Source of the DNA: a virus
Direction: 5' to 3' (one strand)
DNA length: 52,078 nt
Virus record (IMG/VR): IMGVR_UViG_3300046318_000354
Span: 1 to 52,078 of that record
Positions 1 through 52,078 of the stretch are shown piece after piece. The notes beneath the pieces are model-generated. The model did no database searches, was not told the DNA's origin, and saw only the letters and a list, made by a program, of their open reading frames with translations. The number at the start of each line of letters is the position of its first letter. Position 1 is the first letter of the stretch. The translations under genes were made by a program, and so were the position numbers.

Positions 1-86
1 GGAGGGGGATACCCGTACCCCACCACATATAGGGGAGGGCCACACACTATTCATTTGTTCACCAGGGTTCCACCAGTTTTTTATCC
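1..86. other. Non-coding left edge
   Basis: No gene is visible. The stretch holds CAC/CCAGG-type words like those in the intergenic modules further right, so it may be the end of one such module cut by the window edge. Confidence 0.4.
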
Positions 87-114
87 ATAAAAAAACCACC
101 CCTTTCGGAGTGGT
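87..114 (-). terminator. Terminator of the 137-712 gene
   Basis: On the minus strand ACCACTCC-GAAA-GGGGTGGT forms an 8-bp stem followed by a T run. Nearly the same stem recurs at 5740 and 2184, so this is a reused terminator type. Confidence 0.8.
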
Positions 115-136
115 CTTGTTTGTAAGTGGGGGAAAC

Positions 137-712
137 TTACTTTCTAATCTTGTACCCTTGACCATTTATTGTTATCCTTTTAAGGTTAGTCAATTTTGGG
201 GTTAGGACTTCTACCTTTCTTTCTTGTTCTTGGTTTGAGTAGTTGTCATAGTAGGTTATCCACTTGTCGAACATTGACTTGTCTAACTGATTACCATTGT
301 GTCGGTAAATTGTTTCACTTGGTTTAACTTCCTTAAATTGTTCTACCATAATGTAAAGGATAGTTTCAGTTTCAATGTCGGTTAGAATACATTTACTGAT
401 ATGTTTCTTCCCTTTTAAGACACCCAATTCGTGTTCCCCTTCAATACCTTCCTTTGTTCTATTTCCATCGTTTCTACCCTTGTAATTGAAAACGGGTAAG
501 TAAGTTTTAGTAGTTTCCTTTGTTACTTCTTTCCAATAAGGATTGATAGTTCCGTCTACCTTTGATTTCTTTACCCAATTAGTGAAAGGAGTTTCCATTG
601 TGAAATTAACGAACGGAGGTACTAACTTTGTTTCTACTTCGTTGATAACGATTTGTACTAATTCATTTACTGATACTTCGATGTCTTGTACTTTTGTTGT
701 TGTCTTGTTCAT
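137..712 (-). CDS. Hypothetical protein, 191 aa
   Basis: I do not recognise this protein. It is hydrophilic, Lys/Glu/Thr rich, with no signal peptide or membrane segment and a basic C-terminus (GYKIRK). It is the only leftward gene in the first 20 kb, transcribed divergently from the gene at 1094. Upstream on the minus strand a TTTTGGTGGAAC element lies about 20 bases before a TATACTTTT box, a weak match to the Bacteroidota promoter. A strong terminator follows the stop codon, so it is probably a single-gene unit. Confidence 0.75.
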   Translation of the reverse strand: MNKTTTKVQDIEVSVNELVQIVINEVETKLVPPFVNFTMETPFTNWVKKSKVDGTINPYWKEVTKETTKTYLPVFNYKGRNDGNRTKEGIEGEHELGVLKGKKHISKCILTDIETETILYIMVEQFKEVKPSETIYRHNGNQLDKSMFDKWITYYDNYSNQEQERKVEVLTPKLTNLKRITINGQGYKIRK

Positions 713-914
713 AACTTGTTTTTTTTAATTGTTTTGTAAAAGTATAAAAGTTTTTTTGTTCCACCAAAAATAAGTTAAGTTTTTTTTATTTTTTTTTTCT
801 TCCCTTATTTCTTTTACAAATGTATAATGTATTTTTCATTCCACCAAATATTATTTCATTTATTTTAAAAAATAATTCTTCCCTGGGGACTGGGAAAACC
901 TGGGACGGATCCGA

Positions 915-969
915 ATATTGTTTGGCTCCTACCATAATTTTCGTATTTACCCCCAAAGCCAATCATAAT
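915..969. repeat. Intergenic hairpin module 1
   Basis: ATATTGTTTGGC and GCCAATCATAAT are near inverted repeats around a loop of about 30 bases. Outside lie CCTGG, GGATCC and CCAGG words, then an AAAAAATAATTAAAAAA tract and the promoter. Confidence 0.75.
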
Positions 970-1037
970 GTATTTTCGTCCAGGTTCACCACCAGTTTCT
1001 CGACTCAAAAAAATAATTAAAAAAAAGTGTGAATAAA

Positions 1038-1068
1038 TTTGTGTATAATGAAATTAGTTGTATATTTG
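1038..1068 (+). promoter_or_regulatory. Promoter of 1094 gene
   Basis: TTTG (-33), a 19-base spacer and TATATTTG (-7) match the Bacteroidota consensus. An A-rich leader TAATGAACAATTAAAACAAA follows. Confidence 0.85.
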
Positions 1069-1093
1069 TAATGAACAATTAAAACAAATAGAT

Positions 1094-1375
1094 ATGAACA
1101 CATTTTATGGTAAATCAGTAAACACAATGACATTCGGTGAATTAACATTGTTATCAGTAGACATTCAATTAATGTCCTTTGACAAAGTGGGTAACATTCC
1201 TACTAATGTAATCGAACAATCCTTACTAATCCGTGAGGGGTTAATGTTTAAATGTATGAACGATGGTGGTGACTATTCTCGTGATAGATTCATCAACGAC
1301 TTCAACGGAACTCAACCAATGGAAATTGAGGGAGGTTATTCGGACTTCATCGAAATTACTAACTACCTAAACTAA
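1094..1375 (+). CDS. Hypothetical protein, 93 aa
   Basis: I do not recognise the family. The start is placed at the ATG giving MNTFYGKSV. An upstream TTG frame at 1058 lies inside the -7 box and cannot be the start. The protein is soluble and acidic, with a mid-segment rich in hydrophobic residues (FGELTLLSVDIQLMSF). It is followed after 7 bases by the 57-aa gene at 1383, and the two probably form one transcript ending at the 1565 terminator. Confidence 0.75.
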   Translation: MNTFYGKSVNTMTFGELTLLSVDIQLMSFDKVGNIPTNVIEQSLLIREGLMFKCMNDGGDYSRDRFINDFNGTQPMEIEGGYSDFIEITNYLN

Positions 1376-1382
1376 TACCACA

Positions 1383-1556
1383 ATGATTGAGAACTTAAAA
1401 CAATTCGTTAGAGATTCAATTAAATCCCACCCACAACACAAAGACGAAATTATGGAACTATACCACTTGTGTTGGAGTGAAATCGAAGAGGGTGGTTCAA
1501 TGGAAAACGAAATCAACCTTTGTATTCGAGATATTGAGGAACTCATCGAAAGTTAG
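1383..1556 (+). CDS. Small acidic protein, 57 aa
   Basis: The product starts MIENLKQFVRDSIK and contains LCWSEIEEGGSMENEI. This helical, acidic stretch ends in a repeated IEE pattern and resembles short proteins common in phages ('EIExGGSxxxEI'). Function is unknown. It lies directly downstream of the 1094 gene and just ahead of a strong terminator. Confidence 0.7.
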   Translation: MIENLKQFVRDSIKSHPQHKDEIMELYHLCWSEIEEGGSMENEINLCIRDIEELIES

Positions 1557-1564
1557 TAATACAA

Positions 1565-1594
1565 ACCCTATCAGAAATGGTAGGGTTTTTTTTT
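1565..1594 (+). terminator. Terminator after 1556
   Basis: ACCCTATC-AGAAAT-GGTAGGGT stem followed by a long T run. Confidence 0.85.
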
Positions 1595-1714
1595 GTCCAA
1601 GAAGATTTGAATCCTGGTTCACTGGTAAATGTTCTTTGGCTTTCGGTATTACAAAAAAACTTTAAAATAAATTTGGTGTGACTGGGAAAACTTCAGATGT
1701 TTGGAAATGATCAC

Positions 1715-1763
1715 AATGATGTTTGGCTCTGTCGGTAATACGTGGGTAAAGCCAAACAAATTA
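1715..1763. repeat. Intergenic hairpin module 2
   Basis: AATGATGTTTGGC is inverted as GCCAAACAAATTA with a loop of 23 bases. CCAGG and GGTGATTCACGGGTG follow. Confidence 0.75.
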
Positions 1764-1819
1764 GTCCAGAACCAGGTGATTCACGGGTGAAAAAAAACTT
1801 TAAAATAATTTAAATAAAA

Positions 1820-1851
1820 TTTGGTAGAATGGTAATACATTTATATCTTCG
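1820..1851 (+). promoter_or_regulatory. Promoter of 1867 gene
   Basis: TTTGGTAGAATGG carries the -33 box. TATCTTCG is a variant -7 box 20 bases downstream. Confidence 0.7.
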
Positions 1852-1866
1852 ATTAAAATTAAAGAA

Positions 1867-2163
1867 ATGAAACATTTAGAAAAAGTTAAAAAGGAATTAA
1901 CTAAAAGTGGTGTCGATTGGGAATTAGGTAGTAATACGGGTTGGAGTGAAAACTCCTTAACCTTTGACGGAGGGTATTGTAAAATTCTACTCTATGTTGA
2001 ACAAGATGGTGATGGTTTTTTGTTGTTAATTTATCACGACCTATTTGAAGAAGGTGAATACTCACCACTTTTTGACAAAACGAATGAAGAGACTACAACA
2101 AGTTATCGTGGTACAAGTACATCGGTTAGAAGTATGTTACTTGACTTGGACTTACTTGATTAA
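1867..2163 (+). CDS. Hypothetical protein, 98 aa
   Basis: I do not recognise this protein. The N-terminus is basic and helical (MKHLEKVKKELTKSG). The middle looks like beta strands (YCKILLYVEQDGDGFLLLIYHDLF), and the C-terminus is acidic and Leu/Asp rich (SMLLDLDLLD). It is a single-gene cassette with its own promoter and terminator. Confidence 0.75.
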   Translation: MKHLEKVKKELTKSGVDWELGSNTGWSENSLTFDGGYCKILLYVEQDGDGFLLLIYHDLFEEGEYSPLFDKTNEETTTSYRGTSTSVRSMLLDLDLLD

Positions 2164-2183
2164 AGTTGTAAATCTTAAACACG

Positions 2184-2209
2184 ACCACTTCGAAAGGAGT
2201 GGTTTTTTT
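2184..2209 (+). terminator. Terminator after 2163
   Basis: ACCACTTC-GAAA-GGAGTGGT plus T7. Confidence 0.85.
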
Positions 2210-2245
2210 ATGTCCAAAAAGTTCTGGTTCCTGGTTCACTGGAAA

Positions 2246-2274
2246 TTAATGATTGGCTTTGGCCAAACAAATTA
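2246..2274. repeat. Intergenic hairpin module 3
   Basis: TTAATGATTGGC and GCCAAACAAATTA are separated by only TTTG, a compact version of the module. CCTGGTTCACTGG lies before it and GGATCATTTC / CCCAGG after. Confidence 0.75.
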
Positions 2275-2330
2275 CATCAGGGATCATTTCCTTCCCAGGA
2301 AAAAAATAATTAAAAAAAAAATAAAATAAT

Positions 2331-2361
2331 TTTGTGTATAATAAAAATAGTTGTATATTTG
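2331..2361 (+). promoter_or_regulatory. Promoter of 2387 gene
   Basis: TTTG, 19-base spacer, TATATTTG. The leader TATCGAACATTAAAACAAAG is like the others. Confidence 0.85.
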
Positions 2362-2386
2362 TATCGAACATTAAAACAAAGTAATT

Positions 2387-2536
2387 ATGTACAATTTATT
2401 AAACGATTTTATGGTATCACCTTTACACATTAAAGGGTTACTAATTTTATGGGGAGTATGTGTAGTATTATTCTATTCCTCTTTTGTCTACATTATGGGT
2501 AACATATTTTTTAACACCCTTAAAAAATTAATGTAA
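2387..2536 (+). CDS. Small membrane protein, 49 aa
   Basis: One hydrophobic segment (about residues 17-40, including LLILWGVCVVLFYSSFVYIM) marks a single-span inner-membrane peptide with a short basic tail. Its stop codon overlaps the start of the next gene (TAATG), so translation is probably coupled. Function is unknown; small membrane peptides of early phage regions often modify the host envelope. Confidence 0.7.
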   Translation: MYNLLNDFMVSPLHIKGLLILWGVCVVLFYSSFVYIMGNIFFNTLKKLM

Positions 2537-2874
2537 TGACTAACAAGACAATTTTTGAAGTTTGTTTTCCATTATTGGAAAGAGAGTTCAACCTTAACGA
2601 AACAATGGAAGTGTTAACCTATAACAAGTCTATCTATTGGAGTTGGGGAGTTAGTAAAAGACAAAACCTAAATGATAAAGGTCTACTATTAGATGTGAGT
2701 GGAAATCATCATAAGGGAAGTGTGTTAATCACTTTGGGTTGGAACGACACCTATTGTGTGTATATCATCAACAATCGTGGTAAGATACTAAACGAATACA
2801 AGGAAGTTTATTTCGATGTGTTAACCGAAGTAATTGACAATCGAATTGAAAGGATAAAAGATTATGTTTTATAG
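2536..2874 (+). CDS. Hypothetical protein, 112 aa
   Basis: The family is not recognised. The soluble protein begins MTNKTIFEVCFPLLEREF and contains a Trp-rich stretch (SIYWSWGVSKRQN). It overlaps the preceding membrane-peptide gene by one base, so the two form a two-gene unit from the 2331 promoter. Confidence 0.75.
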   Translation: MTNKTIFEVCFPLLEREFNLNETMEVLTYNKSIYWSWGVSKRQNLNDKGLLLDVSGNHHKGSVLITLGWNDTYCVYIINNRGKILNEYKEVYFDVLTEVIDNRIERIKDYVL

Positions 2875-2900
2875 TTGTGTGGTTCATTTTTAGTTTTTAA

Positions 2901-2933
2901 TCCCTCATCATTTTTTGGTGGGGGATTTTTTTT
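2901..2933 (+). terminator. Terminator after 2874
   Basis: CCCTCATCA and TGGTGGGGG pair around a short T-rich loop, followed by a T run. Confidence 0.8.
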
Positions 2934-2970
2934 GATAGACCATCCTGGAATACGGTGCACTGGTGGATAT

Positions 2971-3007
2971 TGTTTGGCTTTGGCAATATGCAGTTACAGG
3001 CCAATCA
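2971..3007. repeat. Intergenic hairpin module 4
   Basis: TGTTTGGC and GCCAATCA form inverted arms with a 21-base loop. CATCCTGG lies before; CTCCTGGGACCGTGATCTGGG follows. Confidence 0.7.
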
Positions 3008-3068
3008 CTTTTCTCCTGGGACCGTGATCTGGGTCGATGAAAAAATAATTAAAAAAAAGTAAAATAAA

Positions 3069-3099
3069 TTTGTATAATAAAAATATTGTTATATCTTTG
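3069..3099 (+). promoter_or_regulatory. Promoter of 3153 gene
   Basis: TTTG, 19-base spacer, TATCTTTG. The leader carries CGGGAACAGGG...CTGAACAC, shared with the leaders at 11307 and 15050. Confidence 0.85.
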
Positions 3100-3152
3100 T
3101 AGTGAACAAAAACTTAAAACGGGAACAGGGAAAAATCTGAACACAAATTATT

Positions 3153-3479
3153 ATGAAAAATGTAATCGTAATTGACCAAAACGAAAAGAAATTTAAATTA
3201 GTGAAATTCTCAGGTAAACACAATGATATCTACGACTTGGTAGGTAAAGGAGTAACAACCTTAGATGACCTTGTTGTTGGGAATCCATCAATCGGAACTT
3301 ATCACGTACTATTTGACAAAAACCAAATTAAAGGAATCACTCCTAATAAAATTACAATTGGTGGACATCCGATTGAGGGTAATGTTGTAATTTGTTCTAT
3401 GACCGACGATATGTCAGAGTTCAAAAATGTTACCGAATCAGATATGGAACATTTCCAAAACGTTTTTAAATTCAATTAA
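3153..3479 (+). CDS. Hypothetical protein, 108 aa
   Basis: I do not recognise the family. The protein looks all-beta (VIVIDQNEKKFKLVKF; GNVVICSMTDDM) with a short C-terminal helix. It has no membrane segment. It has its own promoter with the special CGGGRACAGG leader and its own terminator. Confidence 0.75.
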   Translation: MKNVIVIDQNEKKFKLVKFSGKHNDIYDLVGKGVTTLDDLVVGNPSIGTYHVLFDKNQIKGITPNKITIGGHPIEGNVVICSMTDDMSEFKNVTESDMEHFQNVFKFN

Positions 3480-3498
3480 TTCTTTTTTTCTTTTTTTA

Positions 3499-3530
3499 AC
3501 CCTCATCAGAAATGGTGGGGGTTTTTTATT
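3499..3530 (+). terminator. Terminator after 3479
   Basis: CCTCATC-AGAAAT-GGTGGGGG stem plus T6. Confidence 0.85.
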
Positions 3531-3567
3531 TCCCGACCATCCTGGTTCACCTGAGTCTGGGGAAAAT

Positions 3568-3597
3568 TGTTTGGCTTGCGCAAGGGCCAAAGACATT
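3568..3597. repeat. Intergenic hairpin module 5
   Basis: TGTTTGGC...GCCAAAGACATT around TTGCGCAAGG. The preceding CCATCCTGGTTCACCTGAG is shared almost base for base with modules at 5117 and 5778, pointing to recent duplication. Confidence 0.7.
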
Positions 3598-3645
3598 TCT
3601 CCCAGGGACGGTGATCATCCCAGTAAAAAAATAATTCATTTAATG

Positions 3646-3677
3646 TTTGGTGTAATCGAATTAATGTTATATCTTTG
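3646..3677 (+). promoter_or_regulatory. Promoter of 3705 gene
   Basis: TTTGGTGTAAT, 20-base spacer from TTTG, TATCTTTG. Confidence 0.85.
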
Positions 3678-3704
3678 TGGACACAAACAATAAAACTATT
3701 AGTT

Positions 3705-3920
3705 ATGAATCAAGAAGAAAAAAAATTAAGAGTAAAGTTAAGTACATTTCAAACTAACTTAACATTTAATGAATGGGTGGAAAAATACAAAGTGAGTAGT
3801 GGTTATCAAGAACCTACCAAGTATTTTCAAGGGAACCCAAGTAGTGGATATGTTCCATTAGAAGTTTCAATCAGTCCTTTTGAAAGATTGATGAACTTTT
3901 TTTCCCAAATAGACAAGTAG
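3705..3920 (+). CDS. Hypothetical protein, 71 aa
   Basis: The start is set at the ATG giving MNQEEKKLRVKL, 27 bases after the -7 box; the upstream frame overlaps the promoter. The protein is basic at the N-terminus, with no recognised domain. It is a single cassette. Confidence 0.7.
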   Translation: MNQEEKKLRVKLSTFQTNLTFNEWVEKYKVSSGYQEPTKYFQGNPSSGYVPLEVSISPFERLMNFFSQIDK

Positions 3921-3950
3921 TTCCTTTATTTTTTTAATTGTTCAGAACGA

Positions 3951-3978
3951 CCTCAACATCACAAGTGTTGGGGTTTTT
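3951..3978 (+). terminator. Terminator after 3920
   Basis: CCTCAACA...TGTTGGGG 8-bp stem followed by T5. Confidence 0.8.
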
Positions 3979-4027
3979 CGTTTTTAAGGAGTATTGGTCT
4001 GAAGAAGATTTACTGGAAGGTGAATGT

Positions 4028-4100
4028 AATAATGTGTGGCTTTGGCCAATCATTATCACGGATGCAGAAAATCCTGCTTTTGGGGCAAAGCCAATCATTG
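4028..4100. repeat. Intergenic hairpin module 6 (double)
   Basis: AATAATGTGTGGC-TTTG-GCCAATCATTAT is a tight hairpin. A second arm GCCAATCATTG lies about 45 bases on. GGATCATTTC follows before the AT tract. Confidence 0.75.
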
Positions 4101-4208
4101 TTTAGAATACCAGGACAGGTGGATCATTTCTCTTATTTAGAATAAAAATAAATTAAAAAAAAGTTGAAAATAAATTAAATAAAATTAGGTGGAATGAAAT
4201 TTTAGTTA

Positions 4209-4216
4209 TACATTTG
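4209..4216 (+). promoter_or_regulatory. Promoter of 4241 gene
   Basis: TACATTTG is a good -7 box. The -33 region reads ATTAGGTGGAATG, keeping the extended GGTGGAAT but with TTAG in place of TTTG. Confidence 0.7.
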
Positions 4217-4240
4217 TAATGAACAATAAAACAAAAAGAA

Positions 4241-4696
4241 ATGGACACTATCACATTAAGAAAATTGACATTAAAAAGTAAATGGGAATTCACTGAAAAG
4301 TACAGAGGTTGGACTATTGAACAAGTTATGAAATTTCACCCTTCATCAGTTTGGTGGTCTTATTGTAAGTTAGAGAAAATCACTTATACTGACGACATCC
4401 TTAACGAGTTGAAAGAAAAATTCAAAGGTGGGTTTGAAGAAATCTCAAAACCAGGAATTGACAAATCTCAAATTGATAACTACTTTGAGGGGTTTACTTA
4501 CCAATCAAAAAGTTATTCGGAGTTGTTAAAGATTATTCGTTTCAAAAAAATGAATGGACAAGAAGTATCTATCTCACTTATGGAGGAGTATAGAAAAAAG
4601 AGAAGTGAAAGAATGAATGTACCAAAGGACAAACGAGTGTATTCAAAATTAAGTTTACAAGGTATTAATCAAGGACATTTAAAAACCTCAATCTAA
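4241..4696 (+). CDS. Hypothetical protein, 151 aa
   Basis: I do not recognise the family. It is basic and helical, with a Trp/Tyr-rich N-terminal half (SVWWSYCKLEKITY) and a Lys/Arg-rich C-terminal third (EEYRKKRSERMNVPKDKR) that could bind nucleic acid. It is the first of three closely spaced genes (4241, 4698, 4914). Confidence 0.75.
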   Translation: MDTITLRKLTLKSKWEFTEKYRGWTIEQVMKFHPSSVWWSYCKLEKITYTDDILNELKEKFKGGFEEISKPGIDKSQIDNYFEGFTYQSKSYSELLKIIRFKKMNGQEVSISLMEEYRKKRSERMNVPKDKRVYSKLSLQGINQGHLKTSI

Positions 4697-4697
4697 T

Positions 4698-4895
4698 ATG
4701 ACACTAACCAAACACACCGAACTAATCGGAAAGAGAATCAAAATGATTAAAATGGATGACCCTTACCCTATACCTCCTGGAACGGAGGGGGTAATACGTG
4801 ACGTAGATGACTTGAATCAATACGTTGTGTTGTGGGATAACGGAGGGATACTATCCGTAATACCCGAAGTAGATGAATTTGAAATTATTGACTAA
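4698..4895 (+). CDS. DUF4314-like protein, 65 aa
   Basis: The whole protein fits the small DUF4314 fold found in phages and mobile elements: GKRIKMIKMDDPYPIPPGT, then GVIRDVDD, VVLWDNGG and a closing IPEVDEFEI. The fold resembles a small SH3/KOW-like barrel; no activity is known to me. The start is two bases after the previous stop. Confidence 0.75.
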   Translation: MTLTKHTELIGKRIKMIKMDDPYPIPPGTEGVIRDVDDLNQYVVLWDNGGILSVIPEVDEFEIID

Positions 4896-4913
4896 CCTTA
4901 AATCAGTATTACA

Positions 4914-5075
4914 ATGAAAGAGTTTTTTGGAATGTTTAAAGAGTTGTACTTTGGTACGATTGATATGTGGAAGAATGACCGAAGAGAATTTTGGGAAGTG
5001 TATTTAGGTATTACACTAATAGTTATTATCTTTTGGTTTTGTTTTTGGGTTCTCATACCCATAGTCGGAAATTAG
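4914..5075 (+). CDS. Small membrane protein, 53 aa
   Basis: An amphipathic, charged N-terminal half (MKEFFGMFKELYFG...NDRREFWEVY) precedes a strong membrane span (GITLIVIIFWFCFWVLIPIV). It is the third gene of the 4241 unit, 18 bases after the DUF4314 gene. Function is unknown. Confidence 0.7.
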   Translation: MKEFFGMFKELYFGTIDMWKNDRREFWEVYLGITLIVIIFWFCFWVLIPIVGN

Positions 5076-5081
5076 TTTTAG

Positions 5082-5110
5082 ACCCTCGTAGTAATACGGG
5101 GGTTTTTTAT
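5082..5110 (+). terminator. Terminator after 5075
   Basis: CCCTCGTA-GTAA-TACGGGGG stem plus T6. Confidence 0.85.
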
Positions 5111-5146
5111 TTCTTTCCATCCTGGTTCACCTGAGTCTGTGAAATG

Positions 5147-5236
5147 TTGTTTGGCTTTACAACACAGATGTAACCTTACGATCATCCCAGAAAGATGTTT
5201 GGCTTTAAGGTATTACACATCAGAGCCAATCATTAT
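5147..5236. repeat. Intergenic hairpin module 7 (double)
   Basis: TTGTTTGGC (5147) and GATGTTTGGC (5194) both precede one GCCAATCATTAT (5225). GATCATCCCAG sits between the two left arms, as it does at the end of single modules, so this looks like two fused modules. Confidence 0.7.
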
Positions 5237-5296
5237 CCGACTGGCAGATCACATCTCCAGGACGGGAAAAATAATTTAAAAAAAACATAAAATAAT

Positions 5297-5327
5297 TTTG
5301 ATTGTAATGGTAATAGTGTTATATTTG
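5297..5327 (+). promoter_or_regulatory. Promoter of 5356 gene
   Basis: TTTG, 19-base spacer, TATATTTG. Confidence 0.85.
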
Positions 5328-5355
5328 TGTATTATAAAACTAAAAAAATAAAATT

Positions 5356-5727
5356 ATGGGACAATTTAGTTGGATTACACAAGACACTGGGAGGTCAATC
5401 TCCTCAATCACACCTTTCCAAGTTACGATGACTGATAACGAAGGAAACAAGTGGACGGAGAACAATTACGAGGGTTACGGAGAATTTGGTGGTAAGGACT
5501 TCTACGAACTACTTTCCGAAATGAATGGTGGTAACGGAGACCGAATACACGGAATCGACTTATCATTTAGTGACGAACCACACATCTCACCGAACTTAAA
5601 CGAAGACCCGACAATAGAGTGGAAAGATGAGAACCCCGAAACTTGTCCGAATCAAGGTTGGGTGGAGTACGATGAGAATGGGAATGAAGTCACCGATGAC
5701 GAAGAAGATGGGGAAGATGACTGGTAG
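5356..5727 (+). CDS. Conserved phage-type protein 'MGxFSWxTQDT', 123 aa
   Basis: The N-terminus MGQFSWITQDTGRSI followed by FQVTMTDNEGNKWTE and YEGYGEFGGKDFYELLSEMN is a pattern I associate with conserved hypothetical proteins of phages and plasmids; the biochemical role is not known to me. The C-terminus is a very acidic tail (DEEDGEDDW), as in DNA mimics, but that is only a resemblance. It is a single cassette. Confidence 0.75.
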   Translation: MGQFSWITQDTGRSISSITPFQVTMTDNEGNKWTENNYEGYGEFGGKDFYELLSEMNGGNGDRIHGIDLSFSDEPHISPNLNEDPTIEWKDENPETCPNQGWVEYDENGNEVTDDEEDGEDDW

Positions 5728-5739
5728 AGATTTTGAAAG

Positions 5740-5766
5740 ACCACTCCGAAAGGGGTGGTTTTTTTA
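5740..5766 (+). terminator. Terminator after 5727
   Basis: ACCACTCC-GAAA-GGGGTGGT plus T7, identical in stem to the one at 87-114. Confidence 0.9.
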
Positions 5767-5807
5767 TTTACCCAAAGACCATCCTGGTTCACCTGAGCCT
5801 GGAGAAT

Positions 5808-5854
5808 GTTGTTTGGCTTTGATTGGTATTACACCGTGGAGGCCAAAGACTATT
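5808..5854. repeat. Intergenic hairpin module 8
   Basis: TTGTTTGGC and GGCCAAAGACTATT flank a 23-base loop. CCATCCTGGTTCACCTGAG lies before and CCTGAACCAGGATGG after, so the outer blocks are also inversely related (CCATCCTGG / CCAGGATGG). Confidence 0.75.
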
Positions 5855-5914
5855 CCCCGATGGGGCCTGAACCAGGATGGAAAAATAATTTAAAAAAAAA
5901 GATTAAATAATTTG

Positions 5915-5941
5915 TTTGTATGTAAAAAATGTATATCTTTA
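5915..5941 (+). promoter_or_regulatory. Promoter of 5965 gene
   Basis: TTTG (5915-5918), 15-base spacer, or 19 from the preceding TTTG at 5911, then TATCTTTA as the -7 box. The leader ACCGAACAAAAAACAAA is shared with other cassettes. Confidence 0.7.
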
Positions 5942-5964
5942 TACCGAACAAAAAACAAATTACA

Positions 5965-6159
5965 ATGGAAAACACATTAGACATCAAAACAAAGAAGTTA
6001 CAATTCGGTAATGGTAACGAAGTAAGTGGTTGGTTTAAAACCACTGACGGAGAAAGAACTAATTTCAAAATCAACAATGACGGAGAAGTTGAACACACGG
6101 GTACGGAGATTCACCCTTTCATACTTGGTCTTTACGAAATGTTATTCTCAATCGAATAA
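5965..6159 (+). CDS. Hypothetical protein, 64 aa
   Basis: The start is placed at ATG giving MENTLDIKTKKLQFG, 23 bases after the -7 box. It is a compact beta-rich small protein (VSGWFKTTDGERTNFKI) with an acidic helical end. The family is not recognised. Confidence 0.7.
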   Translation: MENTLDIKTKKLQFGNGNEVSGWFKTTDGERTNFKINNDGEVEHTGTEIHPFILGLYEMLFSIE

Positions 6160-6166
6160 AATTAGG

Positions 6167-6196
6167 AACCCTTTACGAAAGTAAGGGGTTTTTTAT
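6167..6196 (+). terminator. Terminator after 6159
   Basis: AACCCTTTAC-GAAA-GTAAGGGGTT plus T6. Confidence 0.9.
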
Positions 6197-6229
6197 TTCA
6201 AGAAGATATTGGTGAAGATCTGGATTATG

Positions 6230-6263
6230 AATAATGTGTGGCTTTACGAGCCAATCATTATCA
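6230..6263. repeat. Intergenic hairpin module 9
   Basis: AATAATGTGTGGC-TTTACGA-GCCAATCATTATCAC. It uses the same GTGTGG arm variant as module 6. AAGATCTGG precedes and GGTCTATCCAGAAAATAGAC follows. Confidence 0.75.
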
Positions 6264-6330
6264 CGGAAGGAGATTCTGGTCTATCCAGAAAATAGACTCA
6301 AGAAAATATTTTAATTATTTTTAAATAAAG

Positions 6331-6362
6331 TTTGGTGGAATGAAAACTTTATTATATCTTTG
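6331..6362 (+). promoter_or_regulatory. Promoter of 6367 gene
   Basis: TTTGGTGGAATG, 20-base spacer from TTTG, TATCTTTG. The ATG begins 4 bases after the box, so the transcript may be leaderless. Confidence 0.85.
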
Positions 6363-6366
6363 AGGT

Positions 6367-6618
6367 ATGAAAAATAAAGAAAAAACCCAAGAAATTATCA
6401 GTAACGAGATTAACGAAAGGTTATCCCAACTGATAGAAGAAATGTCAACGAATGAATTTGTTGACTTGATTTGTGACAAAGTCTATACTGAAACTGGTGT
6501 TGACTACACCGATGAACAGAGAGAAGAAATTCAATCTCAAATCGGGGAACAAGTTTTTCCATTGTTGATGAAGATAATGGAACACATATCGGGAATACCA
6601 CTCCCCACAAGTAACTAA
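6367..6618 (+). CDS. Acidic helical protein, 83 aa
   Basis: I do not recognise the family. The protein is almost all helical and acidic (INERLSQLIEEMSTNEFVDL, then a YTDEQREEIQSQIGEQ stretch), with a Pro-rich end. Unlike its neighbours it has almost no 5' leader: the start codon lies 4 bases from the -7 box. Confidence 0.7.
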   Translation: MKNKEKTQEIISNEINERLSQLIEEMSTNEFVDLICDKVYTETGVDYTDEQREEIQSQIGEQVFPLLMKIMEHISGIPLPTSN

Positions 6619-6629
6619 CTAAAACTAAG

Positions 6630-6657
6630 TCCACTCCAAAAGAGTGGATTTTTTTTT
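6630..6657 (+). terminator. Terminator after 6618
   Basis: TCCACTC-CAAAA-GAGTGGA plus T8. Confidence 0.85.
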
Positions 6658-6699
6658 GACCACGACTTTTCCTGGAAGACGAAGATCTGGATTTGGAAT

Positions 6700-6729
6700 T
6701 TTGTTTGGCTTTAAGGGCCAAAGATTATT
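6700..6729. repeat. Intergenic hairpin module 10
   Basis: TTTGTTTGGC-TTTAAG-GGCCAAAGATTATT. CCTGG and AGATCTGG lie before; ACCAGGTGATCCCC follows. Confidence 0.75.
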
Positions 6730-6792
6730 AACCAGAACCAGGTGATCCCCACAAAAATTAATAAAAAAAACTTTAAAATAATTTAAATAATA

Positions 6793-6824
6793 TTTGGTGG
6801 AATGGAATTAATGTTATATCTTTG
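6793..6824 (+). promoter_or_regulatory. Promoter of 6848 gene
   Basis: TTTGGTGGAATGG, 20-base spacer, TATCTTTG. Confidence 0.9.
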
Positions 6825-6847
6825 TTGAAACAAAAACAAATAATATT

Positions 6848-7420
6848 ATGGAACACGTTAATGAAACAAGAAAGGGTAACTACATTACAAGAACGTATTA
6901 CGATGAAAGTCCAGACAATCCAAGACATTGGGATAACCTAACTACAATGTTATGTTTTCATAACAGATATAGTTTAGGTGACAAGAATCATTATAAGTCC
7001 GATATATTCGGAGGTTGGGAAGATATGAAGACTAAACTTGTTGATACGGAAGACGTACACACGATTTTACCTTTGTACCTATACGACCATAGTGGAATTA
7101 CTATTAGTACAAGTCCGTTCGGTTGTGATTGGGATAGTGGTCAAGTTGGTTGGATATTCATTACTAACCAAACAATTAAGGAAGAAGGTATTGATGAAAG
7201 TAAAGTTGAGGAGTACCTTAAAAGTGACGTTGAGACCTACGACCAGTTTATACGAGGTGAAGTTTATGGATATAGAGTTTTCAAAGTAACTGAATGTTCA
7301 TTAGGTCACCAACACAAAGAAGAGTTGGATAGTTGTTGGGGACATTACGGGGAAGACGAGTGTATGAAAGAAGGAGTTAGTATTATGGAATACCACATAA
7401 AAGAAGAAGTAGTTGTGTAG
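6848..7420 (+). CDS. Conserved phage/plasmid hypothetical protein, 190 aa
   Basis: The pattern SPDNPRHWDNLTTMLCFHNRY-LGD, then HSGITISTSPFGCDWDSGQV and FIRGEVYGYRVF is one I associate with conserved hypothetical proteins of phages and conjugative elements. The region CDWDSGQVGWIF is the most conserved-looking part, and two late Cys lie in CSLGHQH...CWGHYGEDEC. The function is unknown. It is a single cassette with promoter and terminator. Confidence 0.8.
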   Translation: MEHVNETRKGNYITRTYYDESPDNPRHWDNLTTMLCFHNRYSLGDKNHYKSDIFGGWEDMKTKLVDTEDVHTILPLYLYDHSGITISTSPFGCDWDSGQVGWIFITNQTIKEEGIDESKVEEYLKSDVETYDQFIRGEVYGYRVFKVTECSLGHQHKEELDSCWGHYGEDECMKEGVSIMEYHIKEEVVV

Positions 7421-7443
7421 TAATACATAGGTTGATAAGGTGA

Positions 7444-7476
7444 AAGGGGGTGAACGAAAGTTCATCCCTTTTTTTA
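7444..7476 (+). terminator. Terminator after 7420
   Basis: AAGGGGGTGAAC-GAAA-GTTCATCCCTT plus T7. Confidence 0.9.
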
Positions 7477-7511
7477 TTACCAAGAACCAGATCCACCTGT
7501 CCCGGGATTAT

Positions 7512-7560
7512 GGATAATGTTTGGCTTCGGTTGTCATACATTTAAAGCCAAAGATTATTT
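7512..7560. repeat. Intergenic hairpin module 11
   Basis: GGATAATGTTTGGC and GCCAAAGATTATTT with a loop of about 20 bases. The surroundings hold AGATCC, CCCGGG and a GGTCTATCCAGAAATAGAC block shared with module 9. Confidence 0.75.
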
Positions 7561-7625
7561 CCCATCCAGATCCTGGTCTATCCAGAAATAGACTCAAAAA
7601 ATAATTTAAAAAAAACTAAATAAAA

Positions 7626-7657
7626 TTTGGTGAAATAAAATAGTTGTTATATCTTTG
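7626..7657 (+). promoter_or_regulatory. Promoter of 7677 gene
   Basis: TTTGGTGAAAT, 20-base spacer, TATCTTTG. Confidence 0.9.
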
Positions 7658-7676
7658 AGTTCTAAAATTAAAATTT

Positions 7677-7874
7677 ATGTTATTACCAAAGTATGAAGAA
7701 GTACCAGTTAAGTGTATCAAAGTAAGTTTCAAAGAAGACAAGTTCTATCACATTTTCTTACAAGATGAAACCGATGTTAGTAGTTGTATGTCTATAACTG
7801 ATGATATGGGTTTACCAGTTGACTTTAATGAATGGGACAATATCCTAATGTTTTTAAAATTTCAAACGAATTAA
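7677..7874 (+). CDS. Hypothetical protein, 65 aa
   Basis: This is a short soluble protein beginning MLLPKYEEVPVKC with an acidic middle and a hydrophobic end (EWDNILMFLKFQTN). The family is not recognised. It is a single cassette. Confidence 0.7.
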   Translation: MLLPKYEEVPVKCIKVSFKEDKFYHIFLQDETDVSSCMSITDDMGLPVDFNEWDNILMFLKFQTN

Positions 7875-7898
7875 TTTAGTAACCTTACTCATTTATGG

Positions 7899-7930
7899 AA
7901 ACCCTCGGGATTATATCTCGGGGGTTTTTT
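7899..7930 (+). terminator. Terminator after 7874
   Basis: ACCCTCGGGAT-TAT-ATCTCGGGGGT plus T6. Confidence 0.9.
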
Positions 7931-7972
7931 GTTTCCTGGATTCACAGTGGGACGGATCTGGTTCAGGTGAAA

Positions 7973-8015
7973 AATGTTTGGCTCGTAACACTGCAGGATT
8001 CAAGCCAAACATTAT
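7973..8015. repeat. Intergenic hairpin module 12
   Basis: AATGTTTGGC and GCCAAACATT are exact inverted arms with a 20-base loop that includes CTGCAG. AATGATCATTGTCCC follows. Confidence 0.8.
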
Positions 8016-8080
8016 GTCCCAGCTCCGAGCACAATGATCATTGTCCCGTAAAAAATAATTTAAAAAATATTATAAATAAA

Positions 8081-8112
8081 TTTGTGTGATATAAAATATT
8101 GTATTATCTTTG
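8081..8112 (+). promoter_or_regulatory. Promoter of 8136 gene
   Basis: TTTG, 20-base spacer, TATCTTTG. Confidence 0.85.
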
Positions 8113-8135
8113 TGGAACAAATAACAACAAGTACT

Positions 8136-8993
8136 ATGAGAGATCAAGATTCAAGAGTAGTAGAAATACTAAACAAGACAAATTTAAACTGGAACGTGAA
8201 GTCCGAAAAGGTTACCACGGAGTCTGGGATTTTATTAGATGGATATTCGGCATTAGTTCGTGAAGACACGAATGTACCATTATCAGTACGTAGTGAGTCG
8301 TATTACCCATATCAAAACTATGAGTTGGTTGAGTTGTTAGACCGTGTATCGGGATTAACTGGTTTGTCCATTCATAAAGGTGGTTTCTTTGGCGAAGGCC
8401 AAAAGGTATTCATTCAGTTGAAGTCGAATAACTTAAGAATAGGTAACGACCGAGTTGAAGGGTTCCTAACTGGAATCAACAGCTTCGATGGTACAACATC
8501 TTTGGCCTTTGGCCCAAGTAATATTACTATCAGTTGCCAAAACAAATTCTTTGCTGCATTCCGTGAAATGCAATCCAAGGTTAGACACACTAAGAATATG
8601 GTGGTGAAGATTGATGAGATTTGCAAAAGGCTTGAAGGTGTGTTGGATGAGGAGAAGATTGTATTCGATAATATCCTTAAGCTGAGCGAAACGAGGTTCG
8701 ACGATATCATTAAGGATAGAGTTACACGTGAACTATTCGGCATCAACAAAGATGTGGACTTAAAGGATATGGATGCTATCAGTGGCGTAACACGCAATAA
8801 GCTGAGCCGTTTCTATGTGGATTTAAATGGTGAGTTGCAAGGTAAGGGTGATAACCTATGGGGACTATTCTCTGGTATTACAAAATACACCACACATAGC
8901 CTTAGCAAAAACGATAACACGGAGGCCAAAATGTTTGGCGTGTATGGTAAGAGAGAATTAAGCATATTCAACAAGCTGACTGAGCTTGTATAA
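8136..8993 (+). CDS. DUF932 family protein, 285 aa
   Basis: It resembles the DUF932 'phage/plasmid-like' family: YSALVREDTNVPLSVRSESY, then NYELVELLDRV, GGFFGEGQKVFIQL, a central SFDGTTSLAFGPSNI, CQNKFF and RHTKNM. Members are common in phages and plasmids, often in early or anti-restriction regions, but I know of no proven activity. The start MRDQDSRVVE is chosen because the longer frame begins inside the promoter. Codon use is a little less AT-biased than its neighbours, and it holds the module words TTTGGCC and AATGTTTGGC. A structured stretch and a terminator follow. Confidence 0.85.
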   Translation: MRDQDSRVVEILNKTNLNWNVKSEKVTTESGILLDGYSALVREDTNVPLSVRSESYYPYQNYELVELLDRVSGLTGLSIHKGGFFGEGQKVFIQLKSNNLRIGNDRVEGFLTGINSFDGTTSLAFGPSNITISCQNKFFAAFREMQSKVRHTKNMVVKIDEICKRLEGVLDEEKIVFDNILKLSETRFDDIIKDRVTRELFGINKDVDLKDMDAISGVTRNKLSRFYVDLNGELQGKGDNLWGLFSGITKYTTHSLSKNDNTEAKMFGVYGKRELSIFNKLTELV

Positions 8994-9019
8994 CATATTA
9001 GGTTGGGAGAGGAATATTT

Positions 9020-9198
9020 AAAACACTCTGTTGTCATAGAGTGTGAAGAGTAAGAATAGTATACGAATGGAATCCCAAGACAATGCCCAAGTTGCGTTTT
9101 CGCATTCGTATTACGAGTAAGGTGGTTCCTTGAAAAGCATAACACCTATTCTTATTAAAGACTGACATAGTGGAAAGACATTAAGGGGTCAAAGTGTA
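9020..9198 (+). ncRNA. Candidate structured RNA downstream of the DUF932 gene
   Basis: This 200-base stretch has no gene but several exact stems: ACACTCT/AGAGTGT (9023-9044), ATACGAATG/CATTCGTAT (9061-9111) and AGGTG/CACCT (9120-9147). An outer TAAGAATAG/CTATTCTTA (9051-9154) encloses them and overlaps the last by two bases, so those two may be alternatives. It would be transcribed with the DUF932 gene and ends at the 9201 terminator. No known RNA family is recognised. Confidence 0.5.
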
Positions 9199-9200
9199 GA

Positions 9201-9236
9201 AAACCTTTCGGAGTAGTCAACCGAAAGGTTTTTTTA
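9201..9236 (+). terminator. Terminator after the DUF932/structured RNA unit
   Basis: AAACCTTTCGG and CCGAAAGGTTT form an 11-bp stem with a T run. Confidence 0.9.
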
Positions 9237-9272
9237 TGCCTGGAAGATTCTCCGGCACAGTGGCACTGGTAA

Positions 9273-9366
9273 ATTATGTTTGGCTCGAATAATGGTTTTG
9301 TTTAACGATTAGTTCTGAAGGTTAAACAATCCATAAACATTATGTTTGGCCAAGCCAATCATTATT
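9273..9366. repeat. Intergenic hairpin module 13 (double)
   Basis: ATTATGTTTGGC occurs at 9273 and again at 9339. The second copy forms a tight hairpin, CATTATGTTTGGC-CAA-GCCAATCATTATT. GTTTAACGATT and GGTTAAACAATC form another inverted pair inside. CCAGGTGATCCC follows. Confidence 0.8.
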
Positions 9367-9421
9367 GTCCAGGTGATCCCTGAACCAGGATGAAAAAAAA
9401 AATAAAAAAAACTAAATAATA

Positions 9422-9453
9422 TTTGGTGAAATAAAATATTCGTTATATCTTTG
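9422..9453 (+). promoter_or_regulatory. Promoter of 9474 operon
   Basis: TTTGGTGAAAT, 20-base spacer, TATCTTTG. Confidence 0.9.
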
Positions 9454-9473
9454 AGGAAACAAAAAAGAAAAAT

Positions 9474-9671
9474 ATGGACTACAAAATTTTAACATCAAGT
9501 AATTCACACACATTAACTGAAAATGTGAGGTTATTAATTAGTGAGGGATGGGAACCAGTAGGTTCACACCAAGTGGTTATCACACATTCACAAAATAGAT
9601 TTAGAGGTACACAACAAATGGATACCTTACACGAAACTGAATATTCTCAAACCTTAATAAAAAGAAACTAA
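9474..9671 (+). CDS. DUF1737-like protein, 65 aa
   Basis: The pattern MDYKILTSSNSHTLTENV-LLISEGWEPVGSHQV fits the DUF1737 family of small proteins ('YKIL...L...V...L..GWEPiG'). Function is unknown. It is first of three tightly spaced genes (gaps of 1 and -1 bases). Confidence 0.75.
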   Translation: MDYKILTSSNSHTLTENVRLLISEGWEPVGSHQVVITHSQNRFRGTQQMDTLHETEYSQTLIKRN

Positions 9672-9672
9672 G

Positions 9673-9891
9673 ATGATAAAGTCAATCGAAGAAAAACAAA
9701 TACAAATCGAAATCGATTTAACTGGACCAGATGGAAATGTATTTTACCTAATCGCTCAAGGTGGTAGGTTTTGTAAACAATTAGGTTTGAACTCGGAGGT
9801 ATTCACTCGTCGAATGATGAGTGGTGATTACGAAAATGCGATAAGTGTATTCGAGGAATATTTTGGTCACATTGTAACATTATATAGATAA
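9673..9891 (+). CDS. Conserved small phage protein 'DLTGPDGN', 72 aa
   Basis: IDLTGPDGNVFYLIAQGGRF followed by QLGL and MMSGDYENAISVFEEYFG is a pattern I recall from small conserved hypothetical proteins in phages of several hosts. No activity is known to me. It overlaps the next gene by one base (TAATG). Confidence 0.75.
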   Translation: MIKSIEEKQIQIEIDLTGPDGNVFYLIAQGGRFCKQLGLNSEVFTRRMMSGDYENAISVFEEYFGHIVTLYR

Positions 9892-10091
9892 TGGATAATT
9901 TTTTAAAACCTTATATGGTAGGGGACAACCCCCAAGTAAAAGAATCAATCATCGGGACACTTTCGGTGATTGATGTTAAGTGGAACTACGAATTCATTGG
10001 TGGTAAACCAGAACGAATGAAAGTTATCTATCGAATAAAAAAGATGGGTTATGTACACATTAACGGATTATATGTAAAAACAATTAAATAA
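9891..10091 (+). CDS. Hypothetical protein, 66 aa
   Basis: This is a small, mildly basic beta-rich protein (IIGTLSVIDVKWNYEFIGG...MKVIYRIKKMGYVHI), not recognised. It is the last gene of the 9474 unit. Its stop codon directly abuts the -33 box of the next promoter, with no module or terminator between. Confidence 0.7.
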   Translation: MDNFLKPYMVGDNPQVKESIIGTLSVIDVKWNYEFIGGKPERMKVIYRIKKMGYVHINGLYVKTIK

Positions 10092-10093
10092 CA

Positions 10094-10125
10094 TTTGGTG
10101 AAATAATATATTTGTTATATCTTTG
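10094..10125 (+). promoter_or_regulatory. Promoter of 10149 operon
   Basis: TTTGGTGAAAT, 20-base spacer, TATCTTTG, two bases after the preceding stop codon. Confidence 0.9.
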
Positions 10126-10148
10126 TACCGAACTAAAAAAAATTAATT

Positions 10149-10349
10149 ATGACCAGATTTGAAGTATTAAGTCCAGACGGGTTTACGATTGAGTTCGATA
10201 AGCCGTATTACACATCAAAAGAAAAGGCGTTTGAAGCTTTTGATAAGTGGAAAGAACGATATAAGACACAGGGGTATTATAGTTCTAACCAATATGGTAG
10301 AATACCTTTGGACGATTTAGAAGATTATGTGAGTGTTCGTGAACTTTAA
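10149..10349 (+). CDS. Conserved small protein, 66 aa
   Basis: FEVLSPDGFTIEFDKPYYTS, then AFDKWKERYKTQGYYSS and GRIPLDDL form a recognisable small conserved hypothetical found in phages. No activity is known to me. It is followed after 12 bases by the gene at 10362. Confidence 0.75.
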   Translation: MTRFEVLSPDGFTIEFDKPYYTSKEKAFEAFDKWKERYKTQGYYSSNQYGRIPLDDLEDYVSVREL

Positions 10350-10361
10350 AAAAATATAAAG

Positions 10362-10622
10362 ATGAGTACATTTGATTTTTATATAGACACAAAGGTTACG
10401 ACCTGGTATCGTACACCATTTGAGATTGAAGCTGATTCAATAGAAGAAGCTCGTAAGTTAGCTATCGCTTTCCGTGAGAGAGGTGATAATACTGAATTAT
10501 CGTGGGAACAAATTGATGACACCATTGAGGGTATGACTCCTGGTGATAATCAAGGACAACCTACGGAAGAGTTGTATGACGAGGGTGGTAATATAATTTG
10601 GGATAACCTTGAAGTCAAATAG
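10362..10622 (+). CDS. Hypothetical protein, 86 aa
   Basis: TKVTTWYRTPFEIEADSIEEARKLA resembles the small beta-alpha-beta 'W-R-F/Y-E-V-A-S-EEA' domains common in phage small proteins. The C-terminal half is acidic. Second gene of the 10149 unit; function unknown. Confidence 0.7.
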   Translation: MSTFDFYIDTKVTTWYRTPFEIEADSIEEARKLAIAFRERGDNTELSWEQIDDTIEGMTPGDNQGQPTEELYDEGGNIIWDNLEVK

Positions 10623-10693
10623 TGTTGACATTATAAAATAGATAATGTATATTTTATAAATTTGTGTTCATAATTTGTGTTTGAAGTGTTCAA

Positions 10694-10727
10694 AAGGGAG
10701 TGGTAGAAATATCATTCCCTTTTTTTA
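10694..10727 (+). terminator. Terminator after 10622
   Basis: AAGGGAGTG and CATTCCCTT pair around GTAGAAATAT, plus T7. Confidence 0.85.
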
Positions 10728-10762
10728 TGCTCAAGAAGATCTGGGCACAGTGGCACAGGAGA

Positions 10763-10834
10763 GATAATGTTTGGCTTTACCTTCCGACGCTGTGGGCCCT
10801 GAAGTGAATTTGTTTGGCCGAGCCAATCATTATT
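10763..10834. repeat. Intergenic hairpin module 14 (double)
   Basis: GATAATGTTTGGC at 10763, then TTTGTTTGGC-CGA-GCCAATCATTATT at 10809-10834. AAGATCTGGGCACAG lies before; TGATCACCAGTTACCGG and CCCAGG follow. Confidence 0.8.
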
Positions 10835-10901
10835 CGACTGGCTGATCACCAGTTACCGGTATTTCCCAGGAAAAAATAATTTAAAAAAAATTAAATAATA
10901 T

Positions 10902-10932
10902 TTTGTGGAATGAATATTTCTTTTTACCTTTG
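10902..10932 (+). promoter_or_regulatory. Promoter of 10958 gene
   Basis: TTTGTGGAATG, 19-base spacer, TACCTTTG. Confidence 0.85.
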
Positions 10933-10957
10933 TCAAGAACAAAAAAACAAAAAGATT

Positions 10958-11206
10958 ATGTCAAATTTAAAAGAACAAGAAGTTAACACACACTGGACTA
11001 AGGTCGCTAAGAAAGTGTTAGAGGGAAAAACTATTGTAGAAGTTCGTTACCTCAATGATGAAGAAATGGAAATGATGGGTTGGTATAAAAGACCTGTATG
11101 TTTCCAGTTAAATGATGGTACAAATTGTATCTTATCAATGGACGACGAGGGTAATGATGGTGGGGTTTTATTTTACGGAACTAATGGAGTTCTACCCACA
11201 TTATAA
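10958..11206 (+). CDS. Conserved small phage protein, 82 aa
   Basis: The pattern EGKTIVEVRYLNDEEMEMMGW, then CFQLNDGT and DDEGNDGGVLF is familiar from small phage-borne conserved hypotheticals. Start MSNLKEQEV is used because the longer frame begins inside the promoter. Function unknown. Confidence 0.75.
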   Translation: MSNLKEQEVNTHWTKVAKKVLEGKTIVEVRYLNDEEMEMMGWYKRPVCFQLNDGTNCILSMDDEGNDGGVLFYGTNGVLPTL

Positions 11207-11243
11207 CAACATATAAAAAAGTTTAAAAAAAAACTAAAATAAA

Positions 11244-11275
11244 TTTGTTGGAATAAAAATAAAGTTATACCTTTG
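11244..11275 (+). promoter_or_regulatory. Promoter of 11339 gene
   Basis: TTTGTTGGAAT, 20-base spacer, TACCTTTG. A long leader carries CGGGGACAGG...CTGAACAA. Confidence 0.85.
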
Positions 11276-11338
11276 TTAAAACAATTTAAAAAAACTATTA
11301 ATCCAAAACGGGGACAGGTTTCTGAACAAAATTTAAGT

Positions 11339-12085
11339 ATGGGACACGTACAATTATTAGGTAAGAAAGTAAACGAAGTTTATTCTACCAAAGATTACAA
11401 CAAGTTCAAATTTCGTGGTGACAATCGTATTGTTAAAGACTCACACGTAAGAGGTTTAGTCGAGAATATGAGAGAACGAGGTTGGGAGCCAGGTTCGTAT
11501 GTAGTTATCAACGAAAAGGGTGAAGTCATTGATGGACAACACCGAGTGAAGGCGGCTATCCAAGTGGGTATTCCAGTTCACTACACCATTGAGAAAAAAG
11601 CGGGGTTTGAAACTATCCGTAACCTTAACCGAAACCAAAAGAATTGGGCTATTACTGACCACATTCACGGATTCGTTGAGGAGAACAATCCTCACTACAT
11701 TAAGTTGAACAACTTTATTAAGGAGTACAAAGACCTTAAAGTTACTGAATGTATGATGTTATGTAAGAATTCATTTTCATCAGTTCCTCGTAATGAGTTT
11801 GAGAGTGGTAACTTTACTACTCGTGATATGACCAAGGCGAGATTATGGGGTGATTATATTATGTCACTTAAACCATTCTTTAAAGGTTACAATCGTTCAA
11901 TCTTTGTAAGAGCTCTTGTTAAAGTATTATCAAAGAAACCAGAATTCAACTTTGATAAGTTCTTACACAAAGTTCAATTACGACCAAACTTAATTACTAT
12001 GTGTGGTACGGTTGAACAATATGTCGCGATGATTGAGGAGTTATATAACTTCGGAAGTCGTGATAAAATCAATTTGAGATTCTAA
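11339..12085 (+). CDS. ParB-like nuclease-domain protein, 248 aa
   Basis: Residues about 35-85 match the ParB/sulfiredoxin fold: VKDSHVRGLVENMRERGW, then VVINEKGEVIDGQHRVKAA, where GQHR is the signature of the family's NTP-binding site. ParB N-terminal domains bind CTP, and some phage versions are nucleases or regulators. The C-terminal half (CMMLCKNSFSS..., FVRALVKVL) is not recognised. The start is the ATG giving MGHVQLLG; the longer frame begins inside the -7 box. The transcript has the CGGGGACAGG leader, so it may share a control with the genes at 3153 and 15082. Confidence 0.85.
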   Translation: MGHVQLLGKKVNEVYSTKDYNKFKFRGDNRIVKDSHVRGLVENMRERGWEPGSYVVINEKGEVIDGQHRVKAAIQVGIPVHYTIEKKAGFETIRNLNRNQKNWAITDHIHGFVEENNPHYIKLNNFIKEYKDLKVTECMMLCKNSFSSVPRNEFESGNFTTRDMTKARLWGDYIMSLKPFFKGYNRSIFVRALVKVLSKKPEFNFDKFLHKVQLRPNLITMCGTVEQYVAMIEELYNFGSRDKINLRF

Positions 12086-12113
12086 GATTTGGGTTAATAG
12101 GTTGGTTAGTAAA

Positions 12114-12145
12114 TTGGGTGGACTTCGGTTCACCCTTTTTATTTT
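12114..12145 (+). terminator. Terminator after 12085
   Basis: GGGTGGAC-TTCG-GTTCACCC stem plus T5. Confidence 0.85.
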
Positions 12146-12187
12146 GTAATACCTGGGAGAAATGATCTGGGTCGAAGGAACCTGTCG

Positions 12188-12200
12188 TATAATGTTTGGC
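12188..12200. repeat. Single module arm 15
   Basis: TATAATGTTTGGC with no clear right arm; CCTGGG and TGATCTGGG lie just before, as in full modules. The promoter of the 12285 gene follows directly. Confidence 0.65.
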
Positions 12201-12227
12201 CCACAATGTGAATAAATAAAAAAAAGT

Positions 12228-12258
12228 TTTGTAGTTATCAACATTTGTTGTATCTTTG
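12228..12258 (+). promoter_or_regulatory. Promoter of 12285 gene
   Basis: TTTG, 19-base spacer, TATCTTTG. It lacks the GGTGGAAT extension typical of this region and looks like a plain host promoter. Confidence 0.85.
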
Positions 12259-12284
12259 CACCACGAAAAACAAACAACAGTATT

Positions 12285-12527
12285 ATGATTAAGAAATTGT
12301 CGAAGAGTCAGATGTTGAGAATGTTTGACCACACCACTAAGTTGTATTCTAAAATACAATTGAGTGACAACAAGAAGTATTATGAGAAGTATGTTTCCAG
12401 GGACAAGGAGAACTGGGAATTAGTTGGTAAGTTAGAATCATTTAATGAAGTATTGTTGAGCCAACAAGAACTAATAGATAATAACTATAAGAACTTGTTT
12501 AACAAGATTATTTCGAGAAAAGACTAA
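12285..12527 (+). CDS. Basic helical protein, 80 aa
   Basis: Lys-rich and helical throughout (MIKKLSKSQMLRMFDHTTKL; YYEKYVSRDKENWELVGKL), with no recognised family. Its promoter differs from that of its neighbours, so it may be expressed at another time. Confidence 0.7.
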   Translation: MIKKLSKSQMLRMFDHTTKLYSKIQLSDNKKYYEKYVSRDKENWELVGKLESFNEVLLSQQELIDNNYKNLFNKIISRKD

Positions 12528-12564
12528 TAGTGTTTTTGGATTAGTAAGTTTTATTGTTCAGGAG

Positions 12565-12594
12565 ACCTCACCAGAAATGGTGGGGTTTTTATTT
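12565..12594 (+). terminator. Terminator after 12527
   Basis: CCTCACC-AGAAAT-GGTGGGG plus T5. Confidence 0.85.
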
Positions 12595-12629
12595 GCCCAT
12601 AACTGGCAATGATCTGCACAGCACAGTGA

Positions 12630-12771
12630 ATTATGTTTGGCCATCGTAACTACTTGATTATCAATAAAAGTCTTGGGCCAATCATTATCGGGTGCTGTTG
12701 CCAGCGCAGATCGGCTGAAATCTGCGCAGCAATTTGGCTGAATTATGCGCAATTGGTGGCCAAACATTATT
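12630..12771. repeat. Intergenic hairpin module 16 (double, GC-rich)
   Basis: ATTATGTTTGGC (12630), GGGCCAATCATTAT (12675) and GGCCAAACATTATT (12758). Between the last two are GCGCAGATC and TCTGCGC, themselves inverted, and ATGCGCAAT. CCCAGGTGATCCCGG follows. Confidence 0.75.
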
Positions 12772-12829
12772 ACCCAGGTGATCCCGGAACTTCACCGGTG
12801 AAAAAAACTTTAATTATTTTTAAATATTA

Positions 12830-12861
12830 TTTGGTGGAATAAAAATTCTTTTATATCTTTG
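12830..12861 (+). promoter_or_regulatory. Promoter of 12884 gene
   Basis: TTTGGTGGAAT, 20-base spacer, TATCTTTG; leader TACCGAACAAATAAAACAAA. Confidence 0.9.
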
Positions 12862-12883
12862 TACCGAACAAATAAAACAAATT

Positions 12884-13642
12884 ATGATTTACAAAAACAT
12901 CACACAAGCAAAGAAGTCTACAGGACTATCTTATTTAGGTATGGTTAACAACTCTACCAAACACGAAAAAGCGTACAAGTTCGATGAACTGGTATACACT
13001 CTATACTTAGCTCCCGCTAAAATGAGTGGGTACGAAGTTTGTCCGATGAGAACAAAGGAATGTACATTGTTATGTCTGAATGAATCAGGTCGTAATAAGA
13101 TGGACACTCACAAAAACACGATTAACAATTCACGTATTAAAAAGACTAAATTGTTTTTCGAAGAACGTGAGTTTTTTATGAAGTGGTTAATCGATGATAT
13201 TACCAACGCTAAAAAGAAGGCTAATGATCTGGGATATCACTTTAGTGTTCGTCTGAATAATACGTCCGATATCTCCCCCGAATCCTTTTACTTATCAATT
13301 GATGGGGTTAATAAAAACATCCTTGAAATATTTCCCGATGTTCAATTCTACGATTATACAAAAGTACCTAATCGAATGAGGTTGAAAATGAAATACCCTA
13401 ACTACGATTTGACCTTTTCATTTAGTGGTAATAATATGGACGATTGTTTCAAAATGTTACAAAACAATATTAGGGTGGCGATGGTGTTCGATAAAGTTCC
13501 CACGTCTTACAATGGTTACGAAGTTATCGATGGTGACCAATACGATATGAGGTATAGGGATGAACCTAATGTGATAGTCGGTTTGAAGTTCAAACGTGTA
13601 CGAAACAAACTGGATAAACAATATAAGTTCGTAATACAATAA
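12884..13642 (+). CDS. GP88-like phage protein, 252 aa
   Basis: It resembles the phage 'gene product 88' family: YTLYLAPAKMSGYEVCPMRT, CTLLCLNESGR, NTINNSRIKKTKLFFEE, then FSVRLNNTSDISPESF and VQFYDYTKVPNRM, closing with DGDQYDMRYRDE and GLKFKRVRNK. The four early Cys (CPMRTKEC...LLC) could bind metal. The biochemical function is not known to me. The protein appears complete. Confidence 0.8.
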   Translation: MIYKNITQAKKSTGLSYLGMVNNSTKHEKAYKFDELVYTLYLAPAKMSGYEVCPMRTKECTLLCLNESGRNKMDTHKNTINNSRIKKTKLFFEEREFFMKWLIDDITNAKKKANDLGYHFSVRLNNTSDISPESFYLSIDGVNKNILEIFPDVQFYDYTKVPNRMRLKMKYPNYDLTFSFSGNNMDDCFKMLQNNIRVAMVFDKVPTSYNGYEVIDGDQYDMRYRDEPNVIVGLKFKRVRNKLDKQYKFVIQ

Positions 13643-13649
13643 TACAAGA

Positions 13650-13671
13650 AACCCCGAAAGGGGTTTTTTTA
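13650..13671 (+). terminator. Terminator after 13642
   Basis: ACCCC-GAAA-GGGGT plus T7. Confidence 0.85.
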
Positions 13672-13706
13672 TGCTCTGAAGTTGCGCACAGTGGCGCTGT
13701 ATACAA

Positions 13707-13785
13707 TTTGTTTGGCCCGTAAGTAATACGGCCAATCATTATTTTCAGGTGCGTCTTCTGTGAAGGTAAGGGCCAAAGATTATTA
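13707..13785. repeat. Intergenic hairpin module 17 (double)
   Basis: TTTGTTTGGCCCGTAAGTAATACGGCCAATC pairs CCGTA/TACGG inside the arms. GCCAATCATTATT is at 13731 and a further right arm GGCCAAAGATTATTA at 13771. GATGATCTGCGC and CCCAGG follow. Confidence 0.75.
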
Positions 13786-13844
13786 GGGATGATCTGCGCC
13801 GTGCCCAGGAAAATAAAATAGTTTGAAAAAAAATAAAATATTAT

Positions 13845-13875
13845 TTTGTGGAATGGAATATTTGTTATATCTTTG
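13845..13875 (+). promoter_or_regulatory. Promoter of 13900 gene
   Basis: TTTGTGGAATGG, 19-base spacer, TATCTTTG; leader TACCGAACAAAAAACAAA. Confidence 0.9.
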
Positions 13876-13899
13876 TACCGAACAAAAAACAAAAATACT

Positions 13900-14130
13900 A
13901 TGAGTATCGAAATCAAATCAAACCAGTACATCCCCAGAAATGGGAGAAGTCTTGCAAGTGGAATGCCTGCTTGTGCAACTTATTACTACTTCGTTAATGA
14001 GAACGGAAAGGTATTAGATAAGAACACCTTAAAACCTTACAGAGGTAAGGAGATGACCAGGTACGCAATGTACTCCAAAGAAGGAGCTGAAAATTATTTA
14101 GAAAAAATTAAAAATAATTTGGTGAAATGA
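13900..14130 (+). CDS. Hypothetical protein, 76 aa
   Basis: Start MSIEIKSNQYIPRNG lies 24 bases after the -7 box. It has a basic N-terminal half (NGRSLASGMPACATYYYF) and a helical C-terminus (KEGAENYLEKIKNNL). Not recognised. Its last codons and stop (TTG GTG AAA TGA) form the -33 box of the next promoter. Confidence 0.7.
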   Translation: MSIEIKSNQYIPRNGRSLASGMPACATYYYFVNENGKVLDKNTLKPYRGKEMTRYAMYSKEGAENYLEKIKNNLVK

Positions 14131-14149
14131 AATAATTGTTTTACCTTTG
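14118..14149 (+). promoter_or_regulatory. Promoter of 14188 gene, overlapping the upstream stop
   Basis: TTTGGTGAAATG (containing the preceding TGA stop), 20-base spacer, TACCTTTG. Confidence 0.85.
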
Positions 14150-14187
14150 TAAACGAAATCAATTACTAATTAATAAATTCAAACAAA

Positions 14188-14631
14188 ATGGGAACACGTT
14201 CAACCTACCGAGTTATCGAACAATGGACAGATGACAAAACCGGTAAAATCAAAAATGAAAATTTAGTTTTAGTGTATCTACAATATGATGGATACCCAAC
14301 AGGTCATCCTATTGATACCGCTGAATGGTTATCAACTGGGACAGTAGTTAATGGATACGGTCCAGGAGAAGACAAGTTAGTTTTCAACGGAGCTGGCTGT
14401 TTAGCGGCACAACTCGTAGATAAAATGAAAACTGGAACTGGTGGATGTTATATTCAATCGTTAAAATCTCGTGGGAAGTCGTGGGAAGATTATCTGTATG
14501 ACATTATTGTCAAAGAAGATAAATCTATCGAGTACGTTTGTTATGAGAATGGTAAACGACCAAAAGAACTATTTCGTGGTTCACCTGTGAACTTCGTAAA
14601 AAAATATCAAAAAGAAGATGTCGAAGCTTAA
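14188..14631 (+). CDS. Conserved 'MGTRSTYRV' protein, 147 aa
   Basis: The start MGTRSTYRVIEQW, then LVYLQYDGYPTGHPIDTAEW, FNGAGCLAAQLVDKMK and GGCYIQ match a conserved hypothetical found in phages, plasmids and some bacteria. No activity is known to me. The gene may share the promoter with the overlapping or adjacent gene downstream. Confidence 0.75.
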   Translation: MGTRSTYRVIEQWTDDKTGKIKNENLVLVYLQYDGYPTGHPIDTAEWLSTGTVVNGYGPGEDKLVFNGAGCLAAQLVDKMKTGTGGCYIQSLKSRGKSWEDYLYDIIVKEDKSIEYVCYENGKRPKELFRGSPVNFVKKYQKEDVEA

Positions 14632-14668
14632 TAAAGTAAGATTTAACCTTTCACGTGGTGAGAACTAT

Positions 14669-14992
14669 ATGAAATGGAAAGTAATGTATAACGACGGCAG
14701 GGTGGATTATCACCATCCTGCCGAAGTTCAAATCAATATGTTTGGCTGTACTCTATCTAATAGTAGAAAGACGGCTGAAAAGATCTTTACTGGTGAAACT
14801 ACCAAAGTGGTGTGTGCTTATATTAAGTGTGAAGATGTCCAGGTTATCACTAACAACTTCAAAACTGAAAGTAATACACAGATTAGATACAACCCAAGAG
14901 AGTTACCATTCTGGAATATAGATGGTAAGGATGTAGATGGAAGTTACCACAAAGAACTTTTTACAATAGACTACAAAGTTTTTTTAAAATAA
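14669..14992 (+). CDS. Conserved phage hypothetical, 107 aa
   Basis: I place the start at MKWKVMYNDGRVDYHHPAEV; a frame from 14618 adds 17 residues and overlaps the previous gene by 14 bases. The features LSNSRKTAEKIFTGE, VVCAYIKCEDV, IRYNPRELPFWNIDGK and FTIDYKVF resemble a conserved phage protein of unknown function. The end overlaps the next promoter. Confidence 0.7.
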   Translation: MKWKVMYNDGRVDYHHPAEVQINMFGCTLSNSRKTAEKIFTGETTKVVCAYIKCEDVQVITNNFKTESNTQIRYNPRELPFWNIDGKDVDGSYHKELFTIDYKVFLK

Positions 14993-14993
14993 T

Positions 14994-15024
14994 TTTGTGG
15001 ATTAGAATAATTGTTATACCTTTG
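14994..15024 (+). promoter_or_regulatory. Promoter of 15082 gene
   Basis: TTTGTGGATTAG, 19-base spacer, TACCTTTG. The leader carries CGGGGACAGGGAACTGAACA. Confidence 0.85.
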
Positions 15025-15081
15025 TAAAAGAAATCAAATTTAATTTAAAAATCGGGGACAGGGAACTGAACAACAATTACT

Positions 15082-15627
15082 ATGGGACTAGATATGTATT
15101 TGTCGAAAAAAACTTATGTTAAACAATGGTCACACATTGAACCAGAGAAACAATTTCAAGTAGAAGTTAAACGTGGTGGTGAACCAGTGAAAAGTATTAA
15201 ACCAGAACGTGTGTCATACGTGACAGAACAAGTAGGGTATTGGAGAAAGTTCAACGCTTTACACAACTGGTTTGTACAGAATTGTCAAGATGGTCGAGAT
15301 GAGTGTCAAGAGAGTTATGTAGACCGAGAGAAGTTAGAGGAGTTACTTACAACCCTTACAGAGGTTAAGAACATTTTAGAAACTTCACCAAAGAAAAAAG
15401 TACAGGTAGAGAATGGTTGGTCTAATGGTGAGAAGACTTTTGTTGAGATTGAAGTCATTGAGGATAGTGATAAGTTAGAGGAGTTGTTTCCGACTTCATC
15501 TGGGTTCTTCTTCGGTGGAACTGAATATGATGAGTATTACCAAGAACAGGTTAATGAAACAATCGAAATGATTACCGACCTGTTAAAAGAAGAAGATGGT
15601 GATTACTATTACCAGTCATCTTGGTAA
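15082..15627 (+). CDS. Conserved 'MGLDMYL' protein, 181 aa
   Basis: MGLDMYLSKKTYVKQW followed by YWRKFNALHNWFVQN and GFFFGGTEYDEYYQEQV is a pattern I know from conserved hypotheticals widespread in phages. It is acidic, ending DGDYYYQSSW. No activity is known. It is the third gene with the CGGGRACAGG leader. Confidence 0.8.
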   Translation: MGLDMYLSKKTYVKQWSHIEPEKQFQVEVKRGGEPVKSIKPERVSYVTEQVGYWRKFNALHNWFVQNCQDGRDECQESYVDREKLEELLTTLTEVKNILETSPKKKVQVENGWSNGEKTFVEIEVIEDSDKLEELFPTSSGFFFGGTEYDEYYQEQVNETIEMITDLLKEEDGDYYYQSSW

Positions 15628-15641
15628 AATAATAATATAAT

Positions 15642-15674
15642 GGGGATACCATTTGGAAAAGTGGTGTCCCTTTT
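15642..15674 (+). terminator. Terminator overlapping the next promoter
   Basis: GGGGATACCATTTGG...GTGGTGTCCC hairpin plus TTTTAT. The TTTG in the stem is also the -33 box, and the T run enters the -7 box, of the 15706 promoter. Confidence 0.75.
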
Positions 15675-15683
15675 ATATCTTTG
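15652..15683 (+). promoter_or_regulatory. Promoter of 15706 gene
   Basis: TTTG (inside the terminator stem), 20-base spacer, TATCTTTG. Confidence 0.8.
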
Positions 15684-15705
15684 TACAACTTAAAACTATT
15701 ATACT

Positions 15706-16329
15706 ATGCCAAACTGGTGTTCAAATTCTATCGTCATTGAAGGTGACAAGGATAAAATCAAAAAGATTAAGAGAGTATTACAATCGAGGGATACAACAAA
15801 TACCAATACTGGAGTCTTTCAAGTTCTTGTTGGTAGAGATGAAAACTTGAGTGAAGCTCAGTTTCAGAATGGAGCTTGGTACGAACACAACATTGATAGG
15901 TTCGGATGTAAATGGGATGTGGATTACGACGAGTCCAACATTGATGTCGATAGTGATGATTGTATTACTATGTCACCACAGACAGCTTGGTCACCACCCG
16001 AAGGATTCTGTAGACTCCTATCACAACAATATGGTGTGAGAGTTACTTTAGAATACTCGGAGCCAGGTTGTGACTTCGCAGGTAAGTTAGTCATTCACCC
16101 TGATGGACAGGAGGAGAGTGAACAATATGAGTACCTCGAAGGGTTATACTTCATTGATGAAGACTTATTCTGGATGGAGGTTAGAAACAATTTGGAGTAT
16201 GAGTTCGACGAAGAACCGAGAGAGGTAGAAGAATGGTTAAAAGATTTTGAGTTTGTAAGTATGAATCATAAATCAGAACTGGTGGATTTATACAATGAAG
16301 TCAAAGAAGAATATCAAGAATCAAATTAA
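15706..16329 (+). CDS. MPNWCSN (Api92/DUF1281-like) protein, 207 aa
   Basis: The N-terminus MPNWCSNSIVIEGDKDKI is the hallmark of Api92-like/DUF1281 proteins, whose N-terminal part is a ferredoxin-like YubB-type domain found in phages and plasmids. The middle (TAWSPPEGFCRLLSQQYGVR; LEYSEPGCDFAG) also fits. The rest is acidic. Function is not established to my knowledge. Confidence 0.85.
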   Translation: MPNWCSNSIVIEGDKDKIKKIKRVLQSRDTTNTNTGVFQVLVGRDENLSEAQFQNGAWYEHNIDRFGCKWDVDYDESNIDVDSDDCITMSPQTAWSPPEGFCRLLSQQYGVRVTLEYSEPGCDFAGKLVIHPDGQEESEQYEYLEGLYFIDEDLFWMEVRNNLEYEFDEEPREVEEWLKDFEFVSMNHKSELVDLYNEVKEEYQESN

Positions 16330-16335
16330 AATAAC

Positions 16336-16365
16336 GGGAGTCGATGAATAATCATTGGCTCCCAC
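16336..16365 (+). terminator. Weak hairpin between 16329 and 16394 genes
   Basis: GGGAG...CTCCC hairpin whose loop holds TAATCATTGGC, an inverted form of the module arm. It lacks a T run, so termination is doubtful. Confidence 0.4.
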
Positions 16366-16393
16366 ATATAAACACTAAATAAAAAAACAAGCA

Positions 16394-16885
16394 ATGGGAA
16401 GATTTAATCAAACAATCGACGGAGTATTCACTGATCTGGTAGAAGTAGGACAAATTCCAAGTTACGATAAGTTCGTGAACTATGGTAACGATATCAAACC
16501 AAGTAAGGAACTGAAGAAGTTCACGGGGGAATACAAGAACCTGGTAAAAGTGTTTGGCCCTACAGTGGAGAGATTAGCATCACTCGAGGAGATTATTATG
16601 CAGATGAGAGCAAAGGAAACGGTGGACGAAATCAAATTGTCTTTGGTTAGAGATTACTTATACGCTCGTTGTTCATTCTTCCGTCGTGGTAAGTTATCTA
16701 AGGACATCCGTGTTATCGTGGACAAAGCTGAATTCTGGGAAGTAAAGAATGTGGATGACCTTTTAAACAACAAGGACTTTATGGACAAAGCCGTTAGTAA
16801 GTTAACGAGAGCTATGGACACCGAGATTAAGAATAACATCTACGAGTATAACAAATCTCAAGAGTTAGAAAATACTAAAAAATAA
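16394..16885 (+). CDS. Hypothetical protein, 163 aa
   Basis: Helical, basic and acidic mixed, no recognised domain (RFNQTIDGVFTDLVEVGQI; RDYLYARCSFFRRGKLSKD). No promoter of the usual type is seen before it, so it may be read through from the 15706 gene past a weak hairpin. Confidence 0.75.
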   Translation: MGRFNQTIDGVFTDLVEVGQIPSYDKFVNYGNDIKPSKELKKFTGEYKNLVKVFGPTVERLASLEEIIMQMRAKETVDEIKLSLVRDYLYARCSFFRRGKLSKDIRVIVDKAEFWEVKNVDDLLNNKDFMDKAVSKLTRAMDTEIKNNIYEYNKSQELENTKK

Positions 16886-16918
16886 TTAGTATATTCGAAA
16901 TATTTTAGTATCTTTACA

Positions 16919-16926
16919 ACGAACAA
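16919..16926 (+). promoter_or_regulatory. Possible -7 box of 16941 gene
   Basis: TATCTTTA followed by the leader ACAACGAACAATAAAATT. No convincing TTTG lies 19-20 bases upstream. Confidence 0.5.
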
Positions 16927-16940
16927 TAAAATTTACTACT

Positions 16941-17507
16941 ATGTCCAAAATTAAACTGGGTAAGGAGGTTATGGTATCCGACCCTTGTTACACCGAACCT
17001 ACTTGGTGTCAGCATAAACTTAAGAATGTATTACCAGGTGAGTACTCCGTGTACAACAAGTACTATGATGCGGGTGATTGGGGTCGACGAAACTCTATGT
17101 TAATTGCCATCCATCAGGATTATGAAATGGTGGACAATCTTAAATGGAAAAATACTGGGGCCGACATCGGTGTTGATTCAGGTCAGGCAGGAATATTTAA
17201 CCACACGTATTACAGGAAAGACTCTTTATTCGAAAAGGAGGAATCCAATTTCCTTAAGGAGTTCCGTAACTACAATAGTGAGGAGGGTGATGTTTGGTAT
17301 TCACATATGTGTGACCGTACACTTGGTGAGTCAGGTTGGGGACACTTCGACTACGGAGTGGTATCCAGATCTGGTTATGGGGATGGAAGCTATAGTTTGT
17401 ATACAGCATCAGTGAATCGTAAAGTGGTTGGGATCTGTATAGACTTTAGCGTGGAACCTGATGGTTCAACAATTGAATTTGATTTCTACAAGAACCAGGC
17501 TGTTTAG
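16941..17507 (+). CDS. Conserved phage-type protein with GVDSGQ motif, 188 aa
   Basis: KEVMVSDPCYTEPTWCQ, LPGEYSVYNKYYDAGDWG, then ADIGVDSGQAGIFN and GVVSRSGYGDGSYSLY are patterns shared with conserved hypotheticals of phages and bacteria (DUF4241-like in my reading). The SDPCY and GVDSGQAG segments are the strongest. No activity is known. The stop codon lies inside the loop of the terminator that follows. Confidence 0.75.
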   Translation: MSKIKLGKEVMVSDPCYTEPTWCQHKLKNVLPGEYSVYNKYYDAGDWGRRNSMLIAIHQDYEMVDNLKWKNTGADIGVDSGQAGIFNHTYYRKDSLFEKEESNFLKEFRNYNSEEGDVWYSHMCDRTLGESGWGHFDYGVVSRSGYGDGSYSLYTASVNRKVVGICIDFSVEPDGSTIEFDFYKNQAV

Positions 17508-17521
17508 TCCTGGTTCTTTTT
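17490..17521 (+). terminator. Terminator overlapping the 17507 stop
   Basis: AAGAACCAGG and CCTGGTTCTT form a 10-bp stem around the loop CTGTTTAGT, which contains the stop codon, then T5. Confidence 0.85.
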
Positions 17522-17544
17522 ACTAACTCCTAAATCCAAAACAA

Positions 17545-17706
17545 ATGAAGAAGTTCCTATTCAACCTTAGATGGTTGTTCGATTTTTATGTAATCTATTT
17601 TACTTATAATCCAAGTAAGATTAAAAGGTACCACCAGTATATGACCAAGAAGTATGGTGACAAGTATGTGGATCTTTTCTCAGACGGGGACAGCAGTAAC
17701 AAATAA
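17545..17706 (+). CDS. Small basic protein, 53 aa
   Basis: MKKFLFNLRWLFDFYVIYFTYNP is an aromatic, partly hydrophobic N-terminus, followed by a basic KYGDKYVDLF tail. It may sit at the membrane. Not recognised. It is 8 bases upstream of the PH-domain protein; a module arm lies at the junction. Confidence 0.6.
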   Translation: MKKFLFNLRWLFDFYVIYFTYNPSKIKRYHQYMTKKYGDKYVDLFSDGDSSNK

Positions 17707-17714
17707 TGTTTGGC
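17701..17714. repeat. Single module arm at a gene junction
   Basis: AAATAATGTTTGGC spans the stop codon of the 17545 gene and the base before the next start region. Confidence 0.7.
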
Positions 17715-17715
17715 T

Positions 17716-18138
17716 ATGAATGAACCAGAAATAACGCTCAGACCTTCACAGTGGATCAACTCAGGTTGGATATTGTTTGGCCTTGTGGGATTACCGTTTG
17801 TGATTCCCCTACTGATTGCCATATGGAAGATGATAGAGACATACTGCCACAGGTATGATTTCTATGAAGACCACATACTGGAGTCCAACGGTGTCTTCGA
17901 TGTCACCAGGAATGAAATCCACTACTTCAGAATCAAGTCCATCCAAATAGAGGAACCATTCCTATACAGGGTGGTGGAGATATCAAACATCCATATCAAG
18001 ACATCAGACCAGTTCAACCAGGAGGTAACCTTGAGAGCACTCCCTGTAGGTAAAACTCTGGTGACGGACCTAAGAAGGGTGGTGAAGTCAGAAAGAAAGG
18101 CTCACAGTGTGAGGGAGTTTGATATGTACGATTTATAA
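17716..18138 (+). CDS. Membrane protein with bacterial PH (bPH2) domain, 140 aa
   Basis: One membrane span (about residues 15-42, including WILFGLVGLPFVIPLLIAIW) precedes YDFYEDHILESNGVFDVTRNEIHYFRIKSIQ. That is the pattern of bacterial PH-2 (YdbT/DUF304-like) domains, with an RIKSIQ core strand and a closing helix (SEREKAH region). Such proteins sit in the inner membrane. Start MNEPEITLR is preferred over a TTG two codons earlier. The code uses more C/G third bases than its left neighbours. Confidence 0.75.
   Translation: MNEPEITLRPSQWINSGWILFGLVGLPFVIPLLIAIWKMIETYCHRYDFYEDHILESNGVFDVTRNEIHYFRIKSIQIEEPFLYRVVEISNIHIKTSDQFNQEVTLRALPVGKTLVTDLRRVVKSERKAHSVREFDMYDL
17770..17782. repeat. Module arm inside the bPH2 gene
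   Basis: ATATTGTTTGGCC lies within the membrane-span codons (ILFGL). Confidence 0.6.
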
Positions 18139-18166
18139 TCGACAGTGTGACGGGAAGACGGATCAC

Positions 18167-18180
18167 AAATAATGTTTGGC
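18167..18180. repeat. Single module arm
   Basis: AAATAATGTTTGGC preceded by GACGGATCAC, between the bPH2 gene and the 18256 gene. Confidence 0.65.
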
Positions 18181-18255
18181 CTAATAAAAATATTTCTATG
18201 GGATTTGGAATTAACGGGAATTTTGTTTATATTAATACTATAAACAAATCACATT

Positions 18256-18441
18256 ATGAAGAAGACAAACAGAACTGGTCGTGTATCACAGGTGACAACT
18301 TATGTTCCGATCGCAGACAACATCTACCACGATGGGTACTCTTATCGAGTACGAGTAAAAGTACAAGGGCAAACCGTAAGCAAGAACTTCTCAAACAAGA
18401 GAAAGGCAATTGCATTCCGCAACGAGTTGCAGAAGGGTTAA
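18256..18441 (+). CDS. Small AP2/integrase-arm-like DNA-binding protein, 61 aa
   Basis: IYHDGYSYRVRVKVQGQTVSKNF followed by NKRKAIAFRNEL fits the three-strand-plus-helix fold of AP2-like and integrase arm-binding domains, which read DNA through the sheet. Here it stands alone, with a basic N-terminus (MKKTNRTGR), so it may be a regulator or a decayed homing-nuclease domain. The overlapping longer frame in another phase is not supported by composition. Confidence 0.65.
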   Translation: MKKTNRTGRVSQVTTYVPIADNIYHDGYSYRVRVKVQGQTVSKNFSNKRKAIAFRNELQKG

Positions 18442-18462
18442 TCAAAATACTTCCCAAAGAGG

Positions 18463-18499
18463 TCAAGGTCTGGGTGTGCAAACGTCTGGACCTTTTTTA
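18463..18499 (+). terminator. Terminator after 18441
   Basis: AAGGTC...GACCTT with inner pairing, followed by T6. Confidence 0.75.
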
Positions 18500-18532
18500 T
18501 TTCCCGTCAGTGTAAGACGACCCAGATCATAC

Positions 18533-18546
18533 AAATAATGTTTGGC
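18533..18546. repeat. Single module arm
   Basis: AAATAATGTTTGGC with CCCAGATC just before; upstream of the 18577 gene. Confidence 0.7.
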
Positions 18547-18576
18547 TTTAAATTTTATTAAATATTTATTGGGTAT

Positions 18577-19287
18577 ATGAAGAAACTATTGTACCTTGTT
18601 GAGGAGAACGTATTGTTAATGAAGAGACTTGAGAACTTGACCGTGTATGACGGTAATAGGTTCCACCTGACTATTACCTGGGAACAGGATGGTCCTAATA
18701 TGCACGGTGTAATACTGGGTACCATAAAGGTGGACTCACCTCAGATATCTGTAGATCTAATCGACGGTCTGATGAAGACAGCAGCACAGTACTTGTATGA
18801 CAACAACATCGACCCGACCGATAACATCACCTTCAGTGTCTCCAGGATATACATAATGTTTGGCCATAATAAGATTGACCTATTTGACTACATCCCCCAC
18901 AACCTGAAGAAGGACCTCATCGGTGACACCCCAACTATAAAAGAAGTAGTTGATGGATTCTATAGTAATATCAATCCAGATCATCTACCCGACTTCAACA
19001 GTGATTATGATAAACACGTAGGTGTCAAAATCAAAAGATTACAGTCCGTCTTTAAAGTATTACAGAAGGGTACCTTTGAAGGTGAACCTTATAGACTTAA
19101 AGATAACCCTGAGATAGTAGTTAACTCTGACGACAAGAACTTCACCGTAGGTGGTAGAGTTGTTAGTCCAGACTTTAAACTATCCATTACAGGACAAATC
19201 GAATCTGGACCACAATCTGTGGAATTCAGAAACTTCCTTAGAGAGAAATTCAAAAAACTTGGTATAGACGATTCTAACTTCATTTAG
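18577..19287 (+). CDS. Hypothetical protein, 236 aa
   Basis: It starts MKKLLYLVEENVLLMKRLENL, a helical lead, then a beta-rich body (FHLTITWEQDGPNMHGVILG) and a C-terminal helix. No known domain is recognised. It carries a module arm in its coding sequence (IMFGHN). It is the last rightward gene before the strand switch. Confidence 0.75.
   Translation: MKKLLYLVEENVLLMKRLENLTVYDGNRFHLTITWEQDGPNMHGVILGTIKVDSPQISVDLIDGLMKTAAQYLYDNNIDPTDNITFSVSRIYIMFGHNKIDLFDYIPHNLKKDLIGDTPTIKEVVDGFYSNINPDHLPDFNSDYDKHVGVKIKRLQSVFKVLQKGTFEGEPYRLKDNPEIVVNSDDKNFTVGGRVVSPDFKLSITGQIESGPQSVEFRNFLREKFKKLGIDDSNFI
18852..18865. repeat. Module arm inside coding sequence
   Basis: ATAATGTTTGGCCA within the 18577 gene; it encodes IMFGH. 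Confidence 0.6.
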
Positions 19288-19302
19288 TTGGAGTAGGGTT
19301 CG

Positions 19303-19371
19303 GGGCCAAACATTATTCGTATTACAATTGATGTTACAACATCTAATTTAGGGGTCAATAATGTTTGGCCC
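19303..19371. repeat. Perfect 15-bp inverted repeat of the module arm
   Basis: GGGCCAAACATTATT (19303) and AATAATGTTTGGCCC (19357) are exact reverse complements with a 39-base loop that itself holds GATGTTACAACATC. TTTTCTATT follows, so it may end the rightward transcripts. It is the last copy of the motif pair on this arm. Confidence 0.8.
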
Positions 19372-19380
19372 TTTTCTATT

Positions 19381-19660
19381 ACGGGCCTCCCTTCGGTCGG
19401 CCCTTCATCCCGTATACTGGTGGACCGTAGGTCAGGAGGAACGACTGTATTACTTGTGCGGGGTCCTTCGGACCCCTTCAGGTTTTGTCTCCGACGGTGA
19501 TGTATGACACCCCTTAATTATAATATTTTTAATAAACCGTAGGTTTCTTTAGAAGATTCATAATGGAACTACGTGGTTTGATTATGAAATTCACAAAGAA
19601 TGGGGTATTACATTAGAGATATTATAATTCGGGATGAAGGGAGGGGATCTCGACAGAGTC
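19381..19660. ncRNA. Candidate structured element, strand unknown
   Basis: CCCTTCATCCCG (19401) is exactly complementary to CGGGATGAAGGG (19630), closing a domain of about 240 bases. Inside is a UUCG-type hairpin GGGGTC-CTTCGG-GACCCC (19460-19476). GGGCCTCC-CTTCG-GTCGGCCC lies just outside, and a GGGGA/TCCCC stem is at 19643-19663. GC content is higher than the surroundings. No gene or known RNA family is recognised. Confidence 0.45.
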
Positions 19661-20036
19661 CCCGACCGGAATAACGGTTATATCATTATATGAACGGGTA
19701 TAACCTGTATATAATATTGTATAAAAGTATACTCGTTTTAAAAAAATATAAAAAATAGATCACGATTCACGAATGGGACACTTCCCGTCGAGTTAACACA
19801 GATGTGTATAAAAGTGGTAAAATGTGGGTGGTATATACTAGAACCCAAAAACCGGACATAAAGTCACATATTTGTGTATATAAAATGATCACGACAAAAT
19901 GTCACTAAAAAAACCCCTGTTTTTGGGTATAAAAACGGGAATAAATTAGGGGTAAATTCCGTAACTGTAAAACCCATAATAGAACCTATTGTGTACGGTC
20001 GTGACTCCTGTCGGAGACCACGACCTTCAGGAAATT
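19661..20036. other. AT-rich non-coding stretch with inverted repeats
   Basis: Contains CCCAAAAAC (19844) and GTTTTTGGG (19918) as an inverted pair, and a strong hairpin GGTCGTG...CACGACC with inner CTCC/GGAG (19999-20027) just past the end of the leftward 20037 gene. No gene is visible. Confidence 0.5.
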
Positions 20037-20466
20037 CTACTTCCTAATTAATACCTGGTGTGTAGGTCTCATAAACCAATATACTCCACCTATACTTTCA
20101 ATCTCATACTTACTATAACCCAAATCTGACATTTGACTAGGTGACCATTCACTACAATGTAACTTAGGATTAAAGGGTAATAGTTTAGGAATAACATCAG
20201 ATTCTCCCATAACATATTTGTTAATTAACCTATAGTCTACCGCATATATCTCACTACTTTTCATATCTTCACCCTTTACTATCTTCCAGTTCTTAGGGTT
20301 AGTAAAATCTTTATCCTGTAAGGAATCGTTATTCATTAATTTAAGAAACCTCTTATAGTGTATAGATTTAATTACCCACCAAGATTCACCATCATATGGA
20401 AATGTATTTACACATTTACTGTTATCGTATTTAAGATACTTTAGGAATACTACTTTACTATTACAT
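20037..20466 (-). pseudogene. Frameshifted small gene (99-aa intact part plus about 43 upstream codons)
   Basis: The intact frame starts at MNNDSLQDKDF (20336) and runs to 20037. The same frame stays open for over 40 codons further upstream with a protein-like reading (VVFLKYLKYDNS...GESWWVIKSIHYKRF) but no start. An ATG at 20464-20466 is out of phase by one base: ATG-T-AAT-AGT instead of ATG-AAT-AGT, which creates an immediate ATG-TAA. A TATCTTTG box lies upstream on this strand (about 20493). Either a one-base insertion broke the gene, the sequence has an error, or start-stop is regulatory. The protein is not recognised. Confidence 0.6.
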
Positions 20467-20551
20467 ATAGATTTTTAATGTTAAGGGTACAAAGATAGGG
20501 ATAAATTAGAATATACCAAATCCTTATTATATATTTGTAAAAAATAATCCT

Positions 20552-21835
20552 ATGAAGTACTATATCATTATCCTATCCTTCTTCCTATACTCCTGTTCCA
20601 AAGAGGAGATTATACCTATAGTCAATCCTGTACAGACTACCATAAGCACCTATACCATTCCTATATCTGTTCAGGGTATATCTTCCAATGACTTATCCAA
20701 TTCCATTAATGGGAGTGTATCTGGAACTACCTTATACTCTGTGGGTGGGGTTCTTCATCTTGTCATTACTCCCACGGATTTTGTTTATCCCAACGATATT
20801 CCTCCCTTACACTTTATCAATAAAAATAATTCCTGGGTATATGAATCTTCCTATATAGAAGGTTCAATGGGTGGTTGCAGGGATACCGAACTCTTTGATG
20901 ATAATGGGACCATTGTATATGGGGATCAGGGTAAAGAACCTATGGGTCTTCCTTTTCCTTATGGTCATATCTATATGTCCAAGACCATTGGGGATAAACT
21001 TTCTTTTACACGTATATCCAATACCAAATCCTTTTACCATTCCATTTCCGTTGGGGACATTAATAAAGATGGACTCAAGGACATTATAGGTTTATCTATG
21101 GGTACTTACGGTTCTTGGGATAAACAGATTCATTCTTACATACAAAATACCAATGGAACCTTTACTGAAGATAGAAATATTATCTCCTATAATAATTGGA
21201 TGGGTAACTATGGAGCTGGTTCTATTCTTATTTCTGATATCTTCCCTGTCGATGGATACCCTGAGATTATATGTGGGGATTATACCATTAATGAACCTGC
21301 TCCGTCCATTCGTTATAGTTTCGTTATATTCCAATATAGTACCATTACAAAGAAGTATGAGATGATTCATTCCCCCGGAGTTATGGGTTTCTCCTTAATG
21401 AATGTTGGAATTACGTCTATGAAGAGTTCCGATATGGATAATGATGGGGATAAGGATATCATTGTTGCTTATGAAGGTCGAAACATAAATGGCATTGAGA
21501 TATGGAACAATGTTGATAATAAGTTTTCCCCCGGGATGAAAAAAGAATTCAATATCAACGATTTCCAGTTTAGAGAGTTCGATGTAATGGACATAGACAA
21601 CGATGGGGATATAGATATTACCATTAACCCCGTCAATAAGATATCCAACCTTAAAAACAATATCCTTATCAATAATAAGAACTCCCTGGATTATGGGAAA
21701 GATATCATCATTTCTAGTAACCCAACCTATATGAAAGGTTTCAATATCAATGGCAAACTAATCTATATCGGAATCAAAGGGAATGTGGATAATACCATTC
21801 AAATAACCCAAATCAACCTAAACGGTCTCAACTGA
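20552..21835 (+). CDS. FG-GAP/VCBS-repeat lipoprotein, 427 aa
   Basis: A lipoprotein signal (YIIILSFFLYSC, lipobox LYSC) is followed by a Thr/Ser-rich linker and repeated calcium-binding blades: GDINKDGLKDIIG, DIFPVDGYPEIIC, DMDNDGDKDIIVAY and DIDNDGDIDITI. These D-x-D/N-x-D-G-x-x-D loops are typical of FG-GAP/VCBS beta-propellers (integrin-alpha-like). The product would be an envelope-anchored protein, in a phage perhaps a surface modifier or receptor mask; that role is inference. A TATATTTG box lies just upstream. Its end overlaps the nuclease gene on the other strand by 18 bases. Confidence 0.8.
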   Translation: MKYYIIILSFFLYSCSKEEIIPIVNPVQTTISTYTIPISVQGISSNDLSNSINGSVSGTTLYSVGGVLHLVITPTDFVYPNDIPPLHFINKNNSWVYESSYIEGSMGGCRDTELFDDNGTIVYGDQGKEPMGLPFPYGHIYMSKTIGDKLSFTRISNTKSFYHSISVGDINKDGLKDIIGLSMGTYGSWDKQIHSYIQNTNGTFTEDRNIISYNNWMGNYGAGSILISDIFPVDGYPEIICGDYTINEPAPSIRYSFVIFQYSTITKKYEMIHSPGVMGFSLMNVGITSMKSSDMDNDGDKDIIVAYEGRNINGIEIWNNVDNKFSPGMKKEFNINDFQFREFDVMDIDNDGDIDITINPVNKISNLKNNILINNKNSLDYGKDIIISSNPTYMKGFNINGKLIYIGIKGNVDNTIQITQINLNGLN

Positions 21836-23155
21836 TTTGGCCTTTAACATTTTACCCTTCTTACTCTTACCTTTTACCTCAAGACCATCCTTGTAACATA
21901 TGTTATATGCCCCAACAATATCCGCATCCCTCTCCTTGTCAAAATCATCACACTGAAAGTTAATACATCTGAATTTGGTCTTATCCTTATCATTTCTATT
22001 TAAAGGATTGGAATCCTTGCAAGTTGGACAAGTATTGGACGTGTCCTTCGGGTTTACCCATAAAATAGATATACCAAGTTCCTTGGCTTTGTATTCAATA
22101 TAACCTTGTAGTTGATAATACGCCCAACTCTTTAAGAAATAGTCTTTGGTGTTTGTGGTGATTCCCGTAAGATCCTCCATCTTAATAACCCCCACATTGT
22201 ATTGTTCACATATCCTAATTAACTCCCTGGTGATGGTGTGATTAATGGTTTGTGACCAATTACTTTCCTTTTCCTTTAAATTATTAAGAGCCTCCAATTT
22301 TCTTTTTCTACCGTGACCACCCTTGGAATATTTAAGAGTCTCTTGTAATGACTTCCTATGTTTAGAAAACTTCATACGGTCGTGTTGAATCTTAAGACCA
22401 ATATTAATCTGAGATGGTTGGTGTTTTTCCCCATCAATATAAAATGTAACTGGACGATTTATACCAATATCAATCCCCATTACCTTATCGGAAATGGTTT
22501 CGGATATCTTATCGGGTTGGTTATATGTAAGCAACATAAAGAAATCATTATCCTTTATCTGAATACTACTATCACATAGAGTATATTCCCCCGAAATGAT
22601 TCTATCAACAATAACCTTATTATTACTCCTATCTTTTCCAAATAATAAATTTAGTTTTATCTTTGAATCAAAACCACGCGGTACCGGATAATCAAAATAA
22701 TATCTATCCCCATCCACATATATGACACTAGTACCCCCATCCTCATTCTTCTTGGACGAAAATGGAATACTAATATTGGTCTTTCTAAATGACGGAATGG
22801 ACATCTTTCCATTCTTTATGTCATAAAAATTATTGGAAAGTGTTTTATATATGGCCTGATTGAAATTTGACCTAATTTGTGAAGGAATCTCAGAGTAAGG
22901 TACGGTTAATCTATAACCCGAATTTTGTATGGATGTTGTTAATTTCTCAGTTAATACTTTGATTGCTTCACCCTTGGTCATCGTCTCCATTAAATCTTCA
23001 ATCTCATATAGATTGGTGACGTGATGTCTGATGATTCTGTTACCAACCTCAGATAAGGTGGATGCATCATTTTTTAAATGGTTGTAAATCTTCGTTCTCT
23101 CGGATGGAGTAGACCCAACCGCAATGAGCTTAATCTTTCTAGTCTTAACTGACAT
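21818..23155 (-). CDS. TnpB/Cas12-like RuvC nuclease, 445 aa
   Basis: RuvC-I GIDIGINRP (Asp229), RuvC-II VIKMEDLTG (Glu327), a zinc ribbon (CPTC at 376-379 with Cys397 and Cys402) and RuvC-III DADIVGAYNI (Asp412) are all present, so the nuclease centre looks intact. The N-terminal 200 residues are a divergent recognition part with IPFSSKKN and VPRGFDSKIKL. The family is RNA-guided: TnpB with omegaRNA, Cas12 with crRNA. No TnpA gene or IS ends are visible, and its 3' end overlaps the lipoprotein gene, which leaves no free space for a usual omegaRNA end. A palindromic repeat array starts 80 bases upstream of its start. This suggests a fixed, non-mobile nuclease. Confidence 0.85.
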   Translation of the reverse strand: MSVKTRKIKLIAVGSTPSERTKIYNHLKNDASTLSEVGNRIIRHHVTNLYEIEDLMETMTKGEAIKVLTEKLTTSIQNSGYRLTVPYSEIPSQIRSNFNQAIYKTLSNNFYDIKNGKMSIPSFRKTNISIPFSSKKNEDGGTSVIYVDGDRYYFDYPVPRGFDSKIKLNLLFGKDRSNNKVIVDRIISGEYTLCDSSIQIKDNDFFMLLTYNQPDKISETISDKVMGIDIGINRPVTFYIDGEKHQPSQINIGLKIQHDRMKFSKHRKSLQETLKYSKGGHGRKRKLEALNNLKEKESNWSQTINHTITRELIRICEQYNVGVIKMEDLTGITTNTKDYFLKSWAYYQLQGYIEYKAKELGISILWVNPKDTSNTCPTCKDSNPLNRNDKDKTKFRCINFQCDDFDKERDADIVGAYNICYKDGLEVKGKSKKGKMLKAKSVETV

Positions 23156-23235
23156 AACATATCTGTATTATATTGGAAATAGTTTTTTGTTCTTTAATTA
23201 TTGTGTTTCAATGGAATATATGACCATTAAAGAAT

Positions 23236-23650
23236 GTTGTATATATCTTTTTAATATGAGATTGTTGATTATACCTTTAAAAATTAGGGTTATTCACAAA
23301 ATAATTACGTTTATGTTGTAAATACCTTTTTAATATGTAAGTTTCGAAACTCACTTACTCTCTTGTTGTATATACAATTAATTCAGAAAGGTGTGTTGTG
23401 TATACCTTTCAAATTAGAGGTGTTCACAACTCATTTTAAACTGTTTACATAAGGTCTCTGTTGTATATACCTATTAAATAAAGGGTATTCACAACCAGAA
23501 GTTTTTTGAATTACAATATTTGGGTATTGTTATTGTATATACCTAATTCACGAAAGGGTGTTATATATACCTTTAAAATTATATCTATTCAACTCAGCAA
23601 ATCGATACTCGTTGTATATCAAACCTCCTATGTTACAGTTCGTTGTGAAC
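23236..23650. repeat. Degenerate array of about 36-bp palindromic repeats (CRISPR-like or origin iterons)
   Basis: Nine related units begin near 23236, 23264, 23315, 23365, 23395, 23460, 23532, 23560 and 23611. The two best (23395-23430 and 23460-23495) are each 36 bp, share 29 of 36 bases and are separated by 29 unrelated bases. Each unit opens GTTGTATATACC and closes GGTATTCACAAC, so each is an imperfect hairpin of about 12 bp. Spacing is irregular (28 to 72). The right arms hold DnaA-box-like cores; TTATTCACA at 23290 is an exact TTATNCACA. No gene is visible here. Confidence 0.7.
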
Positions 23651-23713
23651 AAATATTTTTAAAAAAATAAAAGGTATTGAGTGAGTGAGAACTTAATCTC
23701 CAGGTCAAAACCC

Positions 23714-23773
23714 ATCCTGTTTATTCAGGATTCACTATGTGCCAAACAACTGGCACCACTCCATATAGGAGTG
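23714..23773. other. Three tandem perfect hairpins
   Basis: ATCCTG-TTTATT-CAGGAT (23714-23731), GTGCCA-AACAAC-TGGCAC (23739-23756) and CACTCC-ATATA-GGAGTG (23757-23773) lie back to back, between the repeat array and an AT-rich tract (23800-23880). They could be RNA structure or origin hairpins; no T run follows. Confidence 0.65.
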
Positions 23774-23917
23774 AAATAATATTTCCAATAATTCAATGAA
23801 CTAATTTTCTGGTACAAATATATAACTTATATTTAATGTACCAAATATTTTTTTAATTTTTTTTTTAATTCCAATAGTCAAGTAAATTGACTCAATACGT
23901 TAATTGTTGTAGATTTA

Positions 23918-24133
23918 TCATATAATATAATAATCCATCCCTACAAATTCATTCCATAGTGGGTGGTCGGCGTCTATTTCTTCTTGGTCAATTCTGCCAT
24001 CACCATCCATTAGTCTAACCCTTCTTATAGGATCAAAACTTGTGGGGTTATATATAAGATAACCAACATATACCACTTCCCTTCCCTCAAAGTATATCCT
24101 TTTTTTATTCGTTAGGAACTTAAACTCTCTCAT
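23918..24133 (-). CDS. FKFF-tag small protein, 71 aa
   Basis: Begins MREFKFLTNKK, a variant of the shared M-K-x-F-K-F-F leader of this arm. The body is beta-rich (GREVVYVGYLIYN) then acidic (DGDGRIDQEEIDADH). Not recognised otherwise. It is the last gene of a row of four tagged genes read leftward. Confidence 0.75.
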   Translation of the reverse strand: MREFKFLTNKKRIYFEGREVVYVGYLIYNPTSFDPIRRVRLMDGDGRIDQEEIDADHPLWNEFVGMDYYII

Positions 24134-24136
24134 ATC

Positions 24137-24469
24137 TTAAAACATTTCACTTGAACCACTTTGTCTTAAACGTTCAACTATATAATCAAGTTCCTCAATT
24201 TCCCTGGCATCGTGGAGTAATATATAGTTATTATATAGTCTACCGTATGAGTCGGTTCTATTTCTTACACAATAGTATTGAATGTTATCCCTGGTGAATG
24301 ATGTGTGATTATTATTGGTATATCGTGAATAAGGTAGATGACCCATCATATCATTACGACATTGAATGAATGTTCTAACCCTCGGGGTGATAAGTGCACG
24401 TCTGATGGTTATTTCAACAGGTGCCGGTATTGTTTCAATATCATCCCTAAAGAACTTAAACTGTTTCAT
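24137..24469 (-). CDS. FKFF-tag small protein, 110 aa
   Basis: Begins MKQFKFFRDDIET. After the leader the sequence is Arg/Asn rich (ALITPRVRTFIQCRNDMMG) with an acidic C-terminal helix (EIEELDYIVERL). Beyond the leader it shows no similarity to the adjacent tagged proteins that I can see. Overlaps the upstream gene by 14 bases. Confidence 0.75.
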   Translation of the reverse strand: MKQFKFFRDDIETIPAPVEITIRRALITPRVRTFIQCRNDMMGHLPYSRYTNNNHTSFTRDNIQYYCVRNRTDSYGRLYNNYILLHDAREIEELDYIVERLRQSGSSEMF

Positions 24470-24794
24470 ATCTTATTTCATTATACATATCCAAGGACAT
24501 CGTGATATGACGGGTCTCCACTCTATCTGGTTGGTTTAGATATATATGATATAGTTCATATTCAATAGTCACCGTTTCCATTAAAGGTAAATTATTATCA
24601 TTATGGGTTATGTTACTGATAATAATGGTTTTGTTCTCACCGACCATAGCAAAATGATATTGTTTCCCCACAGGACTTGTTTCATATCTTATTCTATTCA
24701 GAACAATATCATCGTAGTCATCATATCTAGATATGGTTGGAACCTCTTCAAGATAGTTCGGTTCGTTATTTGTTAAGAACTTAAATGTTTTCAT
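24456..24794 (-). CDS. FKFF-tag small protein, 112 aa
   Basis: Begins MKTFKFLTNNEPNYLEE, closest in this set to the T4 internal-protein leader pattern (MKTYxxF...E). The body is beta-rich (GKQYHFAMVGENKTIIISNI). Function unknown; part of the tagged row. Confidence 0.75.
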   Translation of the reverse strand: MKTFKFLTNNEPNYLEEVPTISRYDDYDDIVLNRIRYETSPVGKQYHFAMVGENKTIIISNITHNDNNLPLMETVTIEYELYHIYLNQPDRVETRHITMSLDMYNEIRYETV

Positions 24795-24797
24795 ATC

Positions 24798-25121
24798 TCA
24801 TCGTGTTATTTCAATCCTATTTACTAATTCACTTGTTACCCCTCTATATGTGTAACCTCTCACTCCTTCGTTCACCACAACTACCCTATAATCAATCTCA
24901 ATCATCTGAGGGATTATATAATCAATGGTTCTCCACATTAATATCCTCATAAAACCATTGATTGGAACATTCACATCTTCAAAAGAGGTATCATTATTTA
25001 TAATATCCTGATTATGTATTTGTTTATATCTTAGCACGTGTATCAATACTTCATCCATATGATAACACTGATACATATTCTCCACCAATTTGGGGTTCTG
25101 AAAGAACTTAAATGATTTCAT
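24798..25121 (-). CDS. FKFF-tag small protein, 107 aa
   Basis: Begins MKSFKFFQNPKLVENM. Helical and hydrophobic in the middle (GFMRILMWRTIDYIIPQMI), then beta-rich (YRVVVVNEGVRGYTYRG). Not recognised. Confidence 0.75.
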   Translation of the reverse strand: MKSFKFFQNPKLVENMYQCYHMDEVLIHVLRYKQIHNQDIINNDTSFEDVNVPINGFMRILMWRTIDYIIPQMIEIDYRVVVVNEGVRGYTYRGVTSELVNRIEITR

Positions 25122-25313
25122 TTAATCCTTATTATTTTTTGGTTTAATTCCAATAAAAAGAAAGAATAAAGAAAATGGTAAACCTAATATCATCCACACA
25201 TAAAAACTTACGAGTAATGATGAGTCTTGTTCTCTTGAAAATGATCCCGCACCGGATAATGCTAACACAAAAACAAATCCGGACCAATTTAATCTCTTAA
25301 TATAATTTTTCAT
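25122..25313 (-). CDS. Two-span membrane protein, 63 aa
   Basis: Two hydrophobic stretches (GFVFVLALSGAG; LVSFYVWMILGLPFSLFFLF) with basic ends (MKNYIKRLNW; KPKNNKD). A small inner-membrane protein of unknown role, in the same run as the tagged genes (zero- and one-base gaps). Confidence 0.7.
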   Translation of the reverse strand: MKNYIKRLNWSGFVFVLALSGAGSFSREQDSSLLVSFYVWMILGLPFSLFFLFIGIKPKNNKD

Positions 25314-25314
25314 A

Positions 25315-25638
25315 TTATTTATTCTCGTAAGTTAATGGTAAGTTATGTTCAATGCGTTCTTCATCTGTTGGTGTTCTTTCTTCATCACACATATAACAAC
25401 GCATTTTTGTAAAGAACTTTGGATGTGTATGTGTCGGTCTCCAATCGTGTTCACCTTCATTCAAACAATCCGCCTTTTGGGGGTAATGATTGTAGATGAT
25501 ACCTGTTGTATAAACAAATGTCTTTCCGCAATCATCACACGTTTGTTGATAGGTCTCATCTTCACTATATCCATAACCATCTGTGTGGTCAACTTCTTGT
25601 GATTCATCACAATAAGGACAATCCATATAATCTGCCAT
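25315..25638 (-). CDS. Zinc-ribbon protein, 107 aa
   Basis: CPYCDESQEV...CDDCGKTF forms a four-Cys zinc ribbon near the N-terminus. A second set, CLNEGEHDW...HTHPKFF...CYMC, looks like another metal site. The pairing is typical of small phage nucleic-acid-binding proteins. A TATATTTG box lies upstream on this strand (near 25660), so it may head the unit down to 23918. Confidence 0.75.
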   Translation of the reverse strand: MADYMDCPYCDESQEVDHTDGYGYSEDETYQQTCDDCGKTFVYTTGIIYNHYPQKADCLNEGEHDWRPTHTHPKFFTKMRCYMCDEERTPTDEERIEHNLPLTYENK

Positions 25639-25696
25639 AAATTTATTTGTTTTATATTACAAATATACAAAACTTATTTGGAATATCATTCAGTAT

Positions 25697-26029
25697 TTAT
25701 ACTAAATTTTTTATTATAATGGGTTCATCACAGTGTGGACAATCTTTAAGTACCAATAGATTATTCATATAGAAACTCCATTTGGATACCGTTGGAATCT
25801 CCTTATCTAATAGTTTCCTGAATCCATCTTGATTATCCACCTCACCGTATATGTCATAGTACTTACCTTTGTATCTGGTAATGATATGATTACCGTTTGT
25901 GTAGGGAATACATCCTTTATACATCTTGGATAGTAAGATATGAAACTTATAACATCCGCCCTTGGAATAGATATGGTGAATGTACATATCAGTTTGGTTT
26001 AATTCTTCAATGAAGTCAGATATTCCCAT
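25697..26029 (-). CDS. Conserved phage hypothetical, 110 aa
   Basis: GGCYKFHILLSKMYKGCIPYTN followed by GNHIITRYKGKYYDIYGEV is familiar from conserved phage proteins of unknown function. The C-terminus holds CPHC. It overlaps the upstream gene by 31 bases. Confidence 0.7.
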   Translation of the reverse strand: MGISDFIEELNQTDMYIHHIYSKGGCYKFHILLSKMYKGCIPYTNGNHIITRYKGKYYDIYGEVDNQDGFRKLLDKEIPTVSKWSFYMNNLLVLKDCPHCDEPIIIKNLV

Positions 26030-26178
26030 TTTACTATTTTAACGATTAAACCACATCCTGTAATTGAATCTCTCCATTCCGCACAATACGGATCTTGACA
26101 ATTACATCTAAAACAATATACCTTATCACCGTTGGAAGTTATTCCCTCGATATCCTTACCTTTAATTGGAAGTTCCAT
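25999..26178 (-). CDS. Small Cys-rich protein, 59 aa
   Basis: The start is set at ATG giving MELPIKGKDIEG, directly after the leader AAACAACAAGACA shared with two other genes here. A longer frame exists but would overlap the upstream gene further. Cys pattern YCFRCNCQDPYCAEW with a later GCG suggests a small metal-binding fold. Confidence 0.65.
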   Translation of the reverse strand: MELPIKGKDIEGITSNGDKVYCFRCNCQDPYCAEWRDSITGCGLIVKIVKWEYLTSLKN

Positions 26179-26446
26179 TGTCTTGTTGTTTATCTTTCCA
26201 CTCAAATAAATGCCAAACAAATGGTGATTCTTGGTATGTACCAATATAGATCATATTCGTTTCGTCAAAAGGTTCTCCTGTTCCCACTACAGCAAACCAC
26301 CTCGGTTCATCTTCCGCATTAGGATCAACCAACGCCCAGATCATTCCACGTTCTCTTTGCGATTGTACAGATAATATTTTTGCACCAATGGGCATTCTGA
26401 TGGAACCTTCTTTAATCTCAAATTTCCATATTTGTTTATTCTCCAT
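26162..26446 (-). CDS. DUF7352-like protein, 94 aa
   Basis: MENKQIWKFEI, then RMPIGAKILSVQSQRERGMIW and VDPNAEDEPRWFAVVGTGEPF fit a small phage family (DUF7352 as I recall it): short beta proteins with a GTGxP motif. The C-terminus KQQDNGTSN is encoded by the shared leader of the next gene. Start chosen after the AAACAACAAGACA leader. Confidence 0.7.
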   Translation of the reverse strand: MENKQIWKFEIKEGSIRMPIGAKILSVQSQRERGMIWALVDPNAEDEPRWFAVVGTGEPFDETNMIYIGTYQESPFVWHLFEWKDKQQDNGTSN

Positions 26447-26804
26447 TGTCTTGTTGTTTAGATGTTTCCTCAAAATTTTCTTCACAAAATGCATTAAGTG
26501 ACCCATCAATGTCTAATCTTCCTCCTCCCCAAAACCCGAGACTAAACCAACCATCGTTTTTGGTTCTAACATATATTAGTGTTCCACCACCTATTTCACC
26601 ATCATCTTCAGCTTTAACAAAATAGTCGGTAGTCTCTCTGAATAACCAATCACACACACTTACTTCCTTTTTCCATACGGATAAGGTTTCTTGGTCAATT
26701 TCGTTATATGGAATAATTTCTTTTATTACAACTTCACTCCTTCGACTAAGTCTAATCTTACCATCATTGAATGAGTAATATGTCTTATTTAGGATTGGTA
26801 TCAT
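26436..26804 (-). CDS. Hypothetical protein, 122 aa
   Basis: Start MIPILNKTYYSFNDG follows the shared AAACAACAAAACA leader. Beta-rich body (GGGTLIYVRTKNDGWFSLGF) and C-terminal KQQDNGE produced by the next leader. Not recognised. Confidence 0.7.
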   Translation of the reverse strand: MIPILNKTYYSFNDGKIRLSRRSEVVIKEIIPYNEIDQETLSVWKKEVSVCDWLFRETTDYFVKAEDDGEIGGGTLIYVRTKNDGWFSLGFWGGGRLDIDGSLNAFCEENFEETSKQQDNGE

Positions 26805-27003
26805 TGTTTTGTTGTTTAGATAGTACGAATATTTCACGTATTGCTTTACGATTAACTTCTTTCCAACGGTCCACGTTTTCTTTCAATAACTTCACATATT
26901 GTTTCACAATAAGAGGACAGTTTTTTAGTTCCTTTTCCGCTTCATCAACATCAAATTGATTTACTACCGGCATAAAAGGACCTTGTTGTTTTCTATTTCC
27001 CAT
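26785..27003 (-). CDS. Hypothetical helical protein, 72 aa
   Basis: Acidic/basic helices (FDVDEAEKELKNCPLIVKQY; LLKENVDRWKEVNRKAI) suggest a small coiled protein; the C-terminus SKQQNNDTNPK is again encoded by the next gene's leader. Not recognised. Confidence 0.7.
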   Translation of the reverse strand: MGNRKQQGPFMPVVNQFDVDEAEKELKNCPLIVKQYVKLLKENVDRWKEVNRKAIREIFVLSKQQNNDTNPK

Positions 27004-27202
27004 CTTTAAGGTGTTCTTTCATTTGTTGTAATAACTTGGATAATACATCCACCTCATCAAAGGTTAGATATAGTCTGGTCTCTCTGATTGAACCTGATAC
27101 TTCTTGTACACAAAGGACAACACCGTTATCAGTTTCGTTTGGTTGAACGATTGCAATCTGTTCGGTCTGTGTGTACATTCTTTGTTCGATGAATGGTTTC
27201 AT
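26993..27202 (-). CDS. Hypothetical protein, 69 aa
   Basis: Begins MKPFIEQRMYTQTEQ. The middle is a beta hairpin (GVVLCVQEVSGSIRETRLYL) and the end a helix (VDVLSKLLQQMKEHLKDGK). Not recognised. Overlaps the next gene by 11 bases. Confidence 0.7.
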   Translation of the reverse strand: MKPFIEQRMYTQTEQIAIVQPNETDNGVVLCVQEVSGSIRETRLYLTFDEVDVLSKLLQQMKEHLKDGK

Positions 27203-27209
27203 ATTATTT

Positions 27210-27464
27210 TTATTTATGGATGGGATTATTACAGTTACCTTTATGTGTTAATACCGAGGCGTTACCCCAAGGACCATAAAGATACTCACAACTATCTATT
27301 ATAACAACGGTTAATGGTATACTACTAAACTCCACCGGTATTCTCTTTGGTATATTTAACGAGTCGGCAAGAGTGGAATCAGTTGTTGATTCACTCGGAT
27401 ATCCGACATTCGGTTCAAAACAAGATGTTAATCCTAATGATAGAATAATTAAAAGTTTTTTCAT
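27210..27464 (-). CDS. Small lipoprotein, 84 aa
   Basis: MKKLLIILSLGLTSCFEPN is a lipoprotein signal (lipobox LTSC). A Ser/Thr linker follows. The end, VVIIDSCEYLYGPWGNASVLTHKGNCNNPIH, resembles the 'vdxCEY...THKGNCxNP' ending of a small phage-borne family. It would be anchored in the cell envelope. The permuted tRNA-like element lies just upstream. Confidence 0.75.
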   Translation of the reverse strand: MKKLLIILSLGLTSCFEPNVGYPSESTTDSTLADSLNIPKRIPVEFSSIPLTVVIIDSCEYLYGPWGNASVLTHKGNCNNPIHK

Positions 27465-27490
27465 ATCTCATTATCTTTAATATACAAATT

Positions 27491-27583
27491 AAATAATCAG
27501 AGTGCTTTATCCCTTTCCACTACCGGCCCATCCTCACCGGATAGACCAGGTGGGACTCGAACCCACATTCTCTCTAATTATTT
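27491..27583 (-). tRNA. Candidate circularly permuted tRNA-like gene
   Basis: Reading the minus strand, the T arm comes first (GTGGG-TTCGAGT-CCCAC, 27566-27550). Next is a hairpin CTGGTCTATCC-GGTGA-GGATGGGCCGG whose outer seven pairs make a tRNA acceptor stem (three G-U). Then comes TA, a D-arm-like GTGGAAAGGGATAAAGCAC, and finally CTCTGATTATTT. The last pairs with AAATAATTAGAG at the other end (12 positions, one G-U), where an anticodon stem would be. The order is therefore 3' half before 5' half, joined across the acceptor end. The anticodon loop would be where the ends lie, so no anticodon can be read. Alternatives are a tmRNA-like domain or a tRNA remnant. Confidence 0.6.
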
Positions 27584-27587
27584 TGTT

Positions 27588-27686
27588 GTCAGGACAGGAT
27601 TCGAACCTGTATAGTGCCTTTCACTTGGTTACTCTTGTCGAAAAGAGACTGAGTTCTTCAGTGCGATACCATTCCGCTCACCTGAC
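27588..27686 (-). tRNA. tRNA-like gene, type II, odd anticodon arm
   Basis: Acceptor GTCAGG/CCTGAC, T arm ACAGG-TTCGAAT-CCTGT and D region GCGGAATGGTATCGC resemble a leucine-type tRNA. The middle has ACTGA-AGAAC-TCAGT (5-base loop) and two extra hairpins (CTCTT-TTCGAC-AAGAG and AGTG...CACT), so the anticodon cannot be assigned. No CCA is encoded. It lies 4 bases from the permuted element. Confidence 0.55.
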
Positions 27687-27747
27687 TTCCATTCTAGTAA
27701 GGCATCTCACCTCATAGGCTGTTCATAAACTTAGCTTAAGTAGAGTA

Positions 27748-27842
27748 GTCAGGACAGGATTCGAACCTGTAGGATAGGGCTTACCAAGAGCGACTCTGAC
27801 TAACGTCCATTAACGTAATCGTTACCAATTCCGCCACCTGAC
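27748..27842 (-). tRNA. tRNA-like gene, type II, odd anticodon arm
   Basis: The acceptor and T arm are identical to the 27588 gene. D region GGCGGAATTGGTAACG is leucine-like. The middle reads ACGT-TAATGG-ACGT (6-base loop), then AGAG-TCG-CTCT. Anticodon uncertain (TAA or AAT would be guesses). No encoded CCA. Confidence 0.55.
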
Positions 27843-27848
27843 TATATT

Positions 27849-28070
27849 CTATTCAATATGTGAAAATATATTTCCTAAAAAAGTAACTTCGTCCCATCCA
27901 TTCATTTTATCATCGTGGATTAATTTAGTTAAATCTTCTTGAGGGTATTCATATTCTCTTGTAATATCTTCTGCGTAATAATGCCATCTATCATTAAAAT
28001 AAATGAATTTTGAAATACCATTAACTGTCTGACCAATATCATAAACATCACCATTGAACAATTTCATCAT
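27849..28070 (-). CDS. Small conserved hypothetical, 73 aa
   Basis: MMKLFNGDVYDIGQTVNGISKFIYFNDRWHYY and YEYPQEDLTKL resemble a small conserved phage protein ('DVYDIxQTVNG'). It sits between two tRNA-like genes and is probably on the same transcript. Function unknown. Confidence 0.7.
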   Translation of the reverse strand: MMKLFNGDVYDIGQTVNGISKFIYFNDRWHYYAEDITREYEYPQEDLTKLIHDDKMNGWDEVTFLGNIFSHIE

Positions 28071-28092
28071 AATTTTTATTTTTTTTTTAGTA

Positions 28093-28152
28093 GTCAGGAC
28101 AGGATTCGAACCTGTAATGCTACCTTATGCGTCTGCCATTCCGCCACCTGAC
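28093..28152 (-). tRNA. Short tRNA-like gene without an anticodon arm (60 nt)
   Basis: It has the same GTCAGG/CCTGAC acceptor and ACAGG-TTCGAAT-CCTGT T arm as its neighbours, and a leucine-like D region GGCGGAATGGCAGACGC. Only about 13 bases (ATAAGGTAGCATT) separate D and T arms, too few for an anticodon arm. It is either a deletion remnant or a deliberate tRNA mimic. Confidence 0.5.
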
Positions 28153-28157
28153 TATTT

Positions 28158-28352
28158 TTATAATTTTTGTTGTTTTAACCATACCCAATAAACGGATTCG
28201 TAATCCATAATACCAATATCGTGTGAAGGTAAATGTTCTTTTAAGATTGCTCGTTTTTCTTCAACAGATAATCTACCCCACCATCTAACAGATAATTCAC
28301 GGTCTGTTAATTGTACTCCAATGTCCGATTTGATATTAATTAAGTTTTCCAT
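28158..28352 (-). CDS. Hypothetical protein, 64 aa
   Basis: Begins MENLINIKSDIGVQL; a Trp-rich helical body (RWWGRLSVEEKRAILKEHL) and a basic end (VWLKQQKL). Not recognised. Lies between tRNA-like genes. Confidence 0.7.
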   Translation of the reverse strand: MENLINIKSDIGVQLTDRELSVRWWGRLSVEEKRAILKEHLPSHDIGIMDYESVYWVWLKQQKL

Positions 28353-28376
28353 AACATTTATTGTTTAACTGTTCGT

Positions 28377-28493
28377 AATCAGGGTGGGATTCGAACCCAC
28401 AATAGTACCATACTCGCTTCGGATGCCTCCTACTACAACGGATTCGAACCGTATCTCCCGTGCCCGGGCGCTTTACCAATTTGCCACCTGATT
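28377..28493 (-). tRNA. tRNA-like gene with two T arms (117 nt)
   Basis: Acceptor AATCAGG/CCTGATT closes the element. It has a D region GGCAAATTGGTAAAGC and a terminal T arm GTGGG-TTCGAAT-CCCAC. A second T arm (ACGG-TTCGAAT-CCGT) and a TAGTA...TACTA arm lie between. The anticodon region CCCG-GGCA-CGGG has a 4-base loop. It reads like a tRNA with another tRNA's 3' part inserted. No CCA encoded. Confidence 0.5.
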
Positions 28494-28504
28494 ATGTTCT
28501 TTAA

Positions 28505-28672
28505 AATAAGGGGACTAGTTCACTTTCATTTCACCCCTTTGTATGGAACTTTTTAATTATTTTATATCCACTTACCATCTTTACACCTGACAAACTATGG
28601 ATGGTGTTTTATTATACTCCCTTTGACAAGAGTTCAGGATTTTCATCGGTCCTATATCATTTCATACCGATT
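28505..28672 (-). ncRNA. Candidate leader RNA ahead of the tRNA-like cluster
   Basis: Downstream of the 28679 promoter lies a gene-free transcript with stems ATCGGT/ACCGAT and CCATC/GATGG. It ends in AAGGGG...CCCCTT followed by ATTTT, like an attenuator. It could be a small RNA or a leader that controls readthrough into the tRNA-like genes. Confidence 0.45.
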
Positions 28673-28678
28673 ACAATA

Positions 28679-28709
28679 CAAATGTAAGAATAATTTTTTA
28701 TATCACAAA
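28679..28709 (-). promoter_or_regulatory. Promoter of the tRNA-like cluster
   Basis: On the minus strand TTTG (28709-28706), 19-base spacer and TACATTTG (28686-28679) match the Bacteroidota consensus. Confidence 0.8.
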
Positions 28710-28725
28710 ATATTCTAAAAATTAT

Positions 28726-29085
28726 TTATTCTCGAGGGTTCAAGGTTTGATTATAAACACTTAACTCCGATAACAATTCCTCTATACTCTGTTCATTAAT
28801 CAAATACTCGTGTTCGTTATCTGTTATCACCGTTCCATATATATTGGTCGACATATTCTCAAAACTAATCTGATGGTATCTCCTTACCTCATCATATCTA
28901 GTTATGGTCCCGTCGGCAATCCATCCTATAGTCGTGTCACTAATATGCATAATGGCGTTGTGTTCATCACCACCTTCAGGAAGATTCAACATATAGATGT
29001 ACGCGTTCCTTATCCTTCTATTATAATTCAATAGTTGGGTGAGGGTCTGATCATCATTCTTCTGAAAAAATTTAAACTTCCTCAC
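28726..29085 (-). CDS. FKFF-tag small protein, 119 aa
   Basis: Begins MRKFKFFQKNDDQTL from a GTG start; GTG is supported because it places the tag at the N-terminus as in the siblings. Body of mixed type with an acidic C-terminal helix (EQSI-EELLSELSVY). It overlaps the upstream tagged gene by 14 bases. Confidence 0.7.
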   Translation of the reverse strand: MRKFKFFQKNDDQTLTQLLNYNRRIRNAYIYMLNLPEGGDEHNAIMHISDTTIGWIADGTITRYDEVRRYHQISFENMSTNIYGTVITDNEHEYLINEQSIEELLSELSVYNQTLNPRE

Positions 29086-29299
29086 GTCTTCTGTTTAATT
29101 CATTTTGGAAAACCATAATCCATTCCCTATTGGTTAATCCTTCATATGGATTCGGTATGGTTGTGTGTCCTGTACCAATAAGACAACACTGTATGTTCTG
29201 AATGTGTCTGGTGGTTAAATCTTTAATCTCCACCTCCGCACCATTCGACTTTCTCCACACAGTCGGGGGTTTCTTCTGAAAAAACTTAAATGATTTCAT
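29072..29299 (-). CDS. FKFF-tag small protein, 75 aa
   Basis: Begins MKSFKFFQKKPPTVW. Otherwise unrecognised; contains LTTRHIQNIQCCLIGTGH and a basic end (NRRREEV). Overlaps both neighbours by 14 bases. Confidence 0.75.
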   Translation of the reverse strand: MKSFKFFQKKPPTVWRKSNGAEVEIKDLTTRHIQNIQCCLIGTGHTTIPNPYEGLTNREWIMVFQNELNRRREEV

Positions 29300-29648
29300 A
29301 ATATATTATTCTAACAGGAAAATCAAAACTAATTTGGTCCATATATATTCTATCATCTTCATAGAAAGTTACACCATTGTTCACCATTGCTTCAATTGAT
29401 AGGATAACAGGTATTCCTAATCTATTCGTAAAGAATTCCTCCATTGTTCCTTCATATTCTCTTTGTATCCATTCATCACTAAAAGCGTGAGTACCTCTCA
29501 CCCAAGCAATTACTTTTACATATAACATATCACGATTGCCACCATCATCCCAATAACTAACTATTTGTTCGTTTTCTAATAGTGGAACCCGAGTTGGTTC
29601 TAGTGTCGGTTGACAATCTCCATTAAAGAATTTAAATGGTTTTATCAT
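29286..29648 (-). CDS. FKFF-tag small protein, 120 aa
   Basis: Begins MIKPFKFFNGDCQPTLEP. The body alternates beta strands (DMLYVKVIAWVRGT; VILSIEAMV) and ends in ISFDFPVRIIYYEII. Function unknown. Part of the tagged run. Confidence 0.75.
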   Translation of the reverse strand: MIKPFKFFNGDCQPTLEPTRVPLLENEQIVSYWDDGGNRDMLYVKVIAWVRGTHAFSDEWIQREYEGTMEEFFTNRLGIPVILSIEAMVNNGVTFYEDDRIYMDQISFDFPVRIIYYEII

Positions 29649-29651
29649 AAT

Positions 29652-29966
29652 TTAATATAAATCTTCCGAGAATAATGTTATCTTTTCCTCTTTTATTTGT
29701 CCAGATTTGAATGCAATGATTGCACCTTCCTCTCTATCAACAAATCTATTATCACTTGTTAGAAACCCTTGGACGTTTTCACCCGATTCCGCATCTCTTA
29801 AACCCGTTATCGCCACCTTTTGATATAAACAATTAGGATGTCTCCAACCACAAAACACAATACCTTTATCAACATTATACGGACGAAACCCTCTCAGTTC
29901 TAATACCTCAGGCTTAAGTAGTGGTAATTCTTTGTACCATATCGCAGCACATAATATTGTTATCAT
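29652..29966 (-). CDS. Conserved phage hypothetical 'ICAAIWY...QGFLTS..RFV.R', 104 aa
   Basis: ITILCAAIWYKELPL, GIVFCGWRHPNCLYQ, VQGFLTSDNRFVDREEGAIIA and a closing LFSEDLY match a protein pattern common in many phages. No activity is known to me. It lacks the FKFF tag, but its start overlaps by 4 bases a gene that ends in the tag. Confidence 0.8.
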   Translation of the reverse strand: MITILCAAIWYKELPLLKPEVLELRGFRPYNVDKGIVFCGWRHPNCLYQKVAITGLRDAESGENVQGFLTSDNRFVDREEGAIIAFKSGQIKEEKITLFSEDLY

Positions 29967-30148
29967 CCCTTAAAAAATTTAAAGTCATTTAAATCTTTCT
30001 TTACCGGTACCTCAACTGTGTCCGTACGCATATATTCTCTAATGGCATCTTCAATTGTTTGTTCCACATCATTGTCGGTAAACATATTATGAAAAGTGTT
30101 TCTCACATATTCATAAATCATTTCGGTATAGTTATGTTCTTCTCTCAT
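29963..30148 (-). CDS. Small acidic protein ending in FKFF tag, 61 aa
   Basis: Acidic helical body (HNYTEMIYEYVRNTFHNM; DVEQTIEDAIREYMR). It closes with DLNDFKFFKG, so the shared motif is here at the C-terminus, directly next to the start of the following gene. Either the motif works at both ends or this is a fusion/shuffling product. Confidence 0.75.
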   Translation of the reverse strand: MREEHNYTEMIYEYVRNTFHNMFTDNDVEQTIEDAIREYMRTDTVEVPVKKDLNDFKFFKG

Positions 30149-30151
30149 ATT

Positions 30152-30463
30152 CTAAATTGCTTCACAGTCATATGACATTTCTTCTTCCACTTCCTCAATC
30201 ATTGGTTGATTCTCCAACTCTTCAATGACTATGTTTATAGCTTCAGGATAATGACTGTGACCTTGGCTGAAATATATTCCGGCAAGTCCTAACACTTCAT
30301 TATCAATGTAGTGACGATTCTTTCCTTTACCTCTTAGTATCTCGTGATCCATAGATACATCGTTCCAATCATCTAGAACACATTTGTGTCCACCTTTGTC
30401 TTTGTACATTAGTCTAACGATATTGTTATGACTAAATTTCTCGATAAATTCCCCTAGTTTCAT
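30152..30463 (-). CDS. Hypothetical acidic protein, 103 aa
   Basis: Begins MKLGEFIEKFSHNNIVRLMY; body with HKCVLDDWNDVSMDHEILRG and a very acidic C-terminus (EEVEEEMSYDCEAI). Not recognised. Confidence 0.7.
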   Translation of the reverse strand: MKLGEFIEKFSHNNIVRLMYKDKGGHKCVLDDWNDVSMDHEILRGKGKNRHYIDNEVLGLAGIYFSQGHSHYPEAINIVIEELENQPMIEEVEEEMSYDCEAI

Positions 30464-30464
30464 A

Positions 30465-30956
30465 TTATTTATAATTTATTTTAAAAAATACTGTGTAGAC
30501 CAACCTTCCATTAGTTATGTTGTCTCCAAATGATTCCTTTATTGAATGTCGGATGTTTGATGGGTAAATGGTTAATCTATTATATACATTCTCCACATAG
30601 TCAACCTCCTCATTGTTATGATTATAGAACGCAGTTCCTGAATTTGGTGGTGGATTTGGTGTTAAGTATAGAACACCCGCAAAGTCGAATACCCCATCGG
30701 TGTGTATCGTATCGGACATATCTTCATTCAAAGTATAATGAAAATAACATCTTAGAAATGGATTATCAAACTTGGAGTCCAACCCAATTAGTTTCTCACG
30801 TACCAGTTCAGTTAGCACATCCCCAACCATACTAGTGTATAGACATCTGAATCCCCTCCATCCTGGTGAACCAGGTTCGGCTTTGGTATATGTCAACTCT
30901 AAAGCATCTTCCCTTATTTGGTCAGGGTTTGGTAAAAAGTTATCGATTATAATCAT
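30465..30956 (-). CDS. 2OG-Fe(II) oxygenase-like protein, 163 aa
   Basis: IIDNFLPNPDQIREDAL is the usual opening of these phage dioxygenase-fold proteins. HTDG (the H-x-D iron ligands), AGVLYLTP, NSGTAFY and a later RLTIYPSNIRHS (distal His) with a basic residue after it complete the double-stranded beta-helix pattern. Such enzymes use iron and 2-oxoglutarate to hydroxylate proteins, nucleotides or DNA bases; the substrate here is unknown. Start MIIIDNF is preferred; MEKEINN (30977) would overlap the upstream gene. Confidence 0.75.
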   Translation of the reverse strand: MIIIDNFLPNPDQIREDALELTYTKAEPGSPGWRGFRCLYTSMVGDVLTELVREKLIGLDSKFDNPFLRCYFHYTLNEDMSDTIHTDGVFDFAGVLYLTPNPPPNSGTAFYNHNNEEVDYVENVYNRLTIYPSNIRHSIKESFGDNITNGRLVYTVFFKINYK

Positions 30957-30961
30957 ATTAT

Positions 30962-31189
30962 TTATTTCTTTCTCCAATCAAATGGTTCGGGAGCTTTGGC
31001 TGCGGTTGCGGATATTTCCTCATCCATAGTCTTTGTTAGAACGGCAACATAAGAGTTACCTCTTTGTCTGGTTAATAAGGTATCAACCTCTTCCTCAGTA
31101 TAGGATGGTTCAAGTTCCAACTCACCGTGTTTCCAAGATTTCCATATCTCAAAATCCTTTAACTGTTCTATTGTAATGTAGTTTTTCAT
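30962..31189 (-). CDS. Hypothetical protein, 75 aa
   Basis: Start MKNYITIEQLKDFEIWKSW is chosen over a longer frame. Acidic helices (LELEPSYTEEEVDTLL) and a basic end (EPFDWRKK). Not recognised. Confidence 0.65.
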   Translation of the reverse strand: MKNYITIEQLKDFEIWKSWKHGELELEPSYTEEEVDTLLTRQRGNSYVAVLTKTMDEEISATAAKAPEPFDWRKK

Positions 31190-31314
31190 TTTCTTATTTA
31201 TTTTTAAATCTAAAATATATTGAATACCCAAACAATCGAATGCCTTGATATCCGTTTCTTCTTGAGAATAAACAATCCTCTAATCTCTTTACACTAAAGA
31301 AAAATAATCTATTG
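31190..31314. other. Short gap with a start-less coding-like fragment
   Basis: On the minus strand the frame of the 31189 gene stays open upstream through SQEETDIKAFDCLGIQYILD back to a TAG, with no start of its own except inside it. It may be a gene remnant or a 5' extension of the next gene. Confidence 0.35.
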
Positions 31315-31644
31315 TTAATTTCCATATCTAAATCTTACCCATTCGATTGTCATTAAATCATTTAATATATCAAACCCCCAACCATCTTCATATTGTGCAA
31401 CGTCATTATGTATTCTACCGTTGGGACCTGTGATTGATAATATAGTCACAATAAATCCATCTGGAAATTGATTTAGAAACGGATGGATACCATAACTATA
31501 TTCGGTAAGGACATCGTATTCATATTGGTCTAAGTTCTCTATTCTCCCATATATCCACGACGCACCACTCCTTTCATCTTCCGCAAGTATAGATTCTGTA
31601 AAATCTTCCTGATTATTTTGTAGAAATTTAAAACTTCTTACCAT
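31315..31644 (-). CDS. FKFF-tag small protein, 109 aa
   Basis: Begins MVRSFKFLQNNQEDFTESI. The body contains FIVTILSITGPNGRI and WGFDILNDLMTIEWVRF. Otherwise unrecognised. It overlaps the next tagged gene by 7 bases. Confidence 0.75.
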   Translation of the reverse strand: MVRSFKFLQNNQEDFTESILAEDERSGASWIYGRIENLDQYEYDVLTEYSYGIHPFLNQFPDGFIVTILSITGPNGRIHNDVAQYEDGWGFDILNDLMTIEWVRFRYGN

Positions 31645-32111
31645 ACGTTTAATATTTTACTAATCATTAAACCAAAACAAATTGTCAGCGAAGTTGCAAG
31701 AAAGATAACACCGAAGATATCTTGATTAGTTTGAACGTACAATTTCATCTCTTGAAAAAACATCTTAATCTTCATCCACCACTTTGGATTTACTTTTGTT
31801 ACTCTTGTTGTTTGAAATAATTTAATTTGATTACTTCTTTCCCTTTCAAATGATTCGTGTCTACGTCTTAAAATTTCTTCTTGAGATATCAAACTATTAA
31901 ATCTTCTCATAATTCTGTCTTGACGTTCTTGATCTTCAATACGTTGTCTAGTGAGTCCATCATATAAATCTCGATTAGTGTGATATAACATTCTTCTACC
32001 CATATAACCTTCGGGCGTGTCGGAGTTAAACGATGCGGTTGCTCGAGTCTCACCATCTAAGACATCTAAACTTCCTTTAACTTCCTTCTGAAAAAATTTA
32101 AACTCTTTCAT
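31638..32111 (-). CDS. FKFF-tag membrane protein, 157 aa
   Basis: Begins MKEFKFFQKEVKGSL. A long Arg/Glu-rich helical segment (LTRQRIEDQERQDRIMRRFN; EILRRRHESFERERSNQI) is followed by one C-terminal membrane span (DIFGVIFLATSLTICFGLMI). It is the largest tagged protein. A tagged, membrane-inserting, coiled protein would fit an injected or host-membrane factor, but that is inference. Confidence 0.75.
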   Translation of the reverse strand: MKEFKFFQKEVKGSLDVLDGETRATASFNSDTPEGYMGRRMLYHTNRDLYDGLTRQRIEDQERQDRIMRRFNSLISQEEILRRRHESFERERSNQIKLFQTTRVTKVNPKWWMKIKMFFQEMKLYVQTNQDIFGVIFLATSLTICFGLMISKILNVW

Positions 32112-32112
32112 A

Positions 32113-32460
32113 TTAAAATTTCTTTATTGCGTAATGAAGTTTGAATAAAAACTTATATAACCATTGCGGGTTTCTATAATGAAAGTGGCTATTCTTTCTT
32201 TTAGGATATGACCAATGATAACCAACCATCTGTTCAAATGAAAACTTCTTCCATCTCCATTTCATTTCCTCACGAAATGACATCATATAAATTTCACACA
32301 TCAATTCATTATCATTATCGTAGTAGTCTTCATAATTGATTGTCTTAAAATAGAAAAGAGTATTTCCCATTTTACATAAACCAGAAAGATGAAGATCGTA
32401 ATGACTGCTCACCCAAACAAAGTTTACTTCGTCATATGGTATGGTTGTTATAAGTTTCAT
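32113..32460 (-). CDS. Hypothetical protein, 115 aa
   Basis: Aromatic and basic (YDEVNFVWVSSHYDLHLSGL; MKWRWKKFSFEQMVGYHW; FLFKLHYAIKKF). Not recognised; the acidic and basic runs suggest a soluble globular protein. Confidence 0.7.
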   Translation of the reverse strand: MKLITTIPYDEVNFVWVSSHYDLHLSGLCKMGNTLFYFKTINYEDYYDNDNELMCEIYMMSFREEMKWRWKKFSFEQMVGYHWSYPKRKNSHFHYRNPQWLYKFLFKLHYAIKKF

Positions 32461-32461
32461 T

Positions 32462-32626
32462 TTAATAATTTTTAATTAGTCCAAATAAAAAACTAATTTG
32501 TATCTTCCAACCTTGTCCCCATTCTAGATAAAGTAAACATTCTTGTCCATTGATTTCTAATAACGAAAACCAATTCCTGTTGTTTGCTTTGATGAAGACA
32601 TCAAATAGTTCAACCCTTAGTCTCAT
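32462..32626 (-). CDS. Small protein, 54 aa
   Basis: Begins MRLRVELFDVFIKANN; ends in a hydrophobic, basic segment (WKIQISFLFGLIKNY). One base separates it from the next gene. Not recognised. Confidence 0.6.
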   Translation of the reverse strand: MRLRVELFDVFIKANNRNWFSLLEINGQECLLYLEWGQGWKIQISFLFGLIKNY

Positions 32627-32635
32627 AATATTATT

Positions 32636-33109
32636 TTATTTTAATTGATTTCTTACGGTCATAACTGCAAACCCTAATAGATTCAATCCTCTCCATAATG
32701 ACGGTGAATTGACATCATCATTTTCATCTCCCAATTTAATTCCCCAAATGAAATCATAAGGTGAAGCCTCAACAATTACTCTATCACCTGTCGCAATAAG
32801 TTCTTCTTTCAACTCAGGGTTCTGTGTGAATTTAGCAAGATTTCCTTGATAAACAATTGAAAAACAATGTTGGTCCCAAATAGTTCTATCAAATCCTTTC
32901 ACTAATTTACCTAACGCTTTTTGTTCCGCTGGAACCTCAGTCGCTAAAATTTGATTGGCCACATTCTCGTCACCAAATAACAATGCCTTTTTATACATCA
33001 TATATTGTTCACAAGAACTAAACTTAACACCATCAATCTGAAATGATGACCTGTACCATTGGGAGTAAATCCCATTGTAAAAAAATACGTGTTTATTTGT
33101 TATTTTCAT
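32636..33109 (-). CDS. NADAR-domain protein (YbiA-like), 157 aa
   Basis: FFYNGIYSQWYRSSFQIDG, then CEQYMMYKKALLFGD (conserved Glu), FDRTIWDQHCF and VEASPYDFIWGIKL are the hallmarks of NADAR/YbiA-like N-glycosidases. The family is linked to NAD and ADP-ribose metabolism; members cleave N-glycosidic bonds, including ADP-ribosyl-guanine on DNA in reported cases. It overlaps the macro-domain gene by 4 bases, so the two are probably made together. Confidence 0.9.
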   Translation of the reverse strand: MKITNKHVFFYNGIYSQWYRSSFQIDGVKFSSCEQYMMYKKALLFGDENVANQILATEVPAEQKALGKLVKGFDRTIWDQHCFSIVYQGNLAKFTQNPELKEELIATGDRVIVEASPYDFIWGIKLGDENDDVNSPSLWRGLNLLGFAVMTVRNQLK

Positions 33110-33630
33110 TTTTTAAAAATTACAACTGTAACATCACAGTCTTTTAATTCTGTTTGGATAATTTCTTTAATTCGATTCCAATCACCACCAGCAAGTCCCG
33201 CACCAATCTGAGGAAGACCAATGCGTTTACCTTTGAACGTATGGTTAATTTTTCTCATACACATAGTAAGTGCTTCATAATCAAGTGGTTTAGAAACACC
33301 ATCAGTATGATTGGTACCATATTTGTATTGGGTGTACGAATTAACAACAACTAATTCGTGAGTAGCCCATTTACCTCCCTCATCGGGATATGATGTCCAT
33401 CTTTTTTGGTCCTCATACCATTTTGTTTGATAATCAATTGTCCCAAGTTTATTGATATCTCCGCGATATTCGTTCCCCTCCATCTTGAAATCATTGCAAC
33501 CAAACTCATTGGCCATCTGAGGTGCAATTCCTGCCCCCATTTGACATAGACAGTTACATCCGTGTGTAATCACATCAAACATTCCTTCTCTTGCGAGTGT
33601 AATTAAATTACCTTCAACTTCATTATACAT
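33106..33630 (-). CDS. Macro-domain protein, 174 aa
   Basis: Residues about 14-45 (AREGMFDVITHGCNCLCQMG-AGIA) and the later GLPQIGAGLAGGDWNRI form the two ADP-ribose-binding loops of a macro domain of the TARG1/Poa1-like type. Such proteins bind or hydrolyse ADP-ribose derivatives, including ADP-ribose on proteins and nucleic acids. Its start overlaps the PRPP-synthetase-like stop by one base, and NADAR follows. Confidence 0.9.
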   Translation of the reverse strand: MYNEVEGNLITLAREGMFDVITHGCNCLCQMGAGIAPQMANEFGCNDFKMEGNEYRGDINKLGTIDYQTKWYEDQKRWTSYPDEGGKWATHELVVVNSYTQYKYGTNHTDGVSKPLDYEALTMCMRKINHTFKGKRIGLPQIGAGLAGGDWNRIKEIIQTELKDCDVTVVIFKK

Positions 33631-34487
33631 TAGAATACATTTAATTGTTTAACGTTTGTTTTCTCTTCATATTCATCATCGGCAACATCTCTATAACTGT
33701 TCGTACAAAATGTACCATCGATATATTCATTCAACGTTTTAAATCCCGCACTGAAGATACCGTGAGTAACTACTAAGTATACTTTAGCGGTTGGTCTATT
33801 TTCTTTGATAACTTTAGCCAACTCAACAAAAGTCCTACCACCGTCACAAATGTCATCAACGATAACATAAATCAAATCTTTATGTTGGTCAAGTACAGGA
33901 ATCTCGGTACGTAGAATATTTCCCGTTACCATATCTCTTACTTTTGTTGCTGTAATAATATTTTTGATGTCGAACTTCTTCGCCACATCATAAACTTTTT
34001 TATATGCACCCGCATCAGGTGAAACCAAAACAACTTTATCTTCCTCATTATCCACAATAAGATATGATAATGCGTCGTCAACTAAATCAAAGTTGTTAAC
34101 TTTATTAAAGTTGTTCAAACAAGCTTCCAACACATCACTGTGTGGGTCTATAACAGTTACAGATGCGAAATTTTGACTGTTGATAATAGGACAAATAACT
34201 TGTTTCAAATAGTTTATTCCACCATTTTGAAACTTTCTATCACTACGTGAACCTAAAAAATATGGAACATACAAATGAATTCGTGCAGGACTAAGAATTT
34301 TCAATGCTTGATTTGCACATATGATAATTTCAAGGTCCTTAAAGTTATTAAGACGTGATTTAATCATTACAACTTTATCTAATAATCCATTATAATTTAT
34401 AATGTCGACTGTCTGTTGACCATCAGGGAATGACGATATCTTGTATTTTATATCTGATTTCTCCGGATTAACTAAATTTAATACCAT
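33630..34487 (-). CDS. PRPP-synthetase-like enzyme, candidate ADPR-pyrophosphate synthetase (Adps), 285 aa
   Basis: Has the ribose-phosphate pyrophosphokinase layout: SSFPDGQQTVDI near the N-terminus, a YVPYFLGSRSDRKF loop (YARQDRK equivalent), DPHSD, and the PRPP-loop VIVDDICDGGRTF. At 285 aa it is a little shorter than housekeeping Prs. Beside a NAMPT-like gene, phage Prs-like enzymes have been shown in the NARP1 pathway to pyrophosphorylate ADP-ribose rather than ribose-5-phosphate. That specificity is inferred here from context and not visible in the sequence. Confidence 0.85.
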   Translation of the reverse strand: MVLNLVNPEKSDIKYKISSFPDGQQTVDIINYNGLLDKVVMIKSRLNNFKDLEIIICANQALKILSPARIHLYVPYFLGSRSDRKFQNGGINYLKQVICPIINSQNFASVTVIDPHSDVLEACLNNFNKVNNFDLVDDALSYLIVDNEEDKVVLVSPDAGAYKKVYDVAKKFDIKNIITATKVRDMVTGNILRTEIPVLDQHKDLIYVIVDDICDGGRTFVELAKVIKENRPTAKVYLVVTHGIFSAGFKTLNEYIDGTFCTNSYRDVADDEYEEKTNVKQLNVF

Positions 34488-34491
34488 TTGA

Positions 34492-34833
34492 TTATTTTTT
34501 TAAGTTTTTATACATCTCTTTTATTTTAGTATTTGATTTAGACCATACTGGTACTCGACCAACACCACTAATATAATAGTTAGATAGTAGGACCATTCTT
34601 GTTTTGGCGATAAATCTATGATCCTTGATTATTTTTGTTAGTTCAACAAAATCATCGTCAAAATCATACTCAGGTGAAATAATAGAATTATCGAACGGAT
34701 TTAGTGAAAATTTTTTATGTGATTTAATGTAATCATCAACTAAATCATCTTTAATGAATTTACCATACACCATATTTGAGGTTATTTCTGGAATCACTAT
34801 AACCATTACTAATATAATTAAAATTGTGCCCAT
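34492..34833 (-). CDS. Membrane-anchored hypothetical protein, 113 aa
   Basis: A hydrophobic N-terminus (MGTILIILVMVIVIPEI) forms a signal anchor; the rest is soluble (DYDFDDDFVELTKII, then a basic end). It lies between the NAMPT-like and Prs-like genes with 2-4 base gaps. Not recognised. Confidence 0.7.
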   Translation of the reverse strand: MGTILIILVMVIVIPEITSNMVYGKFIKDDLVDDYIKSHKKFSLNPFDNSIISPEYDFDDDFVELTKIIKDHRFIAKTRMVLLSNYYISGVGRVPVWSKSNTKIKEMYKNLKK

Positions 34834-34835
34834 AA

Positions 34836-35315
34836 TTAATCCCAGCTAGTTGAAGATGAAGAATCGCTACTATCATAACTCGAAGACGAATCATAAGAAC
34901 TGTCATTAGATGAATAGTCCGAAGAACTAGAACTACTGTCGTCCCAAGAGCCACCCGCACCACCACCAGAAAAATCACCACCACCAAATCCATCGTGGAA
35001 ATTATCTGACTTAATATCAGAATCATTTAATGAATCACCAATCATCGCACCGGCCAAGTTACCTCCGACTAATGTTCCCATCAATGTGGAGTCTGTTGCT
35101 TGTGCAACTAACATAGAGGTTAAGAAATCATCATTATCATCATTTCTTTGTGGTGTGTGTGTATTAAATGTACGTTTTGACACAGAATCCACTTTCACTT
35201 TCACCTCAAATTTATTTTTTGATATTGGTGACGGTGGTATGTGTTTAAAATCTGGAATGGTATTTTTATTTTCCGATTCTTTAATACCGAATAATCTTTT
35301 AATGAAGTTAAACAT
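34836..35315 (-). CDS. Gly/Ser-rich tail protein, 159 aa
   Basis: A basic start (MFNFIKRLFGIKESE), a mid-part with ALa/Gly hydrophobic stretch (LMGTLVGGNLAGAMIGD), then GFGGGDFSGGGAGGSWDD and about 35 residues of almost only Ser, Asp and Tyr. The tail resembles the low-complexity ends of TPM/YgcG-type membrane proteins. Not recognised otherwise. Sits inside the NAD operon. Confidence 0.7.
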   Translation of the reverse strand: MFNFIKRLFGIKESENKNTIPDFKHIPPSPISKNKFEVKVKVDSVSKRTFNTHTPQRNDDNDDFLTSMLVAQATDSTLMGTLVGGNLAGAMIGDSLNDSDIKSDNFHDGFGGGDFSGGGAGGSWDDSSSSSSDYSSNDSSYDSSSSYDSSDSSSSTSWD

Positions 35316-35319
35316 AATG

Positions 35320-36780
35320 TTATTTTTTTAAACGTTCTCTAATTTCTGTTAATGTTGTTTGATTGTGGTACTCACCATCTTTGTAAATGGTTTTAAGTAA
35401 TCCTTTCCATTCCAAATCCCAACTAACTTTATCGTTGAGAGTAATGTTACCAAGTGAATCTTTAGATACACATAATAATCCTGTTGCCGATTTCTTTGTG
35501 CCATCATCTGTGATTGGATCCTTAAAGATTTCACGACCAACACCTTCTAATTCAACATAAGTGGCTTTCATTGCAAAACCAAACGTATCTCTAGTGTTGA
35601 ATTGGTATGTGAATGAACCGACTCCTAATACAACGTTGGTTGATGCAAATCCTTTTGATTCTAATTTTGAACAGATTTCTTCAGCTCTATCAATTGTAAT
35701 TGAATCTCCATAGATTGCTCCGATGTGTGAGTCAAGAACTTTATAACCTTGTTCGTTAACTGTTCCACCAAAAACATCCCAAAGTAATTCGATAACTCCT
35801 TTTTGTTCTGGAGTACCTTGCCAATCTCTATCGATTTCATCTCTCGTTCCACATATAATATCAACGGGGTCACCCGAGTCAGGACGAATAACTAACTTAC
35901 CATCACGAGCAAGAATTTCTTCTTTCAATGTAACGACGTGTTCAGTACATACTTTCCATAAGTTCCAAGTATCTGATACAACTGATAAAATACCTGTTGG
36001 ATATGTTTCCAATAATCTACGGAATGTACCAACTTCATCATCGGCACCACCTGCACACATTACTGAGTGTTCAGTGGCATTAACACTACCACCAACAAAA
36101 CCTTCTTCACCATAGAACTTTCTTGCTCCGTGAATTGTTGGTAATGAATCGGTACCACTAAACGATGTTAAGTGACCAAGGCCAGAACTGATTACAGCTT
36201 CAACTGAATCCATACCTCTCATTGAGAAGTCGTGTCCTTGCCAATCAATGAACCAACCTTTCTCCGCGTCGGTCTTCTCTTGCCATTTAGTCAACACCTT
36301 ACGATATTGATGAGCAATAGTTGCTGATGTCATCGGTTTCCATAACAAGTTAGAAAGGATTGTCTCCAAGTAATTTGTTACCCAATAGAAATCAGGATGT
36401 GTATTGTATATTGTTAACACTGGTACTTTCATTGGAACCAATGTTCCTTCTTCGATACCTTTAACGTGAATTGGTAAGTAACCAAGGTCGTGTAATTTTT
36501 CGAAGTGAGTAACATCATAATCGGTACCTAAGTACATTGATAACTCACGTTTCATTTCACCACAAACTTCATCTTTTGGTTTAGAGAAGAATTCATTTTT
36601 GAATGCTTCGTGGATTTGAACCATAACCATTTGTTGACCAAATGAAACAACCTGTTCACAACCTTTCGGTGCGTACTTGTTACTTCTTGGTGTGAAGTTT
36701 GAATAAACTAAATTCGTACCAGGAGGGTACATTTGGTGGTGTGATGTTTTATAACCATCGGTTAATAATAGTGGATTCAT
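35320..36780 (-). CDS. Nicotinamide phosphoribosyltransferase-like enzyme (NadV/Namat-like), 486 aa
   Basis: Full-length NAMPT: MNPLLLTDGYKTSHHQMYPPGT, SNFTPRSNK, FIDWQGHDFSMRGM, SGTDS-PTIHGARKFY, SVVSDTWNLWK, VIRPDSGDPVDI and GVGSFTYQFNTRDTFGFAMK. NAMPT makes NMN from nicotinamide and PRPP. In the phage NARP1 pathway the homologue joins nicotinamide to ADPR-pyrophosphate to give NAD+ directly. Which of the two applies cannot be read from the sequence, but the neighbouring Prs-like, macro and NADAR genes favour the NAD+-repair role. Confidence 0.92.
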   Translation of the reverse strand: MNPLLLTDGYKTSHHQMYPPGTNLVYSNFTPRSNKYAPKGCEQVVSFGQQMVMVQIHEAFKNEFFSKPKDEVCGEMKRELSMYLGTDYDVTHFEKLHDLGYLPIHVKGIEEGTLVPMKVPVLTIYNTHPDFYWVTNYLETILSNLLWKPMTSATIAHQYRKVLTKWQEKTDAEKGWFIDWQGHDFSMRGMDSVEAVISSGLGHLTSFSGTDSLPTIHGARKFYGEEGFVGGSVNATEHSVMCAGGADDEVGTFRRLLETYPTGILSVVSDTWNLWKVCTEHVVTLKEEILARDGKLVIRPDSGDPVDIICGTRDEIDRDWQGTPEQKGVIELLWDVFGGTVNEQGYKVLDSHIGAIYGDSITIDRAEEICSKLESKGFASTNVVLGVGSFTYQFNTRDTFGFAMKATYVELEGVGREIFKDPITDDGTKKSATGLLCVSKDSLGNITLNDKVSWDLEWKGLLKTIYKDGEYHNQTTLTEIRERLKK

Positions 36781-36785
36781 AATTT

Positions 36786-36959
36786 TTATATTAAGTTATT
36801 ATATTTTAGTATGTAAATGATTGAAAGGACGACCCCACCAATCCCCAATAATCTTGCAAAGAATTTACTTAAACCATTTCCACCATTAACATTTGCAACA
36901 GTGAAGAAAAGTGATAATGGTAATGTTACAATTGCCAATAGTAATCCGATAGTTTCCAT
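36786..36959 (-). CDS. Small two-span membrane protein, 57 aa
   Basis: METIGLLLAIVTLPLSLFF and LLGIGGVVLSIIYIL are two hydrophobic segments with a Gly/Asn loop between. Too short to be noticed by length filters but in a gene-sized gap with start and stop fitting both neighbours. Function unknown. Confidence 0.7.
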   Translation of the reverse strand: METIGLLLAIVTLPLSLFFTVANVNGGNGLSKFFARLLGIGGVVLSIIYILKYNNLI

Positions 36960-36960
36960 A

Positions 36961-37218
36961 TTATTTTTGTTTTATTGAATTTAATATCTGTCTAATCTCA
37001 ACAACGATTTCTTCGAATGATTGAGTTTTATTTGTTCTTTGTTCTCCTTCGGTATTTCCGTTTTTGAATTTAACATAACCATACCAATAAGGACTTGAAA
37101 TTCCCGAATTGTTAAAATATATACCGACGTTGGTAATGCAATTAGTTTGAAATGGGTCTAAAATTACCGATATATTTCTCGCCTCTTCTTCGGGTAAATT
37201 AAAATCTAATTGGTTCAT
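36961..37218 (-). CDS. Hypothetical protein, 85 aa
   Basis: Begins MNQLDFNLPEEEARNISVIL; mixed beta/coil (GISSPYWYGYVKFKNGNTEG) and a helical end (EEIVVEIRQILNSIKQK). Not recognised. Confidence 0.7.
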   Translation of the reverse strand: MNQLDFNLPEEEARNISVILDPFQTNCITNVGIYFNNSGISSPYWYGYVKFKNGNTEGEQRTNKTQSFEEIVVEIRQILNSIKQK

Positions 37219-37219
37219 A

Positions 37220-37417
37220 TTATTTATCGTTTATTTCTTCAATTGAATCAATGATTAATCTATCCGATGGGTACTGAGCGACTAACTCAAACTTAACTTC
37301 AGTCACTTTCTTATGAAACCTAGTTACACAAGTACTATCAGGATTAATCGAATCGGCAATAACCTCAATTGATTTGGTTTCGGAACCGATAATTAAATAA
37401 CCAGAGTATCTTTTCAT
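37220..37417 (-). CDS. Hypothetical protein, 65 aa
   Basis: Beta-rich small protein (YSGYLIIGSETKSIEVIADS; KVTEVKFELVAQYPSDRLII). Not recognised. One base separates it from the following gene. Confidence 0.7.
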   Translation of the reverse strand: MKRYSGYLIIGSETKSIEVIADSINPDSTCVTRFHKKVTEVKFELVAQYPSDRLIIDSIEEINDK

Positions 37418-37434
37418 TTTATTTATTTTTAAAT

Positions 37435-37659
37435 TTATATTCGATTTAGTTGTCTACCTGCCGCGGATGGTGTGGACAAATAATCCTTATAACTCATAGC
37501 AATAGTGAATCCAGTTTCCTGGATTAAGAATTCAAAATGATTAAAACACATCTTCGTTACGATACAGTAATAACCTTTAAAAATAAATGACGAACCAATA
37601 TCTAATCGACACTTATCTTTATATGGATTTCGTTGGAAGAACTTAAAAGGTTGCATCAT
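37435..37659 (-). CDS. FKFF-tag small protein, 74 aa
   Basis: Begins MMQPFKFFQRNPYKDKC, the rightmost tagged gene. The body is beta-rich (GSSFIFKGYYCIVTKMCF) and ends SAAGRQLNRI. It lies far from the other tagged genes, so the tag is not just local duplication. It overlaps the upstream gene by 4 bases. Confidence 0.75.
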   Translation of the reverse strand: MMQPFKFFQRNPYKDKCRLDIGSSFIFKGYYCIVTKMCFNHFEFLIQETGFTIAMSYKDYLSTPSAAGRQLNRI

Positions 37660-37991
37660 AGTACTTCAGTTAATATTCTCCATTCTTTTAATAAATTACC
37701 ATCAAATATAACCTCAACAGGAATGTTTTTCAACTTATCGACACTATCTACCTTCGCTTCTTTAAGAAGTTTTGAGACAAATCTAATTGACTCGTCAATG
37801 CTTTTAGTTCTATCCTTTTCCGTCCATTTAGTATACTCACTAGTAGTGACTAACTCTGGATCCCACGCTCCTTTAAAATCACTGACACCCCAAGAACCAT
37901 CACCCAATGAAACGGTTATACCTATACAAACATCTTGATAACCTCCGTGACCAAATCTAACCGATTGGATTTTTCCTAATTTCTTTTCCAT
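37656..37991 (-). CDS. Hypothetical protein, 111 aa
   Basis: Begins MEKKLGKIQSVRFGHGGYQDVCIGITVSLGDG, which resembles small phage proteins with a GHGGYQD motif. The rest is acidic helical (KSIDESIRFVSKLLKEA). Function unknown. Confidence 0.7.
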   Translation of the reverse strand: MEKKLGKIQSVRFGHGGYQDVCIGITVSLGDGSWGVSDFKGAWDPELVTTSEYTKWTEKDRTKSIDESIRFVSKLLKEAKVDSVDKLKNIPVEVIFDGNLLKEWRILTEVL

Positions 37992-38003
37992 AATTTATTT
38001 ATT

Positions 38004-38741
38004 TTATAGTTCAAATGTTGGTTTTAACCAAAGTTTAGTGTCTTTGAAGATATAATTCCTTAATCCTGGGTAATCATTTAAAGTTCTTAATGTTTGAATG
38101 GTGTCAAACTTAAAACATTTATAAAGTTCTTCCCTGATTCTCTCATCAGACACAACACCCATCTTTGTTTCATAATCATAGGTTCTAATTAAATCATCTA
38201 TGTTTGATTCAATAAAGAAGTGTTTAGTGATGCAGAAACGAATCGCTCTCAATATCCTAAGTGGGTCATCGTTGAATGTAATTTCAGGATTAAGTGGTGT
38301 TCTAAGTACTCCCTTGTTTAAATGTTCTAACCCGTTAAAGTAGTCGATTAATGTTCCGTCTTCGTCTTTAGCAATTGCATTGACAGTGAAATCTCTACGT
38401 TCTAAATCATCATATAAAGACCCTGGTTTGATGATAGGTGTTCTTGTACCACTTACATATCCAACCTCCTTTCGAGCCATTACGAAGTCTGCAACACCTG
38501 TGTACTTGTGTTCTTTCGGAAACATCGCCCTAACAGTGAAACAATTGGCCGTTACAAGAAATATTGTGAACCCTTCTTTAGTTAGGTAATCAACCAAAAC
38601 ATTAAACATATCTTCCGCTTCTGTGTATTGTTCTAACAAATCACCACTCGGTACTGCAACGTAATCTACATCCTTGGATGTTAATCCAAGAAGTTCATCA
38701 CGTACTTTTCCACCTACTTCGTAAAATTTAAAATCCATCAC
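38004..38741 (-). CDS. CCA-adding enzyme-like tRNA nucleotidyltransferase, 245 aa
   Basis: FYEVGGKVRDELLGLTSKDVDYV is the class II nucleotidyltransferase motif (GGxVRD, DxD). Then DDLERRDFTVNAIA (the RRD motif) and FNDDPLRILRAIRF follow, as in bacterial CCA-adding enzymes and poly(A) polymerases. It is shorter than housekeeping enzymes (about 400 aa) and lacks most of the C-terminal tail. None of the nearby tRNA-like genes encodes CCA, so it could finish them. Its start MMDFKFYEV resembles the FKFF tag only by chance, since the motif continues into GGKVRD. Confidence 0.85.
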   Translation of the reverse strand: MMDFKFYEVGGKVRDELLGLTSKDVDYVAVPSGDLLEQYTEAEDMFNVLVDYLTKEGFTIFLVTANCFTVRAMFPKEHKYTGVADFVMARKEVGYVSGTRTPIIKPGSLYDDLERRDFTVNAIAKDEDGTLIDYFNGLEHLNKGVLRTPLNPEITFNDDPLRILRAIRFCITKHFFIESNIDDLIRTYDYETKMGVVSDERIREELYKCFKFDTIQTLRTLNDYPGLRNYIFKDTKLWLKPTFEL

Positions 38742-38747
38742 TTTAGT

Positions 38748-39116
38748 TTATTTTTCATATGCCTTTACTGACGGCAATCCACTATATTCACAATATAGTT
38801 CTTCTTTTTTTTCAATTATAAGACGTTTTATGTCGTCATCAAAATAAACACCATCAGATTCCATATCAGCAATAGTTCTGAACATTGCTCGGTAAATAAT
38901 TTTCTGATCTTTAGTTTTAACTTTCTTAGTTGATTCACCGTCAAATAACTTTTGCATCATTACAAATAGAGCATCTCTACCATACTTCTTGGCGTTTGGG
39001 TCATATTGATAACCGTTTTTCTCCATACTACTAAATTCTTTATACATTAGTGTACCAAACACAACAAATAATGTTGATACGATGGTTGTTAGAATTATAA
39101 TATCTAAATTCTCCAT
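38748..39116 (-). CDS. Membrane-anchored hypothetical protein, 122 aa
   Basis: N-terminal span (LDIIILTTIVSTLFVVFGTLMY), then a soluble helical domain (DALFVMMQKLFDGESTKKVK). Not recognised. Confidence 0.7.
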   Translation of the reverse strand: MENLDIIILTTIVSTLFVVFGTLMYKEFSSMEKNGYQYDPNAKKYGRDALFVMMQKLFDGESTKKVKTKDQKIIYRAMFRTIADMESDGVYFDDDIKRLIIEKKEELYCEYSGLPSVKAYEK

Positions 39117-39118
39117 TT

Positions 39119-39292
39119 TTATTTTCTTTTTATGTTAAAAAAATTGACCAATCCCAAAATTGTCGGTGGCCATAATCCGATAAAGATTGCTTTGAATGGG
39201 TTGTTTTGAACAAGGTAAATGTACTCACTTACGAAAATACAAACCACACAAACTACTAAAATAAGAATTTCACTTATACTGAATTTTTTCAT
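39119..39292 (-). CDS. Small two-span membrane protein, 57 aa
   Basis: MKKFSISEILILVVCVVCIFV and FIGLWPPTILGLVNF are hydrophobic segments; the end is basic (NIKRK). It fills the gap between two genes with 2-8 base spacing. Function unknown. Confidence 0.7.
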   Translation of the reverse strand: MKKFSISEILILVVCVVCIFVSEYIYLVQNNPFKAIFIGLWPPTILGLVNFFNIKRK

Positions 39293-39300
39293 TTTGTTTT

Positions 39301-39948
39301 TTAATTTAAACTGTTAGGGTAATATAATAATGTCGGGTTTTTCTTTTGAATGTCGATATCTGGATACTCTTCTTTGAATTTCATAACATCAAATCTTTTA
39401 GTAATTAAATGGTGTCCGTTTTTGGTTGGGATAATTGCTTCGACCTTTGGACCAACGGTATACCCTGTTGGGATTCCCACTTTGTCAAACTCAACTTCCG
39501 TAATCGGTTTACAATTATATTCAATGTGTGCAACCATTAACGGTGATGGTGATGTCGTTCCATCGACATCAATAATCCATCTCTTCTCACTTGTTTTAAT
39601 TTGACCTACGACCGAATCGAATAAACCTTTTTGATTGTGTTGTCCGTTCTGAATACGTTGAGCCAATAATACCATCATATTTAATGATACGTCAAAATGA
39701 TTTTGTTTCTGAACGTGAATGTAGGCTCTCGCTTTAAACATCTCACATAGTTGTATAATTTCATCATATCTACGTTCTAAATGTTCAACACTTTCAATAC
39801 AGTATGTTTTAATCGTCCTAACTGACTGATGATTATCTTTCTCACCCTCTGGTTGATCTTTTTTACGTTTGAAAACGTAGAGCATATAAAAATCTCCATC
39901 GTTGGAGAAATTTAATAGGGGTTTAATAAGTTCAATGTTATTTATCAT
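39301..39948 (-). CDS. Conserved phage hypothetical, 215 aa
   Basis: YMLYVFKRKKDQPEGEKDNHQ, RWIIDVDGT, then IPTKNGHHLITKRFDVMKF and IDIQKKNPTLLYYP are the most conserved-looking parts. The DVDG and KNGHHL segments recall primase-polymerase-like phage proteins, but the match is too weak to name an activity. No membrane segment. Confidence 0.65.
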   Translation of the reverse strand: MINNIELIKPLLNFSNDGDFYMLYVFKRKKDQPEGEKDNHQSVRTIKTYCIESVEHLERRYDEIIQLCEMFKARAYIHVQKQNHFDVSLNMMVLLAQRIQNGQHNQKGLFDSVVGQIKTSEKRWIIDVDGTTSPSPLMVAHIEYNCKPITEVEFDKVGIPTGYTVGPKVEAIIPTKNGHHLITKRFDVMKFKEEYPDIDIQKKNPTLLYYPNSLN

Positions 39949-40145
39949 CTTAGTGGTTCATCGTTAATTTTATATATTTGATATTGGTCGGCTTTGTCCT
40001 CATCTGCTCTACCCTTAATAAACTCTAAAGTATTTCTGGCATCCTGTATATCACCATAAAAAACGGTAGAATGAAAAGTGTAACAATTTAATTGGGTTTC
40101 TTTTTCATCCCATCTTCTTGCAATAACGTAATTGAATTGATCCAT
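39945..40145 (-). CDS. Hypothetical protein, 66 aa
   Basis: Begins MDQFNYVIARRWDEKETQLN; mixed fold with a helical middle. Overlaps both neighbours by 1-4 bases (start/stop overlaps). Not recognised. Confidence 0.7.
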   Translation of the reverse strand: MDQFNYVIARRWDEKETQLNCYTFHSTVFYGDIQDARNTLEFIKGRADEDKADQYQIYKINDEPLR

Positions 40146-40333
40146 TATTTATTTGAGTTTATATAACACGTCCAACATATTCCATCTTTATCTTTGATGA
40201 TTGATTGACACTTAGGACAAATCTCATCGTTTCTTTTCAACTTATTCTCCAACTCTGTTACTCTCTTTTCTAACTCCACAACTCTTGAAATTATATTATA
40301 TTTTGAATCTAACTTTAAATCTCTATCACTCAT
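40145..40333 (-). CDS. Coiled-coil and zinc-ribbon protein, 62 aa
   Basis: A heptad-like helix (ISRVVELEKRVTELENKLKRN) is followed by a four-Cys zinc ribbon (CPKCQSI...GICWTC). Probably dimeric. Role unknown, perhaps nucleic-acid binding. Confidence 0.75.
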   Translation of the reverse strand: MSDRDLKLDSKYNIISRVVELEKRVTELENKLKRNDEICPKCQSIIKDKDGICWTCYINSNK

Positions 40334-40337
40334 CCTT

Positions 40338-40580
40338 TTAGTATGTGTTCTTGTCGGATTTACCTAAATGTACTCGACCTTTAATTGTTCCGTTAAAATT
40401 ATCCTCTTCAATATTCTTATCAACAATCTTTGAAGTACTATTTTCACTTGTCATTTCTTGTAGTATCTTCTTTGTGATTGAATTTGCGTATTTCCTTTTA
40501 TGTTTGGTATTATCCGCACCTAACAACGGAGCCTCAAATTCAATCTCCACTTCCAAACTAATTGTGTATTTGAATAACAT
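40338..40580 (-). CDS. Hypothetical protein, 80 aa
   Basis: Begins MLFKYTISLEVEIEFEAPL; then basic helix (HKRKYANSITKKILQEM) and a charged end. Not recognised. Confidence 0.7.
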   Translation of the reverse strand: MLFKYTISLEVEIEFEAPLLGADNTKHKRKYANSITKKILQEMTSENSTSKIVDKNIEEDNFNGTIKGRVHLGKSDKNTY

Positions 40581-40584
40581 ATGA

Positions 40585-40998
40585 TTATTTTAGTAGGGTT
40601 ACTTCAACTCCTCTTAATTTAATTGGTTTTTCCTTTGGTCCAACAAGAATATCAATTCGTTTCTTATGTCTCTTGTTCATCACATCCTTAATAGTGTAAA
40701 CACCATTATACTTTCCCGCTTTTCTGATTCTAACCTTCTGATTGAATTTCCATTTACGTTTTAAATCCCTGGATACCGCAATTATTTTATGTTTCTTTGG
40801 GTTTTTAACGTCTATTTTAAAACCAGATGCTGTGATGTTAGGACTCGAATCCGTCTCACCCGAACTAGGTGAATATGTTGTTAAAGTTACAACCTCTGTG
40901 TGGGTTACCACAGGTTCAACATACTTAACCTCGGTACTAAACTCACTGTTTCCCATCATCTTTGGTAATAGTGTCAATATCAGTAGTATATTTTTCAT
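40585..40998 (-). CDS. 3D-domain (MltA/RlpA-like) secreted protein, 137 aa
   Basis: A signal-peptide-like N-terminus (MKNILLILTLLPKM) precedes a compact 3D domain: TASGFKIDV, IIAVSRDLK, FNQKVRIRKAGKYNGVYTI, KDVMNKRHKKRIDIL. The three conserved Asp are mostly present (VSRD, IKDV, RIDI), as in double-psi-barrel peptidoglycan enzymes and Stationary-phase survival proteins. It likely acts on or in the cell wall. Its start codon lies 4 bases from a TATCTTTG box, a likely leaderless transcript. Confidence 0.8.
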   Translation of the reverse strand: MKNILLILTLLPKMMGNSEFSTEVKYVEPVVTHTEVVTLTTYSPSSGETDSSPNITASGFKIDVKNPKKHKIIAVSRDLKRKWKFNQKVRIRKAGKYNGVYTIKDVMNKRHKKRIDILVGPKEKPIKLRGVEVTLLK

Positions 40999-41002
40999 AC
41001 AC

Positions 41003-41034
41003 CAAAGATAATGTATATTCTAGAATATGCCAAA
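41003..41034 (-). promoter_or_regulatory. Promoter with palindrome upstream of the 3D-domain gene
   Basis: On the minus strand TTTG (41034-41031), 20-base spacer and TATCTTTG (41010-41003). The spacer contains ATATTCTAGAATAT, a perfect 14-bp palindrome and a possible operator. Confidence 0.75.
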
Positions 41035-41038
41035 TATT

Positions 41039-41233
41039 TTAAGAATTCTTTATTAGGACCTCGAAAGTACCCTGGGACGATGATCCCGCAAGGATTAAAT
41101 AAAATATTTTAATTCCCCAATGCCAAGTAAATAAATCAGGTTCAGATGTAACAAACCAAAATATAAGATACCATAAACCGAATCCAACAACAAAGGATAA
41201 GACTAGTATTGTTATGTTCTTAATTAATTCCAT
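41039..41233 (-). CDS. Two-span membrane protein, 64 aa
   Basis: MELIKNITILVLSFVVGFGL and GIKIFYLILAG are hydrophobic. Overlaps the upstream membrane-protein gene by 14 bases. Function unknown. Confidence 0.7.
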   Translation of the reverse strand: MELIKNITILVLSFVVGFGLWYLIFWFVTSEPDLFTWHWGIKIFYLILAGSSSQGTFEVLIKNS

Positions 41234-41882
41234 ATCTATCGTTGTTTACAGGTTTACCTTCCCAAGTAATGATTGGACAAGCTTTTTTATATACTGAATA
41301 TATCATTCCACCAATGATTTGAGTGACTCCCCATTTAAAAGGATTTAACTTACCAAGACCCCTACCTATTGGTCCAAATATTTTATTACCGTATTTTTCA
41401 ATTAACCAAACCCAAAAAAAGATGAAAGCAATAAACCCAATTGAAACCGCAACCAATGCTAATAATTGATACCACCCAATTTTATTACCCGTTGAGTAAA
41501 TGAAATATATAACACTAATGCAACCTAATGGAAGAACTACCCATTTGAAAAATATGGTAACAAGTTCAGTTATCTTATTCCATCTTTCAACACTTTCTTT
41601 TTCTTTTCTATCTTCTTCGTCCCATTTCTTTCTGTATGCCTCCATTATTTCTTCGTTGGTCCTTGTGTCCTTCATCTCTTTTTTGATTCTTCTATTTTTT
41701 TCGATATTATCAAAAAATTTCGTAACCAATCCAACAATATGGACAAATAATAACAAAGGTGACAATGTTATAATTGCAACTAATGACCAGAAATACGGAC
41801 ATAATGTTTTTGGTGGAGTGTTTCCAACAACTTTACTGTAGATTTTAAAGTGCCAGCTGTTTTGATTTAATGTAACGTTCAT
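41220..41882 (-). CDS. Multi-span membrane protein, 220 aa
   Basis: Three hydrophobic regions (FWSLVAIITLSPLLLFVHIV; VTIFFKWVVLPLGCISVIYF; LALVAVSIGFIAFIFFWVWL) separated by a long charged helical loop (RKKWDEEDRKEKESVERW). Not recognised. Together with the overlapping 41039 gene it may form a membrane complex. Confidence 0.75.
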   Translation of the reverse strand: MNVTLNQNSWHFKIYSKVVGNTPPKTLCPYFWSLVAIITLSPLLLFVHIVGLVTKFFDNIEKNRRIKKEMKDTRTNEEIMEAYRKKWDEEDRKEKESVERWNKITELVTIFFKWVVLPLGCISVIYFIYSTGNKIGWYQLLALVAVSIGFIAFIFFWVWLIEKYGNKIFGPIGRGLGKLNPFKWGVTQIIGGMIYSVYKKACPIITWEGKPVNNDRYGIN

Positions 41883-41935
41883 AGTTTTTGTTTTATCGTT
41901 ATTAAAATATAGGTATTTTTTTTGTTAATTAAAAA

Positions 41936-42109
41936 TTATCCCACATAAAATTCCTCAACTAAATTATTACCTTTGAATTCTTTCCTAACTAAGTAACAAT
42001 CGTTTTCCGAAGACCTTAAACTTTTTAATTTCCTCTCTGCTTGTTCAAGTGATTCACATTCAACTACTTCCTCACCTAATACAATTTCATACTTTGTTGT
42101 AATTTTCAT
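41936..42109 (-). CDS. Small acidic protein, 57 aa
   Basis: MKITTKYEIVLGEEVVEC, then CESLEQAERKLKSLRSS and a short strand end. A small beta-alpha-beta fold; one base before the methyltransferase-like gene. Function unknown. Confidence 0.65.
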   Translation of the reverse strand: MKITTKYEIVLGEEVVECESLEQAERKLKSLRSSENDCYLVRKEFKGNNLVEEFYVG

Positions 42110-42110
42110 T

Positions 42111-42764
42111 TTAATCTTTTAATGAACCCCACTGATGAACAAATGCACTTGCAATTCCATCAAAGGTTCTGTTACGAATTCTTTCTCTTTCTTTTGGGTC
42201 CTTGGATGCGGCCTCAGCGTACCATTTAGACATTCTTTTACCACTTTTGTATGTGATGAATTCACCTTTACTAACAATCTTGGTAGGTGTTAATAGTGGT
42301 AACCCTTTCAACCATAGACAAGTACTCTTACTTGCCTCGTGTCCAAATTGCCAAGGATGAACAACCTGGTCAGGTTTTCTCCATATAGTACTCATCACAC
42401 CGATAGGGTTCTCAATTGCTATTCTTGGTATTGGTGCGTTTGCCAACGCCATAAAGAATTCGATACCTTCCTTTCTGTGTTGTTGTCTATCAGGGAATCT
42501 AGGGTGAGGTCTACGCTCCGATGTTGGTAGATGTCCATCTTCAGGATGATAAAACCATTTGTTACCTGTTACGGTTAAGTAGGTACAAGGAGGGTGAGCA
42601 ATCATTAAGTCCCAACCTTGGTCTAATATGTCTAAGACATTCCCTTGGTAATGTTTACCAGGAGTTTCTGACGGTTCAAGATCACAAGATGTTGCATCGT
42701 GTCCCATTTTTGTGAACCAATCTCTAACTGTTCCACTGAATTCGCAAGCAATTAATACCTTCAT
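42111..42764 (-). CDS. C5-methyltransferase-like protein, 217 aa
   Basis: MKVLIACEFSGTVRDWFTKMGHDATSCDLE is a Rossmann-type AdoMet motif I. HPPCTYLTVTGNKW carries the catalytic-loop PC of cytosine C5 methyltransferases, and AIENPIG stands for the ENV motif. It is much shorter than restriction-type enzymes and has no visible target-recognition domain. This type is common in phages and usually annotated as a DNA C5-methyltransferase; its activity on this genome is unknown. Confidence 0.75.
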   Translation of the reverse strand: MKVLIACEFSGTVRDWFTKMGHDATSCDLEPSETPGKHYQGNVLDILDQGWDLMIAHPPCTYLTVTGNKWFYHPEDGHLPTSERRPHPRFPDRQQHRKEGIEFFMALANAPIPRIAIENPIGVMSTIWRKPDQVVHPWQFGHEASKSTCLWLKGLPLLTPTKIVSKGEFITYKSGKRMSKWYAEAASKDPKERERIRNRTFDGIASAFVHQWGSLKD

Positions 42765-42767
42765 AAT

Positions 42768-42971
42768 TTATTTTAAATTTGACATATAATCGATATGTTT
42801 ATTACACTCTTCAATTTTATTAGACATTAAATCTCTAACAATCTTCCCAAGCATACAATCATCCTCGGTCGTTAATATGACCGAGGATGGTATTGTTATT
42901 GACTTCTTAGCATCCTCTGACATTTGGATACTTTGTTTTTTGTAGATTTCTCTTTCAATATTCTTTCCCAT
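42768..42971 (-). CDS. Hypothetical protein, 67 aa
   Basis: Basic-acidic helical protein (IEREIYKKQSIQMSEDAKKS; GKIVRDLMSNKIEECNKHI). Not recognised. Confidence 0.7.
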   Translation of the reverse strand: MGKNIEREIYKKQSIQMSEDAKKSITIPSSVILTTEDDCMLGKIVRDLMSNKIEECNKHIDYMSNLK

Positions 42972-42972
42972 A

Positions 42973-43251
42973 TTAATCTACTTTGTGGAATGTCATTTCT
43001 TCAACGGGATAACAATTACGTAAAGCTAAAACGAATGTTTTTAAATGATTGATACAATCATTATCAGCTCTCAGTACTGCCTCTGTTAAATTGTTATTCA
43101 CTATTGATTGAACAAAGTCTCCACCTTGCCAACCCACATTGTCTCTCGTTTTCATTATAGAAACTATAATGTCTACAATGTGATTACTCGCTTGAATGTT
43201 GTACCTCTTCAAGAAATTTTCTGCCGCCGGATAATAAAGTTCTTCTAACAT
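42973..43251 (-). CDS. Hypothetical protein, 92 aa
   Basis: MLEELYYPAAENFLKRYNIQA, WQGGDFVQSIVNNNLTEAVL and NHLKTFVLALRNCYPV give a helical protein with the 'GGxFVxAIxNN(D)L..A...AD' pattern of small phage proteins. Function unknown. Confidence 0.7.
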   Translation of the reverse strand: MLEELYYPAAENFLKRYNIQASNHIVDIIVSIMKTRDNVGWQGGDFVQSIVNNNLTEAVLRADNDCINHLKTFVLALRNCYPVEEMTFHKVD

Positions 43252-43252
43252 A

Positions 43253-43822
43253 TTAAATTGATTTATATAAACGTTTGTGATTATAAAGTGCCACTGGATT
43301 TTCTTCTGCGATTAATCCATATTCGTTTCTTACCTTATCGTAGATAGATTCGGTATCTTCGTTGATGTGTTTTGCGATGATATTAACAAACCCATAGTTA
43401 GATTCATCAACAACTTCTTGTGGTGTTCCAGGTAAACCACAGTAACTCGCCTCACCAACTTCACTGATGAACATTCCACTGTAGAAACCCTTCAATCCAA
43501 AACTATCAACGAACTTATCAGCATTACACCAAATGAATACTGAATTGTCTTTTTCCAATAACAATGGAACCATTGTGTTATCAATGATGTAGGATGCTCC
43601 CCATCTATTACCTGAACTTGGGTCGTTGAATTGTCCAACCGCAAATAAACCACCTGGACTACCGTGTCCCATCATCATTACTCTATCGTGTTCTCCGATA
43701 AGTTTTCTTACTTCATCTTTGGTGATACCACCTGTAATGACTGTTTTGTTTGGGATGGACTCATAAACAATATCCAAAAAGGATGTACTCGGGTCCGACG
43801 GATGTATAATTAATGTTTTCAT
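43253..43822 (-). CDS. Caspase-fold-like protein, 189 aa
   Basis: DRVMMMGHGSPGGLF supplies an HG pair after a hydrophobic strand. SVFIWCNADKFVD supplies a Cys after the next core strand, the His-Cys dyad layout of clan CD peptidases (caspase/CHAT/gingipain type). PSDPSTSFLDIVY and VITGGITKDEVRKLI fit the surrounding alpha/beta fold. Phage use of such a fold is not well described; it could be a protease or a non-catalytic mimic. It is transcribed from its own promoter with no leader. Confidence 0.6.
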   Translation of the reverse strand: MKTLIIHPSDPSTSFLDIVYESIPNKTVITGGITKDEVRKLIGEHDRVMMMGHGSPGGLFAVGQFNDPSSGNRWGASYIIDNTMVPLLLEKDNSVFIWCNADKFVDSFGLKGFYSGMFISEVGEASYCGLPGTPQEVVDESNYGFVNIIAKHINEDTESIYDKVRNEYGLIAEENPVALYNHKRLYKSI

Positions 43823-43826
43823 ATGA

Positions 43827-43857
43827 CAAAGATATAACTTTTTTAGAATATGCCAAA
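43827..43857 (-). promoter_or_regulatory. Promoter of the caspase-fold gene
   Basis: TTTG (43857-43854) with TTTTGGCATATTCTA around it, 19-base spacer, TATCTTTG (43834-43827). The same TTTGGCATATTCTA is in the 41003 promoter. The ATG is 4 bases from the box. Confidence 0.8.
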
Positions 43858-43862
43858 ATATT

Positions 43863-44243
43863 CTAATTAATTTTAGAATTTATTTTTTCTACTATTTTTT
43901 CGTAATTTTCGATATAACCGTCTTCGAATTTAGAACGGTCATTAAAGGTGTTGATTGAGTGAATGATAGTTGTATGGTCTCTACCGTTTAAAAACTCGCC
44001 AATGGACACTAAACTGTAATTAAACTCACTTCTCATTACCTTACAGAATACGTGACGAGCATCGGAAACTTCACGCTTGTTATATTTGCGTATAATGTCC
44101 TCAGCTGAAATGGAATGATGTTCCCCAACTATCTGTAGAACTTCTGTGGGGGTGATTTTGTTTCTTCTGAATTTTTTACTTCTTTCGGGGAGATCTTCTT
44201 TTTTAATACCAGGGAAAACATAGGGGCTGATTATTCCTTTCAT
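43863..44243 (-). CDS. DnaA domain IV-like DNA-binding protein, 126 aa
   Basis: ISAEDIIRKYNKREVSDARHVFCKVMRSEFNYSLVSIGEFLNGRDHTTIIHSINTF matches the C-terminal helix-turn-helix of DnaA, including the GRDHTTxIH signature that contacts the DnaA box. The ATPase domain is absent. It could mark or block DnaA boxes on phage or host DNA; candidate boxes occur in the 23236-23650 array. Confidence 0.9.
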   Translation of the reverse strand: MKGIISPYVFPGIKKEDLPERSKKFRRNKITPTEVLQIVGEHHSISAEDIIRKYNKREVSDARHVFCKVMRSEFNYSLVSIGEFLNGRDHTTIIHSINTFNDRSKFEDGYIENYEKIVEKINSKIN

Positions 44244-44296
44244 ATTTTGTTATTTTAAACAAACATACGAATATACTAAATAACCACCAAATATTT

Positions 44297-44530
44297 CTAG
44301 TATTTTCCTGTAAAATATATGTAAACCACTTCTGGAATCTTAGTACATACGGTTTCGTTACCTTGACCATCAGTGCAAGGGATTGATGGTAAGTCTTTTA
44401 TATACTTACGTAGTTCTCTAGGTCCTTTCTTTAACCTATTAACCACACTTTCCCTCGAATATAATTTATCAGAATCGTAGTGTTCTTTAATTAATGAGGT
44501 AAATTGAGATTCGGATATTACTATTTTCAT
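44297..44530 (-). CDS. Hypothetical protein, 77 aa
   Basis: Begins MKIVISESQFTSLIKEHYD, a pattern (I-S/T-E-x-Q/D-x-x-x-I-x-E) that recurs at the start of several phage proteins of this type. A short Cys-containing middle (IPCTDGQGNETVCTKIP). Promoter-like TTTGGTGG / TATGTTTG lies in the gap on its right. Confidence 0.7.
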   Translation of the reverse strand: MKIVISESQFTSLIKEHYDSDKLYSRESVVNRLKKGPRELRKYIKDLPSIPCTDGQGNETVCTKIPEVVYIYFTGKY

Positions 44531-44562
44531 ACTAATAAATATCCGAATCTTTATTCTTTTTA

Positions 44563-45657
44563 CTATCTTTCATTTCTGAAATCAAATGAACTTGATGTGG
44601 CAGTGGGTATATCCATTTCGTCACTTTCCCACCCTGCTATGGTTTCATTTTGAGTCTCTGACACCATTTCTTCATCAACATAAGCCTCAACTAATCTACG
44701 AATTTCCATCGGTTCTTGCATCACCTCTTCTCGTGGTTCTTGAACTTCCTCTTCTACATTTCTTTCAATACCTCTTCTGATACGATTAACTCGTTCTTCC
44801 GATTGGGGTTCCGCCAAATCTATTGGTTGCATAATTTTATACCCACCGAACTTAGCAAGGAATTTATCCTCAGCGATTCTATCTTCATCAGACAGAAGAA
44901 AACGATTTGTTTTGGCTTTCTCCAACGACTCAACTCGAATAACTCTCAATAGTTCGTCAGGTAATTCACTTTGTAATGAATCAATACGACTATCCTTTTG
45001 GTTCCACCAAGAAAACTCTGGGTCATTCTTATCTAGTGAACGGAAACTTGCTACCTTATATCCTGTCTTCTTATTTAAACAATAAATCAATACACCTCTA
45101 GACGCATATTTTGTAAAATATTCAGGATTACTTTCGGTAGTTGTACACCATTTAGTATTTGAACCATACTTTTTAGAAGCATTGAATGTTAAAGGTCTAA
45201 CGAATAACCATTCATCGTCTTCGTATACTACCTTAACTTGTTTCTCCAAATCTTTACCTTGAGCAATAATGTCAGCAATACTAACGGAGTTATTTATCTC
45301 ATCGAAAGATTGGTAGGTTGATACATCATTTTGTTTAATTAAACCTCTCTCATTGTACTCACAAAACTTTTGAAAAGTTTTAAGATCGGACGAATTAAAC
45401 ATATTATCTACTATACGATAGAACAATACCAATTGTAACTCAGAAAAATTATCTAAATCACTTTTACTAATACCATATTCCGCTTGTAAAAAATCTTTAA
45501 CTTCATTACAATGATCTGAAATGTTAGGAGTTTTTTTCATTATCCTCAATAACGTTTCAGCGTATTTTGTTTTCTTACCTGGACAGAATAAAGAAAACAA
45601 TTCAAACATATTAAGATTAAATTCTGGATTAATCTTTAGTTCTTTTGTTCTAGACAT
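44563..45657 (-). CDS. Phage protein with 'SNTKWCTT' motif, 364 aa
   Basis: The start is set at MSRTKELKINPEF; a 28-residue longer frame would overlap the upstream gene by 55 bases. The middle holds FVRPLTFNASKKYGSNTKWCTTTES and GYKVASFRSLDKND, a motif pair seen in phage proteins of unknown function. The C-terminal third is acidic and low-complexity (VEEEVQEPREEVMQEPMEIR). No catalytic activity can be named. Confidence 0.75.
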   Translation of the reverse strand: MSRTKELKINPEFNLNMFELFSLFCPGKKTKYAETLLRIMKKTPNISDHCNEVKDFLQAEYGISKSDLDNFSELQLVLFYRIVDNMFNSSDLKTFQKFCEYNERGLIKQNDVSTYQSFDEINNSVSIADIIAQGKDLEKQVKVVYEDDEWLFVRPLTFNASKKYGSNTKWCTTTESNPEYFTKYASRGVLIYCLNKKTGYKVASFRSLDKNDPEFSWWNQKDSRIDSLQSELPDELLRVIRVESLEKAKTNRFLLSDEDRIAEDKFLAKFGGYKIMQPIDLAEPQSEERVNRIRRGIERNVEEEVQEPREEVMQEPMEIRRLVEAYVDEEMVSETQNETIAGWESDEMDIPTATSSSFDFRNER

Positions 45658-45686
45658 AACAATAGTTTTTTTATTAATATATAATT

Positions 45687-46568
45687 TTATTTTAACAATT
45701 CCAAATTTCTGAAATAATCTTTGATTGAAAGTTTGTTCCAATCAGTCTTATTTGAATTCCTACTTGATGGTGCAAAGAATTTGTCGACGGCATTAATGTA
45801 GAAAGAATGTTCCCCTTGATTAAATATTTCATAATGTTCGGGGGTTAATAAACGTTTGATGTTTAATTGTTCCAAGGCCAAATTATCAAATGAAACGATA
45901 TCTTTTGTATCAATCACTTTTTTAATCCACCAATACCATTGTTGTAAGTTAGTTTTAACATCCTCACTATAATATTCAACACCGAATCCAAATGTTTTGT
46001 ATCCTAAGACTAAAACTTTTCTAAATGGAATATTAACCACGTCATCTACATCATCAATACCCGCAATCACGTGAGCAACCACTCTCGGATGATTATAGAA
46101 ATATTCGTCAATCTTTAATTGGTAGTCTTTACGATATGAAATCCCAAGACCCGCAACTAATTTCTCATCTAACATATGTTTTAACAATTCACTATGTTTG
46201 TTAATATGTAATTGATTAACTGTGAGGTTACAAACATATTGTTTGTTAAACGCCCAATTTAAAAATTCATACAAACCTGTTGTGATGTTATTGGCACCAA
46301 TGGCAAGCTCGATACCTTTTGGTAACCCACCAAGTTTATCTTTTAAATCTTCGTAATCACATTCGGTACCATCAGTTCTTGCCGATTCGTGACAGAAAGA
46401 ACATACCGCCTTTCCTGTAGTCGGATTATAACCCAACGAACAAGCAGTGCTAACTCGGATGTCGATGTTCAAAGGGTATTCCAATTGAAGTGTGTCTTCA
46501 AATGAAATTACCCTAGTCCCATCGTGGTGTAATTCTACCGTACTATTACCATTTTGGTATTGTATCAT
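45687..46568 (-). CDS. Radical-SAM-like protein, 293 aa
   Basis: RVSTACSLGYNPTTGKAVCSFCHESARTDG places three Cys (C, then CxxC after a 13-residue insert) where radical SAM enzymes bind the 4Fe-4S cluster, although the spacing departs from CxxxCxxC. IELAIGANNITTGLYEFL then reads like the GGEP strand region and VAHVIAGIDDVDDVV like later TIM-barrel strands. Substrate unknown. Probably co-transcribed with the ETNSSSSHS gene (one-base overlap). Confidence 0.6.
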   Translation of the reverse strand: MIQYQNGNSTVELHHDGTRVISFEDTLQLEYPLNIDIRVSTACSLGYNPTTGKAVCSFCHESARTDGTECDYEDLKDKLGGLPKGIELAIGANNITTGLYEFLNWAFNKQYVCNLTVNQLHINKHSELLKHMLDEKLVAGLGISYRKDYQLKIDEYFYNHPRVVAHVIAGIDDVDDVVNIPFRKVLVLGYKTFGFGVEYYSEDVKTNLQQWYWWIKKVIDTKDIVSFDNLALEQLNIKRLLTPEHYEIFNQGEHSFYINAVDKFFAPSSRNSNKTDWNKLSIKDYFRNLELLK

Positions 46569-47440
46569 TATAATTCTTTTAATGTGAATTTAACTGTCTT
46601 GATAAGACCTGGGATCGACATATATCTTTCTGTGATTATTTTACGACGTTCGTCCCAACTAATACCTTCAAGTAATCCTAACTCTTTCAAATCGTTATCA
46701 ACTTCGTGAAATCTATCATCTTTTTCTTTTGATAACCTAATTTCACCTGTTGAGTAATCTTGGTCCACCCTATAACCCATTTCAAAATATTTTTCTCTAT
46801 TTCTAGATATTTTCCAAAAAATACTATCGTCAGTTATGAACGTACCATCATCCATCATAACGGAATCTCCAATGATAGAACTAATCCCATCCCCAAGTTC
46901 TTCATCGTTAGGTTTATCAAGATACTTAGTCGTGGTTTTTAAACCCTCAATTGACAACTCGTATTTGTATACTGGTTGAATCATTTTACCGTCACGAATT
47001 TCGGGTACGTGATAGAATGTTGGGTCGGGGGAACTATTATCGTTACCACCAAACAACCAAGAGTTCTTATTAAAAATAAAGTTTCTCAACTCTTCTTTAG
47101 ATTTTGGAACGATACCGTATGAATCGTGATCTATGTATCCATCATTAAGCCCAACGAATACAACATCAGTTGCTCCCGTTTGTTCCATAATAACTTCCTT
47201 CAAAACATCCAATTGATAATCATCATTGGCAAATGATTGAGCCGAGTAACTCGCTTTACTCCCCGCATCATTATGTTTAAACCATTCCCAACCGTATTCA
47301 TCACCCTCAATTCTGATGACACCATTTTGGTCAGGGTAAATTGTATCGAGAACAAATTCCTTGTCCTCAGTTGCAATTGCAATGGAGTGTGAAGATGAAC
47401 TGTTAGTTTCAAATACTCCTTTTCTGATTAATTGTTTCAT
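46568..47440 (-). CDS. Conserved phage protein 'FETNSSSSHS', 290 aa
   Basis: The N-terminus KQLIRKGVFETNSSSSHSIAIA is the hallmark of a large set of phage proteins of unknown function. The body is acidic with DGYIDHDSYGIVPKS and an Arg-rich end (ISWDERRKIITERYMS). It overlaps the next gene by one base and the upstream small gene by 4. Confidence 0.8.
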   Translation of the reverse strand: MKQLIRKGVFETNSSSSHSIAIATEDKEFVLDTIYPDQNGVIRIEGDEYGWEWFKHNDAGSKASYSAQSFANDDYQLDVLKEVIMEQTGATDVVFVGLNDGYIDHDSYGIVPKSKEELRNFIFNKNSWLFGGNDNSSPDPTFYHVPEIRDGKMIQPVYKYELSIEGLKTTTKYLDKPNDEELGDGISSIIGDSVMMDDGTFITDDSIFWKISRNREKYFEMGYRVDQDYSTGEIRLSKEKDDRFHEVDNDLKELGLLEGISWDERRKIITERYMSIPGLIKTVKFTLKEL

Positions 47441-47559
47441 TGTTTATTTTTAAAGATTACACATTCTTCGAGTGTTCCTGAAAATAGTTCAGTACCATTT
47501 GAATTATTAATCACGATATGTCCTCGACCTAATACCGCATATATTGAAAACTTATTCAT
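47437..47559 (-). CDS. Very small protein, 40 aa
   Basis: MNKFSIYAVLGRGHIVINNS, then GTLEECVIFKNKQ. Start and stop overlap both neighbours (8 bases and ATGA), supporting a real gene. Function unknown. Confidence 0.6.
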   Translation of the reverse strand: MNKFSIYAVLGRGHIVINNSNGTELFSGTLEECVIFKNKQ

Positions 47560-47908
47560 CAATGACAACTAGTGGTACTCCTGATAGGTTTTCATCAACC
47601 CAACTCTTTGCTTGTTGGTATGTGTTGAAAAACATTACGACGTCATCTCTCCAACCACTGGTAAATGAAATTGATACCTTTGGTTTACGAAACAATTGTG
47701 AATCTCGAACAATGAAGTCTTTCAACTCATCACCTGAATAGGTACTGTAATAACGATTCAGGTATAACCAATATGGATTAGTTTTAGACAACACAATATT
47801 GGTAAATGGTAATTTACTTATCTTTTCGGGTTGAAATATATATCCTTCCATTAACTTCTCCTTGAAAATTGTAACAGATACGACTTGGTCTTTATTTATT
47901 AACTTCAT
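47552..47908 (-). CDS. Hypothetical protein, 118 aa
   Basis: Beta-rich and aromatic (NPYWLYLNRYYSTYSGDELKD), helical end (TYQQAKSWVDENL). Not recognised. One base after the exonuclease gene. Confidence 0.7.
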   Translation of the reverse strand: MKLINKDQVVSVTIFKEKLMEGYIFQPEKISKLPFTNIVLSKTNPYWLYLNRYYSTYSGDELKDFIVRDSQLFRKPKVSISFTSGWRDDVVMFFNTYQQAKSWVDENLSGVPLVVIDE

Positions 47909-47909
47909 A

Positions 47910-48578
47910 CTAATAAAATTTTCTCATTACTTCAATTACATCCCACGCATCTTCAAGTGCATTATGGGTAACAATACCAGTAACTCCAGCACGTTCTTTA
48001 CACTGTGTTAAGTTTGGTAATGATGTGTCGTTCTTCCAATCAACCATTAAAATTGCGGGGTCTAAAACTCTCTGACGAGTACGAATTAACTTTTTCCACC
48101 AAGGTAATTGTTGTAGGAATAATTTATCAAATGTTCCAAAGTTCTTACCTGCAACATTGATAGTAATTGGTTTGGTAGAACTATTAATTGATGGTAACCA
48201 TTTACCATCTTGAACTTTACCATAATGCCCACTATTCATTAAACCATAACCCAAACCATTTGTCTCTAACCAATAGTAAAACTGTTTAACCACATCATCT
48301 GATTCATAGAAACTATAATCGGAGTGTGTTTGAAAGTTTTGTCTTGTCTCATCATCACCTTCAAGATAATCACCAATCATTGAAATGATTTCTTTGTTCA
48401 TCGTAATTGCCCGTGGTGAACCAACGATTTCATTCTGAAGAACAATTGCATTGAACTTAGGACATTCTTCGTATGGTAATTTCTTTTCAGTATCTTCGAT
48501 GATTGCACCGATAGATAATACTTTGTTTTTCTCGTGGTCAAGACCACTGGTTTCAATATCAACGCTGACGTACACCAT
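47910..48578 (-). CDS. RNase T/DnaQ-like 3'-5' exonuclease, 222 aa
   Basis: VSVDIETSGLD carries the first D-x-E of the DEDD fold; a middle D region (FDKLFLQQLPWW) and the final HNALEDAWDV (H...D) fit the DEDDh type. Such enzymes trim 3' ends of RNA or DNA. In a phage it may process tRNA-like transcripts, recycle DNA, or help recombination. No polymerase is nearby. Confidence 0.85.
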   Translation of the reverse strand: MVYVSVDIETSGLDHEKNKVLSIGAIIEDTEKKLPYEECPKFNAIVLQNEIVGSPRAITMNKEIISMIGDYLEGDDETRQNFQTHSDYSFYESDDVVKQFYYWLETNGLGYGLMNSGHYGKVQDGKWLPSINSSTKPITINVAGKNFGTFDKLFLQQLPWWKKLIRTRQRVLDPAILMVDWKNDTSLPNLTQCKERAGVTGIVTHNALEDAWDVIEVMRKFY

Positions 48579-48589
48579 AATTTTTTTAT

Positions 48590-48853
48590 TTAATATTTGT
48601 TTTGAGTTGGTTCAGGTGCAATATTCTCTTCGTGATGGTTCTTCGATGTTCCTTGAGTAGTGATTGTTTCTCCCGTTGTGGTAAAATAATGAGTTTCTAA
48701 ACCATCGTGAAAACGATATACTTTAATACCGTCTTTCTCAAACAGATAAGTTACCTTATATTCATCATTATTTGTGTCAGTTTTCTCAATACCGTCACCC
48801 ATACAAGATGATAATGTAACCACAATACCTAAGATTGATAACATTTTTTTCAT
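48590..48853 (-). CDS. Small lipoprotein, 87 aa
   Basis: MKKMLSILGIVVTLSSCMGD is a lipoprotein signal (lipobox LSSC). YKVTYLFEKDGIKVYRFHDG-LETHYFTTTGET resembles the 'LFExDGxKVYRFxDxxxxxYFT' domain of small Bacteroidota and phage proteins (DUF4884 as I recall). Likely membrane-anchored. Overlaps the next gene by 4 bases. Confidence 0.75.
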   Translation of the reverse strand: MKKMLSILGIVVTLSSCMGDGIEKTDTNNDEYKVTYLFEKDGIKVYRFHDGLETHYFTTTGETITTQGTSKNHHEENIAPEPTQNKY

Positions 48854-49317
48854 AGTCCTAATTTATTAAGTTGTTTAATTGTATCTTCAGTTGAAGTATG
48901 TAAAATACCTATACCTCCCGCCTCAATCCATCCGTTAACATTGTCATCCCTATCGTCGATAAGAATGTTATTAGGACCCGCAAAATCTTTCTTGTGTTTA
49001 GCACTTCTTAGAATAAGATGTACTCCAGGTAGTTCTCTTTCTACCCAATGGTTTTTGGCAATTCTTGACTCAACTTGTCTAGATGGTGCAGACAATAGTT
49101 CAGGTTTATATTTTTCAATATAAGACCACAACTCTTTACCATCTTTCATCCACTCAAGGTTATTCCAAAAGTCGTAACCTGCAGCATTGATTGGATCCCA
49201 AAAATCGGTGTCACTTCTATGTGAACCATCTAATACGTGACCAGTAAGTTCTAGATACCCTTTATCGAAGTCGACTAGTACCCCATCCATATCACAATAT
49301 ATTTTATACTCTACCAT
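48850..49317 (-). CDS. HAD-like 5'(3')-deoxyribonucleotidase, 155 aa
   Basis: IYCDMDGVLVDFDKGYLE is the HAD nucleophile motif (DxDGVLxDF) as in 5'(3')-deoxyribonucleotidases. LLSAPSR gives the Thr/Ser motif II region and NILIDDRDDNVNGW the acidic motif IV. It would dephosphorylate nucleotides and adjust pools. A TATATTTG box lies upstream (near 49340). Confidence 0.85.
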   Translation of the reverse strand: MVEYKIYCDMDGVLVDFDKGYLELTGHVLDGSHRSDTDFWDPINAAGYDFWNNLEWMKDGKELWSYIEKYKPELLSAPSRQVESRIAKNHWVERELPGVHLILRSAKHKKDFAGPNNILIDDRDDNVNGWIEAGGIGILHTSTEDTIKQLNKLGL

Positions 49318-49362
49318 AATATATGTTTTGAGTACAAATATATAATATTAATTTGAATATAC

Positions 49363-49390
49363 AAAAAAACCCCAAAAAAAATTTGGGGTT
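49363..49390 (-). terminator. Terminator after the 49415 gene
   Basis: AACCCCAAATT / AATTTGGGGTT-type stem, T-rich on both strands, so it may work both ways. Confidence 0.75.
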
Positions 49391-49414
49391 TATTAGAAAA
49401 TAATTGAAATATCT

Positions 49415-49639
49415 TTATTTTGTTTTAGCAATAACCGTTGGGTTATCACTTTTTGCGTTGTCTATAACGTAGTATTCACCGTTCTCGTCTTGACCGATTG
49501 TCAATTCGTGGTAATCTGCTCCAGGTAGTTCTTCAGGTTGAATTTTAGTATCAAAATCGTCAAATTCTTGTTGTTCCTTTAGGATTCCCTCAACAATTCT
49601 AGTTATATCGTTCTGTTTTAATTTAATAACTTTAGCCAT
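49415..49639 (-). CDS. Hypothetical acidic protein, 74 aa
   Basis: Begins MAKVIKLKQNDITRIVEGILKEQ, a helical leader of the type I-x-L-x-x-x-D-I-x-R-I-V-x-x-I-L-x-E seen at the start of some phage proteins; the rest is acidic (DFDTKIQPEELPGADYHEL). Single gene with its own terminator. Confidence 0.7.
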   Translation of the reverse strand: MAKVIKLKQNDITRIVEGILKEQQEFDDFDTKIQPEELPGADYHELTIGQDENGEYYVIDNAKSDNPTVIAKTK

Positions 49640-49673
49640 AGTATCTTTTATATATAAATATCAGGTTATTTGA

Positions 49674-49772
49674 TTAAGATTTCTTACGATGTAAACCTTT
49701 CTTTTGATTTAGTTTACGGGTGGCTTTGGCCATTTTCTCCCTATTTTTTTGTTTCTTTTCTCTGTTTGTCAT
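49674..49772 (-). CDS. Very basic small peptide, 32 aa
   Basis: MTNREKKQKNREKMAKATRK, then LNQKKGLHRKKS: almost half Lys/Arg, so likely to bind nucleic acid. A T-rich gap on its right and a TATATATAAATA stretch on its left support an independent unit, but such a short frame could be accidental. Confidence 0.5.
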   Translation of the reverse strand: MTNREKKQKNREKMAKATRKLNQKKGLHRKKS

Positions 49773-49793
49773 ATTCTTAAATATAACAAAAAT

Positions 49794-49823
49794 TAAAAAA
49801 GGGACACCTTTCGATGTCCCCTA
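49794..49823 (-). terminator. Terminator after the SPFH gene
   Basis: GGGACATC-GAAA-GGTGTCCC stem on the minus strand followed by T6. Confidence 0.9.
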
Positions 49824-49842
49824 GTTTTCAAGGATTTATATC

Positions 49843-50790
49843 TTATTTCATACCTTTATACAATTGGGGTGCGGTACCATAAACTGGTAACTTACCATCC
49901 CATTTGTTAATCCATTCCAATTGTAATAACATCGGTGTGATTGTACGTTGTTTTAAACTATTTGCCTCAGCTTCAGCCTTAGCCGCTGTTAACATTGCCT
50001 GAGCGTTACCATTGGCAGTTGCCACTTTAATCTTAGCTTGAGCTTCTGCGGTTTTCACTTCATTCTCAGCTCTTAATGCCGCCTGAACCGCGTTGTTCTT
50101 AGCCTCAATAGATTTCTTAAATGTCTCAGGGTAAATCAAATTAGATGTAAACTGATTGATTACGAATCCTTCTTTCAATAATTGACCGTCCAATAATCTA
50201 CGAACCTCAATTTCGAACACCGCTCTGTTACTAATTAATTCATCTGCGGTATATTTGTTAGTTGCCAATCTGAATGCATCGTACACCGCTGTCTTTAAGA
50301 ATCCTTCTTCAATATCTTCTAATGGTCTACGATACTTACTAAAAATTGAAGGTACTTTATCTCTTTGAACAGAGTAGTTCATAATAGGTGACACGTTGAA
50401 TTCTGAACCATCTTTACTGTTCACAATAAATGAATTCTCACCCTTATATTCTTTATGTTGAATAAACGTAGGGAATTCATAAATTGCAGTTGTAAGTGGG
50501 TTATAGAATACCATACCAGTAACTGCTACCACATCATCAACACCTTTATTATCACCATACTGATTTACTTTAACACCTACGTGTCCTGCATCAATTCTCT
50601 CACAAGAGAAGAATAAAAAAGTTACTGTAAAAAATAACCCGATTCCGATTAAAATGTTTCTCATAATTTGTTTTCTTTTTTGTTGTTGTTCTTGATTAAA
50701 TTCTGTTTCTAATTTATTAAGTTCTTCGTCAGTTCTACGATTACCGTATCTATCGAAACGATGATCGTATCTATTAAATGTTCTCCCCAT
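49843..50790 (-). CDS. SPFH/prohibitin-like membrane protein, 315 aa
   Basis: A short basic cytoplasmic N-terminus, one span (NILIGIGLFFTVTFLFFSC), then the SPFH domain: IDAGHVGVKVNQYG, VVAVTGMVFYNPLTTAIYEFP, AVYDAFRLATNKYTADELI, REVRRLLDG, EGFVINQFT. A long coiled coil follows (SIEAKNNAVQAALRAENEVK; AKIKVATANGNAQAM). Prohibitin-like proteins form membrane rings. Phage copies are reported in large phages; a role in membrane or superinfection control is inference. Confidence 0.88.
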   Translation of the reverse strand: MGRTFNRYDHRFDRYGNRRTDEELNKLETEFNQEQQQKRKQIMRNILIGIGLFFTVTFLFFSCERIDAGHVGVKVNQYGDNKGVDDVVAVTGMVFYNPLTTAIYEFPTFIQHKEYKGENSFIVNSKDGSEFNVSPIMNYSVQRDKVPSIFSKYRRPLEDIEEGFLKTAVYDAFRLATNKYTADELISNRAVFEIEVRRLLDGQLLKEGFVINQFTSNLIYPETFKKSIEAKNNAVQAALRAENEVKTAEAQAKIKVATANGNAQAMLTAAKAEAEANSLKQRTITPMLLQLEWINKWDGKLPVYGTAPQLYKGMK

Positions 50791-50791
50791 A

Positions 50792-51148
50792 TTATTTCTT
50801 TTTTGTTTTTACTTTTGGTTCTTCCACTTTTGTCTTAACTGACTTCTTTTTATATGTTCTTTTCTTTTTAACAATTTCTTCCTGTGGAACATAATCATAC
50901 TCAGTTTCTCCTGGAGGAATTACCTCACCTTTCTCAGATAAAAATTCAAACAAATCTTTCCATTGTATGAAATGATAAATAAATAAGACGGTAAAGATAC
51001 CGATTAATGCTGACAAGATGTTTAGGTATGTGTCGGCAGATGTTAGTCCTGGAAATACGACATAATCGAATATGACAACACATCCGAATATCACTCCGAC
51101 AACAGCCAAGATTCTTTTGTCGAATACTTTTTTTAAAATTTCAATCAT
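50792..51148 (-). CDS. Membrane protein with Lys-rich tail, 118 aa
   Basis: Two spans (ILAVVGVIFGCVVIFDYVVF; YLNILSALIGIFTVLFIYHF) and a C-terminal tail rich in Lys (EIVKKKRTYKKKSVKTKVEE). One base before the SPFH gene, so they are probably co-expressed. Function unknown. Confidence 0.75.
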   Translation of the reverse strand: MIEILKKVFDKRILAVVGVIFGCVVIFDYVVFPGLTSADTYLNILSALIGIFTVLFIYHFIQWKDLFEFLSEKGEVIPPGETEYDYVPQEEIVKKKRTYKKKSVKTKVEEPKVKTKKK

Positions 51149-51374
51149 TTTGTTTTTGGTATTAATAAGTTTAATAAATGGTCGAGTTTGAAGTTCAAAT
51201 AAAATAAATCTTAAATGAGTTTTAAGGATTGAGAACTGACTTTTGACTATTTGAGTTTATAAGTGTTGAGTACCTTATCTTAATCTGTTTATCGATAGTA
51301 GTTTATCATATTGTTGTCTATAACCATACGGTTATTGATTTATGATATTATCCCTTCTCCCTCGACCAAGGTCT
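51149..51374. other. Gap without a gene
   Basis: AT-rich stretch with AACCGTATGGTT and CTACTATCG/CGATAGTAG-like inverted pieces. No gene is visible; it may hold the promoter of the SPFH unit. Confidence 0.4.
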
Positions 51375-51812
51375 TTAGTCTTCGATGATGGTGTTATGAT
51401 TCCACTGATCCAATTCGTCTTGAATCATTTCAATTCTAACCTCCATATCTTTAACCATTTTATCTCTTTCAACAACGTTGATTTCAGCGTGTTTAACGAT
51501 TTGATTATCACTATCCCAACGAGACTGTACTTTACCACTTTGACAATTCAAAGATTTCAAATACTTTACTTGGTTTTTAGTTTCCGCCAATCTAAAGATT
51601 TGTTCATATTTTGGACCGTTTGCTAAATGGATTTTGGCTTTCAATGTAACTAACTCTTCAGATAGTTCCATCCACTTAGCCATTGCCACTACTGCAGAAT
51701 ATGGTCTTGGGTTACCTTCTTCGGTAACATTATACTGAGAAACTTTACTCCATTCCTCAGCCATTAATCCAACGAGTTTATTCTTTCGTTTTAATGCTTG
51801 TTTAATGTTCAT
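51375..51812 (-). CDS. DIP1984-like helical protein, 145 aa
   Basis: NIKQALKRKNKLVGLMAEEWSK, ELVTLKAKIHLAN, YEQIFRLAETKNQVKYL and a helical end match the DIP1984/septicolysin-like helical family I recall from phages and bacteria. Role in the phage unknown. Confidence 0.6.
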   Translation of the reverse strand: MNIKQALKRKNKLVGLMAEEWSKVSQYNVTEEGNPRPYSAVVAMAKWMELSEELVTLKAKIHLANGPKYEQIFRLAETKNQVKYLKSLNCQSGKVQSRWDSDNQIVKHAEINVVERDKMVKDMEVRIEMIQDELDQWNHNTIIED

Positions 51813-51869
51813 ATAATTGTTTTATTAATTTTAAAAAAATATAACTAAAATTTTCCGAATAAAAAAATA

Positions 51870-52078
51870 TTATCCAACAATTCCTTTAATGTCGTCTACG
51901 TGATGATCTAACGGACCTAATTCAGAACCAATTACTACCTTCTTCATTGGGTTAATAACTTCACGATGTAAATCGTATGGTCTAAATTCTGGATGGCCGT
52001 CCATACCTACATCCATTCGTCTACCGTTGGTAATCTTTTGTGAATGTGGTAAGTGACAATGTCCGTGTAACATAATTC
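51870..52078 (-). CDS. Metallophosphoesterase, C-terminal part (runs past the window)
   Basis: IMLHGHCHLPHSQKI carries the GHCH motif that closes the calcineurin-like phosphoesterase active site; MDVGMDGHPEFRPYDLHREV is the usual phage-type ending. The N-terminal Asp motifs lie beyond the right edge. An HHVDD end closes the protein. The family hydrolyses phosphate esters, often nucleic-acid ends. Confidence 0.8.
   Translation of the reverse strand, partial: IMLHGHCHLPHSQKITNGRRMDVGMDGHPEFRPYDLHREVINPMKKVVIGSELGPLDHHVDDIKGIVG

Follow-up and report, generated by a model that had tools for sequence, protein, structure and literature searches.

The window analysed here, the whole of a 52-kb IMG/VR virus record (52,078 nucleotides) that is itself a fragment, raises the question why a series of small and otherwise different phage proteins should share one short peptide at their ends. 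An earlier note had listed ten minus-strand genes whose products begin with this peptide and had proposed that it is a capsid-targeting or other sorting tag. All ten open reading frames were recovered, with starts of the form M(K/R/xx)xFKF(F/L), and relatives of the window were sought in other records. The features are summarized in Table 1.

Table 1. Tagged genes of the window, and capsid and protease genes of the largest related contig (G002)
Contig	Coordinates	Strand	Feature	Tagged terminus	Remarks
Window	23918..24133	-	N-tagged, 71 aa	MREFKFLTNK...	Tag score 16.6 bits; no relative within the tagged set
Window	24137..24469	-	N-tagged, 110 aa	MKQFKFFRDD...	Diverged A3-family member
Window	24456..24794	-	N-tagged, 112 aa	MKTFKFLTNN...	
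Window	24798..25121	-	N-tagged, 107 aa	MKSFKFFQNP...	Homologues: L098 14250, L115 12616
Window	28726..29085	-	N-tagged, 119 aa	MRKFKFFQKND...	GTG start
Window	29072..29299	-	N-tagged, 75 aa	MKSFKFFQKKP...	Body homologue without tag in Vibrio phage phiKT1024
Window	29286..29648	-	N-tagged, 120 aa	MIKPFKFFNGD...	
Window	29963..30148	-	C-tagged, 61 aa	...LNDFKFFKG	Eleventh tagged window gene, absent from earlier list
Window	31315..31644	-	N-tagged, 109 aa	MVRSFKFLQNN...	Predicted beta-rich domain; family in 10 contigs
Window	31638..32111	-	N-tagged, tail-anchored membrane protein, 157 aa	MKEFKFFQKEV...	Membrane helix near residue 131
Window	37435..37659	-	N-tagged, 74 aa	MMQPFKFFQRN...	Predicted small SH3-like barrel; low-confidence tag
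G002	124971-126746		gp23-type major capsid protein		
G002	122913-123596		S77 prohead protease		S77 match at 123018-123485, E 5e-21

Distribution and core of the tag

The N-terminal motif is present in 10 of the 125 window genes, while shuffled proteins contain it 0.03 times on average and at most twice in 2000 trials. In a scan with a weight matrix built from all tags, the eleven tagged genes score 15.5-21.5 bits, compared with 5.2 for the next terminus and 6.1 for the best internal site of the window. Residue shuffling and this separation of scores rule out that the tag arose by chance. With the first 16 residues removed, the ten listed proteins fall into ten BLAST clusters, confirming that the remainder of each is different. 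Two of the genes, 24456..24794 and 24137..24469, overlap by 14 nt, and the stop codon of the former lies inside the tag DNA of the latter. The most widespread tagged family is that of 31638..32111 (13 contigs).

Scanning IMG/VR for M(K/R)xFKFFQ(K/N) returned nine contigs, every one of which carries the tag, and further contigs were collected via two more patterns and the NAMPT gene. Altogether, the pattern scans led to about 20 related contigs of T4-like jumbo phages, several of them longer than 100 kb. The largest relative, the T4-like contig G002 (335 kb), has tags clustered at 3.7-17.5 kb and more copies near 303 kb and 323 kb. The hunt for more tagged genes and for a prohead protease that had been suggested earlier yielded an additional window gene, the further tagged contigs and the S77 protease of G002. 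In GTDB genomes (257 Gb), the same strict DNA pattern gave 19 isolated single matches, and the tag-rich contigs were found in IMG/VR instead. No tagged relative was found in cultured phages for the five tagged families searched, nor for a family of tagged capsid-protein fragments, whose matches there are mostly annotated capsid proteins. Judged from these searches, the tag is specific to one lineage of uncultured, T4-like phages of very large size. Their host may plausibly be one of the Bacteroidota, given that phages of Flavobacterium, Microcystis and Synechococcus are among the cultured ones with a match to the capsid fragment. A match in Pantoea PA1 was rejected as an unrelated frame, PADLOC produced weak matches only, and a literature search for 'FKFF' found nothing relevant.

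Across 31 regions with 1075 genes, the tag stands at the N-terminus of 157 proteins and at the C-terminus of 15, two proteins having it at both ends; since a basic longest-ORF script called the genes and the related contigs do not count as independent samples, these numbers are indicative. The density of F[KR]F[FL] in this set is 1.6e-2 at N-termini and 2.0e-3 at C-termini, about 390 and 48 times that in protein interiors (4.1e-5). Such concentration at the ends, with virtual absence inside, is characteristic of a terminal short linear docking motif. The tagged proteins form about 50 sequence clusters, and the first 90 of them, stripped of their first 16 residues, formed 31. In families of at least three members, 138 of the 162 members have the strict motif, a frequency that is partly circular since the tag sets were defined by regular expression. 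Most of the other members carry near-variants (FNFFRG, FKLLNG, FVFFRG, FTFFVG, FIFFHG, YKFFHG, FRMFRG). Because these hold to the hydrophobic pattern, the core of the tag, which is 7-9 residues long, reads as F-x-[FLM]-[FL]-x-G, usually xFKFFxG.

Selection, placement and predicted disorder of the peptide

The proposal that the peptide and not the DNA is conserved holds in a comparison of 773 homologous pairs (mean body identity 53%), which is based on families and lessens the circularity of the regular expression. Phenylalanine in the tag stays phenylalanine in 88.6% of cases (F, L, Y, M or I in 97%), compared with 61.8% for phenylalanine in the body, and synonymous differences between F codons are equally frequent in both (tag 29%, body 31%). 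Tag phenylalanines are kept far better at equal synonymous divergence, and therefore selection acts on the peptide; retention of a peptide under free synonymous change is likewise a property of docking motifs.

The copies nevertheless appear to have a partly shared history at the DNA level. Within the tag, AAG tends to pair with TTC and AAA with TTT (odds ratio 14, p=2e-10; background 1.07), so that the copies look partly kin by descent or exchange rather than independently evolved; some of the conservation thus reflects recent shared ancestry or swapping of tag DNA and tells against the docking reading. Longer tag modules such as GYTYSDEYT, with the pattern KG-Y-x-Y-[ST]-DE-[YF]-T, precede several unrelated bodies, which together with the codon-pair linkage indicates exchange or copying of the DNA that encodes the tag. 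In the 29072 family the tag appears to have been appended to a body, since Vibrio phages have this body without the tag.

About twenty tagged proteins are membrane-anchored, and the position of the helix follows that of the tag. In C-tagged proteins with a membrane helix, the helix is N-terminal in all ten cases; in the 14 N-tagged proteins with a hydrophobic stretch (eleven clear helices and three weak ones), it is always on the C-terminal side. In nearly all membrane members, lysine and arginine are more abundant on the side of the helix that bears the tag, which by the positive-inside rule places the tag in the cytoplasm. This opposite-end topology would be hard to explain unless the peptide must sit at a free cytoplasmic end. 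In AlphaFold2 models of 31315..31644 and 37435..37659, the tags have pLDDT values of 41 and 52, compared with 84-92 for the bodies. The tag is thus predicted to be disordered and outside the folded body, again in the manner of a docking motif.

Identity of the variable bodies

Most tagged bodies match nothing, and functional assignments come from a few matches, to capsid-protein fragments, a tail-fibre fragment and ribosome modulation factor (RMF). Ten contigs contain members of a tagged family that corresponds to a stand-alone segment of the gp23 capsid protein. Compared with the capsid protein that its own genome encodes, the G002 member shows 57% identity over 47 residues (E 2.5e-15), and the tagged fragment at L113 2925-3215 matches positions 135-194 of PF07068 (E 1.6e-13). 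The fragments are therefore homologous to a defined gp23 segment and do not amount to a complete HK97-fold capsid protein, since only 40-60-residue segments were found, in proteins of 70-160 aa.

In the A3 family, the segment between tag and body aligns to T4 gp23 residues 91-132, a region that we take to include Gol. The best four members match a capsid-protein model at E 6e-7 to 2e-4, and the reversed control gave nothing below 0.2; the diverged window member 24137..24469 is without this capsid-protein-like linker. Gol is the EF-Tu-binding, Lit-activating peptide in the most conserved region of T4 gp23 (PMC3014915). The A3 linker resembles this region, although here it is a detached segment within a small tagged protein, and the likeness is one of sequence alone.

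Among the other bodies, a double-tagged protein of 60 residues contains a tail-fibre segment (PHROG tail fibre, E 5e-7). Several are similar to RMF (PF04957), with a best score of 20.0 bits (E 7e-4) that misses the gathering cut-off of 27.9, and we refer to them as RMF-like only. Neither of two tagged bodies submitted to a fold search had a significant match; the 37435 family resembles a generic SH3-like barrel, with no significant match in the PDB.

Whole-protein paralogy, in which all tagged proteins belong to a single fast-evolving family with only the first strand still recognisable, is very unlikely given this variety. The longer N-terminal modules common to families with different bodies would fit such an origin, but some bodies are helical RMF-like domains or SH3-like barrels and others contain a capsid-protein helix, a tail-fibre repeat or a membrane anchor, and the tag is disordered, forms no part of a fold and also occurs at C-termini. 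Paralogy along the whole proteins, which would have undone the original proposal, is hence not what the ten separate clusters and diverse bodies reveal.

A probable docking role and its alternatives

On balance, we favour the explanation that the FKFF peptide serves in the cytoplasm to dock proteins to a single shared partner and that the bodies are interchangeable modules. The docking nature of the tag is well supported by its terminal position, its selection and its disorder. Because the peptide is shared, we infer a single shared partner, which could be a phage-encoded hub or a host machine. Dozens of small accessory proteins that evolve fast would display the tag at their free end, facing the cytoplasm, as a handle that brings all of them to this putative partner, and the variable bodies would be swappable, each directed at a different target. 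RMF-like bodies may address ribosome-type targets, bodies copying capsid or tail-fibre protein may be sensors or binders of those proteins, and anchored members may act at the inner membrane. As regards a sliding-clamp-type peptide, no FKFF-like gene ends were found at 172-226 kb of G002, a region that includes phage replication and transcription genes. The logic would be that of the T4 internal proteins, a constant address with a variable payload, with an address other than the T4 capsid-targeting sequence (CTS).

The main rival is virion packaging, in which an uncleaved N- or C-terminal cargo-loading peptide directs the proteins into the prohead for injection with the DNA; we regard it as possible, though unlikely. 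T4 internal proteins are diverse small defence proteins that have only their N-terminal CTS in common (PMC3012670), and this CTS is cut off by the prohead protease (PMC5694885). In IPI, IPII, IPIII and Alt, too, accessory proteins that are small and very diverse begin with one short constant peptide, the CTS, whose start (MKxYxxF in the earlier note) loosely recalls MKxFKFF. The tagged phages also belong to the T4-like group and have a gp23-type capsid protein and, in G002, a gp21-type (S77) prohead protease. A second tagged cluster, apart from the main one, moreover combines capsid-protein and tail-fibre fragments amid glycosyltransferase genes.

However, the tag is not a strictly N-terminal, removable propeptide. 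It is also found at C-termini and at both ends, it occurs on membrane-anchored proteins with a cytoplasmic tag, and it is not followed by an (L/I)xE site: [LIVF][LIVAT]xE sites lie near the N-terminus in 7% of tagged proteins, compared with 13% of other genes. A separate N-terminal class in the same phages, MKL[LM]DI[IL]xE, has such sites in 67%, in a genome that encodes the S77 protease, and appears to be the better capsid-targeting candidate. The tag further extends over about 50 families, compared with few for the T4 CTS, and none of the large virion proteins of the 335-kb relative is tagged. Given the missing protease site, the C-terminal copies and the membrane proteins, a CTS of the T4 type is not supported. 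The broader idea of a targeting or docking tag is strongly supported, with a terminal, disordered tail on unrelated bodies under selection as a peptide; the specific analogy to T4 capsid targeting fails.

Other packaging systems resemble the tag in part. In SPN3US and phiKZ, the propeptides of ejection proteins are N-terminal targeting sequences common to giant-phage head proteins, and gp53 and gp54 have identical N-termini on proteins that are otherwise diverged (PMC5694885). These propeptides are mostly long and are cut at AxE/SxE-type sites, whereas the FKFF tag is short, has no site and may be C-terminal. Encapsulins load cargo through short terminal peptides, a precedent for an address that can be used on unrelated cargo. 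Their peptides are unrelated in sequence to FKFF, and the tagged set includes membrane-anchored proteins; this comparison is made at the peptide level.

We further speculate, with rather little confidence, on a 'bait and handle' arrangement, in which the bodies mimic or bind host-relevant ligands and the FKFF end delivers the catch to a shared sink or hub. The ligands would be represented by the capsid-protein segments, the tail-fibre segment and the ribosome-binding module, and the catch could be, for example, host sensors of phage structural proteins. Sensing of capsid proteins is an established ability of bacterial defences (PMC9712102).

It is improbable, in our estimation, that the peptide is a stability or quality-control tag, an exposed hydrophobic end through which a protease or chaperone of host or phage is recruited and controls how long a protein lasts, with the result that host proteins caught by a bait are destroyed or that the accessory proteins themselves have a short life. 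AAA+ proteases typically recognize terminal, unstructured, hydrophobic-basic peptides, which the tag fits, and placement at either terminus and cytoplasmic display would be compatible with such a role. Yet F-x-F-F-x-G is conserved more tightly than typical degrons, and about 50 families of self-degrading proteins would be odd unless the bodies are baits. Next to no weight falls on the idea that the peptide is encoded by accident within a nucleic-acid element, be it a translation-initiation operator, a recombination site or a promoter, acting as DNA or RNA. The upstream stop codons within the tag DNA (TTTAAR) of overlapping genes, the linked codon pairs and the extended modules might speak for it, but it is ruled out by the same peptide at C-termini, in step with membrane topology, and by synonymous divergence at background level while the amino acids are kept.

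The docking reading, like packaging, has consequences for the biology of these phages. About 50 protein clusters of uncultured jumbo phages, recognized from sequence, probably have a common partner or destination, and identifying the FKFF binder would make sense of a substantial part of phage 'dark matter'. Were the tag to direct packaging, the tagged genes would list host-takeover proteins that are injected; were it an adaptor handle, they would represent a form of phage organisation that is new. Neither reading leads one to expect tagged copies of short capsid and tail-fibre segments. Should the 'bait and handle' idea be true, these phages would possess a lineage-wide adaptor platform against host immunity.

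N-termini of a second class

MKLxDI[IL]xE and KIxITExQxxxLIxE are shared N-termini of a class distinct from the FKFF tag, found both in the window and in G002, a T4-like relative that carries tags. Each is terminated by a prohead-protease-like site, and a (K)xIxxALxxGxx segment is also common to several of the MKLxD proteins. These N-termini are better candidates for capsid targeting than the FKFF tag.

Neighbours of tagged genes

In about 10 contigs, glycosyltransferase-like genes adjoin small tagged genes with capsid-protein and tail-fibre segments. Located in between at these loci is a tagged protein of the DETP family, adjoined by an untagged paralogue (L119 3184, MAKSRKKIKEDTL...). Two untagged neighbours (window 43253-43822 and 43863-44243 (-)) are conserved in 11-12 tag-bearing contigs and are possible candidates for tag-linked partners; the first has no Pfam match and the second is DnaA C-terminal-domain-like. 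A TnpB-like gene adjoins the tagged cluster. The window also holds an NAD+ salvage/ADP-ribose gene set (32636-36780 (-)), resembling phage NAD+ reconstitution pathways.

Features of the window and of related contigs (L handles)
Feature	Location	Strand
Tagged capsid/tail-fibre-segment loci near glycosyltransferase-like genes	L113 2925-3215; L119 2459-3203; L131 6151-6895	
MKLxDI[IL]xE / KIxITExQxxxLIxE class	G002 (L098-L100) 15550-22311, 41170-48676	
Same class	window 44297-44530, 49415-49639	
IS605-family TnpB-like protein (OrfB_IS605, Cas12f1-like TNB domains)	window 21818-23155	-
NADAR	window 32636-33109	-
Macro-domain-like protein (weak resemblance)	window 33106-33630	-
PRPP-synthetase-like	window 33630-34487	-
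NAMPT	window 35320-36780	-

Segment shuffling and gene overlaps

The SGRTIAQDL segment is present in the capsid-like linker of the tagged A3 family and also in tagged proteins with another body (L153 6801, L148 7986), and therefore appears to be shuffled too. Adjacent tagged genes overlap by 14 nt (window 24456-24469, 29072-29085 and 29286-29299) or 7 nt (31638-31644). In the 14-nt overlaps, TTTAAR of the next gene's tag contains the upstream stop codon, so that upstream proteins in relatives end in ...NETI*. Such an arrangement would permit cassette-like gene swapping.
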